From positions 332,382-396,381 of the forward strand of contig JAPYKE020000036.1 in assembly GCA_028554795.2 (NCBI GenBank): a DNA stretch of 64,000 nucleotides. The letters are read 5' to 3'. Origin of the DNA: Sinohyriopsis cumingii. Taxonomy: Eukaryota > Mollusca > Bivalvia > Unionida > Unionidae. The notes below the pieces were generated by a model that saw nothing but the letters and a program-made list of their open reading frames with translations, was not told the origin of the DNA and searched no databases. A program made the translations under genes and the position numbers. Of the stretch, positions 1 to 64,000 are shown piece by piece; positions within the stretch are counted from its first letter, which is position 1, and every line of letters starts with the position of its first letter.

Positions 1-191
1 TTGATCTGAGCTGCATGTTTTATTTCTGTGACCTGGCTTGTACTTTTTGGATCTACAATCTCACCTGCAGTTTTTGTGTCTGCTATCTGACCTTCACTTT
101 TTGTGCCTGCAATCTGGCTTGCACTTTCTGTTTCTGCGATCTGACCCACGGTTTTTGTGTCTGCTTTACCTTCACACAGGACAATATCAGT
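1..191 (-). CDS. Exon A, copy 1 (3' part outside the window)
   Basis: Only the first 63 codons are in view. The acceptor is at 191/192. The stop codon lies beyond the left edge. Confidence 0.5.
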
Positions 192-1117
192 CTGGAATTA
201 GCAAAATCGAATTATATCTACACGCCCCTTGATTGTATGGATGACACTGTAGCATTACTTTCCGAAGAGTTCTAATTGAATTTACATGTCAGTTGCTTGT
301 TACGACATGGTACAATGAATGTTAACCAATGGAGCAATACTGCATACAATTTGAAAGATGTTACTTTGCTTTAGTTTCTTTGTAAAATATTGAAATTAAG
401 TTTGTATTCAATCTAAAAAGGCTGAAAATTACATTTAGCCTAAGACACAAACAGCACGAGTTGATGTTTATGCTTTCACATTAGCTATTGTGATAATGAA
501 ATACTATATATTACTGTTGCACATGGGATGAAAGAGTGTTAATATACAGTAATGTCTCCTCCTTTAAGGATAAAGGTCTTATAAGCAGTAATCCGCTTTC
601 CCGCGCATTCGATGTTAATTATCTTAAGCCAGTAGCATTTTCACCATATAGGATACATTCCAAACGTGTTCCACATGTATAACGAAGTACTTTACTGATC
701 GGTTAATAACCACTTTTATGCAAAGTTTCTACATTGAATTGTATCTGATCCACATTGGAGAATTTGAAAGCTACACTACCGATGTGTCATACATTGAAAT
801 GTTACAATGAACCTTTAATGGTGGCTATTGCTCGTTCCACTCCAGGCTGAACAGAAACCATAACTCAGAAATAAATGTAGCTTATTCCTTGTGTGAAATC
901 AGGCAGTACTGGCAAAGCAATAGAGAAACTTCATGCAAAAGTCATTGACTGATACATAAAGCACTTAAGCGGTGATGCTGTCTGGGTGTGTGCTTTCGAG
1001 AATCTTGCCAAATTTGTACAAATTTATACACTTGGAGAACACTGATGCGTGAGAACTCCCACAAATTATTCAGAAATTAGTTAAAAGTCACGCATATAAA
1101 AATGTGCTCGGTGAAGA
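192..1117. other. Spacer, upper part of unit (copy 1)
   Basis: AT-rich with no convincing gene. A plus-strand frame, the same as that of the 1118 ATG, reads LSGDAVWVCAFENLAKFVQI from 965, but stops occur in it at about the random rate. A single G/C-richer patch, TTTCCCGCGCATTCG, lies at 597-611. Confidence 0.5.
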
Positions 1118-1282
1118 ATGGAGATAGCAGTGAGTGATTTTGAGCCCACAAATGGTGCTGAATATGAGCCAATTGTACATGTTAACGGATGGATAAAAAC
1201 AGATGACATGACAGTCAATCTCGCTTTCAGCAGTATTTCGAAATTACATATAGAAAGGGCAGAACCACTGAAATTGATTTAA
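1118..1282 (+). other. 54-residue ATG frame, balanced composition
   Basis: ATG at 1118, TAA at 1280. It starts MEIAVSDFEPTNGAEYEP and later has NGWIKTDDMTVNLAF, unusually balanced for this AT-rich DNA. It stays open in all eleven complete copies, but copies differ by Ile to Ser, Pro to Thr and Ala to Thr against one silent change. That argues against strong selection. An in-frame TGA lies six bases before the ATG. No family recognised. Confidence 0.15.
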
Positions 1283-2161
1283 AATACAGACAAGTTTTAA
1301 GTTGAAGGCAATTTTCATTTTTTTATCAATCAATTTAGCCCTGTTGATCTAATAATACAAAACCATATATCCACATCAGGGTTCAGATGAACTAAATAAA
1401 TAAGGATGAAAACAAAATTAAATCAAGCAGACTATGGCATTGATGGACTAAAAATCCCAATACAGCATTACCGAACAGGTGAGAAATCCGGCATAGTAGT
1501 CAGTTAACTACTGATTTAAGAAAGTAAGTTTATGTTTGTGACAAATCCTATTTTGGAGCAGATGTGTCCAAAAGATAATATGTGAGCTCTGGAAAATTGA
1601 TTTTGTTGGTATTCATCCTCATTCCCATGCCCAGATTAGTTCTAGATGTAACTTTCAATGTAAGACGAAACAACATTATTTCTTCTGATTTAAAGATAAC
1701 ATTATAATGTCTTCCATGTTTAAGAGAGACATGAAATTGGTAATAAGATGTTTTCAGTGCCATCATGCAGTACAAAACAAAGGGCCTGGTGGCTAAAGCG
1801 AGTTAAATGGAGCCACAATTAAATGGCCTAAAATGCTGAATAAAACTCACTGTCAACCAGCAGGTACCCTGTATGACATTTTATATATCTTGCCATTGAT
1901 AAGAATTGCATATAAATATATAATAAATATACGCCTAACTGTAATCTGCATACTGAAAATACACCCAGTATGTCAACATACACAAAAGGGAACCACCTAC
2001 CTTCCAAACATGGAAAGACTATCAAGTGAACGTGCATCAAAATGTATAATGTATCATACTGCAGACTGTATTGTGAATTGTATCGATACGTGTCACAGGT
2101 GTATTGTTTCACCACTAGTATACAGATCACGTGTACTTTCTGACCCCACGCAAATTGGGTG
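1283..2161. other. Spacer, variant-rich part of unit (copy 1)
   Basis: Contains the most copy-to-copy differences (1323-1480, 1697, 1956, 2098). At 1471-1480 the plus strand has CGAACAG|GTGA, a donor-like word that is lost in copies 7-10 (GATGAG). Frames of about 100 codons run on both strands at 1828-2162, but they overlap antisense and look non-coding. Confidence 0.5.
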
Positions 2162-2170
2162 AAAAAAAAA
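2162..2170 (+). repeat. Length-variable A-run
   Basis: Lengths in copies 1 to 11: 9, 9, 9, 9, 9, 9, 11, 12, 10, 10, 10. Confidence 0.9.
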
Positions 2171-2308
2171 CGGGTCCAAAAGATTAGGTTTTTCCCTCTG
2201 TATTTTGTAGTGTAACTAAAACGTCCAGATTATTTGGTATCATTGTAGAGCTACATCTGTCTACTTCTATAATACCACCCACTTTAGTGATCATACATGA
2301 CCTTGATG

Positions 2309-2380
2309 CTACAGAGCTCAGCAGTAAGCTACTACCTCCTGCCACGTAAATGCGGTGCCAGGGGTTAACGAGCTAAACCA
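2309..2380 (-). mobile_element. Possible older tRNA-SINE head (relic)
   Basis: On the minus strand GTGGTTTAGCTCGTTAA (A-box-like, 2380-2365) is followed about 58 bases later by GCTGAGCTCTGTAG (B-box-like, 2322-2309) and then AAGGTCATG. The spacing is longer than in a tRNA and the boxes are degenerate, so this is tentative. It recurs at the same place in every unit. Confidence 0.3.
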
Positions 2381-2384
2381 CTGA

Positions 2385-2872
2385 ATCTTGAAACAATCAT
2401 TGATACTCTTACAACTTTTCCAGTTTTTGGAGATCAAATGCCTCCTTCTTCCAGTTAAATCTTGGAATGAGAACATAACCCCTCAGTTCCTCTCATCATG
2501 TTTGAACTGGGTAATACACAACAAATATTCTGATTTAGCACTAGAATAAAGTCACCATATGAAGATTTCTGTTCATGAGAGAAGGTCAATACCTGAGAGC
2601 CATACCGTGACCATAAACCTGAGTGGTGAAACTATCAATAACATTGTAAACATTTATGAAAAAAACTCTAACAATGATAACTCTATGGACCAAATTACAA
2701 TGTGATGCTGAATCTGCTGAATCATGCTCAGCACTTATTTATGTGGAAACCCAGAAAACCACACATAATGAACCATATTGTTATGGAATAAAGAGAGTAT
2801 ATGATGCTTCTAAATAATTTACCTACTGACAGCGCAGACAGACTTGACAATTATATCATTTTTGAGATTTGA
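2385..2872 (+). pseudogene. Broken plus-strand frames, weakly transposase-like
   Basis: Three open stretches follow one another in different frames. First, 2385-2705 in one frame with a TAA at 2547-2549, containing KSWNENITPQFLSSC and later VTINLSGETINNIVNIY. Second, 2656-2817, containing SALIYVETQKTT and GIKRVYDASK. Third, 2813-2872, containing LPTDSADRLDNY. The W-x3-TP-x5-C pattern and the later ALxYVExQ pattern recall the C-terminal part of Tigger/pogo-type DDE transposases as I remember them. Each stretch is short enough to arise by chance in AT-rich DNA, and no DDE residues or terminal inverted repeats were found. Confidence 0.2.
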
Positions 2873-2983
2873 AATGCATTGTGGATGATAAGTGTAAAGA
2901 TGTAATGTTAATTCAACAGGTATTAAACAGGTCACAAAGTTGTTGATTTTGTATAGTGCGATAATATCTTACTGCAGATTGTA

Positions 2984-3145
2984 TTACATTTTTATTTTAA
3001 ATGTATGATACTGACTGTGCAGTTGTGATGTTGCACTTGAAGCATTACTACCATCACTACATGTAGATGACATTCGACCCCCAGGTACAATATCAGGTTC
3101 AGTGACTGTTGTCTGGTGAATTTGCACTAAATCCAAATGCAAAGT
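2984..3145 (-). other. Candidate alternative terminal exon (53 codons plus TAA)
   Basis: After an acceptor-like TTAGACTTTGCAG, the minus strand from 3145 stays open to TAA at 2986-2984. The peptide is Ser/Thr/Gln-rich, with HLDLVQIHQTTVTEPDIV early and SSATSQLHSQYH late. Read from the acceptor it starts in phase 0, so exon B could in principle join it instead of exon A. AATAAA overlaps the last codons. In copy 5 the one change in it (near 25880) is silent (CTG to CTT). A 53-codon frame is not rare by chance here. Confidence 0.2.
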
Positions 3146-3752
3146 CTGCAAAGTCTAACGATGATAATGCTGCACTGCTGACAGTATAGAAATTGTTTCC
3201 ATTTTCTTTGTATTTATACACAGCAGTCAGTACTTCAAAGGTCATCAGTTTTCTCTGAAGTCTCAGGAAAACTATTGTATTGGTACATTTAAAGACCCAG
3301 AAGGATTAACCGTCGTTTAATTAATTGTAGCTGTTTTTGTTTGCGTCTTCAGAGGTCGGTTGCTTGTTGGTACAGTCCAGTAGCATGATTGAGTGTATCA
3401 CAGCATACAGTACTCAGGCCAGATGTCAACATAAAGGGATTATGATGTAACAATGCACTGTAAAGATGGGTTTGTCAATACGAACAAAGGAATTGTTTAT
3501 GTAACAGATAAATTCCAGTGCATTGTGCATCCAAGTCTGTGGCTTCCTTTCATGGTCCTTTTGAATGTCTCCACCTCAATTCCATGATTATATGTACAAA
3601 TTAAAGAGCCAAAAAGGTTGCCGCCCAAAAAATTACCAGATGGTATATTTTTCGCCAATAAGGAAAATTAATCGCACTATGTGACATTGCCATAGCCCAG
3701 GACGATCCCTGCTTTATGTTTGCTACGGCAACCCAAGTAAATCTATAACTAA

Positions 3753-3761
3753 TTTTTTTTT
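3753..3761 (+). repeat. Length-variable T-run
   Basis: Lengths in copies 1 to 11: 9, 9, 9, 10, 10, 10, 11, 11, 11, 10, 10. Confidence 0.9.
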
Positions 3762-4131
3762 GTCAGTACGATTAGTATTTGTTACTTATTAATGAACTTT
3801 AAGTGAATAAAATTATATTTTATAGGGAGAAAATTTCTGAATAATAATTAAAGAAATATTGCATCATCGTAATAACTGAACTGTAGAGACATGTTTGAAA
3901 GTAACGTTTTAATTATCTAGGCCTAACAGTAATGAATTGAGGATATGTGATATGTAGGCAAAAAGTAAGTGGCCATGTACACATTCAGAAGAATTATATT
4001 TGATGGAACAGTATACACTATATTTGATTTTTTTGTCGAAAAATACTTTTTCACCGTTTTTCTCTATTTGGTTGCTATGGTAAACATGAACACACATCAA
4101 TTTCACCGACATCTAAGTGCTAGCAATCTGC

Positions 4132-4145
4132 ATGCATATATGCAT
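4132..4145. repeat. 14-bp perfect palindrome ATGCATATATGCAT
   Basis: Self-complementary without a spacer and present in every unit. Two overlapping ATGCAT words resemble octamer-type half sites, but binding is not implied. Confidence 0.6.
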
Positions 4146-4587
4146 CACTGTATAGAATTTCACAGCAATCTGATTATAAATAATAGTTCTGAAGCTGTTA
4201 TATGGATTTGACCCAAAACGTCTGTATTGTTCTCAATCAATTCAGCATTAAGAGATAGGGCGTTAGAAATAAATCTGCACTGGTTTTAAGGTCAAGCAAA
4301 ACAACACAGCACTAATCCTCTCCATCAGCACTGAGATGTGTTATGGTTTTGAGAAATCACATGAGCTTTATTGTACTTGAATTGGTATCTAAATACATTA
4401 CAATATGCTTTAAAAGAATACAACATGAAGCTTAATATTATTCTACATGACTTTGTATCTCTTTAGCCTTGCTAGACATTATTTTACAAAATGAAATACA
4501 CAAAGTGAACAAACATAATTTAATTCACATTAACTAAAATTACTGCTATATGATTAACTGTTATTTTGTTATTTTCTCCCTGCCCCA

Positions 4588-4601
4588 ACATGTATACATG
4601 T
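4588..4601. repeat. 14-bp perfect palindrome ACATGTATACATGT
   Basis: Self-complementary and present in every unit. Words of this type are abundant in many marine invertebrate genomes. Confidence 0.6.
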
Positions 4602-4810
4602 ACTGATGGAGGTTTTGGTCATTCTTGCTATACCATAGTTCACTATATAACGTGGTTCATTCAATTCATTAAAATTGCCATAATTTCTGCAAAACAAATG
4701 GTTCAGTGTATACGAAGCTCAATAGTTATGGATTTCAACTACCACACTGACATTATAAAGAGGGAGAGCTGAATATGAACTTTTCTAAAGACATGAAGTG
4801 TTGTTCTTAC

Positions 4811-4880
4811 CCTGTTCTGTTTAATCCACTCGTGTATGAACTTTATGCTGGACTCAAACTCCTTATACTGCTTCAACTTT
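4811..4880 (-). CDS. Exon B, copy 1 (reference): 70-nt internal exon coding an amphipathic helix
   Basis: On the minus strand a pyrimidine-rich acceptor, TTTTCTTCTCATCAG, precedes the exon, and the donor GG|GTAAGA follows it. Only one frame is open: one base completes a codon, then 23 codons follow, from KLKQYKEF to EWIKQNR. Y5, F8, I12, I15 and I19 are spaced 3-4-3-4, the pattern of a coiled coil or amphipathic helix. The acceptor phase is 2 and the donor phase is 0. Exon A begins in phase 0, so B could join A at 191 across a 4,619-bp intron. The exon that should come before B, ending with two bases of a codon, was not found. The short length means chance cannot be excluded, but both splice sites, an open frame and the helix pattern coincide. 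Confidence 0.5.
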
Positions 4881-4949
4881 CTGATGAGAAGAAAATTTCA
4901 GGTATTTAAACTTCCTTCGTTGTGATAGAGAAAAGAAACAGCTATCTCA

Positions 4950-5200
4950 TTTTTTTTGTGCCACTGGTATCTTTACTACATAATCGAATTTATATGCTGC
5001 AGAATTGTATTCCTTTTATTTTTGTTCGGTGTTTTACAGCACAGCAGTACAATTTATTTTATGCCAATACAATTGGAGTAAAGTTTCTTACCCATGAACA
5101 CACCATGGTAGCTGATCTGGGCTGATCCTATGGCAAGATTTGAACTCACACTATTGTTATGGGTCACAAGTCCATCATGCTAATGTCTAAGCCAACATGG
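4950..5200 (-). mobile_element. tRNA-derived SINE, copy 1 (reference)
   Basis: Read on the minus strand from about 5200. An A-box-like TGGCTTAGACATTAG lies at 5194-5180 and a B-box-like GAGTTCAAATC at 5147-5137, spaced as in a tRNA. An anticodon-arm-like GATGGACTTGTGACCCAT lies between them. The acceptor stem does not pair, so this is not a working tRNA gene. The body contains GGGTAAGAAACTTTAC, which recalls a block (CAAG-CACTTTAC type) common in tRNA SINEs of marine animals and fish; this is from memory. It ends in an A-tail at 4957-4950. No clear target-site duplication was found. Being present in every unit, it was inserted before amplification. Confidence 0.7.
5015..5058 (-). promoter_or_regulatory. 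Two AATAAA polyadenylation hexamers inside the SINE
   Basis: On the minus strand AATAAA occurs at 5058-5053 and 5020-5015, about 525 and 565 bp past the exon A stop at 5583. No AATAAA was seen between that stop and the SINE. If exon A is expressed, the SINE may supply its 3' end. This is inference; the hexamer is common in AT-rich DNA. Confidence 0.3.
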
Positions 5201-5582
5201 AATTTAACTTCATTTGTCACCTTATATGAAATACTGCAGGACGCAACTTGGATATTTTATAAGTGTGCAGAATTATGAACTTTAGAAGACAAGTAAATCA
5301 GCCAGACACTATCAACCTTGGACTGAATTAGCTTGTAATTGGAATTATTTCAGCTTTACAAATGTCTTATAATACCTGTACATTTATGACAAGTAGTACT
5401 GGAAATAATGTTAAGATATGTAATAAATGGGCAAATCAACTTGTAAAGTTCAAGAAATTTAAACAATTGAACATACAGAACAATGCCACTATTTTAAAGT
5501 ACCAGTCCAAAACTAATATTGATACGATAAATAAAAATTGACAAAACTGCACATTATGAATACTGAATGTTATTCATTCTGC
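5201..5582. other. Spacer between SINE and exon A stop (copy 1)
   Basis: Would be 3' untranslated sequence of exon A on the minus strand. A TATAAAAT word (minus, 5261-5254) and the acceptor/donor-like words TTATTTCCAG and TACAG|GTATTA near 5369-5400 were seen. The enclosed 23-base piece has no frame compatible with exon B. Confidence 0.4.
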
Positions 5583-5906
5583 TTACTCCCAAAGTTGTTG
5601 GATATAACCGTCCTTCTCATTTTTCCTGTCTTTGAGTATCCCCATTAACGCATCAACTTTCATCTGAACTTCCTGCCTCCCTGCCTGCTGCACTGCATTA
5701 AACAATATCAGCTCTTTGATCTGAGCTGCATGTTTTATTTCTGTGACCTGGCTTGTACTTTTTGGATCTACAATCTCACCTGCAGTTTTTGTGTCTGCTA
5801 TCTGACCTTCACTTTTTGTGCCTGCAATCTGGCTTGCACTTTCTGTTTCTGCGATCTGACCCACGGTTTTTGTGTCTGCTTTACCTTCACACAGGACAAT
5901 ATCAGT
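5583..5906 (-). CDS. Exon A, copy 2 (reference): terminal coding exon with 9-residue repeats and coiled-coil-like tail; function unknown
   Basis: Reads from 5906 down to a TAA at 5583-5585: 107 residues. The frame has an in-frame TAA six bases upstream (5913-5915), and the only Met codons lie near residues 82 and 88. The repeats therefore cannot be translated from an ATG here, and a spliced start at TTGCTAATTCCAG|ACTGAT fits best. Residues 7-60 are six 9-residue repeats such as GQIAETESA, SQIAGTKSE and GQIADTKTA. Residues 61-69 (AQIKELILF) are a seventh, diverging copy. Residues 70-107 are charged and helical, with V80, V84, L87 and L91 in a heptad-like pattern, ending in YIQQLWE. I see no signal peptide, membrane segment or catalytic motif and do not recognise the family. 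The acceptor phase (0) matches the donor of exon B. It could also be a decayed remnant carried along by the repeat. Confidence 0.55.
   Translation of the reverse strand, partial: TDIVLCEGKADTKTVGQIAETESASQIAGTKSEGQIADTKTAGEIVDPKSTSQVTEIKHAAQIKELILFNAVQQAGRQEVQMKVDALMGILKDRKNEKDGYIQQLWE
5700..5888 (-). repeat. 27-bp coding minisatellite inside exon A (shown for copy 2)
   Basis: Six 27-bp units read down from 5888 to 5727, with a seventh half-conserved one to 5700. The consensus peptide is roughly (G/S)(Q/E)(I/V)(A/V)(D/E/G)(T/P)K(T/S)(A/E), as in GQIADTKTA. The units differ from one another far more than the 5.7-kb copies do, so the minisatellite is older than the array. The same block recurs in every exon A. 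Confidence 0.85.
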
Positions 5907-8900
5907 CTGGAATTAGCAAAATCGAATTATATCTGCACGCCCCTTGATTGTATGGATGACACTGTAGCATTACTTTCCGAAGAGTTCTAATTGAATTTAC
6001 ATGTCAGTTGCTTGTTACGACATGGTACAATGAATGTTAACCAATGGAGCAATACTGCATACAATTTGAAAGATGTTACTTTGCTTTAGTTTCTTTGTAA
6101 AATATTGAAATTAAGTTTGTATTCAATCTAAAAAGGCTGAAAATTACATTTAGCCTAAGACACAAACAGCACGAGTTGATGTTTATGCTTTCACATTAGC
6201 TATTGTGATAATGAAATACTATATATTACTGTTGCACATGGGATGAAAGAGTGTTAATATACAGTAATGTCTCCTCCTTTAAGGATAAAGGTCTTATAAG
6301 CAGTAATCCGCTTTCCCGCGCATTCGATGTTAATTATCTTAAGCCAGTAGCATTTTCACCATATAGGATACATTCCAAACGTGTTCCACATGTATAACGA
6401 AGTACTTTACTGATCGGTTAATAACCACTTTTATGCAAAGTTTCTACATTGAATTGTATCTGATCCACATTGGAGAATTTGAAAGCTACACTACCGATGT
6501 GTCATACATTGAAATGTTACAATGAACCTTTAATGGTGGCTATTGCTCGTTCCACTCCAGGCTGAACAGAAACCATAACTCAGAAATAAATGTAGCTTAT
6601 TCCTTGTGTGAAATCAGGCAGTACTGGCAAAGCAATAGAGAAACTTCATGCAAAAGTCATTGACTGATACATAAAGCACTTAAGCGGTGATGCTGTCTGG
6701 GTGTGTGCTTTCGAGAATCTTGCCAAATTTGTACAAATTTATACACTTGGAGAACACTGATGCGTGAGAACTCCCACAAATTATTCAGAAATTAGTTAAA
6801 AGTCACGCATATAAAAATGTGCTCGGTGAAGAATGGAGATAGCAGTGAGTGATTTTGAGCCCACAAATGGTGCTGAATATGAGCCAATTGTACATGTTAA
6901 CGGATGGATAAAAACAGATGACATGACAGTCAATCTCGCTTTCAGCAGTATTTCGAAATTACATATAGAAAGGGCAGAACCACTGAAATTAATTTAAAAT
7001 ACAGACAAGTTTTAAGTTGAAGGCAATTTTCATTTTTTTATCAATCAATTTAGCCCTGTTGATCTAATAATACAAAACCATATATCCACATCAGGGTTCA
7101 GATGAACTAAATAAATAAGGATGAAAACAAAATTAAATCAAGCAGACTATGGCATTGATGGACTAAAAATCCCAATACAGCATTACCGAACAGGTGAGAA
7201 ATCCGGCATAGTAGTCAGTTAACTACTGATTTAAGAAAGTAAGTTTATGTTTGTGACAAATCCTATTTTGGAGCAGATGTGTCCAAAAGATAATATGTGA
7301 GCTCTGGAAAATTGATTTTGTTGGTATTCATCCTCATTCCCATGCCCAGATTAGTTCTAGATGTAACTTTCAATGTAAGACGAAACAACATTATTTCTTC
7401 TGATTTAAAGATAACATTATAATGTCTTCCATGTTTAAGAGAGACATGAAATTGGTAATAAGATGTTTTCAGTGCCATCATGCAGTACAAAACAAAGGGC
7501 CTGGTGGCTAAAGCGAGTTAAATGGAGCCACAATTAAATGGCCTAAAATGCTGAATAAAACTCACTGTCAACCAGCAGGTACCCTGTATGACATTTTATA
7601 TATCTTGCCATTGATAAGAATTGCATATAAATATATAATAAATATACGCCTAACTGTAATCTGCATACTGAAAATACACCCAGTATGTCAACATACACAA
7701 AAGGGAACCACCTACCTTCCAAACATGGAAAGACTATCAAGTGAACGTGCATCAAAATGTATAATGTATCATACTGCAGACTGTATTGTGAATTGTATCG
7801 ATACGTGTCACAGGTGTATTGTTTCACCACTAGTATACAGATCACGTGTACTTTCTGACCCCACGCAAATTGGGTGAAAAAAAAACGGGTCCAAAAGATT
7901 AGGTTTTTCCCTCTGTATTTTGTAGTGTAACTAAAACGTCCAGATTATTTGGTATCATTGTAGAGCTACATCTGTCTACTTCTATAATACCACCCACTTT
8001 AGTGATCATACATGACCTTGATGCTACAGAGCTCAGCAGTAAGCTACTACCTCCTGCCACGTAAATGCGGTGCCAGGGGTTAACGAGCTAAACCACTGAA
8101 TCTTGAAACAATCATTGATACTCTTACAACTTTTCCAGTTTTTGGAGATCAAATGCCTCCTTCTTCCAGTTAAATCTTGGAATGAGAACATAACCCCTCA
8201 GTTCCTCTCATCATGTTTGAACTGGGTAATACACAACAAATATTCTGATTTAGCACTAGAATAAAGTCACCATATGAAGATTTCTGTTCATGAGAGAAGG
8301 TCAATACCTGAGAGCCATACCGTGACCATAAACCTGAGTGGTGAAACTATCAATAACATTGTAAACATTTATGAAAAAAACTCTAACAATGATAACTCTA
8401 TGGACCAAATTACAATGTGATGCTGAATCTGCTGAATCATGCTCAGCACTTATTTATGTGGAAACCCAGAAAACCACACATAATGAACCATATTGTTATG
8501 GAATAAAGAGAGTATATGATGCTTCTAAATAATTTACCTACTGACAGCGCAGACAGACTTGACAATTATATCATTTTTGAGATTTGAAATGCATTGTGGA
8601 TGATAAGTGTAAAGATGTAATGTTAATTCAACAGGTATTAAACAGGTCACAAAGTTGTTGATTTTGTATAGTGCGATAATATCTTACTGCAGATTGTATT
8701 ACATTTTTATTTTAAATGTATGATACTGACTGTGCAGTTGTGATGTTGCACTTGAAGCATTACTACCATCACTACATGTAGATGACATTCGACCCCCAGG
8801 TACAATATCAGGTTCAGTGACTGTTGTCTGGTGAATTTGCACTAAATCCAAATGCAAAGTCTGCAAAGTCTAACGATGATAATGCTGCACTGCTGACAGT

Positions 8901-10525
8901 ATAGAAATTGTTTCCATTTTCTTTGTATTTATACACAGCAGTCAGTACTTCAAAGGTCATCAGTTTTCTCTGAAGTCTCAGGAAAACTATTGTATTGGTA
9001 CATTTAAAGACCCAGAAGGATTAACCGTCGTTTAATTAATTGTAGCTGTTTTTGTTTGCGTCTTCAGAGGTCGGTTGCTTGTTGGTACAGTCCAGTAGCA
9101 TGATTGAGTGTATCACAGCATACAGTACTCAGGCCAGATGTCAACATAAAGGGATTATGATGTAACAATGCACTGTAAAGATGGGTTTGTCAATACGAAC
9201 AAAGGAATTGTTTATGTAACAGATAAATTCCAGTGCATTGTGCATCCAAGTCTGTGGCTTCCTTTCATGGTCCTTTTGAATGTCTCCACTCCAATTCCAT
9301 GATTATATGTACAAATTAAAGAGCCAAAAAGGTTGCCGCCCAAAAAATTACCAGATGGTATATTTTTCGCCAATAAGGAAAATTAATCGCACTATGTGAC
9401 ATTGCCATAGCCCAGGACGATCCCTGCTTTATGTTTGCTACGGCAACCCAAGTAAATCTATAACTAATTTTTTTTTGTCAGTACGATTAGTATTTGTTAC
9501 TTATTAATGAACTTTAAGTGAATAAAATTATATTTTATAGGGAGAAAATTTCTGAATAATAATTAAAGAAATATTGCATCATCGTAATAACTGAACTGTA
9601 GAGACATGTTTGAAAGTAACGTTTTAATTATCTAGGCCTAACAGTAATGAATTGAGGATATGTGATATGTAGGCAAAAAGTAAGTGGCCATGTACACATT
9701 CAGAAGAATTATATTTGATGGAACAGTATACACTATATTTGATTTTTTTGTCGAAAAATACTTTTTCACCGTTTTTCTCTATTTGGTTGCTATGGTAAAC
9801 ATGAACACACATCAATTTCACCGACATCTAAGTGCTAGCAATCTGCATGCATATATGCATCACTGTATAGAATTTCACAGCAATCTGATTATAAATAATA
9901 GTTCTGAAGCTGTTATATGGATTTGACCCAAAACGTCTGTATTGTTCTCAATCAATTCAGCATTAAGAGATAGGGCGTTAGAAATAAATCTGCACTGGTT
10001 TTAAGGTCAAGCAAAACAACACAGCACTAATCCTCTCCATCAGCACTGAGATGTGTTATGGTTTTGAGAAATCACATGAGCTTTATTGTACTTGAATTGG
10101 TATCTAAATACATTACAATATGCTTTAAAAGAATACAACATGAAGCTTAATATTATTCTACATGACTTTGTATCTCTTTAGCCTTGCTAGACATTATTTT
10201 ACAAAATGAAATACACAAAGTGAACAAACATAATTTAATTCACATTAACTAAAATTACTGCTATATGATTAACTGTTATTTTGTTATTTTCTCCCTGCCC
10301 CAACATGTATACATGTACTGATGGAGGTTTTGGTCATTCTTGCTATACCATAGTTCACTATATAACGTGGTTCATTCAATTCATTAAAATTGCCATAATT
10401 TCTGCAAAACAAATGGTTCAGTGTATACGAAGCTCAATAGTTATGGATTTCAACTACCACACTGACATTATAAAGAGGGAGAGCTGAATATGAACTTTTC
10501 TAAAGACATGAAGTGTTGTTCTTAC

Positions 10526-10595
10526 CCTGTTCTGTTTAATCCACTCGTGTATGAACTTTATGCTGGACTCAAACTCCTTATACTGCTTCAACTTT
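10526..10595 (-). CDS. Exon B, copy 2 (Asn22 form)
   Basis: Same as copy 1, with donor and acceptor unchanged. Confidence 0.48.
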
Positions 10596-10664
10596 CTGAT
10601 GAGAAGAAAATTTCAGGTATTTAAACTTCCTTCGTTGTGATAGAGAAAAGAAACAGCTATCTCA

Positions 10665-10915
10665 TTTTTTTTGTGCCACTGGTATCTTTACTACATAATC
10701 GAATTTATATGCTGCAGAATTGTATTCCTTTTATTTTTGTTCGGTGTTTTACAGCACAGCAGTACAATTTATTTTATGCCAATACAATTGGAGTAAAGTT
10801 TCTTACCCATGAACACACCATGGTAGCTGATCTGGGCTGATCCTATGGCAAGATTTGAACTCACACTATTGTTATGGGTCACAAGTCCATCATGCTAATG
10901 TCTAAGCCAACATGG
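10665..10915 (-). mobile_element. tRNA-derived SINE, copy 2
   Basis: Tail of 8 A. Confidence 0.68.
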
Positions 10916-11297
10916 AATTTAACTTCATTTGTCACCTTATATGAAATACTGCAGGACGCAACTTGGATATTTTATAAGTGTGCAGAATTATGAACTTTAG
11001 AAGACAAGTAAATCAGCCAGACACTATCAACCTTGGACTGAATTAGCTTGTAATTGGAATTATTTCAGCTTTACAAATGTCTTATAATACCTGTACATTT
11101 ATGACAAGTAGTACTGGAAATAATGTTAAGATATGTAATAAATGGGCAAATCAACTTGTAAAGTTCAAGAAATTTAAACAATTGAACATACAGAACAATG
11201 CCACTATTTTAAAGTACCAGTCCAAAACTAATATTGATACGATAAATAAAAATTGACAAAACTGCACATTATGAATACTGAATGTTATTCATTCTGC

Positions 11298-11621
11298 TTA
11301 CTCCCAAAGTTGTTGGATATAACCGTCCTTCTCATTTTTCCTGTCTTTGAGTATCCCCATTAACGCATCAACTTTCATCTGAACTTCCTGCCTCCCTGCC
11401 TGCTGCACTGCATTAAACAATATCAGCTCTTTGATCTGAGCTGCATGTTTTATTTCTGTGACCTGGCTTGTACTTTTTGGATCTACAATCTCACCTGCAG
11501 TTTTTGTGTCTGCTATCTGACCTTCACTTTTTGTGCCTGCAATCTGGCTTGCACTTTCTGTTTCTGCGATCTGACCCACGGTTTTTGTGTCTGCTTTACC
11601 TTCACACAGGACAATATCAGT
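11298..11621 (-). CDS. Exon A, copy 3
   Basis: Protein identical to the copy at 5583-5906. Acceptor and stop are intact. Confidence 0.52.
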   Translation of the reverse strand, partial: TDIVLCEGKADTKTVGQIAETESASQIAGTKSEGQIADTKTAGEIVDPKSTSQVTEIKHAAQIKELILFNAVQQAGRQEVQMKVDALMGILKDRKNEKDGYIQQLWE

Positions 11622-14600
11622 CTGGAATTAGCAAAATCGAATTATATCTACACGCCCCTTGATTGTATGGATGACACTGTAGCATTACTTTCCGAAGAGT
11701 TCTAATTGAATTTACATGTCAGTTGCTTGTTACGACATGGTACAATGAATGTTAACCAATGGAGCAATACTGCATACAATTTGAAAGATGTTACTTTGCT
11801 TTAGTTTCTTTGTAAAATATTGAAATTAAGTTTGTATTCAATCTAAAAAGGCTGAAAATTACATTTAGCCTAAGACACAAACAGCACGAGTTGATGTTTA
11901 TGCTTTCACATTAGCTATTGTGATAATGAAATACTATATATTACTGTTGCACATGGGATGAAAGAGTGTTAATATACAGTAATGTCTCCTCCTTTAAGGA
12001 TAAAGGTCTTATAAGCAGTAATCCGCTTTCCCGCGCATTCGATGTTAATTATCTTAAGCCAGTAGCATTTTCACCATATAGGATACATTCCAAACGTGTT
12101 CCACATGTATAACGAAGTACTTTACTGATCGGTTAATAACCACTTTTATGCAAAGTTTCTACATTGAATTGTATCTGATCCACATTGGAGAATTTGAAAG
12201 CTACACTACCGATGTGTCATACATTGAAATGTTACAATGAACCTTTAATGGTGGCTATTGCTCGTTCCACTCCAGGCTGAACAGAAACCATAACTCAGAA
12301 ATAAATGTAGCTTATTCCTTGTGTGAAATCAGGCAGTACTGGCAAAGCAATAGAGAAACTTCATGCAAAAGTCATTGACTGATACATAAAGCACTTAAGC
12401 GGTGATGCTGTCTGGGTGTGTGCTTTCGAGAATCTTGCCAAATTTGTACAAATTTATACACTTGGAGAACACTGATGCGTGAGAACTCCCACAAATTATT
12501 CAGAAATTAGTTAAAAGTCACGCATATAAAAATGTGCTCGGTGAAGAATGGAGATAGCAGTGAGTGATTTTGAGCCCACAAATGGTGCTGAATATGAGCC
12601 AATTGTACATGTTAACGGATGGATAAAAACAGATGACATGACAGTCAATCTCGCTTTCAGCAGTATTTCGAAATTACATATAGAAAGGGCAGAACCACTG
12701 AAATTGATTTAAAATACAGACAAGTTTTAAGTTGAAGGCAATTTTCATTTTTTTATCAATCAATTTAGCCCTGTTGATCTAATAATACAAAACCATATAT
12801 CCACATCAGGGTTCAGATGAACTAAATAAATAAGGATGAAAACAAAATTAAATCAAGCAGACTATGGCATTGATGGACTAAAAATCCCAATACAGCATTA
12901 CCGAACAGGTGAGAAATCCGGCATAGTAGTCAGTTAACTACTGATTTAAGAAAGTAAGTTTATGTTTGTGACAAATCCTATTTTGGAGCAGATGTGTCCA
13001 AAAGATAATATGTGAGCTCTGGAAAATTGATTTTGTTGGTATTCATCCTCATTCCCATGCCCAGATTAGTTCTAGATGTAACTTTCAATGTAAGACGAAA
13101 CAACATTATTTCTTCTGATTTAAAGATAACATTATAATGTCTTCCATGTTTAAGAGAGACATGAAATTGGTAATAAGATGTTTTCAGTGCCATCATGCAG
13201 TACAAAACAAAGGGCCTGGTGGCTAAAGCGAGTTAAATGGAGCCACAATTAAATGGCCTAAAATGCTGAATAAAACTCACTGTCAACCAGCAGGTACCCT
13301 GTATGACATTTTATATATCTTGCCATTGATAAGAATTGCATATAAATATATAATAAATATACGCCTAACTGTAATCTGCATACTGAAAATACACCCAGTA
13401 TGTCAACATACACAAAAGGGAACCACCTACCTTCCAAACATGGAAAGACTATCAAGTGAACGTGCATCAAAATGTATAATGTATCATACTGCAGACTGTA
13501 TTGTGAATTGTATCGATACGTGTCACAGGTGTATTGTTTCACCACTAGTATACAGATCACGTGTACTTTCTGACCCCACGCAAATTGGGTGAAAAAAAAA
13601 CGGGTCCAAAAGATTAGGTTTTTCCCTCTGTATTTTGTAGTGTAACTAAAACGTCCAGATTATTTGGTATCATTGTAGAGCTACATCTGTCTACTTCTAT
13701 AATACCACCCACTTTAGTGATCATACATGACCTTGATGCTACAGAGCTCAGCAGTAAGCTACTACCTCCTGCCACGTAAATGCGGTGCCAGGGGTTAACG
13801 AGCTAAACCACTGAATCTTGAAACAATCATTGATACTCTTACAACTTTTCCAGTTTTTGGAGATCAAATGCCTCCTTCTTCCAGTTAAATCTTGGAATGA
13901 GAACATAACCCCTCAGTTCCTCTCATCATGTTTGAACTGGGTAATACACAACAAATATTCTGATTTAGCACTAGAATAAAGTCACCATATGAAGATTTCT
14001 GTTCATGAGAGAAGGTCAATACCTGAGAGCCATACCGTGACCATAAACCTGAGTGGTGAAACTATCAATAACATTGTAAACATTTATGAAAAAAACTCTA
14101 ACAATGATAACTCTATGGACCAAATTACAATGTGATGCTGAATCTGCTGAATCATGCTCAGCACTTATTTATGTGGAAACCCAGAAAACCACACATAATG
14201 AACCATATTGTTATGGAATAAAGAGAGTATATGATGCTTCTAAATAATTTACCTACTGACAGCGCAGACAGACTTGACAATTATATCATTTTTGAGATTT
14301 GAAATGCATTGTGGATGATAAGTGTAAAGATGTAATGTTAATTCAACAGGTATTAAACAGGTCACAAAGTTGTTGATTTTGTATAGTGCGATAATATCTT
14401 ACTGCAGATTGTATTACATTTTTATTTTAAATGTATGATACTGACTGTGCAGTTGTGATGTTGCACTTGAAGCATTACTACCATCACTACATGTAGATGA
14501 CATTCGACCCCCAGGTACAATATCAGGTTCAGTGACTGTTGTCTGGTGAATTTGCACTAAATCCAAATGCAAAGTCTGCAAAGTCTAACGATGATAATGC

Positions 14601-16240
14601 TGCACTGCTGACAGTATAGAAATTGTTTCCATTTTCTTTGTATTTATACACAGCAGTCAGTACTTCAAAGGTCATCAGTTTTCTCTGAAGTCTCAGGAAA
14701 ACTATTGTATTGGTACATTTAAAGACCCAGAAGGATTAACCGTCGTTTAATTAATTGTAGCTGTTTTTGTTTGCGTCTTCAGAGGTCGGTTGCTTGTTGG
14801 TACAGTCCAGTAGCATGATTGAGTGTATCACAGCATACAGTACTCAGGCCAGATGTCAACATAAAGGGATTATGATGTAACAATGCACTGTAAAGATGGG
14901 TTTGTCAATACGAACAAAGGAATTGTTTATGTAACAGATAAATTCCAGTGCATTGTGCATCCAAGTCTGTGGCTTCCTTTCATGGTCCTTTTGAATGTCT
15001 CCACTCCAATTCCATGATTATATGTACAAATTAAAGAGCCAAAAAGGTTGCCGCCCAAAAAATTACCAGATGGTATATTTTTCGCCAATAAGGAAAATTA
15101 ATCGCACTATGTGACATTGCCATAGCCCAGGACGATCCCTGCTTTATGTTTGCTACGGCAACCCAAGTAAATCTATAACTAATTTTTTTTTGTCAGTACG
15201 ATTAGTATTTGTTACTTATTAATGAACTTTAAGTGAATAAAATTATATTTTATAGGGAGAAAATTTCTGAATAATAATTAAAGAAATATTGCATCATCGT
15301 AATAACTGAACTGTAGAGACATGTTTGAAAGTAACGTTTTAATTATCTAGGCCTAACAGTAATGAATTGAGGATATGTGATATGTAGGCAAAAAGTAAGT
15401 GGCCATGTACACATTCAGAAGAATTATATTTGATGGAACAGTATACACTATATTTGATTTTTTTGTCGAAAAATACTTTTTCACCGTTTTTCTCTATTTG
15501 GTTGCTATGGTAAACATGAACACACATCAATTTCACCGACATCTAAGTGCTAGCAATCTGCATGCATATATGCATCACTGTATAGAATTTCACAGCAATC
15601 TGATTATAAATAATAGTTCTGAAGCTGTTATATGGATTTGACCCAAAACGTCTGTATTGTTCTCAATCAATTCAGCATTAAGAGATAGGGCGTTAGAAAT
15701 AAATCTGCACTGGTTTTAAGGTCAAGCAAAACAACACAGCACTAATCCTCTCCATCAGCACTGAGATGTGTTATGGTTTTGAGAAATCACATGAGCTTTA
15801 TTGTACTTGAATTGGTATCTAAATACATTACAATATGCTTTAAAAGAATACAACATGAAGCTTAATATTATTCTACATGACTTTGTATCTCTTTAGCCTT
15901 GCTAGACATTATTTTACAAAATGAAATACACAAAGTGAACAAACATAATTTAATTCACATTAACTAAAATTACTGCTATATGATTAACTGTTATTTTGTT
16001 ATTTTCTCCCTGCCCCAACATGTATACATGTACTGATGGAGGTTTTGGTCATTCTTGCTATACCATAGTTCACTATATAACGTGGTTCATTCAATTCATT
16101 AAAATTGCCATAATTTCTGCAAAACAAATGGTTCAGTGTATACGAAGCTCAATAGTTATGGATTTCAACTACCACACTGACATTATAAAGAGGGAGAGCT
16201 GAATATGAACTTTTCTAAAGACATGAAGTGTTGTTCTTAC

Positions 16241-16310
16241 CCTGTTCTGTTTAATCCACTCGTGTATGAACTTTATGCTGGACTCAAACTCCTTATACTG
16301 CTTCAACTTT
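16241..16310 (-). CDS. Exon B, copy 3 (Asn22 form)
   Basis: Same as copy 1. Last copy with Asn22 before the His22 run begins. Confidence 0.48.
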
Positions 16311-16379
16311 CTGATGAGAAGAAAATTTCAGGTATTTAAACTTCCTTCGTTGTGATAGAGAAAAGAAACAGCTATCTCA

Positions 16380-16630
16380 TTTTTTTTGTGCCACTGGTAT
16401 CTTTACTACATAATCGAATTTATATGCTGCAGAATTGTATTCCTTTTATTTTTGTTCGGTGTTTTACAGCACAGCAGTACAATTTATTTTATGCCAATAC
16501 AATTGGAGTAAAGTTTCTTACCCATGAACACACCATGGTAGCTGATCTGGGCTGATCCTATGGCAAGATTTGAACTCACACTATTGTTATGGGTCACAAG
16601 TCCATCATGCTAATGTCTAAGCCAACATGG
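16380..16630 (-). mobile_element. tRNA-derived SINE, copy 3
   Basis: Tail of 8 A. Confidence 0.68.
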
Positions 16631-17012
16631 AATTTAACTTCATTTGTCACCTTATATGAAATACTGCAGGACGCAACTTGGATATTTTATAAGTGTGCAG
16701 AATTATGAACTTTAGAAGACAAGTAAATCAGCCAGACACTATCAACCTTGGACTGAATTAGCTTGTAATTGGAATTATTTCAGCTTTACAAATGTCTTAT
16801 AATACCTGTACATTTATGACAAGTAGTACTGGAAATAATGTTAAGATATGTAATAAATGGGCAAATCAACTTGTAAAGTTCAAGAAATTTAAACAATTGA
16901 ACATACAGAACAATGCCACTATTTTAAAGTACCAGTCCAAAACTAATATTGATACGATAAATAAAAATTGACAAAACTGCACATTATGAATACTGAATGT
17001 TATTCATTCTGC

Positions 17013-17336
17013 TTACTCCCAAAGTTGTTGGATATAACCGTCCTTCTCATTTTTCCTGTCTTTGAGTATCCCCATTAACGCATCAACTTTCATCTGAACT
17101 TCCTGCCTCCCTGCCTGCTGCACTGCATTAAACAATATCAGCTCTTTGATCTGAGCTGCATGTTTTATTTCTGTGACCTGGCTTGTACTTTTTGGATCTA
17201 CAATCTCACCTGCAGTTTTTGTGTCTGCTATCTGACCTTCACTTTTTGTGCCTGCAATCTGGCTTGCACTTTCTGTTTCTGCGATCTGACCCACGGTTTT
17301 TGTGTCTGCTTTACCTTCACACAGGACAATATCAGT
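17013..17336 (-). CDS. Exon A, copy 4
   Basis: No base change seen in the exon, although this unit differs from copies 1-3 further right. Confidence 0.52.
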   Translation of the reverse strand, partial: TDIVLCEGKADTKTVGQIAETESASQIAGTKSEGQIADTKTAGEIVDPKSTSQVTEIKHAAQIKELILFNAVQQAGRQEVQMKVDALMGILKDRKNEKDGYIQQLWE

Positions 17337-20300
17337 CTGGAATTAGCAAAATCGAATTATATCTACACGCCCCTTGATTGTATGGATGACACTGTAGCAT
17401 TACTTTCCGAAGAGTTCTAATTGAATTTACATGTCAGTTGCTTGTTACGACATGGTACAATGAATGTTAACCAATGGAGCAATACTGCATACAATTTGAA
17501 AGATGTTACTTTGCTTTAGTTTCTTTGTAAAATATTGAAATTAAGTTTGTATTCAATCTAAAAAGGCTGAAAATTACATTTAGCCTAAGACACAAACAGC
17601 ACGAGTTGATGTTTATGCTTTCACATTAGCTATTGTGATAATGAAATACTATATATTACTGTTGCACATGGGATGAAAGAGTGTTAATATACAGTAATGT
17701 CTCCTCCTTTAAGGATAAAGGTCTTATAAGCAGTAATCCGCTTTCCCGCGCATTCGATGTTAATTATCTTAAGCCAGTAGCATTTTCACCATATAGGATA
17801 CATTCCAAACGTGTTCCACATGTATAACGAAGTACTTTACTGATCGGTTAATAACCACTTTTATGCAAAGTTTCTACATTGAATTGTATCTGATCCACAT
17901 TGGAGAATTTGAAAGCTACACTACCGATGTGTCATACATTGAAATGTTACAATGAACCTTTAATGGTGGCTATTGCTCGTTCCACTCCAGGCTGAACAGA
18001 AACCATAACTCAGAAATAAATGTAGCTTATTCCTTGTGTGAAATCAGGCAGTACTGGCAAAGCAATAGAGAAACTTCATGCAAAAGTCATTGACTGATAC
18101 ATAAAGCACTTAAGCGGTGATGCTGTCTGGGTGTGTGCTTTCGAGAATCTTGCCAAATTTGTACAAATTTATACACTTGGAGAACACTGATGCGTGAGAA
18201 CTCCCACAAATTATTCAGAAATTAGTTAAAAGTCACGCATATAAAAATGTGCTCGGTGAAGAATGGAGATAGCAGTGAGTGATTTTGAGCCCACAAATGG
18301 TGCTGAATATGAGCCAATTGTACATGTTAACGGATGGATAAAAACAGATGACATGACAGTCAATCTCGCTTTCAGCAGTATTTCGAAATTACATATAGAA
18401 AGGGCAGAACCACTGAAATTGATTTAAAATACAGACAAGTTTTAAGTTGAAGGCAATTTTCATTTTTTTATCAATCAATTTAGCCCTGTTGATCTAATAA
18501 TACAAAACCATATATCCACATCAGGGTTCAGATGAACTAAATAAATAAGGATGAAAACAAAATTAAATCAAGCAGACTATGGCATTGATGGACTAAAAAT
18601 CCCAATACAGCATTACCGAACAGGTGAGAAATCCGGCATAGTAGTCAGTTAACTACTGATTTAAGAAAGTAAGTTTATGTTTGTGACAAATCCTATTTTG
18701 GAGCAGATGTGTCCAAAAGATAATATGTGAGCTCTGGAAAATTGATTTTGTTGGTATTCATCCTCATTCCCATGCCCAGATTAGTTCTAGATGTAACTTT
18801 CAATGTAAGACGAAACAACATTATTTCTTCTGATTTAAAGATAACATTATAATGTCTTCCATGTTTAAGAGAGACATGAAATTGGTAATAAGATGTTTTC
18901 AGTGCCATCATGCAGTACAAAACAAAGGGCCTGGTGGCTAAAGCGAGTTAAATGGAGCCACAATTAAATGGCCTAAAATGCTGAATAAAACTCACTGTCA
19001 ACCAGCAGGTACCCTGTATGACATTTTATATATCTTGCCATTGATAAGAATTGCATATAAATATATAATAAATATACGCCTAACTGTAATCTGCATACTG
19101 AAAATACACCCAGTATGTCAACATACACAAAAGGGAACCACCTACCTTCCAAACATGGAAAGACTATCAAGTGAACGTGCATCAAAATGTATAATGTATC
19201 ATACTGCAGACTGTATTGTGAATTGTATCGATACGTGTCACAGGTGTATTGTTTCACCACTAGTATACAGATCACGTGTACTTTCTGACCCCACGCAAAT
19301 TGGGTGAAAAAAAAACGGGTCCAAAAGATTAGGTTTTTCCCTCTGTATTTTGTAGTGTAACTAAAACGTCCAGATTATTTGGTATCATTGTAGAGCTACA
19401 TCTGTCTACTTCTATAATACCACCCACTTTAGTGATCATACATGACCTTGATGCTACAGAGCTCAGCAGTAAGCTACTACCTCCTGCCACGTAAATGCGG
19501 TGCCAGGGGTTAACGAGCTAAACCACTGAATCTTGAAACAATCATTGATACTCTTACAACTTTTCCAGTTTTTGGAGATCAAATGCCTCCTTCTTCCAGT
19601 TAAATCTTGGAATGAGAACATAACCCCTCAGTTCCTCTCATCATGTTTGAACTGGGTAATACACAACAAATATTCTGATTTAGCACTAGAATAAAGTCAC
19701 CATATGAAGATTTCTGTTCATGAGAGAAGGTCAATACCTGAGAGCCATACCGTGACCATAAACCTGAGTGGTGAAACTATCAATAACATTGTAAACATTT
19801 ATGAAAAAAACTCTAACAATGATAACTCTATGGACCAAATTACAATGTGATGCTGAATCTGCTGAATCATGCTCAGCACTTATTTATGTGGAAACCCAGA
19901 AAACCACACATAATGAACCATATTGTTATGGAATAAAGAGAGTATATGATGCTTCTAAATAATTTACCTACTGACAGCGCAGACAGACTTGACAATTATA
20001 TCATTTTTGAGATTTGAAATGCATTGTGGATGATAAGTGTAAAGATGTAATGTTAATTCAACAGGTATTAAACAGGTCACAAAGTTGTTGATTTTGTATA
20101 GTGCGATAATATCTTACTGCAGATTGTATTACATTTTTATTTTAAATGTATGATACTGACTGTGCAGTTGTGATGTTGCACTTGAAGCATTACTACCATC
20201 ACTACATGTAGATGACATTCGACCCCCAGGTACAATATCAGGTTCAGTGACTGTTGTCTGGTGAATTTGCACTAAATCCAAATGCAAAGTCTGCAAAGTC

Positions 20301-21956
20301 TAACGATGATAATGCTGCACTGCTGACAGTATAGAAATTGTTTCCATTTTCTTTGTATTTATACACAGCAGTCAGTACTTCAAAGGTCATCAGTTTTCTC
20401 TGAAGTCTCAGGAAAACTATTGTATTGGTACATTTAAAGACCCAGAAGGATTAACCGTCGTTTAATTAATTGTAGCTGTTTTTGTTTGCGTCTTCAGAGG
20501 TCGGTTGCTTGTTGGTACAGTCCAGTAGCATGATTGAGTGTATCACAGCATACAGTACTCAGGCCAGATGTCAACATAAAGGGATTATGATGTAACAATG
20601 CACTGTAAAGATGGGTTTGTCAATACGAACAAAGGAATTGTTTATGTAACAGATAAATTCCAGTGCATTGTGCATCCAAGTCTGTGGCTTCCTTTCATGG
20701 TCCTTTTGAATGTCTCCACTCCAATTCCATGATTATATGTACAAATTAAAGAGCCAAAAAGGTTGCCGCCCAAAAAATTACCAGATGGTATATTTTTCGC
20801 CAATAAGGAAAATTAATCGCACTATGTGACATTGCCATAGCCCAGGACGATCCCTGCTTTATGTTTGCTACGGCAACCCAAGTAAATCTATAACTAATTT
20901 TTTTTTTGTCAGTACGATTAGTATTTGTTACTTATTAATGAACTTTAAGTGAATAAAATTATATTTTATAGGGAGAAAATTTCTGAATAATAATTAAAGA
21001 AATATTGCATCATCGTAATAACTGAACTGTAGAGACATGTTTGAAAGTAACGTTTTAATTATCTAGGCCTAACAGTAATGAATTGAGGATATGTGATATG
21101 TAGGCAAAAAGTAAGTGGCCATGTACACATTCAGAAGAATTATATTTGATGGAACAGTATACACTATATTTGATTTTTTTGTCGAAAAATACTTTTTCAC
21201 CGTTTTTCTTTATTTGGTTGCTATGGTAAACATGAACACACATGAATTTCACCGACATCTAAGTGCTAGCAATCTGCATGCATATATGCATCACTGTATA
21301 GAATTTCACAGCAATCTGATTATAAATAATAGTTCTGAAGCTGTTATATGGATTTGACCCAAAACGTCTGTATTGTTCTCAATCAATTCAGCATTAAGAG
21401 ATAGGGCGTTAGAAATAAATCTGCACTGGTTTTAAGGTCAAGCAAAACAACACAGCACTAATCCTCTCCATCAGCACTGAGATGTGTTATGGTTTTGAGA
21501 AATCACATGAGCTTTATTGTACTTGAATTGGTATCTAAATACATTACAATATGCTTTAAAAGAATACAACATGAAGCTTAATATTATTCTACATGACTTT
21601 GTATCTCTTTAGCCTTGCTAGACATTATTTTACAAAATGAAATACACAAAGTGAACAAACATAATTTAATTCACATTAACTAAAATTACTGCTATATGAT
21701 TAACTGTTATTTTGTTATTTTCTCCCTGCCCCAACATGTATACATGTACTGATGGAGGTTTTGGTCATTCTTGCTATACCATAGTTCACTATATAACGTG
21801 GTTCATTCAATTCATTAAAATTGCCATAATTTCTGCAAAACAAATGGTTCAGTGTATACGAAGCTCAATAGTTATGGATTTCAACTACCACACTGACATT
21901 ATAAAGAGGGAGAGCTGAATATGAACTTTTCTAAAGACATGAAGTGTTGTTCTTAC

Positions 21957-22026
21957 CCTGTGCTGTTTAATCCACTCGTGTATGAACTTTATGCTGGACT
22001 CAAACTCCTTATACTGCTTCAACTTT
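21957..22026 (-). CDS. Exon B, copy 4 (His22 form)
   Basis: Plus-strand CCTGTTCTG becomes CCTGTGCTG, changing the second-last residue from Asn to His, next to the donor. Confidence 0.48.
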
Positions 22027-22095
22027 CTGATGAGAAGAAAATTTCAGGTATTTAAACTTCCTTCGTTGTGATAGAGAAAAGAAACAGCTATCTCA

Positions 22096-22346
22096 TTTTT
22101 TTTGTGCCACTGGTATCTTTACTACATAATCGAATTTATATGCTGCAGAATTGTATTCCTTTTATTTTTGTTCGGTGTTTTACAGCACAGCAGTACAATT
22201 TATTTTATGCCAATACAATTGGAGTAAAGTTTCTTACCCATGAACACACCATGGTAGCTGATCTGGGCTGATCCTATGGCAAGATTTGAACTCACACTAT
22301 TGTTATGGGTCACAAGTCCATCATGCTAATGTCTAAGCCAACATGG
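22096..22346 (-). mobile_element. tRNA-derived SINE, copy 4
   Basis: Tail of 8 A. Confidence 0.68.
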
Positions 22347-22728
22347 AATTTAACTTCATTTGTCACCTTATATGAAATACTGCAGGACGCAACTTGGATA
22401 TTTTATAAGTGTGCAGAATTATGAACTTTAGAAGACAAGTAAAACAGCCAGACACTATCAACCTTGGACTGAATTAGCTTGTAATTGGAATTATTTCAGC
22501 TTTACAAATGTCTTATAATACCTGTACATTTATGACAAGTAGTACTGGAAATAATGTTAAGATATGTAATAAATGGGCTAATCAACTTGTAAAGTTCAAG
22601 AAATTTAAACAATTGAACATACAGAACAATGCCACTATTTTAAAGTACCAGTCCAAAACTAATATTGATACGATAAATAAAAATTGACAAAACTGCACAT
22701 TATGAATACTGAATGTTATTCATTCTGC

Positions 22729-23052
22729 TTACTCCCAAAGTTGTTGGATATAACCGTCCTTCTCATTTTTCCTGTCTTTGAGTATCCCCATTAACGCATC
22801 AACTTTCATCTGAACTTCCTGCCTCCCTGCCTGCTGCACTGCATTAAACAATATCAGCTCTTTGATCTGAGCTGCATGTTTTATTTCTGTGACCTGGCTT
22901 GTACTTTTTGGATCTACAATCTCACCTGCAGTTTTTGTGTCTGCTATCTGACCTTCACTTTTTGTGCCTGCAATCTGGCTTGCACTTTCTGTTTCTGCGA
23001 TCTGACCCACGGTTTTTGTGTCTGCTTTACCTTCACACAGGACAATATCAGT
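22729..23052 (-). CDS. Exon A, copy 5
   Basis: Intact. The nearest change in the flank is about 270 bp away, near 23323. Confidence 0.52.
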   Translation of the reverse strand, partial: TDIVLCEGKADTKTVGQIAETESASQIAGTKSEGQIADTKTAGEIVDPKSTSQVTEIKHAAQIKELILFNAVQQAGRQEVQMKVDALMGILKDRKNEKDGYIQQLWE

Positions 23053-26000
23053 CTGGAATTAGCAAAATCGAATTATATCTACACGCCCCTTGATTGTATG
23101 GATGACACTGTAGCATTACTTTCCGAAGAGTTCTAATTGAATTTACATGTCAGTTGCTTGTTACGACATGGTACAATGAATGTTAACCAATGGAGCAATA
23201 CTGCATACAATTTGAAAGATGTTACTTTGCTTTAGTTTCTTTGTAAAATATTGAAATTAAGTTTGTATTCAATCTAAAAAGGCTGAAAATTACATTTAGC
23301 CTAAGACACAAACAGCACGAGTTAATGTTTATGCTTTCACATTAGCTATTGTGATAATGAAATACTATATATTACTGTTGCACATGGGATGAAAGAGTGT
23401 TAATATACAGTAATGTCTCCTCCTTTAAGGATAAAGGTCTTATAAGCAGTAATCCGCTTTCCCGCGCATTCGATGTTAATTATCTTAAGCCAGTAGCATT
23501 TTCACCATATAGGATACATTCCAAACGTGTTCCACATGTATAACGAAGTACTTTACTGATCGGTTAATAACCACTTTTATGCAAAGTTTCTACATTGAAT
23601 TGTATCTGATCCACATTGGAGAATTTGAAAGCTACACTACCGATGTGTCATACATTGAAATGTTACAATGAACCTTTAATGGTGGTTATTGCTCGTTCCA
23701 CTCCAGGCTGAACAGAAACCATAACTCAGAAATAAATGTAGCTTATTCCTTGTGTGAAATCAGGCAGTACTGGCAAAGCAATAGAGAAACTTCATGCAAA
23801 AGTCATTGACTGATACATAAAGCACTTAAGCGGTGATGCTGTCTGGGTGTGTGCTTTCGAGAATCTTGCCAAATTTGTACAAATTTATACACTTGGAGAA
23901 CACTGATGCGTGAGAACTCCCACAAATTATTCAGAAATTAGTTAAAAGTCACGCATATAAAAATGTGCTCGGTGAAGTATGGAGATAGCAGTGAGTGATT
24001 TTGAGCCCACAAATGGTGCTGAATATGAGCCAAGTGTACATGTTAACGGATGGATAAAAACAGATGACATGACAGTCAATCTCGCTTTCAGCAGTATTTC
24101 GAAATTACATATAGAAAGGGCAGAACCACTGAAATTAATTTAAAATACAGACAAGTTTTAAGTTGAAGGCAATTTTCATTTTTTTATCAATCAATTTAGC
24201 CCTGTTGATCTAATAGTACAAAACCATATATCCACATCAGGGTTCAGATGAACTAAATAAATAAGGATGAAAACAAAATTAAATCAAGCAGACTATGGCA
24301 TTGATGGACTAAAAATCCCAATACAGCATTACCGAACAGGTGAGAAATCCGGCATAGTAGTCCGTTAACTACTGATTCAAGAAAGTAAGTTTATGTTTGT
24401 GACAAATCCTATTTTGGAGCAGATGTGTCCAAAAGATAATATGTGAGCTCTGGAAAATTGATTTTGTTGGTATTCATCCTCATTCCCATGCCCAGATTAG
24501 TTCTAGATGTAACTTTCAATGTAAGACGAAACAACATTATTTCTTCTGATTTAAAGATAACATTATAATGTCTTCCATGTTTAAGAGAGACATGAAATTG
24601 GTAATAAGATGTTTTCAGTGCCATCATGCAGTACAAAACAAAGGGCCTGGTGGCTAAAGCGAGTTAAATGGAGCCACAATTAAATGGCCTAAAATGCTGA
24701 ATAAAACTCACTGTCAACCAGCAGGTACCCTGTATGACATTTTATATATCTTGCCATTGATAAGAATTGCATATAAATATATAATAAATATACGCCTAAC
24801 TGTAATCTGCATACTGAAAATACACCCAGTATGTCAACATACACAAAAGGGAACCACCTACCTTCCAAACATGGAAAGACTATCAAGTGAACGTGCATCA
24901 AAATGTATAATGTATCATACTGCAGACTGTATTGTGAATTGTATCGATACGTGTCACAGGTGTATTGTTTCACCACTAGTATACAGATCACGTGTACTTT
25001 CTGACCCCACGCAAATTGGGTGAAAAAAAAACGGGTCCAAAAGATTAGGTTTTTCCCTCTGTATTTTGTAGTGTAACTAAAACGTCCAGATTATTTGGTA
25101 TCATTGTAGAGCTACATCTGTCTACTTCTATAATACCACCCACTTTAGTGATCATACATGACCTTGATGCTACAGAGCTCAGCAGTAAGCTACTACCTCC
25201 TGCCACGTAAATGCGGTGCCAGGGGTTAACGAGCTAAACCACTGAATCTTGAAACAATCATTGATACTCTTACAACTTTTCCAGTTTTTGGAGATCAAAT
25301 GCCTCCTTCTTCCAGTTAAATCTTGGAATGAGAACATAACCCCTCAGTTCCTCTCATCATGTTTGAACTGGGTAATACACAACAGATATTCTGATTTAGC
25401 ACTAGAATAAAGTCACCATATGAAGATTTCTGTTCATGAGAGAAGGTCAATACCTGAGAGCCATACCGTGACCATAAACCTGAGTGGTGAAACTATCAAT
25501 AACATTGTAAACATTTATGAAAAAAACTCTAACAATGATAACTCTATGGACCAAATTACAATGTGATGCTGAATCTGCTGAATCATGCTCAGCACTTATT
25601 TATGTGGAAACCCAGAAAACCACACATAATGAACCATATTGTTATGGAATAAAGAGAGTATATGATGCTTCTAAATAATTTACCTACTGACAGCGCAGAC
25701 AGACTTGACAATTATATCATTTTTGAGATTTGAAATGCATTGTGGATGATAAGTGTAAAGATGTAATGTTAATTCAACAGGTATTAAACAGGTCACAAAG
25801 TTGTTGATTTTGTATAGTGCGATAATATCTTACTGCAGATTGTATTACATTTTTATTTTAAATGTATGATACTGACTGTGAAGTTGTGATGTTGCACTTG
25901 AAGCATTACTACCATCACTACATGTAGATGACATTCGACCCCCAGGTACAATATCAGGTTCAGTGACTGTTGTCTGGTGAATTTGCACTAAATCCAAATG

Positions 26001-27672
26001 CAAAGTCTGCAAAGTCTAACGATGATAATGCTGCACTGCTGACAGTATAGAAATTGTTTCCATTTTCTTTGTATTTATACACAGCAGTCAGTACTTCAAA
26101 GGTCATCAGTTTTCTCTGAAGTCTCAGGAAAACTATTGTATTGGTACATTTAAAGACCCAGAAGGATTAACCGTCGTTTAATTAATTGTAGCTGTTTTTG
26201 TTTGCGTCTTCAGAGGTCGGTTGCTTGTTGGTACAGTCCAGTAGCATGATTGAGTGTATCACAGCATACAGTACTCAGGCCAGATGTCAACATAAAGGGA
26301 TTATGATGTAACAATGCACTGTAAAGATGGGTTTGTCAATACGAACAAAGGAATTGTTTATGTAACAGATAAATTCCAGTGCATTGTGCATCCAAGTCTG
26401 TGGCTTCCTTTCATGGTCCTTTTGAATGTCTCCACTCCAATTCCATGATTATATGTACAAATTAAAGAGCCAAAAAGGTTGCCGCCCAAAAAATTACCAG
26501 ATGGTATATTTTTCGCCAATAAGGAAAATTAATCGCACTATGTGACATTGCCATAGCCCAGGACGATCCCTGCTTTATGTTTGCTACGGCAACCCAAGTA
26601 AATCTATAACTAATTTTTTTTTTGTCAGTACGATTAGTATTTGTTACTTATTAATGAACTTTAAGTGAATAAAATTATATTTTATAGGGAGAAAATTTCT
26701 GAATAATAATTAAAGAAATATTGCATCATCGTAATAACTGAACTGTAGAGACATGTTTGAAAGTAACGTTTTAATTATCTAGGCCTAACAGTAATGAATT
26801 GAGGATATGTGATATGTAGGCAAAAAGTAAGTGGCCATGTACACATTCAGAAGAATTATATTTGATGGAACAGTATACACTATATTTGATTTTTTTGTCG
26901 AAAAATACTTTTTCACCGTTTTTCTCTATTTGGTTGCTATGGTAAACATGAACACACATCAATTTCACCGACATCTAAGTGCTAGCAATCTGCATGCATA
27001 TATGCATCACTGTATAGAATTTCACAGCAATCTGATTATAAATAATAGTTCTGAAGCTGTTATATGGATTTGACCCAAAACGTCTGTATTGTTCTCAATC
27101 AATTCAGCATTAAGAGATAGGGCGTTAGAAATAAATCTGCACTGGTTTTAAGGTCAAGCAAAACAACACAGCACTAATCCTCTCCATCAGCACTGAGATG
27201 TGTTATGGTTTTGAGAAATCACATGAGCTTTATTGTACTTGAATTGGTATCTAAATACATTACAATATGCTTTAAAAGAATACAACATGAAGCTTAATAT
27301 TATTCTACATGACTTTGTATCTCTTTAGCCTTGCTAGACATTATTTTACAAAATGAAATACACAAAGTGAACAAACATAATTTAATTCACATTAACTAAA
27401 ATTACTGCTATATGATTAACTGTTATTTTGTTATTTTCTCCCTGCCCCAACATGTATACATGTACTGATGGAGGTTTTGGTCATTCTTGCTATACCATAG
27501 TTCACTATATAACGTGGTTCATTCAATTCATTAAAATTGCCATAATTTCTGCAAAACAAATGGTTCAGTGTATACGAAGCTCAATAGTTATGGATTTCAA
27601 CTACCACACTGACATTATAAAGAGGGAGAGCTGAATATGAACTTTTCTAAAGACATGAAGTGTTGTTCTTAC

Positions 27673-27742
27673 CCTGTGCTGTTTAATCCACTCGTGTATG
27701 AACTTTATGCTGGACTCAAACTCCTTATACTGCTTCAACTTT
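27673..27742 (-). CDS. Exon B, copy 5 (His22 form)
   Basis: His22; otherwise as the reference. Confidence 0.48.
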
Positions 27743-27811
27743 CTGATGAGAAGAAAATTTCAGGTATTTAAACTTCCTTCGTTGTGATAGAGAAAAGAAA
27801 CAGCTATCTCA

Positions 27812-28063
27812 TTTTTTTTTGTGCCACTGGTATCTTTACTACATAATCGAATTTATATGCTGCAGAATTGTATTCCTTTTATTTTTGTTCGGTGTTTTAC
27901 AGCACAGCAGTACAATTTATTTTATGCCAATACAATTGGAGTAAAGTTTCTTACCCATGAACACACCATGGTAGCTGATCTGGGCTGATCCTATGGCAAG
28001 ATTTGAACTCACACTATTGTTATGGGTCACAAGTCCATCATGCTAATGTCTAAGCCAACATGG
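27812..28063 (-). mobile_element. tRNA-derived SINE, copy 5
   Basis: Tail expanded to 9 A. Confidence 0.68.
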
Positions 28064-28445
28064 AATTTAACTTCATTTGTCACCTTATATGAAATACTGC
28101 AGGACGCAACTTGGATATTTTATAAGTGTGCAGAATTATGAACTTTAGAAGACAAGTAAAACAGCCAGACACTATCAACCTTGGACTGAATTAGCTTGTA
28201 ATTGGAATTATTTCAGCTTTACAAATGTCTTATAATACCTGTACATTTATGACAAGTAGTACTGGAAATAATGTTAAGATATGTAATAAATGGGCAAATC
28301 AACTTGTAAAGTTCAAGAAATTTAAACAATTGAACATACAGAACAATGCCACTATTTTAAAGTACCAGTCCAAAACTAATATTGATACGATAAATAAAAA
28401 TTGACAAAACTGCACATTATGAATACTGAATGTTATTCATTCTGC

Positions 28446-28769
28446 TTACTCCCAAAGTTGTTGGATATAACCGTCCTTCTCATTTTTCCTGTCTTTGAGT
28501 ATCCCCATTAACGCATCAACTTTCATCTGAACTTCCTGCCTCCCTGCCTGCTGCACTGCATTAAACAATATCAGCTCTTTGATCTGAGCTGCATGTTTTA
28601 TTTCTGTGACCTGGCTTGTACTTTTTGGATCTACAATCTCACCTGCAGTTTTTGTGTCTGCTATCTGACCTTCACTTTTTGTGCCTGCAATCTGGCTTGC
28701 ACTTTCTGTTTCTGCGATCTGACCCACGGTTTTTGTGTCTGCTTTACCTTCACACAGGACAATATCAGT
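28446..28769 (-). CDS. Exon A, copy 6
   Basis: Intact. The unit's private base insertion lies outside, near 29042. Confidence 0.52.
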   Translation of the reverse strand, partial: TDIVLCEGKADTKTVGQIAETESASQIAGTKSEGQIADTKTAGEIVDPKSTSQVTEIKHAAQIKELILFNAVQQAGRQEVQMKVDALMGILKDRKNEKDGYIQQLWE

Positions 28770-31700
28770 CTGGAATTAGCAAAATCGAATTATATCTACA
28801 CGCCCCTTGATTGTATGGATGACACTGTAGCATTACTTTCCGAAGAGTTCTAATTGAATTTACATGTCAGTTGCTTGTTACGACATGGTACAATGAATGT
28901 TAACCAATGGAGCAATACTGCATACAATTTGAAAGATGTTACTTTGCTTTAGTTTCTTTGTAAAATATTGAAATTAAGTTTGTATTCAATCTAAAAAGGC
29001 TGAAAATTACATTTAGCCTAAGACACAAACAGCACGAGTTGAATGTTTATGCTTTCACATTAGCTATTGTGATAATGAAATACTATATCTTACTGTTGCA
29101 CATGGGATGAAAGAGTGTTAATATACAGTAATGTCTCCTCCTTTAAGGATAAAGGTCTTATAAGCAGTAATCCGCTTTCCCGCGCATTCGATGTTAATTA
29201 TCTTAAGCCAGTAGCATTTTCACCATATAGGATACATTCCAAACGTGTTCCACATGTATAACGAAGTACTTTACTGATCGGTTAATAACCACTTTTATGC
29301 AAAGTTTCTACATTGAATTGTATCTGATCCACATTGGAGAATTTGAAAGCTACACTACCGATGTGTCATACATTGAAATGTTACAATGAACCTTTAATGG
29401 TGGTTATTGCTCGTTCCACTCCAGGCTGAACAGAAACCATAACTCAGAAATAAATGTAGCTTATTCCTTGTGTGAAATCAGGCAGTACTGGCAAAGCAAT
29501 AGAGAAACTTCATGCAAAAGTCATTGACTGATACATAAAGCACTTAAGCGGTGATGCTGTCTGGGTGTGTGCTTTCGAGAATCTTGCCAAATTTGTACAA
29601 ATTTATACACTTGGAGAACACTGATGCGTGAGAACTCCCACAAATTATTCAGAAATTAGTTAAAAGTCACGCATATAAAAATGTGCTCGGTGAAGTATGG
29701 AGATAGCAGTGAGTGATTTTGAGCCCACAAATGGTGCTGAATATGAGCCAATTGTACATGTTAACGGATGGATAAAAACAGATGACATGACAGTCAATCT
29801 CGCTTTCAGCAGTATTTCGAAATTACATATAGAAAGGGCAGAACCACTGAAATTAATTTAAAATACAGACAAGTTTTAAGTTGAAGGCAATTTTCATTTT
29901 TTTATCAATCAATTTAGCCCTGTTGATCTAATAGTACAAAACCATATATCCACATCAGGGTTCAGATGAACTAAATAAATAAGGATGAAAACAAAATTAA
30001 ATCAAGCAGACTATGGCATTGATGGACTAAAAATCCCAATACAGCATTACCGAACAGGTGAGAAATCCGGCATAGTAGTCAGTTAACTACTGATTCAAGA
30101 AAGTAAGTTTATGTTTGTGACAAATCCTATTTTGGAGCAGATGTGTCCAAAAGATAATATGTGAGCTCTGGAAAATTGATTTTGTTGGTATTCATCCTCA
30201 TTCCCATGCCCAGATTAGTTCTAGATGTAACTTTCAATGTAAGACGAAACAACATTATTTCTTCTGATTTAAAGATAACATTATAATGTCTTCCATGTTT
30301 AAGAGAGACATGAAATTGGTAATAAGATGTTTTCAGTGCCATCATGCAGTACAAAACAAAGGGCCTGGTGGCTAAAGCGAGTTAAATGGAGCCACAATTA
30401 AATGGCCTAAAATGCTGAATAAAACTCACTGTCAACCAGCAGGTACCCTGTATGACATTTTATATATCTTGCCATTGATAAGAATTGCATATAAATATAT
30501 AATAAATATACGCCTAACTGTAATCTGCATACTGAAAATACACCCAGTATGTCAACATACACAAAAGGGAACCACCTACCTTCCAAACATGGAAAGACTA
30601 TCAAGTGAACGTGCATCAAAATGTATAATGTATCATACTGCAGACTGTATTGTGAATTGTATCGATACGTGTCACAGGTGTATTGTTTCACCACTAGTAT
30701 ACAGATCACGTGTACTTTCTGACCCCACGCAAATTGGGTGAAAAAAAAACGGGTCCAAAAGATTAGGTTTTTCCCTCTGTATTTTGTAGTGTAACTAAAA
30801 CGTCCAGATTATTTGGTATCATTGTAGAGCTACATCTGTCTACTTCTATAATACCACCCACTTTAGTGATCATACATGACCTTGATGCTACAGAGCTCAG
30901 CAGTAAGCTACTACCTCCTGCCACGTAAATGCGGTGCCAGGGGTTAACGAGCTAAACCACTGAATCTTGAAACAATCATTGATACTCTTACAACTTTTCC
31001 AGTTTTTGGAGATCAAATGCCTCCTTCTTCCAGTTAAATCTTGGAATGAGAACATAACCCCTCAGTTCCTCTCATCATGTTTGAACTGGGTAATACACAA
31101 CAAATATTCTGATTTAGCACTAGAATAAAGTCACCATATGAAGATTTCTGTTCATGAGAGAAGGTCAATACCTGAGAGCCATACCGTGACCATAAACCTG
31201 AGTGGTGAAACTATCAATAACATTGTAAACATTTATGAAAAAAACTCTAACAATGATAACTCTATGGACCAAATTACAATGTGATGCTGAATCTGCTGAA
31301 TCATGCTCAGCACTTATTTATGTGGAAACCCAGAAAACCACACATAATGAACCATATTGTTATGGAATAAAGAGAGTATATGATGCTTCTAAATAATTTA
31401 CCTACTGACAGCGCAGACAGACTTGACAATTATATCATTTTTGAGATTTGAAATGCATTGTGGATGATAAGTGTAAAGATGTAATGTTAATTCAACAGGT
31501 ATTAAACAGGTCACAAAGTTGTTGATTTTGTATAGTGCGATAATATCTTACTGCAGATTGTATTACATTTTTATTTTAAATGTATGATACTGACTGTGCA
31601 GTTGTGATGTTGCACTTGAAGCATTACTACCATCACTACATGTAGATGACATTCGACCCCCAGGTACAATATCAGGTTCAGTGACTGTTGTCTGGTGAAT

Positions 31701-33390
31701 TTGCACTAAATCCAAATGCAAAGTCTGCAAAGTCTAACGATGATAATGCTGCACTGCTGACAGTATAGAAATTGTTTCCATTTTCTTTGTATTTATACAC
31801 AGCAGTCAGTACTTCAAAGGTCATCAGTTTTCTCTGAAGTCTCAGGAAAACTATTGTATTGGTACATTTAAAGACCCAGAAGGATTAACCGTCGTTTAAT
31901 TAATTGTAGCTGTTTTTGTTTGCGTCTTCAGAGGTCGGTTGCTTGTTGGTACAGTCCAGTAGCATGATTGAGTGTATCACAGCATACAGTACTCAGGCCA
32001 GATGTCAACATAAAGGGATTATGATGTAACAATGCACTGTAAAGATGGGTTTGTCAATACGAACAAAGGAATTGTTTATGTAACAGATAAATTCCAGTGC
32101 ATTGTGCATCCAAGTCTGTGGCTTCCTTTCATGGTCCTTTTGAATGTCTCCACTCCAATTCCATGATTATATGTACAAATTAAAGAGCCAAAAAGGTTGC
32201 CGCCCAAAAAATTACCAGATGGTATATTTTTCGCCAATAAGGAAAATTAATCGCACTATGTGACATTGCCATAGCCCAGGACGATCCCTGCTTTATGTTT
32301 GCTACGGCAACCCAAGTAAATCTATAACTAATTTTTTTTTTGTCAGTACGATTAGTATTTGTTACTTATTAATGAACTTTAAGTGAATAAAATTATATTT
32401 TATAGGGAGAAAATTTCTGAATAATAATTAAAGAAATATTGCATCATCGTAATAACTGAACTGTAGAGACATGTTTGAAAGTAACGTTTTAATTATCTAG
32501 GCCTAACAGTAATGAATTGAGGATATGTGATATGTAGGCAAAAAGTTAGTGGCCATGTACACATTCAGAAGAATTATATTTGATGGAACAGTATACACTA
32601 TATTTGATTTTTTTGTCGAAAAATACTTTTTCACCGTTTTTCTCTATTTGGTTGCTATGGTAAACATGAACACACATCAATTTCACCGACATCTAAGTGC
32701 TAGCAATCTGCATGCATATATGCATCACTGTATAGAATTTCACAGCAATCTGATTATAAATAATAGTTCTGAAGCTGTTATATGGATTTGACCCAAAACG
32801 TCTGTATTGTTCTCAATCAATTCAGCATTAAGAGATAGGGCGTTAGAAATAAATCTGCACTGGTTTTAAGGTCAAGCAAAACAACACAGCACTAATCCTC
32901 TCCATCAGCACTGAGATGTGTTATGGTTTTGAGAAATCACATGAGCTTTATTGTACTTGAATTGGTATCTAAATACATTACAATATGCTTTAAAAGAATA
33001 CAACATGAAGCTTAATATTATTCTACATGACTTTGTATCTCTTTAGCCTTGCTAGACATTATTTTACAAAATGAAATACACAAAGTGAACAAACATAATT
33101 TAATTCACATTAACTAAAATTACTGCTATATGATTAACTGTTATTTTGTTATTTTCTCCCTGCCCCAACATGTATACATGTACTGATGGAGGTTTTGGTC
33201 ATTCTTGCTATACCATAGTTCACTATATAACGTGGTTCATTCAATTCATTAAAATTGCCATAATTTCTGCAAAACAAATGGTTCAGTGTATACGAAGCTC
33301 AATAGTTATGGATTTCAACTACCACACTGACATTATAAAGAGGGAGAGCTGAATATGAACTTTTCTAAAGACATGAAGTGTTGTTCTTAC

Positions 33391-33460
33391 CCTGTGCTGT
33401 TTAATCCACTCGTGTATGAACTTTATGCTGGACTCAAACTCCTTATACTGCTTCAACTTT
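33391..33460 (-). CDS. Exon B, copy 6 (His22 form)
   Basis: His22. The neighbouring SINE tail is expanded to 12 in this unit. Confidence 0.48.
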
Positions 33461-33529
33461 CTGATGAGAAGAAAATTTCAGGTATTTAAACTTCCTTCGT
33501 TGTGATAGAGAAAAGAAACAGCTATCTCA

Positions 33530-33784
33530 TTTTTTTTTTTTGTGCCACTGGTATCTTTACTACATAATCGAATTTATATGCTGCAGAATTGTATTCCTTT
33601 TATTTTTGTTCGGTGTTTTACAGCACAGCAGTACAATTTATTTTATGCCAATACAATTGGAGTAAAGTTTCTTACCCATGAACACACCATGGTAGCTGAT
33701 CTGGGCTGATCCTATGGCAAGATTTGAACTCACACTATTGTTATGGGTCACAAGTCCATCATGCTAATGTCTAAGCCAACATGG
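33530..33784 (-). mobile_element. tRNA-derived SINE, copy 6
   Basis: Tail expanded to 12 A, the longest in the window. Confidence 0.68.
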
Positions 33785-34166
33785 AATTTAACTTCATTTG
33801 TCACCTTATATGAAATACTGCAGGACGCAACTTGGATATTTTATAAGTGTGCAGAATTATGAACTTTAGAAGACAAGTAAAACAGCCAGACACTATCAAC
33901 CTTGGACTGAATTAGCTTGTAATTGGAATTATTTCAGCTTTACAAATGTCTTATAATACCTGTACATTTATGACAAGTAGTACTGGAAATAATGTTAAGA
34001 TATGTAATAAATGGGCAAATCAACTTGTAAAGTTCAAGAAATTTAAACAATTGAACATACAGAACAATGCCACTATTTTAAAGTACCAGTCCAAAACTAA
34101 TATTGATACGATAAATAAAAATTGACAAAACTGCACATTATGAATACTGAATGTTATTCATTCTGC

Positions 34167-34490
34167 TTACTCCCAAAGTTGTTGGATATAACCGTCCTTC
34201 TCATTTTTCCTGTCTTTGAGTATCCCCATTAACGCATCAACTTTCATCTGAACTTCCTGCCTCCCTGCCTGCTGCACTGCATTAAACAATATCAGCTCTT
34301 TGATCTGAGCTGCATGTTTTATTTCTGTGACCTGGCTTGTACTTTTTGGATCTACAATCTCACCTGCAGTTTTTGTGTCTGCTATCTGACCTTCACTTTT
34401 TGTGCCTGCAATCTGGCTTGCACTTTCTGTTTCTGCGATCTGACCCACGGTTTTTGTGTCTGCTTTACCTTCACACAGGACAATATCAGT
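34167..34490 (-). CDS. Exon A, copy 7
   Basis: Unchanged although this unit has the most private differences elsewhere. Confidence 0.52.
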   Translation of the reverse strand, partial: TDIVLCEGKADTKTVGQIAETESASQIAGTKSEGQIADTKTAGEIVDPKSTSQVTEIKHAAQIKELILFNAVQQAGRQEVQMKVDALMGILKDRKNEKDGYIQQLWE

Positions 34491-37400
34491 CTGGAATTAG
34501 CAAAATCGAATTATATCTACACGCCCCTTGATTGTATGGATGACACTGTAGCATTACTTTCCGAAGAGTTCTAATTGAATTTACATGTCAGTTGCTTGTT
34601 ACGACATGGTACAATGAATGTTAACCAATGGAGCAATACTGCATACAATTTGAAAGATGTTACTTTGCTTTAGTTTCTTTGTAAAATATTGAAATTAAGT
34701 TTGTATTCAATCTAAAAAGGCTGAAAATTACATTTAGCCTAAGACACAAACAGCACGAGTTGATGTTTATGCTTTCACATTAGCTATTGTGATAATGAAA
34801 TACTATATCTTACTGTTGCACATGGGATGAAAGAGTGTTAATATACAGTAATGTCTCCTCCTTTAAGGATAAAGGTCTTATAAGCAGTAATCCGCTTTCC
34901 CGCGCATTCGATGTTAATTATCTTAAGCCAGTAGCATTTTCACCATATAGGATACATTCCAAACGTGTTCCACATGTATAACGAAGTACTTTACTGATCG
35001 GTTAATAACCACTTTTATGCAAAGTTTCTACATTGAATTGTATCTGATCCACATTGGAGAATTTGAAAGCTACACTACCGATGTGTCATACATTGAAATG
35101 TTACAATGAACCTTTAATGGTGGTTATTGCTCGTTCCACTCCAGGCTGAACAGAAACCATAACTCAGAAATAAATGTAGCTTATTCCTTGTGTGAAATCA
35201 GGCAGTACTGGCAAAGCAATAGAGAAACTTCATGCAAAAGTCATTGACTGATACATAAAGCACTTAAGCGGTGATGCTGTCTGGGTGTGTGCTTTCGAGA
35301 ATCTTGCCAAATTTGTACAAATTTATACACTTGGAGAACACTGATGCGTGAGAACTCCCACAAATTATTCAGAAATTAGTTAAAAGTCACGCATATAAAA
35401 ATGTGCTCGGTGAAGTATGGAGATAGCAGTGAGTGATTTTGAGCCCACAAATGGTGCTGAATATGAGCCAAGTGTACATGTTAACGGATGGATAAAAACA
35501 GATGACATGACAGTCAATCTCACTTTCAGCAGTATTTCGAAATTACATATAGAAAGGGCAGAACCACTGAAATTAATTTAAAATACAGACAATTTTTAAG
35601 TTGAAGGCAATTTTCATTTTTGTATCAATCAATTTAGCCCTGTTGATCTAATAGTACAAAACCATATATCCACATCAGGGTTCAGATAAACTAAATAAAT
35701 AAGGATGAAAACAAATTAAATCAAGCAGACTATGGCATTGATGGACTAAAAATCTCAATACAGCATTACTGAACAGATGAGAAATCCGGCATAGTAGTCA
35801 GTTAACTACTGATTCAAGAAAGTAAGTTTATGTTTGTGACAAATCCTATTTTGGAGCAGATGTGTCCAAAAGATAATATGTGAGCTCTGGAAAATTGATT
35901 TTGTTGGTATTCATCCTCATTCCCATGCCCAGATTAGTTCTAGATGTAACTTTCAATGTAAGACGAAACAACATTATTTCTTCTAATTTAAAGAAAACAT
36001 TATAATGTCTTCCATGTTTAAGAGAGACATGAAATTGGTAATAAGATGTTTTCAGTGCCATCATGCAGTACAAAACAAAGGGCCTGGTGGCTAAAGCGAG
36101 TTAAATGGAGCCACAATTAAATGGCCTAAAATGCTGAATAAAACTCACTGTCAACCAGCAGGTACCCTGTATGACATTTTATATATCTTGCCATTGATAA
36201 GAATTGCATATAAATATATAATAAATATACGCCTAACTGTAATCTGCATACTGGAAATACACCCAGTATGTCAACATACACAAAAGGGAAATACCTACCT
36301 TCCAAACATGGAAAGACTATCAAGTGACCGTGCATCAAAATGTATAATGTATCATACTGCAGACTGTATTGTGAATTGTATCGATACGTGTCACAGGTGT
36401 ATTGTTTCACCACTAGTATACAGATCACGTGTACTTTCTGACCCCACGCAAATTGGGTGAAAAAAAAAAACGGGTCCAAAAGATTAGGTTTTTCCCTCTG
36501 TATTTTGTAGTGTAACTAAAACGTCCAGATTATTTGGTATCATTGTAGAGCTACATCTGTCTACTTCTATAATACCACCCACTTTAGTGATCATACATGA
36601 CCTTGATGCTACAGAGCTCAGCAGTAAGCTACTACCTCCTGCCACGTAAATGCGGTGCCAGGGGTTAACGAGCTAAACCACTGAATCTTGAAACAATCAT
36701 TGATACTCTTACAACTTTTCCAGTTTTTGGAGATCAAATGCCTCCTTCTTCCAGTTAAATCTTGGAATGAGAACATAACCCCTCAGTTCCTCTCATCATG
36801 TTTGAACTGGGTAATACACAACAAATATTCTGATTTAGCACTAGAATAAAGTCACCATATGAAGATTTCTGTTCATGAGAGAAGGTCAATACCTGAGAGC
36901 CATACCGTGACCATAAACCTGAGTGGTGAAACTATCAATAACATTGTAAACATTTATGAAAAAAACTCTAACAATGATAACTCTATGGACCAAATTACAA
37001 TGTGATGCTGAATCTGCTGAATCATGCTCAGCACTTATTTATGTGGAAACCCAGAAAACCACACATAATGAACCATATTGTTATGGAATAAAGAGAGTAT
37101 ATGATGCTTCTAAATAATTTACCTACTGACAGCGCAGACAGACTTGACAATTATATCATTTTTGAGATTTGAAATGCATTGTGGATGATAAGTGTAAAGA
37201 TGTAATGTTAATTCAACAGGTATTAAACAGGTCACAAAGTTGTTGATTTTGTATAGTGCGATAATATCTTACTGCAGATTGTATTACATTTTTATTTTAA
37301 ATGTATGATACTGACTGTGCAGTTGTGATGTTGCACTTGAAGCATTACTACCATCACTACATGTAGATGACATTCGACCCCCAGGTACAATATCAGGTTC

Positions 37401-39112
37401 AGTGACTGTTGTCTGGTGAATTTGCACTAAATCCAAATGCAAAGTCTGCAAAGTCTAACGATGATAATGCTGCACTGCTGACAGTATAGAAATTGTTTCC
37501 ATTTTCTTTGTATTTATACACAGCAGTCAGTACTTCAAAGGTCATCAGTTTTCTCTGAAGTCTCAGGAAAACTATTGTATTGGTACATTTAAAGACCCAG
37601 AAGGATTAACCGTCGTTTAATTAATTGTAGCTGTTTTTGTTTGCGTCTTCAGAGGTCGGTTGCTTGTTGGTACAGTCCAGTAGCATGATTGAGTGTATCA
37701 CAGCATACAGTACTCAGGCCAGATGTCAACATAAAGGGATTATGATGTAACAATGCACTGTAAAGATGGGTTTGTCAATACGAACAAAGGAATTGTTTAT
37801 GTAACAGATAAATTCCAGTGCATTGTGCATCCAAGTCTGTGGCTTCCTTTCATGGTCCTTTTGAATGTCTCCACTCCAATTCCATGATTATATGTACAAA
37901 TTAAAGAGCCAAAAAGGTTGCCGCCCAAAAAATTACCAGATGGTATATTTTTCGCCAATAAGGAAAATTAATCGCACTATGTGACATTGCCATAGCCCAG
38001 GACGATCCCTGCTTTATGTTTGCTACGGCAACCCAAGTAAATCTATAACTAATTTTTTTTTTTGTCAGTACGATTAGTATTTGTTACTTATTAATGAACT
38101 TTAAGTGAATAAAATTATATTTTATAGGGAGAAAATTTCTGAATAATAATTAAAGAAATATTGCATCATCGTAATAACTGAACTGTAGAGACATGTTTGA
38201 AAGTAACGTTTTAATTATCTAGGCCTAACAGTAATGAATTGAGGATATGTGATATGTAGGCAAAAAGTTAGTGGCCATGTACACATTCAGAAGAATTATA
38301 TTTGATGGAACAGTATACACTATATTTGATTTTTTTGTCGAAAAATACTTTTTCACCGTTTTTCTCTATTTGGTTGCTATGGTAAACATGAACACACATC
38401 AATTTCACCGACATCTAAGTGCTAGCAATCTGCATGCATATATGCATCACTGTATAGAATTTCACAGCAATCTGATTATAAATAATAGTTCTGAAGCTGT
38501 TATATGGATTTGACCCAAAACGTCTGTATTGTTCTCAATCAATTCAGCATTAAGAGATAGGGCGTTAGAAATAAATCTGCACTGGTTTTAAGGTCAAGCA
38601 AAACAACACAGCACTAATCCTCTCCATCAGCACTGAGATGTGTTATGGTTTTGAGAAATCACATGAGCTTTATTGTACTTGAATTGGTATCTAAATACAT
38701 TACAATATGCTTTAAAAGAATACAACATGAAGCTTAATATTATTCTACATGACTTTGTATCTCTTTAGCCTTGCTAGACATTATTTTACAAAATGAAATA
38801 CACAAAGTGAACAAACATAATTTAATTCACATTAACTAAAATTACTGCTATATGATTAACTGTTATTTTGTTATTTTCTCCCTGCCCCAACATGTATACA
38901 TGTACTGATGGAGGTTTTGGTCATTCTTGCTATACCATAGTTCACTATATAACGTGGTTCATTCAATTCATTAAAATTGCCATAATTTCTGCAAAACAAA
39001 TGGTTCAGTGTATACGAAGCTCAATAGTTATGGATTTCAACTACCACACTGACATTATAAAGAGGGAGAGCTGAATATGAACTTTTCTAAAGACATGAAG
39101 TGTTGCTCTTAC

Positions 39113-39182
39113 CCTGTGCTGTTTAATCCACTCGTGTATGAACTTTATGCTGGACTCAAACTCCTTATACTGCTTCAACTTT
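39113..39182 (-). CDS. Exon B, copy 7 (His22 form)
   Basis: His22. One intron base just past the donor differs (GTAAGAGC instead of GTAAGAAC); the core donor is intact. Confidence 0.48.
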
Positions 39183-39251
39183 CTGATGAGAAGAAAATTT
39201 CAGGTATTTAAACTTCCTTCGTTGTGATAGAGAAAAGAAACAGCTATCTCA

Positions 39252-39502
39252 TTTTTTTTGTGCCACTGGTATCTTTACTACATAATCGAATTTATATGCT
39301 GCAGAATTGTATTCCTTTTATTTTTGTTCGGTGTTTTACAGCACAGCAGTACAATTTATTGTATGCCAATACAATTGGAGTAAAGTTTCTTACCCATGAA
39401 CACACCATGGTAGCTGATCTGGGCTGATCCTATGGCAAGATTTGAACTCACACTATTGTTATGGGTCACAAGTCCATCATGCTAATGTCTAAGCCAACAT
39501 GG
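39252..39502 (-). mobile_element. tRNA-derived SINE, copy 7
   Basis: Tail of 8 A. A private T to G near 39361 falls in the first AATAAA hexamer of this copy. Confidence 0.68.
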
Positions 39503-39884
39503 AATTTAACTTCATTTGTCACCTTATATGAAATACTGCAGGACGCAACTTGGATATTTTATAAGTGTGCAGAATTATGAACTTTAGAAGACAAGTAAAA
39601 CAGCCAGACACTATCAACCTTGGACTGAATTAGCTTGTAATTGGAATTATTTCAGCTTTACAAATGTCTTATAATACCTGTACATTTATGACAAGTAGTA
39701 CTGGAAATAATGTTAAGATATGTAATAAATGGGCTAATCAACTTGTAAAGTTCAAGAAATTTAAACAATTGAACATACAGAACAATGCCACTATTTTAAA
39801 GTACCAGTCCAAAACTAATATTGATACGATAAATAAAAATTGACAAAACTGCACATTATGAATACTGAATGTTATTCATTCTGC

Positions 39885-40208
39885 TTACTCCCAAAGTTGT
39901 TGGATATAACCGTCCTTCTCATTTTTCCTGTCTTTGAGTATCCCCATTAACGCATCAACTTTCATCTGAACTTCCTGCCTCCCTGCCTGCTGCACTGCAT
40001 TAAACAATATCAGCTCTTTGATCTGAGCTGCATGTTTTATTTCTTTGACCTGGCTTGTACTTTTTGGATCTACAATCTCACCTGCAGTTTTTGTGTCTGC
40101 TATCTGACCTTCACTTTTTGTGCCTGCAATCTGGCTTGCACTTTCTGTTTCTGCGATCTGACCCACGGTTTTTGTGTCTGCTTTACCTTCACACAGGACA
40201 ATATCAGT
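39885..40208 (-). CDS. Exon A, copy 8 (one amino-acid change)
   Basis: Plus-strand G to T at 40045 turns the sixth repeat from SQVTEIKHA into SQVKEIKHA (Thr55 to Lys). The frame and splice site stay intact. This is the only exon A coding change I found in the window. Confidence 0.52.
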   Translation of the reverse strand, partial: TDIVLCEGKADTKTVGQIAETESASQIAGTKSEGQIADTKTAGEIVDPKSTSQVKEIKHAAQIKELILFNAVQQAGRQEVQMKVDALMGILKDRKNEKDGYIQQLWE

Positions 40209-43200
40209 CTGGAATTAGCAAAATCGAATTATATCTACACGCCCCTTGATTGTATGGATGACACTGTAGCATTACTTTCCGAAGAGTTCTAATTGAATTT
40301 ACATGTCAGTTGCTTGTTACGACATGGTACAATGAATGTTAACCAATGGAGCAATACTGCATACAATTTGAAAGATGTTACTTTGCTTTAGTTTCTTTGT
40401 AAAATATTGAAATTAAGTTTGTATTCAATCTAAAAAGGCTGAAAATTACATTTAGCCTAAGACACAAACAGCACGAGTTGATGTTTATGCTTTCACATTA
40501 GCTATTGTGATAATGAAATACTATATATTACTGTTGCACATGGGATGAAAGAGTGTTAATATACAGTAATGTCTCCTCCTTTAAGGATAAAGGTCTTATA
40601 AGCAGTAATCCGCTTTCCCGCGCATTCGATGTTAATTATCTTAAGCCAGTAGCATTTTCACCATATAGGATACATTCCAAACGTGTTCCACATGTATAAC
40701 GAAGTACTTTACTGATCGGTTAATAACCACTTTTATGCAAAGTTTCTACATTGAATTGTATCTGATCCACATTGGAGAATTTGAAAGCTACACTACCGAT
40801 GTGTCATACATTGAAATGTTACAATGAACCTTTAATGGTGGTTATTGCTCGTTCCACTCCAGGCTGAACAGAAACCATAACTCAGAAATAAATGTAGCTT
40901 ATTCCTTGTGTGAAATCAGGCAGTACTGGCAAAGCAATAGAGAAACTTCATGCAAAAGTCATTGACTGATACATAAAGCACTTAAGCGGTGATGCTGTCT
41001 GGGTGTGTGCTTTCGAGAATCTTGCCAAATTTGTACAAATGTATACACTTGGAGAACACTGATGCGTGAGAACTCCCACAAATTATTCAGAAATTAGTTA
41101 AAAGTCACGCATATAAAAATGTGCTCGGTGAAGTATGGAGATAGCAGTGAGTGATTTTGAGCCCACAAATGGTGCTGAATATGAGCCAAGTGTACATGTT
41201 AACGGATGGATAAAAACAGATGACATGACAGTCAATCTCACTTTCAGCAGTATTTCGAAATTACATATAGAAAGGGCAGAACCACTGAAATTAATTTAAA
41301 ATACAGACAATTTTTAAGTTGAAGGCAATTTTCATTTTTGTATCAATCAATTTAGCCCTGTTGATCTAATAGTACAAAACCATATATCCACATCAGGGTT
41401 CAGATAAACTAAATAAATAAGGATGAAAACAAATTAAATCAAGCAGACTATGGCATTGATGGACTAAAAATCTCAATACAGCATTACTGAACAGATGAGA
41501 AATCCGGCATAGTAGTCAGTTAACTACTGATTCAAGAAAGTAAGTTTATGTTTGTGACAAATCCTATTTTGGAGCAGATGTGTCCAAAAGATAATATGTG
41601 AGCTCTGGAAAATTGATTTTGTTGGTATTCATCCTCATTCCCATGCCCAGATTAGTTCTAGATGTAACTTTCAATGTAAGACGAAACAACATTATTTCTT
41701 CTGATTTAAAGAAAACATTATAATGTCTTCCATGTTTAAGAGAGACATGAAATTGGTAATAAGATGTTTTCAGTGCCATGATGCAGTACAAAACAAAGGG
41801 CCTGGTGGCTAAAGCGAGTTAAATGGAGCCACAATTAAATGGCCTAAAATGCTGAATAAAACTCACTGTCAACCAGCAGGTACCCTGTATGACATTTTAT
41901 ATATCTTGCCATTGATAAGAATTGCATATAAATATATAATAAATATACGCCTAACTGTAATCTGCATACTGGAAATACACCCAGTATGTCAACATACACA
42001 AAAGGGAACCACCTACCTTCCAAACATGGAAAGACTATCAAGTGAACGTGCATCAAAATGTATAATGTATCATACTGCAGACTGTATTGTGAATTGTATC
42101 GATACGTGTCACAGGTGTATTGTTTCACCACTAGTATACAGATCACGTGTACTTTCTGACCCCACGCAAATTGGGTGAAAAAAAAAAAACGGGTCCAAAA
42201 GATTAGGTTTTTCCCTCTGTATTTTGTAGTGTAACTAAAACGTCCAGATTATTTGGTATCATTGTAGAGCTACATCTGTCTACTTCTATAATACCACCCA
42301 CTTTAGTGATCATACATGACCTTGATGCTACAGAGCTCAGCAGTAAGCTACTACCTCCTGCCACGTAAATGCGGTGCCAGGGGTTAACGAGCTAAACCAC
42401 TGAATCTTGAAACAATCATTGATACTCTTACAACTTTTCCAGTTTTTGGAGATCAAATGCCTCCTTCTTCCAGTTAAATCTTGGAATGAGAACATAACCC
42501 CTCAGTTCCTCTCATCATGTTTGAACTGGGTAATACACAACAAATATTCTGATTTAGCACTAGAATAAAGTCACCATATGAAGATTTCTGTTCATGAGAG
42601 AAGGTCAATACCTGAGAGCCATACCGTGACCATAAACCTGAGTGGTGAAACTATCAATAACATTGTAAACATTTATGAAAAAAACTCTAACAATGATAAC
42701 TCTATGGACCAAATTACAATGTGATGCTGAATCTGCTGAATCATGCTCAGCACTTATTTATGTGGAAACCCAGAAAACCACACATAATGAACCATATTGT
42801 TATGGAATAAAGAGAGTATATGATGCTTCTAAATAATTTACCTACTGACAGCGCAGACAGACTTGACAATTATATCATTTTTGAGATTTGAAATGCATTG
42901 TGGATGATAAGTGTAAAGATGTAATGTTAATTCAACAGGTATTAAACAGGTCACAAAGTTGTTGATTTTGTATAGTGCGATAATATCTTACTGCAGATTG
43001 TATTACATTTTTATTTTAAATGTATGATACTGACTGTGCAGTTGTGATGTTGCACTTGAAGCATTACTACCATCACTACATGTAGATGACATTCGACCCC
43101 CAGGTACAATATCAGGTTCAGTGACTGTTGTCTGGTGAATTTGCACTAAATCCAAATGCAAAGTCTGCAAAGTCTAACGATGATAATGCTGCACTGCTGA

Positions 43201-44830
43201 CAGTATAGAAATTGTTTCCATTTTCTTTGTATTTATACACAGCAGTCAGTACTTCAAAGGTCATCAGTTTTCTCTGAAGTCTCAGGAAAACTATTGTATT
43301 GGTACATTTAAAGACCCAGAAGGATTAACCGTCGTTTAATTAATTGTAGCTGTTTTTGTTTGCGTCTTCAGAGGTCGGTTGCTTGTTGGTACAGTCCAGT
43401 AGCATGATTGAGTGTATCACAGCATACAGTACTCAGGCCAGATGTCAACATAAAGGGATTATGATGTAACAATGCACTGTAAAGATGGGTTTGTCAATAC
43501 GAACAAAGGAATTGTTTATGTAACAGATAAATTCCAGTGCATTGTGCATCCAAGTCTGTGGCTTCCTTTCATGGTCCTTTTGAATGTCTCCACTCCAATT
43601 CCATGATTATATGTACAAATTAAAGAGCCAAAAAGGTTGCCGCCCAAAAAATTACCAGATGGTATATTTTTCGCCAATAAGGAAAATTAATCGCACTATG
43701 TGACATTGCCATAGCCCAGGACGATCCCTGCTTTATGTTTGCTACGGCAACCCAAGTAAATCTATAATTAATTTTTTTTTTTGTCAGTACGATTAGTATT
43801 TGTTACTTATTAATGAACTTTAAGTGAATAAAATTATATTTTATAGGGAGAAAATTTCTGAATAATAATTAAAGAAATATTGCATCATCGTAATAACTGA
43901 ACTGTAGAGACATGTTTGAAAGTAACGTTTTAATTATCTAGGCCTAACAGTAATGAATTGAGGATATGTGATATGTAGGCAAAAAGTAAGTGGCCATGTA
44001 CACATTCAGAAGAATTATATTTGATGGAACAGTATACACTATATTTGATTTTTTTGTCGAAAAATACTTTTTCACCGTTTTTCTCTATTTGGTTGCTATG
44101 GTAAACATGAACACAAATCAATTTCACCGACATCTAAGTGCTAGCAATCTGCATGCATATATGCATCACTGTATAGAATTTCACAGCAATCTGATTATAA
44201 ATAATAGTTCTGAAGCTGTTATATGGATTTGGCCCAAAACGTCTGTATTGTTCTCAATCAATTCAGCATTAAGAGATAGGGCGTTAGAAATAAATCTGCA
44301 CTGGTTTTAAGGTCAAGCAAAACAACACAGCACTAATCCTCTCCATCAGCACTGAGATGTGTTATGGTTTTGAGAAATCACATGAGCTTTATTATACTTG
44401 AATTGGTATCTAAATACATTACAATATGCTTTAAAAGAATACAACATGAAGCTTAATATTATTCTACATGACTTTGTATCTCTTTAGCCTTGCTAGACAT
44501 TATTTTACAAAATGAAATACACAAAGTGAACAAACATAATTTAATTCACATTAACTAAAATTACTGCTATATGATTAACTGTTATTTTGTTATTTTCTCC
44601 CTGCCCCAACATGTATACATGTACTGATGGAGGTTTTGGTCATTCTTGCTATACCATAGTTCACTATATAACGTGGTTCATTCAATTCATTAAAATTTCA
44701 ATAATTTCTGCAAACAAATGGTTCAGTGTATACGAAGCTCAATAGTTATGGATTTCAACTACCACACTGACATTATAAAGAGGGAGAGCTGAATATGAAC
44801 TTTTCTAAAGACATGAAGTGTTGTTCTTAC

Positions 44831-44900
44831 CCTGTGCTGTTTAATCCACTCGTGTATGAACTTTATGCTGGACTCAAACTCCTTATACTGCTTCAACTTT
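44831..44900 (-). CDS. Exon B, copy 8 (His22 form)
   Basis: His22; splice signals intact. Confidence 0.48.
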
Positions 44901-44969
44901 CTGATGAGAAGAAAATTTCAGGTATTTAAACTTCCTTCGTTGTGATAGAGAAAAGAAACAGCTATCTCA

Positions 44970-45220
44970 TTTTTTTTGTGCCACTGGTATCTTTGCTACA
45001 TAATCGAATTTATATGCTGCAGAATTGTATTCCTTTTATTTTTGTTCGGTGTTTTACAGCACAGCAGTACAATTTATTTTATGCCAATACAATTGGAGTA
45101 AAGTTTCTTACCCATGAACACACCATGGTAGCTGATCTGGGCTGATCCTATGGCAAGATTTGAACTCACACTATTGTTATGGGTCACAAGTACATCATGC
45201 TAATGTCTAAGCCAACATGG
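44970..45220 (-). mobile_element. tRNA-derived SINE, copy 8
   Basis: Tail of 8 A. Two private substitutions, near 44995 and 45192. Confidence 0.68.
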
Positions 45221-45602
45221 AATTTAACTTCATTTGTCACCTTATATGAAATACTGCAGGACGCAACTTGGATATTTTATAAGTGTGCAGAATTATGAAC
45301 TTTAGAAGACAAGTAAAACAGCCAGACACTATCAACCTTGAACTGAATTAGCTTGTAATTGGAATTATTTCAGCTTTACAAATGTCTTATAATACCTGTA
45401 CATTTGTGACAAGTAGTACTGGAAATAATGTTAAGATATGTAATAAATGGGCAAATCAACTTGTAAAGTTCAAGAAATTTAAACAATTGAACATACAGAA
45501 CAATGCCACTATTTTAAAGTACCAGTCCAAAACTAATATTGATACGATAAATAAAAATTGACAAAACTGCACATTATGAATACTGAATGTTATTCATTCT
45601 GC

Positions 45603-45926
45603 TTACTCCCAAAGTTGTTGGATATAACCGTCCTTCTCATTTTTCCTGTCTTTGAGTATCCCCATTAACGCATCAACTTTCATCTGAACTTCCTGCCTCC
45701 CTGCCTGCTGCACTGCATTAAACAATATCAGCTCTTTGATCTGAGCTGCATGTTTTATTTCTGTGACCTGGCTTGTACTTTTTGGATCTACAATCTCACC
45801 TGCAGTTTTTGTGTCTGCTATCTGACCTTCACTTTTTGTGCCTGCAATCTGGCTTGCACTTTCTGTTTCTGCGATCTGACCCACGGTTTTTGTGTCTGCT
45901 TTACCTTCACACAGGACAATATCAGT
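45603..45926 (-). CDS. Exon A, copy 9
   Basis: Intact, with the Thr55 form. Confidence 0.52.
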   Translation of the reverse strand, partial: TDIVLCEGKADTKTVGQIAETESASQIAGTKSEGQIADTKTAGEIVDPKSTSQVTEIKHAAQIKELILFNAVQQAGRQEVQMKVDALMGILKDRKNEKDGYIQQLWE

Positions 45927-48900
45927 CTGGAATTAGCAAAATCGAATTATATCTACACGCCCCTTGATTGTATGGATGACACTGTAGCATTACTTTCCGA
46001 AGAGTTCTAATTGAATTTACATGTCAGTTGCTTGTTACGACATGGTACAATGAATGTTAACCAATGGAGCAATACTGCATACAATTTGAAAGATGTTACT
46101 TTGCTTTAGTTTCTTTGTAAAATATTGAAATTAAGTTTGTATTCAATCTAAAAAGGCTGAAAATTACATTTAGCCTAAGACACAAACAGCACGAGTTGAT
46201 GTTTATGCTTTCACATTAGCTATTGTGATAATGAAATACTATATATTACTGTTGCACATGGGATGAAAGAGTGTTAATATACAGCAATGTCTCCTCCTTT
46301 AAGGATAAAGGTCTTATAAGCAGTAATCCGCTTTCCCGCGCATTCGATGTTAATTATCTTAAGCCAGTAGCATTTTCACCATATAGGATACATTCCAAAC
46401 GTGTTCCACATGTATAACGAAGTACTTTACTGATCGGTTAATAACCACTTTTATGCAAAGTTTCTACATTGAATTGTATCTGATCCACATTGGAGAATTT
46501 GAAAGCTACACTACCGATGTGTCATACATTGAAATGTTACAATGAACCTTTAATGGTGGTTATTGCTCGTTCCACTCCAGGCTGAACAGAAACCATAACT
46601 CAGAAATAAATGTAGCTTATTCCTTGTGTGAAATCAGGCAGTACTGGCAAAGCAATAGAGAAACTTCATGCAAAAGTCATTGACTGATACATAAAGCACT
46701 TAAGCGGTGATGCTGTCTGGGTGTGTGCTTTCGAGAATCTTGCCAAATTTGTACAAATTTATACACTTGGAGAACACTGATGCGTGAGAACTCCCACAAA
46801 TTATTCAGAAATTAGTTAAAAGTCACGCATATAAAAATGTGCTCGGTGAAGTATGGAGATAGCAGTGAGTGATTTTGAGCCCACAAATGGTGCTGAATAT
46901 GAGACAATTGTACATGTTAACGGATGGATAAAAACAGATGACATGACAGTCAATCTCGCTTTCAGCAGTATTTCGAAATTACATATAGAAAGGGCAGAAC
47001 CACTGAAATTAATTTAAAATACAGACAAGTTTTAAGTTGAAGGCAATTTTCATTTTTGTATCAATCAATTTAGCCCTGTTGATCTAATAGTACAAAACCA
47101 TATATCCACATCAGGGTTCAGATGAACTAAATGAATAAGGATGAAAACAAAATTAAATCAAGCAGACTATGGCATTGATGGACTAAAAATCCCAATACAG
47201 CATTACCGAACAGATGAGAAATCCGGCATAGTAGTCCGTTAACTACTGATTCAAGAAAGTAAGTTTATGTTTGTGACAAATCCTATTTTGGAGCAGATGT
47301 GTCCAAAAGATAATATGTGAGCTCTGGAAAATTGATTTTGTTGGTATTCATCCTCATTCCCATGCCCAGATTAGTTCTAGATGTAACTTTCAATGTAAGA
47401 CGAAACAACATTATTTCTTCTGATTTAAAGAAAACATTATAATGTCTTCCATGTTTAAGAGAGACATGAAATTGGTAATAAGATGTTTTCAGTGCCATCA
47501 TGCAGTACAAAACAAAGGGCCTGGTGGCTAAAGCGAGTTAAATGGAGCCACAATTAAATGGCCTAAAATGCTGAATAAAACTCACTGTCAACCAGCAGGT
47601 ACCCTGTATGACATTTTATATATCTTGCCATTGATAAGAATTGCATATAAATATATAATAAATATACGCCTAACTGTAATCTGCATACTGGAAATACACC
47701 CAGTATGTCAACATACACAAAAGGGAACCACCTACCTTCCAAACATGGAAAGACTATCAAGTGAACGTGCATCAAAATGTATAATGTATCATACTGCAGA
47801 CTGTATTGTGAATTGTATCGATACGTGTCACATGTGTATTGTTTCACCACTAGTATACAGATCACGTGTACTTTCTGACCCCACGCAAATTGGGTGAAAA
47901 AAAAAACGGGTCCAAAAGATTAGGTTTTTCCCTCTGTATTTTGTAGTGTAACTAAAACGTCCAGATTATTTGGTATCATTGTAGAGCTACATCTGTCTAC
48001 TTCTATAATACCACCCACTTTAGTGATCATACATGACCTTGATGCTACAGAGCTCAGCAGTAAGCTACTACCTCCTGCCACGTAAATGCGGTGCCAGGGG
48101 TTAACGAGCTAAACCACTGAATCTTGAAACAATCATTGATACTCTTACAACTTTTCCAGTTTTTGGAGATCAAATGCCTCCTTCTTCCAGTTAAATCTTG
48201 GAATGAGAACATAACCCCTCAGTTCCTCTCATCATGTTTGAACTGGGTAATACACAACAAATATTCTGATTTAGCACTAGAATAAAGTCACCATATGAAG
48301 ATTTCTGTTCATGAGAGAAGGTCAATACCTGAGAGCCATACCGTGACCATAAACCTGAGTGGTGAAACTATCAATAACATTGTAAACATTTATGAAAAAA
48401 ACTCTAACAATGATAACTCTATGGACCAAATTACAATGTGATGCTGAATCTGCTGAATCATGCTCAGCACTTATTTATGTGGAAACCCAGAAAACCACAC
48501 ATAATGAACCATATTGTTATGGAATAAAGAGAGTATATGATGCTTCTAAATAATTTACCTACTGACAGCGCAGACAGACTTGACAATTATATCATTTTTG
48601 AGATTTGAAATGCATTGTGGATGATAAGTGTAAAGATGTAATGTTAATTCAACAGGTATTAAACAGGTCACAAAGTTGTTGATTTTGTATAGTGCGATAA
48701 TATCTTACTGCAGATTGTATTACATTTTTATTTTAAATGTATGATACTGACTGTGCAGTTGTGATGTTGCACTTGAAGCATTACTACCATCACTACATGT
48801 AGATGACATTCGACCCCCAGGTACAATATCAGGTTCAGTGACTGTTGTCTGGTGAATTTGCACTAAATCCAAATGCAAAGTCTGCAAAGTCTAACGATGA

Positions 48901-50548
48901 TAATGCTGCACTGCTGACAGTATAGAAATTGTTTCCATTTTCTTTGTATTTATACACAGCAGTCAGTACTTCAAAGGTCATCAGTTTTCTCTGAAGTCTC
49001 AGGAAAACTATTGTATTGGTACATTTAAAGACCCAGAAGGATTAACCGTCGTTTAATTAATTGTAGCTGTTTTTGTTTGCGTCTTCAGAGGTCGGTTGCT
49101 TGTTGGTACAGTCCAGTAGCATGATTGAGTGTATCACAGCATACAGTACTCAGGCCAGATGTCAACATAAAGGGATTATGATGTAACAATGCACTGTAAA
49201 GATGGGTTTGTCAATACGAACAAAGGAATTGTTTATGTAACAGATAAATTCCAGTGCATTGTGCATCCAAGTCTGTGGCTTCCTTTCATGGTCCTTTTGA
49301 ATGTCTCCACTCCAATTCCATGATTATATGTACAAATTAAAGAGCCAAAAAGGTTGCCGCCCAAAAAATTACCAGATGGTATATTTTTCGCCAATAAGGA
49401 AAATTAATCTCACTATGTGACATTGCCATAGCCCAGGACGATCCCTGCTTTATGTTTGCTACGGCAACCCAAGTAAATCTATAACTAATTTTTTTTTTTG
49501 TCAGTACGATTAGTATTTGTTACTTATTAATGAACTTTAAGTGAATAAAATTATATTTTATAGGGAGAAAATTTCTGAATAATAATTAAAGAAATATTGC
49601 ATCATCGTAATAACTGAACTGTAGAGACATGTTTGAAAGTAACGTTTTAATTATCTAGGCCTAACAGTAATGAATTGAGGATATGTGATATGTAGGCAAA
49701 AAGTAAGTGGCCATGTACACATTCAGAAGAATTATATTTGATGGAACAGTATACACTATATTTGATTTTTTTGTCGAAAAATACTTTTTCACCGTTTTTC
49801 TCTATTTGGTTGCTATGGTAAACATGAACACAAATCAATTTCACCGACATCTAAGTGCTAGCAATCTGCATGCATATATGCATCACTGTATAGAATTTCA
49901 CAGCAATCTGATTATAAATAATAGTTCTGAAGCTGTAATATGGATTTGACCCAAAACGTCTGTATTGTTCTCAATCAATTCAGCATTAAGAGATAGGGCG
50001 TTAGAAATAAATCTGCACTGGTTTTAAGGTCAAGCAAAACAACACAGCACTAATCCTCTCCATCAGCACTGAGATGTGTTATGGTTTTGAGAAATCACAT
50101 GAGCTTTATTGTACTTGAATTGGTATCTAAATACATTACAATATGCTTTAAAAGAATACAACATGAAGCTTAATATTATTCTACATGACTTTGTATCTCT
50201 TTAGCCTTGCTAGACATTATTTTACAAAATGAAATACACAAAGTGAACAAACATAATTTAATTCACATTAACTAAAATTACTGCTATATGATTAACTGTT
50301 ATTTTGTTATTTTCTCCCTGCCCCAACATGTATACATGTACTGATGGAGGTTTTGGTCATTCTTGCTATACCATAGTTCACTATATAACGTGGTTCATTC
50401 AATTCATTAAAATTGCCATAATTTCTGCAAAACAAATGGTTCAGTGTATACGAAGCTCAATAGTTATGGATTTCAACTACCACACTGACATTATAAAGAG
50501 GGAGAGCTGAATATGAACTTTTCTAAAGACATGAAGTGTTGTTCTTAC

Positions 50549-50618
50549 CCTGTGCTGTTTAATCCACTCGTGTATGAACTTTATGCTGGACTCAAACTCC
50601 TTATACTGCTTCAACTTT
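50549..50618 (-). CDS. Exon B, copy 9 (His22 form)
   Basis: Last His22 copy in the window. Confidence 0.48.
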
Positions 50619-50687
50619 CTGATGAGAAGAAAATTTCAGGTATTTAAACTTCCTTCGTTGTGATAGAGAAAAGAAACAGCTATCTCA

Positions 50688-50938
50688 TTTTTTTTGTGCC
50701 ACTGGTATCTTTACTACATAATCGAATTTATATGCTGCAGAATTGTATTCCTTTTATTTTTGTTCGGTGTTTTACAGCACAGCAGTACAATTTATTTTAT
50801 GCCAATACAATTGGAGTAAAGTTTCTTACCCATGAACACACCATGGTAGCTGATCTGGGCTGATCCTATGGCAAGATTTGAACTCACACTATTGTTATGG
50901 GTCACAAGTCCATCATGCTAATGTCTAAGCCAACATGG
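50688..50938 (-). mobile_element. tRNA-derived SINE, copy 9
   Basis: Tail of 8 A. Confidence 0.68.
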
Positions 50939-51320
50939 AATTTAACTTCATTTGTCACCTTATATGAAATACTGCAGGACGCAACTTGGATATTTTATAA
51001 GTGTGCAGAATTATGAACTTTAGAAGACAAGTAAAACAGCCAGACACTATCAACCTTGGACTGAATTAGCTTGTAATTGGAATTATTTCAGCTTTACAAA
51101 TGTCTTATAATACCTGTACATTTATGACAAGTAGTACTGGAAATAATGTTAAGATATGTAATAAATGGGCTAATCAACTTGTAAAGTTCAAGAAATTTAA
51201 ACAATTGAACATACAGAACAATGCCACTATTTTAAAGTACCAGTCCAAAACTAATATTGATACGATAAATAAAAATTGACAAAACTGCACATTATGAATA
51301 CTGAATGTTATTCATTCTGC

Positions 51321-51644
51321 TTACTCCCAAAGTTGTTGGATATAACCGTCCTTCTCATTTTTCCTGTCTTTGAGTATCCCCATTAACGCATCAACTTTCA
51401 TCTGAACTTCCTGCCTCCCTGCCTGCTGCACTGCATTAAACAATATCAGCTCTTTGATCTGAGCTGCATGTTTTATTTCTGTGACCTGGCTTGTACTTTT
51501 TGGATCTACAATCTCACCTGCAGTTTTTGTGTCTGCTATCTGACCTTCACTTTTTGTGCCTGCAATCTGGCTTGCACTTTCTGTTTCTGCGATCTGACCC
51601 ACGGTTTTTGTGTCTGCTTTACCTTCACACAGGACAATATCAGT
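51321..51644 (-). CDS. Exon A, copy 10
   Basis: Intact. A flanking change (AATATTAAC near 51774) lies upstream of the acceptor, well outside the exon. Confidence 0.52.
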   Translation of the reverse strand, partial: TDIVLCEGKADTKTVGQIAETESASQIAGTKSEGQIADTKTAGEIVDPKSTSQVTEIKHAAQIKELILFNAVQQAGRQEVQMKVDALMGILKDRKNEKDGYIQQLWE

Positions 51645-54600
51645 CTGGAATTAGCAAAATCGAATTATATCTACACGCCCCTTGATTGTATGGATGACAC
51701 TGTAGCATTACTTTCCGAAGAGTTCTAATTGAATTTACATGTCAGTTGCTTGTTACGACATGGTACAATGAATATTAACCAATGGAGCAATACTGCATAC
51801 AATTTGAAAGATGTTACTTTGCTTTAGTTTCTTTGTAAAATATTGAAATTAAGTTTGTATTCAATCTAAAAAGGCTGAAAATTACATTTAGCCTAAGACA
51901 CAAACAGCACGAGTTGATGTTTATGCTTTCACATTAGCTATTGTGATAATGAAATACTATATCTTACTGTTGCACATGGGATGAAAGAGTGTTAATATAC
52001 AGTAATGTCTCCTCCTTTAAGGATAAAGGTCTTATAAGCAGTAATCCGCTTTCCCGCGCATTCGATGTTAATTATCTTAAGCCAGTAGCATTTTCACCAT
52101 ATAGGATACATTCCAAACGTGTTCCACATGTATAACGAAGTACTTTACTGATCGGTTAATAACCACTTTTATGCAAAGTTTCTACATTGAATTGTATCTG
52201 ATCCACATTGGAGAATTTGAAAGCTACACTACCGATGTGTCATACATTGAAATGTTACAATGAACCTTTAATGGTGGTTATTGCTCGTTCCACTCCAGGC
52301 TGAACAGAAACCATAACTCAGAAATAAATGTAGCTTATTCCTTGTGTGAAATCAGGCAGTACTGGCAAAGCAATAGAGAAACTTCATGCAAAAGTCATTG
52401 ACTGATACATAAAGCACTTAAGCGGTGATGCTGTCTGGGTGTGTGCTTTCGAGAATCTTGCCAAATTTGTACAAATTTATACACTTGGAGAACACTGATG
52501 CGTGAGAACTCCCACAAATTATTCAGAAATTAGTTAAAAGTCACGCATATAAAAATGTGCTCGGTGAAGTATGGAGATAGCAGTGAGTGATTTTGAGCCC
52601 ACAAATGGTGCTGAATATGAGCCAAGTGTACATGTTAACGGATGGATAAAAACAGATGACATGACAGTCAATCTCACTTTCAGCAGTATTTCGAAATTAC
52701 ATATAGAAAGGGCAGAACCACTGAAATTAATTTAAAATACAGACAATTTTTAAGTTGAAGGCAATTTTCATTTTTGTATCAATCAATTTAGCCCTGTTGA
52801 TCTAATAGTACAAAACCATATATCCACATCAGGGTTCAGATAAACTAAATAAATAAGGATGAAAACAAATTAAATCAAGCAGACTATGGCATTGATGGAC
52901 TAAAAATCTCAATACAGCATTACTGAACAGATGAGAAATCCGGCATAGTAGTCAGTTAACTACTGATTCAAGAAAGTAAGTTTATGTTTGTGACAAATCC
53001 TATTTTGGAGCAGATGTGTCCAAAAGATAATATGTGAGCTCTGGAAAATTGATTTTGTTGGTATTCATCCTCATTCCCATGCCCAGATTAGTTCTAGATG
53101 TAACTTTCAATGTAAGACGAAACAACATTATTTCTTCTGATTTAAAGAAAACATTATAATGTCTTCCATGTTTAAGAGAGACATGAAATTGGTAATAAGA
53201 TGTTTTCAGTGCCATCATGCAGTACAAAACAAAGGGCCTGGTGGCTAAAGCGAGTTAAATGGAACCACAATTAAATGGCCTAAAATGCTGAATAAAACTC
53301 ACTGTCAACCAGCAGGTACCCTGTATGACATTTTATATATCTTGCCATTGATAAGAATTGCATATAAATATATAATAAATATACGCCTAACTGTAATCTG
53401 CATACTGGAAATACACCCAGTATGTCAACATACACAAAAGGGAACCACCTACCTTCCAAACATGGAAAGACTATCAAGTGAACGTGCATCAAAATGTATA
53501 ATGTATCATACTGCAGACTGTATTGTGAATTGTATCGATACGTGTCACATGTGTATTGTTTCACCACTAGTATACAGATCACGTGTACTTTCTGACCCCA
53601 CGCAAATTGGGTGAAAAAAAAAACGGGTCCAAAAGATTAGGTTTTTCCCTCTGTATTTTGTAGTGTAACTAAAACGTCCAGATTATTTGGTATCATTGTA
53701 GAGCTACATCTGTCTACTTCTATAATACCACCCACTTTAGTGATCATACATGACCTTGATGCTACAGAGCTCAGCAGTAAGCTACTACCTCCTGCCACGT
53801 AAATGCGGTGCCAGGGGTTAACGAGCTAAACCACTGAATCTTGAAACAATCATTGATACTCTTACAACTTTTCCAGTTTTTGGAGATCAAATGCCTCCTT
53901 CTTCCAGTTAAATCTTGGAATGAGAACATAACCCCTCAGTTCCTCTCATCATGTTTGAACTGGGTAATACACAACAAATATTCTGATTTAGCACTAGAAT
54001 AAAGTCACCATATGAAGATTTCTGTTCATGAGAGAAGGTCAATACCTGAGAGCCATACCGTGACCATAAACCTGAGTGGTGAAACTATCAATAACATTGT
54101 AAACATTTATGAAAAAAACTCTAACAATGATAACTCTATGGACCAAATTACAATGTGATGCTGAATCTGCTGAATCATGCTCAGCACTTATTTATGTGGA
54201 AACCCAGAAAACCACACATAATGAACCATATTGTTATGGAATAAAGAGAGTATATGATGCTTCTAAATAATTTACCTACTGACAGCGCAGACAAACTTGA
54301 CAATTATATCATTTTTGAGATTTGAAATGCATTGTGGATGATAAGTGAAAAGATGTAATGTTAATTCAACAGGTATTAAACAGGTCACAAAGTTGTTGAT
54401 TTTGTATAGTGCGATAATATCTTACTGCAGATTGTATTACATTTTTATTTTAAATGTATGATACTGACTGTGCAGTTGTGATGTTGCACTTGAAGCATTA
54501 CTACCATCACTACATGTAGATGACATTCGACCCCCAGGTACAATATCAGGTTCAGTGACTGTTGTCTGGTGAATTTGCACTAAATCCAAATGCAAAGTCT

Positions 54601-56263
54601 GCAAAGTCTAACGATGATAATGCTGCACTGCTGACAGTATAGAAATTGTTTCCATTTTCTTTGTATTTATACACAGCAGTCAGTACTTCAAAGGTCATCA
54701 GTTTTCTCTGAAGTCTCAGGAAAACTATTGTATTGGTACATTTAAAGACCCAGAAGGATTAACCGTCGTTTAATTAATTGTAGCTGTTTTTGTTTGCGTC
54801 TTCAGAGGTCGGTTGCTTGTTGGTACAGTCCAGTAGCATGATTGAGTGTATCACAGCATACAGTACTCAGGCCAGATGTCAACATAAAGGGATTATGATG
54901 TAACAATGCACTGTAAAGATGGGTTTGTCAATACGAACAAAGGAATTGTTTATGTAACAGATAAATTCCAGTGCATTGTGCATCCAAGTCTGTGGCTTCC
55001 TTTCATGGTCCTTTTGAATGTCTCCACTCCAATTCCATGATTATATGTACAAATTAAAGAGCCAAAAAGGTTGCCGCCCAAAAAATTACCAGATGGTATA
55101 TTTTTCGCCAATAAGGAAAATTAATCGCACTATGTGACATTGCCATAGCCCAGGACGATCCCTGCTTTATGTTTGCTACGGCAACCCAAGTAAATCTATA
55201 ACTAATTTTTTTTTTGTCAGTACGATTAGTATTTGTTACTTATTAATGAACTTTAAGTGAATAAAATTATATTTTATAGGGAGAAAATTTCTGAATAATA
55301 ATTAAAGAAATATTGCATCATCGTAATAACTGAACTGTAGAGACATGTTTGAAAGTAACGTTTTAATTATCTAGGCCTAACAGTAATGAATTGAGGATAT
55401 GTGATATGTAGGCAAAAAGTAAGTGGCCATGTACACATTCAGAAGAATTATATTTGATGGAACAGTATACACTATATTTGATTTTTTTGTCGAAAAATAC
55501 TTTTTCACCGTTTTTTTCTATTTGGTTGCTATGGTAAACATGAACACAAATCAATTTCACCGACATCTAAGTGCTAGCAATCTGCATGCATATATGCATC
55601 ACTGTATATAATTTCACAGCAATCTGATTATAAATAATAGTTCTGAAGCTGTTATATGGATTTGGCCCAAAACGTCTGTATTGTTCTCAATCAATTCAGC
55701 ATTAAGAGATAGGGCGTTAGAAATAAATCTGCACTGGTTTTAAGGTCAAGCAAAACAACACAGCACTAATCCTCTCCATCAGCACTGAGATGTGTTATGG
55801 TTTTGAGAAATCACATGAGCTTTATTATACTTGAATTGGTATCTAAATACATTACAATATGCTTTAAAAGAATACAACATGAAGCTTAATATTATTCTAC
55901 ATGACTTTGTATCTCTTTAGCCTTGCTAGACATTATTTTACAAAATGAAATACACAAAGTGAACAAACATAATTTAATTCACATTAACTAAAATTACTGC
56001 TATATGATTAACTGTTATTTTGTTATTTTCTCCCTGCCCCAACATGTATACATGTACTGATGGAAGTTTTGGTCATTCTTGCTATACCATAGTTCACTAT
56101 ATAACGTGGTTCATTCAATTCATTAAAATTTCAATAATTTCTGCAAAAAAATGGTTCAGTGTATACGAAGCTCAATAGTTATGGATTTCAACTACCACAC
56201 TGACATTATAAAGAGGGAGAGCTGAATATGAACTTTTCTAAAGACATGAAGTGTTGTTCTTAC

Positions 56264-56333
56264 CCTGTTCTGTTTAATCCACTCGTGTATGAACTTTATG
56301 CTGGACTCAAACTCCTTATACTGCTTCAACTTT
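56264..56333 (-). CDS. Exon B, copy 10 (Asn22 form)
   Basis: Returns to Asn22 as in copies 1-3, although most of this unit belongs to the diverged group. Confidence 0.48.
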
Positions 56334-56402
56334 CTGATGAGAAGAAAATTTCAGGTATTTAAACTTCCTTCGTTGTGATAGAGAAAAGAAACAGCTATCT
56401 CA

Positions 56403-56653
56403 TTTTTTTTGTGCCACTGGTATCTTTACTACATAATCGAATTTATATGCTGCAGAATTGTATTCCTTTTATTTTTGTTCGGTGTTTTACAGCACAGCAG
56501 TACAATTTATTTTATGCCAATACAATTGGAGTAAAGTTTCTTACCCATGAACACACCATGGTAGCTGATCTGGGCTGATCCTATGGCAAGATTTGAACTC
56601 ACACTATTGTTATGGGTCACAAGTCCATCATGCTAATGTCTAAGCCAACATGG
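56403..56653 (-). mobile_element. tRNA-derived SINE, copy 10
   Basis: Tail of 8 A. Confidence 0.68.
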
Positions 56654-57035
56654 AATTTAACTTCATTTGTCACCTTATATGAAATACTGCAGGACGCAAC
56701 TTGGATATTTTATAAGTGTGCAGAATTATGAACTTTAGAAGACAAGTAAATCAGCCAGACACTATCAACCTTGGACTGAATTAGCTTGTAATTGGAATTA
56801 TTTCAGCTTTACAAATGTCTTATAATACCTGTACATTTGTGACAAGTAGTACTGGAAATAATGTTAAGATATGTAATAAATGGGCAAATCAACTTGTAAA
56901 GTTCAAGAAATTTAAACAATTGAACATACTGAACAATGCCACTATTTTAAAGTACCAGTCCAAAACTAATATTGATACGATAAATAAAAATTGACAAAAC
57001 TGCACATTATGAATACTGAATGTTATTCATTCTGC

Positions 57036-57359
57036 TTACTCCCAAAGTTGTTGGATATAACCGTCCTTCTCATTTTTCCTGTCTTTGAGTATCCCCATTA
57101 ACGCATCAACTTTCATCTGAACTTCCTGCCTCCCTGCCTGCTGCACTGCATTAAACAATATCAGCTCTTTGATCTGAGCTGCATGTTTTATTTCTGTGAC
57201 CTGGCTTGTACTTTTTGGATCTACAATCTCACCTGCAGTTTTTGTGTCTGCTATCTGACCTTCACTTTTTGTGCCTGCAATCTGGCTTGCACTTTCTGTT
57301 TCTGCGATCTGACCCACGGTTTTTGTGTCTGCTTTACCTTCACACAGGACAATATCAGT
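57036..57359 (-). CDS. Exon A, copy 11
   Basis: Intact and identical in protein to the reference copy. Confidence 0.52.
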   Translation of the reverse strand, partial: TDIVLCEGKADTKTVGQIAETESASQIAGTKSEGQIADTKTAGEIVDPKSTSQVTEIKHAAQIKELILFNAVQQAGRQEVQMKVDALMGILKDRKNEKDGYIQQLWE

Positions 57360-60300
57360 CTGGAATTAGCAAAATCGAATTATATCTACACGCCCCTTGA
57401 TTGTATGGATGACACTGTAGCATTACTTTCCGAAGAGTTCTAATTGAATTTACATGTCAGTTGCTTGTTACGACATGGTACAATGAATGTTAACCAATGG
57501 AGCAATACTGCATACAATTTGAAAGATGTTACTTTGCTTTAGTTTCTTTGTAAAATATTGAAATTAAGTTTGTATTCAATCTAAAAAGGCTGAAAATTAC
57601 ATTTAGCCTAAGACACAAACAGCACGAGTTGATGTTTATGCTTTCACATTAGCTATTGTGATAATGAAATACTATATATTACTGTTGCACATGGGATGAA
57701 AGAGTGTTAATATACAGTAATGTCTCCTCCTTTAAGGATAAAGGTCTTATAAGCAGTAATCCGCTTTCCCGCGCATTCGATGTTAATTATCTTAAGCCAG
57801 TAGCATTTTCACCATATAGGATACATTCCAAACGTGTTCCACATGTATAACGAAGTACTTTACTGATCGGTTAATAACCACTTTTATGCAAAGTTTCTAC
57901 ATTGAATTGTATCTGATCCACATTGGAGAATTTGAAAGCTACACTACCGATGTGTCATACATTGAAATGTTACAATGAACCTTTAATGGTGGTTATTGCT
58001 CGTTCCACTCCAGGCTGAACAGAAACCATAACTCAGAAATAAATGTAGCTTATTCCTTGTGTGAAATCAGGCAGTACTGGCAAAGCAATAGAGAAACTTC
58101 ATGCAAAAGTCATTGACTGATACATAAAGCACTTAAGCGGTGATGCTGTCTGGGTGTGTGCTTTCGAGAATCTTGCCAAATTTGTACAAATTTATACACT
58201 TGGAGAACACTGATGCGTGAGAACTCCCACAAATTATTCAGAAATTAGTTAAAAGTCACGCATATAAAAATGTGCTCGGTGAAGTATGGAGATAGCAGTG
58301 AGTGATTTTGAGCCCACAAATGGTGCTGAATATGAGCCAAGTGTACATGTTAACGGATGGATAAAAACAGATGACATGACAGTCAATCTCGCTTTCAGCA
58401 GTATTTCGAAATTACATATAGAAAGGGCAGAACCACTGAAATTAATTTAAAATACAGACAAGTTTTAAGTTGAAGGCAATTTTCATTTTTGTATCAATCA
58501 ATTTAGCCCTGTTGATCTAATAGTACAAAACCATATATCCACATCAGGGTTCAGATGAACTAAATGAATAAGGATGAAAACAAAATTAAATCAAGCAGAC
58601 TATGGCATTGATGGACTAAAAATCCCAATACAGCATTACCGAACAGGTGAGAAATCCGGCATAGTAGTCAGTTAACTACTGATTCAAGAAAGTAAGTTTA
58701 TGTTTGTGACAAATCCTATTTTGGAGCAGATGTGTCCAAAAGATAATATGTGAGCTCTGGAAAATTGATTTTGTTGGTATTCATCCTCATTCCCATGCCC
58801 AGATTAGTTCTAGATATAACTTTCAATGTAAGACGAAACAACATTATTTCTTCTGATTTAAAGAAAACATTATAATGTCTTCCATGTTTAAGAGAGACAT
58901 GAAATTGGTAATAAGATGTTTTCAGTGCCATCATGCAGTACAAAACAAAGGGCCTGGTGGCTAAAGCGAGTTAAATGGAGCCACAATTAAATGGCCTAAA
59001 ATGCTGAATAAAACTCACTGTCAACCAGCAGGTACCCTGTATGACATTTTATATATCTTGCCATTGATAAGAATTGCATATAAATATATAATAAATATAC
59101 GCCTAACTGTAATCTGCATACTGGAAATACACCCAGTATGTCAACATACACAAAAGGGAACCACCTACCTTCCAAACATGGAAAGACTATCAAGTGAACG
59201 TGCATCAAAATGTATAATGTATCATACTGCAGACTGTATTGTGAATTGTATCGATACGTGTCACATGTGTATTGTTTCACCACTAGTATACAGATCACGT
59301 GTACTTTCTGACCCCACGCAAATTGGGTGAAAAAAAAAACGGGTCCAAAAGATTAGGTTTTTCCCTCTGTATTTTGTAGTGTAACTAAAACGTCCAGATT
59401 ATTTGGTATCATTGTAGAGCTACATCTGTCTACTTCTATAATACCACCCACTTTAGTGATCATACATGACCTTGATGCTACAGAGCTCAGCAGTAAGCTA
59501 CTACCTCCTGCCACGTAAATGCGGTGCCAGGGGTTAACGAGCTAAACCACTGAATCTTGAAACAATCATTGATACTCTTACAACTTTTCCAGTTTTTGGA
59601 GATCAAATGCCTCCTTCTTCCAGTTAAATCTTGGAATGAGAACATAACCCCTCAGTTCCTCTCATCATGTTTGAACTGGGTAATACACAACAAATATTCT
59701 GATTTAGCACTAGAATAAAGTCACCATATGAAGATTTCTGTTCATGAGAGAAGGTCAATACCTGAGAGCCATACCGTGACCATAAACCTGAGTGGTGAAA
59801 CTATCAATAACATTGTAAACATTTATGAAAAAAACTCTAACAATGATAACTCTATGGACCAAATTACAATGTGATGCTGAATCTGCTGAATCATGCTCAG
59901 CACTTATTTATGTGGAAACCCAGAAAACCACACATAATGAACCATATTGTTATGGAATAAAGAGAGTATATGATGCTTCTAAATAATTTACCTACTGACA
60001 GCGCAGACAGACTTGACAATTATATCATTTTTGAGATTTGAAATGCATTGTGGATGATAAGTGTAAAGATGTAATGTTAATTCAACAGGTATTAAACAGG
60101 TCACAAAGTTGTTGATTTTGTATAGTGCGATAATATCTTACTGCAGATTGTATTACATTTTTATTTTAAATGTATGATACTGACTGTGCAGTTGTGATGT
60201 TGCACTTGAAGCATTACTACCATCACTACATGTAGATGACATTCGACCCCCAGGTACAATATCAGGTTCAGTGACTGTTGTCTGGTGAATTTGCACTAAA

Positions 60301-61979
60301 TCCAAATGCAAAGTCTGCAAAGTCTAACGATGATAATGCTGCACTGCTGACAGTATAGAAATTGTTTCCATTTTCTTTGTATTTATACACAGCAGTCAGT
60401 ACTTCAAAGGTCATCAGTTTTCTCTGAAGTCTCAGGAAAACTATTGTATTGGTACATTTAAAGACCCAGAAGGATTAACCGTCGTTTAATTAATTGTAGC
60501 TGTTTTTGTTTGCGTCTTCAGAGGTCGGTTGCTTGTTGGTACAGTCCAGTAGCATGATTGAGTGTATCACAGCATACAGTACTCAGGCCAGATGTCAACA
60601 TAAAGGGATTATGATGTAACAATGCACTGTAAAGATGGGTTTGTCAATACGAACAAAGGAATTGTTTATGTAACAGATAAATTCCAGTGCATTGTGCATC
60701 CAAGTCTGTGGCTTCCTTTCATGGTCCTTTTGAATGTCTCCACTCCAATTCCATGATTATATGTACAAATTAAAGAGCCAAAAAGGTTGCCGCCCAAAAA
60801 ATTACCAGATGGTATATTTTTCGCCAATAAGGAAAATTAATCGCACTATGTGACATTGCCATAGCCCAGGACGATCCCTGCTTTATGTTTGCTACGGCAA
60901 CCCAAGTAAATCTATAACTAATTTTTTTTTTGTCAGTACGATTAGTATTTGTTACTTATTAATGAACTTTAAGTGAATAAAATTATATTTTATAGGGAGA
61001 AAATTTCTGAATAATAATTAAAGAAATATTGCATCATCGTAATAACTGAACTGTAGAGACATGTTTGAAAGTAACGTTTTAATTATCTAGGCCTAACAGT
61101 AATGAATTGAGGATATGTGATATGTAGGCAAAAAGTAAGTGGCCATGTACACATTCAGAAGAATTATATTTGATGGAACAGTATACACTATATTTGATTT
61201 TTTTGTCGAAAAATACTTTTTCACCGTTTTTCTCTATTTGGTTGCTATGGTAAACATGAACACAAATCAATTTCACCGACATCTAAGTGCTAGCAATCTG
61301 CATGCATATATGCATCACTGTATATAATTTCACAGCAATCTGATTATAAATAATAGTTCTGAAGCTGTTATATGGATTTGGCCCAAAACGTCTGTATTGT
61401 TCTCAATCAATTCAGCATTAAGAGATAGGGCGTTAGAAATAAATCTGCACTGGTTTTAAGGTCAAGCAAAACAACACAGCACTAATCCTCTCCATCAGCA
61501 CTGAGATGTGTTATGGTTTTGAGAAATCACATGAGCTTTATTATACTTGAATTGGTATCTAAATACATTACAATATGCTTTAAAAGAATACAACATGAAG
61601 CTTAATATTATTCTACATGACTTTGTATCTCTTTAGCCTTGCTAGACATTATTTTACAAAATGAAATACACAAAGTGAACAAACATAATTTAATTCACAT
61701 TAACTAAAATTACTGCTATATGATTAACTGTTATTTTGTTATTTTCTCCCTGCCCCAACATGTATACATGTACTGATGGAAGTTTTGGTCATTCTTGCTA
61801 TACCATAGTTCACTATATAACGTGGTTCATTCAATTCATTAAAATTTCAATAATTTCTGCAAAAAAATGGTTCAGTGTATACGAAGCTCAATAGTTATGG
61901 ATTTCAACTACCACACTGACATTATAAAGAGGGAGAGCTGAATATGAACTTTTCTAAAGACATGAAGTGTTGTTCTTAC

Positions 61980-62049
61980 CCTGTTCTGTTTAATCCACTC
62001 GTGTATGAACTTTATGCTGGACTCAAACTCCTTATACTGCTTCAACTTT
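61980..62049 (-). CDS. Exon B, copy 11 (Asn22 form)
   Basis: Asn22. It would pair with exon A at 57036-57359. Confidence 0.48.
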
Positions 62050-62118
62050 CTGATGAGAAGAAAATTTCAGGTATTTAAACTTCCTTCGTTGTGATAGAGA
62101 AAAGAAACAGCTATCTCA

Positions 62119-62369
62119 TTTTTTTTGTGCCACTGGTATCTTTACTACATAATCGAATTTATATGCTGCAGAATTGTATTCCTTTTATTTTTGTTCGGTG
62201 TTTTACAGCACAGCAGTACAATTTATTTTATGCCAATACAATTGGAGTAAAGTTTCTTACCCATGAACACACCATGGTAGCTGATCTGGGCTGATCCTAT
62301 GGCAAGATTTGAACTCACACTATTGTTATGGGTCACAAGTCCATCATGCTAATGTCTAAGCCAACATGG
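62119..62369 (-). mobile_element. tRNA-derived SINE, copy 11
   Basis: Tail of 8 A. Confidence 0.68.
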
Positions 62370-62751
62370 AATTTAACTTCATTTGTCACCTTATATGAAA
62401 TACTGCAGGACGCAACTTGGATATTTTATAAGTGTGCAGAATTATGAACTTTAGAAGACAAGTAAATCAGCCAGACACTATCAACCTTGGACTGAATTAG
62501 CTTGTAATTGGAATTATTTCAGCTTTACAAATGTCTTATAATACCTGTACATTTGTGACAAGTAGTACTGGAAATAATGTTAAGATATGTAATAAATGGG
62601 CAAATCAACTTGTAAAGTTCAAGAAATTTAAACAATTGAACATACTGAACAATGCCACTATTTTAAAGTACCAGTCCAAAACTAATATTGATACGATAAA
62701 TAAAAATTGACAAAACTGCACATTATGAATACTGAATGTTATTCATTCTGC

Positions 62752-63075
62752 TTACTCCCAAAGTTGTTGGATATAACCGTCCTTCTCATTTTTCCTGTCT
62801 TTGAGTATCCCCATTAACGCATCAACTTTCATCTGAACTTCCTGCCTCCCTGCCTGCTGCACTGCATTAAACAATATCAGCTCTTTGATCTGAGCTGCAT
62901 GTTTTATTTCTGTGACCTGGCTTGTACTTTTTGGATCTACAATCTCACCTGCAGTTTTTGTGTCTGCTATCTGACCTTCACTTTTTGTGCCTGCAATCTG
63001 GCTTGCACTTTCTGTTTCTGCGATCTGACCCACGGTTTTTGTGTCTGCTTTACCTTCACACAGGACAATATCAGT
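62752..63075 (-). CDS. Exon A, copy 12
   Basis: Intact. The last complete exon in the window; the exon B that would precede it lies beyond the right edge. Confidence 0.52.
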   Translation of the reverse strand, partial: TDIVLCEGKADTKTVGQIAETESASQIAGTKSEGQIADTKTAGEIVDPKSTSQVTEIKHAAQIKELILFNAVQQAGRQEVQMKVDALMGILKDRKNEKDGYIQQLWE

Positions 63076-64000
63076 CTGGAATTAGCAAAATCGAATTATA
63101 TCTACACGCCCCTTGATTGTATGGATGACACTGTAGCATTACTTTCCGAAGAGTTCTAATTGAATTTACATGTCAGTTGCTTGTTACGACATGGTACAAT
63201 GAATGTTAACCAATGGAGCAATACTGCATACAATTTGAAAGATGTTACTTTGCTTTAGTTTCTTTGTAAAATATTGAAATTAAGTTTGTATTCAATCTAA
63301 AAAGGCTGAAAATTACATTTAGCCTAAGACACAAACAGCACGAGTTGATGTTTATGCTTTCACATTAGCTATTGTGATAATGAAATACTATATATTACTG
63401 TTGCACATGGGATGAAAGAGTGTTAATATACAGTAATGTCTCCTCCTTTAAGGATAAAGGTCTTATAAGCAGTAATCCGCTTTCCCGCGCATTCGATGTT
63501 AATTATCTTAAGCCAGTAGCATTTTCACCATATAGGATACATTCCAAACGTGTTCCACATGTATAACGAAGTACTTTACTGATCGGTTAATAACCACTTT
63601 TATGCAAAGTTTCTACATTGAATTGTATCTGATCCACATTGGAGAATTTGAAAGCTACACTACCGATGTGTCATACATTGAAATGTTACAATGAACCTTT
63701 AATGGTGGTTATTGCTCGTTCCACTCCAGGCTGAACAGAAACCATAACTCAGAAATAAATGTAGCTTATTCCTTGTGTGAAATCAGGCAGTACTGGCAAA
63801 GCAATAGAGAAACTTCATGCAAAAGTCATTGACTGATACATAAAGCACTTAAGCGGTGATGCTGTCTGGGTGTGTGCTTTCGAGAATCTTGCCAAATTTG
63901 TACAAATTTATACACTTGGAGAACACTGATGCGTGAGAACTCCCACAAATTATTCAGAAATTAGTTAAAAGTCACGCATATAAAAATGTGCTCGGTGAAG
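62885..64000. repeat. Array unit, copy 12 (cut by window end)
   Basis: The first 1,116 bases of a further unit, with no sign of divergence or of the array ending. Confidence 0.93.

What the first reader, a model, noticed from the sequence alone, without database searches (positions are those of the whole stretch)
1..64000. Undivided macrosatellite of 5.7-kb units filling the window
Eleven complete units with more than 99% visual identity and no interruption are unusual for a unit this long. The window never reaches a flank, so the real array is larger. Both its size and its chromosomal setting (centromere, telomere, sex chromosome or gene cluster) are open.
Basis: seen in the sequence. Interest (0 to 1): 0.75.

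Follow-up and report, generated by a model that had tools for sequence, protein, structure and literature searches.

The report
Megabase tandem array carrying gene exons
A 5.7-kb stretch of probably animal DNA is repeated head to tail about three hundred times in this genome, and each copy in the window seems to carry two pieces of a protein-coding gene, so it looks like a gene fragment that was amplified into a giant satellite.

Summary
The window is 11 complete 5,715-5,721-bp units plus partial ends, 99.37-99.97% identical, uninterrupted. It is the end of a 396-kb contig of a 2.9-Gb genome. Four contigs (1.25 Mb summed) are array at both ends and every sampled point, a fifth has copies over about 170 kb, and a 63-base marker occurs 301 times, implying about 1.7 Mb. 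No flank was reached.

New here: each unit carries on the minus strand two exon-like blocks, A (320 nt) and B (70 nt), whose phases close around the unit (390 nt = 130 codons). The 11 window pairs join into 1,430 codons without a stop. A is far more protein-like than shuffled sequence (0 of 300); the splice evidence is moderate (7 of 300). The layout resembles the 5.6-kb, two-exon LPA kringle IV-2 repeat. Yet exon variation looks neutral (9 of 10 changes replace an amino acid) and 10 of 150 scored copies have a shortened frame. Best reading: a gene-derived macrosatellite homogenised by unequal exchange, not one living giant gene. Flanks, parent gene, species and transcription remain unknown.

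The parts
1..64000 (.). Tandem array: complete units start at 29, 5744, 11459, 17174, 22890, 28607, 34328, 40046, 45764, 51482, 57197 (last complete unit ends 62912); partial units 1-28 and 62913-64000
   Evidence: k-mer anchors and alignment
1..191 (-). Exon-like block A, cut by the window start
   Evidence: (coordinates on the unit consensus)
42..164 (-). 27-bp minisatellite inside block A (4.6 copies; also at 5757-5879 and 11472-11594 in the 13 kb scanned), read on the minus strand as a 9-residue repeat
4811..4880 (-). Exon-like block B, unit 1 (70 nt)
5587..5906 (-). Exon-like block A (320 nt)
10526..10595 (-). Block B
11302..11621 (-). Block A
16241..16310 (-). Block B
17017..17336 (-). 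Block A
21957..22026 (-). Block B
22733..23052 (-). Block A
27673..27742 (-). Block B
28450..28769 (-). Block A
33391..33460 (-). Block B
34171..34490 (-). Block A
39113..39182 (-). Block B (missed by the first search pattern because of a change just inside the intron; donor GTAAGA intact)
   Evidence: coordinates read; found by the wider pattern
39889..40208 (-). Block A
44831..44900 (-). Block B
45607..45926 (-). Block A
50549..50618 (-). Block B
51325..51644 (-). Block A
56264..56333 (-). Block B
57040..57359 (-). Block A
61980..62049 (-). Block B
62756..63075 (-). Block A

Best explanation
It is a macrosatellite that arose when a 5.7-kb segment of a multi-exon gene, holding two exons and their introns, was tandemly amplified to roughly 300 copies (about 1.7 Mb). 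Unequal exchange and gene conversion between neighbours keep the copies about 99.5% alike. Shown: the array, its size class in the assembly, local blocks of shared variants, and two exon-like blocks on the minus strand (A: 320 nt, a nonapeptide repeat followed by a long predicted helix; B: 70 nt) with splice-like borders and phases that close around the unit. Inferred: that A and B descend from real exons, that the copies now mostly evolve without protein-level constraint, and that exchange is the homogenising process.
For: Array and size. Local blocks of shared variants between neighbouring units, with switches within units. Block A is exceptionally protein-like: 30.1 bits on an amino-acid composition score, against 7.1 for the best ORF of the unit outside A and at most 9.7 in 300 dinucleotide shuffles (0 of 300; the reference composition is recalled). 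AlphaFold2 without an alignment gives A a 59-residue helix, 43 of 109 residues at pLDDT 90 or more; one control, the longest ORF of the unit (133 aa), has 0 of 133. The best one- or two-block cycle that closes in frame scores 24.6 (shuffle mean 14.1; 7 of 300 shuffles reach it). The 11 window pairs of A and B join to 1,430 codons with no stop. For loss of constraint: exon SNP sites 10 of 390 against 162 of 5,326 elsewhere, 9 of the 10 non-synonymous, 73% expected at random, 10 of 150 scored copies have open frames of 98 or 51 aa instead of 109.
Against: No parent gene, no further exon and no homologue were found. Differences among the 27-bp repeats fall evenly on the three codon positions (43, 40, 40), so these repeats show no coding signature. 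The donor at the end of A (GGA|GTAAGC) is weak, 1.6 bits, while the strongest donor-like site of that strand (CAG|GTGAGA, 7.5 bits) lies inside A; an exon ending there (127 nt) tops the list and would not fit B in phase. The in-frame cycle is only a roughly 1-in-40 event among shuffles, and the plus strand also reaches 21.0. Block B alone is not protein-like by composition (-2.1 bits). The neutral look of the exon variation rests on 10 to 11 sites and has little power. No transcript evidence exists here.
Confidence: 0.55

Rival explanations
1. A coding repeat inside one or a few very large genes, as in LPA kringle IV-2: each unit adds one 130-residue module, and the stop-like TAA at the end of A is spliced out because it overlaps the donor GTAAGC.
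For: The 320 + 70 nt cassette closes in frame in both directions; the 11 window pairs are intact; one fetched copy near the start of C36 has an A shorter by exactly 27 nt, one 9-residue module, in frame, and 5 of 150 scored copies there have a frame of 100 aa, nine fewer; unit length and two-exon layout match LPA KIV-2 (PMC11462820, passages).
Against: 10 of 150 scored copies have shortened open frames, all on C64 and partly in runs of neighbours; exon variants are 9 non-synonymous to 1 synonymous; the first A copy of C36 is frame-shifted with 4 stops, though a contig start may be of low quality; the donor of A is weak; about 300 modules would make a protein of some 39,000 residues.
Confidence: 0.15
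2. A tandem array of separate short genes, one per unit, with A as last exon ending at its in-frame TAA and B upstream of it.
For: The open frame of A runs to an in-frame TAA; B ends and A begins in phase 0.
Against: I recognised no first exon with a phase-compatible start in the 0.7 kb upstream of B (my own reading, no tool result). The TAA sits exactly in a donor-like GTAAGC and the A-to-B phase also fits, a double coincidence under this reading. Variation looks neutral.
Confidence: 0.15
3. An ordinary non-coding macrosatellite; the exon-like blocks are chance.
For: 7 of 300 shuffles give an equally good exon cycle; no third-position excess; weak donor at the end of A and a stronger one inside it; no homologue found; neutral-looking variation.
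Against: Composition score of A (0 of 300 shuffles) and the confident helix against one control ORF.
Confidence: 0.14
4. Assembly artefact: a few real units copied many times by the assembler.
For: Read depth cannot be inspected; C36, C64, C496 and C498 end inside the array.
Against: Distinct haplotypes in local blocks, a divergent subtype limited to one contig start, shortened frames confined to C64, a register break on C64.
Confidence: 0.01

Closest known systems
Human LPA kringle IV type 2 repeat (KIV-2 VNTR)
   Same: 5.6-kb tandem unit with two short exons (about 160 and 182 bp) and introns of about 4 kb and 1.2 kb, 1 to about 40 copies (PMC11462820, passages). Here: 5.7 kb, exon-like blocks of 320 and 70 nt, introns of about 0.7 and 4.6 kb, closing in phase.
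   Different: No Pfam kringle match in six frames; about 300 copies instead of up to about 40; some copies apparently broken; no evidence of a surrounding gene or transcript.
Macrosatellites D4Z4 (3.3 kb) and DXZ4 (3 kb)
   Same: Kilobase-scale units in tandem arrays (PMC8122249, passages).
   Different: Larger unit; CpG-poor (observed/expected 0.41, GC 35%), whereas DXZ4 is described there as CpG-rich with 12-100 copies; no sequence comparison with them was made.
Tandem multigene arrays (rDNA, 5S, tRNA, snRNA, histone)
   Same: Many near-identical units kept alike by concerted evolution (general knowledge, recalled).
   Different: No Rfam match at gathering level in the whole window or at E up to 1 in 1-6000, no tRNA by ARAGORN, no Pfam family above its curated cut-off in six frames of about one unit.

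Membership tests
Macrosatellite | Units of one to several kb repeated directly head to tail | tested here: met
Macrosatellite | Large array of tens of units or more | tested here: met
   301 marker copies in the assembly; four contigs array at both ends and at all sampled points (with the window)
Macrosatellite | Copy number varies between individuals | not testable with these tools
   one assembly only
Intragenic coding repeat of the LPA KIV-2 type | Exons per unit that close in reading frame | tested here: inconclusive
   320 + 70 nt close in frame, but exon status is a prediction with moderate support (7 of 300 shuffles as good; weak donor)
Intragenic coding repeat of the LPA KIV-2 type | Reading frame kept across the units | tested here: not met
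   met in the 11 window units, not met array-wide: 10 of 150 scored copies with frames of 98 or 51 aa; 1 of 41 fetched A copies frame-shifted
Intragenic coding repeat of the LPA KIV-2 type | Surrounding gene with promoter and end exons | not tested
Tandem ribosomal/tRNA/snRNA/histone gene array | Recognisable RNA or histone genes in the unit | tested here: not met
Array of a transposon or virus | Transposase, reverse transcriptase or viral domains | tested here: not met
   six-frame Pfam scan of about one unit: one family listed, below its cut-off and unrelated; no match of 8 kb in phage records. The doubled 130-aa module gave a sub-threshold hit to a virion-protein family (SP24, 20.8 bits, cut-off 30), taken as chance. 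Remnants without domains are not excluded
Centromeric satellite | Location at and binding of the centromere | not testable with these tools
   no chromosome map, no flank

The most novel reading that the evidence does not exclude
Part of the array is a living gene in which scores to hundreds of 5.7-kb units each contribute one 130-residue module (a nonapeptide-repeat linker plus a long helix), giving a giant, copy-number-variable, largely helical protein encoded by what looks like a satellite.
Probability: 0.1. Interest if true: 0.85.

Novelty: new member of a known kind. Interest (0 to 1): 0.42.

Why it matters
If gene exons were amplified to megabase scale, the array is a natural case of how coding sequence turns into satellite DNA, with hundreds of copies in which to follow the loss of constraint. 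If part of it is still spliced and translated, it would extend the LPA-type coding repeat to far higher copy number. Either way the test is simple: long cDNA and the array flanks.

Tried and rejected
RNA genes, tRNAs and known protein domains as the basis of the unit: no match above a curated level (two weak sub-threshold Pfam rows, CdiI_4 at E 0.018 and YbfN at E 0.19, taken as chance). A doubled 130-aa query gave 20 Pfam families, all below their curated cut-offs (best SP24, E 0.0004, 20.8 bits against 30), taken as chance on a doubled, partly helical query. Homologues: none in the protein collection, none convincing in solved structures (best E 0.23 and 1.1), none in prokaryote genome contigs (52 pattern stretches, none confirmed), none in phage records for 8 kb, none in viral contigs for one 25-mer. 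None of these collections is meant to hold animal genomes, so the lack of a homologue says little. One search used a pattern that I mistyped; its empty result means nothing. One search used splice thresholds too strict to list an exon and was replaced. In one search block B was cut one base off, so its joined translation there is wrong; searches are right. In some searches one of 11 window B copies was missed by the search pattern, so their joined frame shows false stops; searches corrected it. My note says seven 98-aa frames; the recount is six. The fold control is a single ORF. Literature: searches with three and six terms returned 0 papers; two searches gave listings, from which passages of two papers were read. 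No search was made for this organism, whose name is unknown.
Full report
Observation. The window is an uninterrupted direct tandem array: 11 complete units of 5,715-5,721 bp plus a 28-bp and a 1,088-bp partial unit, 99.37-99.97% identical between complete units (gap columns not counted), with 76 variable columns of 5,725. GC is 35% and CpG observed/expected 0.41. Tandem Repeats Finder on the first 13 kb (periods up to 500) finds one kind of internal repeat, a 27-bp minisatellite of 4.6 copies per unit.

Extent. The window's assembly has 2,904,868,851 bases in 1,138 contigs, and the window is C36:332382-396381, the end of a 396,381-bp contig. C36 (396,381 bp), C64 (395,915), C496 (290,874) and C498 (164,719) are array at both ends and at every stretch that I sampled: on C36 the window plus 90 kb in 9 stretches, on C496 100 kb in 10 stretches, on C64 11 samples and on C498 7 samples of 300 bases (one C64 sample matched in 251 of 300 bases). 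Their lengths add up to 1,247,889 bp. The first 300 bases of six contigs with neighbouring numbers (C35, C37, C63, C65, C495, C497) are not array. A 63-base marker in block B with up to 3 mismatches occurs 277 times forward and 24 times reverse, against 0 for the reversed pattern; at one per unit this implies about 1.7 Mb, or 0.06% of the assembly. Only 100 of those 301 places were listed, on C36, C64 and C498. A fifth contig, C427, has copies between 738,215 and 907,968, not all evenly spaced in the list.

Internal order. Among 54 complete or partial units in the fetched DNA, neighbours share blocks of variants at 81 informative columns, and blocks switch within units, the pattern expected from unequal exchange and conversion. 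C36 begins with a divergent subtype: the unit at 1065 has 49 differences from the consensus, and a subtype marker lacking one 27-bp repeat is found 7 times in the genome, all at C36:1050-35233. C64 has a register break between 302.3 and 304.05 kb. A 1.4-kb stretch (consensus 2120-3519) has 15 SNP sites where 36.5 are expected; 0 of 500 permutations are as low. Four widths were scanned: 400, 700, 1000 and 1400 bases gave 210, 26, 8 and 0 of 500 (with C36:1-10000 left out).

What is in the unit. There is no RNA family match at gathering level in the whole window and none at E up to 1 in positions 1-6000, no tRNA, and no Pfam family above its cut-off in ten ORFs or in six frames of about one unit. 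On the minus strand a splice-site and reading-frame scan of the unit consensus finds block A (320 nt, acceptor 1.5 and donor 1.6 bits) and block B (70 nt, acceptor 3.6 and donor 4.8 bits) (the splice-site weights are recalled metazoan averages). A begins in phase 0 and ends with two bases of a codon; B supplies the third and ends in phase 0. The pair closes around the unit: 390 nt, 130 codons. The best such cycle scores 24.6; 300 dinucleotide shuffles average 14.1 and 7 reach it; the plus strand reaches 21.0. Against it: the strongest donor-like site of that strand, 7.5 bits, lies inside A, and the exon that would end there heads the list but would not fit B in phase. The in-frame TAA at the end of A lies in the donor GTAAGC, so it is a stop only if A is not spliced there. 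Introns are about 0.7 and 4.6 kb.

Is it protein? A scores 30.1 bits on amino-acid composition, the best ORF outside A 7.1, and the best ORF in each of 300 shuffles at most 9.7 (reference composition recalled; shuffling also destroys the internal repeat, which helps A). B alone scores -2.1 and adds nothing. AlphaFold2 without alignment predicts for A a low-confidence first half and a helix at residues 50-108, with 43 of 109 residues at pLDDT 90 or above; one control, the 133-aa ORF of the same unit, has 0 of 133. Against this, differences among six 27-bp repeats are spread evenly over codon positions, 43:40:40. No homologue was found, in collections that hold few or no animal genomes.

Is it under selection now? 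Across a 44-fold sample, 10 of 390 exon sites and 162 of 5,326 other sites carry a SNP, and 3 exon and 56 other sites an indel; 9 of the 10 exon changes replace an amino acid, 1 does not. One search shows one further replacement (threonine to lysine, 1 of 11 window units) that the local alignments missed at the end of the consensus. Random changes would give 73% replacements, 23% silent and 5% stops. Of 41 A copies with recognisable borders in the fetched DNA, 39 are 320 nt without a stop, one is 293 (27 fewer, no stop) and one, the first on C36, is 292 with 4 stops; 45 B copies are 70 nt without a stop (copies with altered borders would not be recognised). The 11 window pairs join to 1,430 codons without a stop, in three protein variants. 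In the genome-wide protein search 150 of 606 candidates were scored: by my count the open frame is 109 aa in all but 17 rows (100 aa in 5, 98 in 6, 51 in 4, 112 and 114 in 1 each); the 98 and 51 classes are all on C64. The stops listed inside those matches fit the TAA and TGA just beyond the end of A. So 10 of 150 look broken in A, and exon variation looks neutral, on few sites.

Interpretation. By unit length and arrangement the array is a macrosatellite (PMC8122249, passages). Its anatomy resembles the LPA kringle IV-2 repeat: 5.6 kb, two exons of about 160 and 182 bp, introns of about 4 and 1.2 kb, 1 to about 40 copies (PMC11462820, passages). But membership in that kind needs a frame kept through the units and a surrounding gene; the first was tested and is not met array-wide, the second could not be tested. 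I therefore favour a segment of a gene with two exons, amplified to satellite scale and now mostly drifting (0.55), over a living repeat gene (0.15), separate short genes (0.15), chance exon-likeness (0.14) and assembly artefact (0.01).

Noticed in passing
window about 2148-3547 and the same stretch of other units: SNP-poor 1.4-kb stretch: 15 SNP sites where 36.5 are expected, 0 of 500 permutations as low, the widest of four widths tried. Constraint or uneven conversion; unexplained.
   Followed up: partly
window 1115-1282, plus strand: A 55-aa open frame with the most protein-like composition outside block A (7.1 bits; shuffles' 95% level 6.3), lying in a variant-rich part of the unit; perhaps a scrap of another gene.
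   Followed up: no
window about 5090-5235, minus strand: Looks by eye like a decayed tRNA-derived SINE (A-box- and B-box-like words); ARAGORN and Rfam report nothing there. Recalled motif, no tool result.
   Followed up: no
G000 C64:302300-304050: Out-of-register junction within the array.
   Followed up: partly
G000 C36:1050-35233: Divergent subtype with one 27-bp module fewer in block A, 7 marker matches and none elsewhere in the assembly at up to 3 mismatches; possibly nearer to an array edge.
   Followed up: partly
G000 C427:738215-907968: Array copies on a contig that starts at least 738 kb before them, so a flank may be assembled there; some listed spacings are not multiples of the unit (e.g. 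761036 to 768706).
   Followed up: no
G000 C64:3725-55300 and C64:220917-301075: Shortened open frames in block A (51 aa in 4 copies, 98 aa in 6), partly in runs of neighbouring units, as if a damaged copy had spread locally.
   Followed up: no
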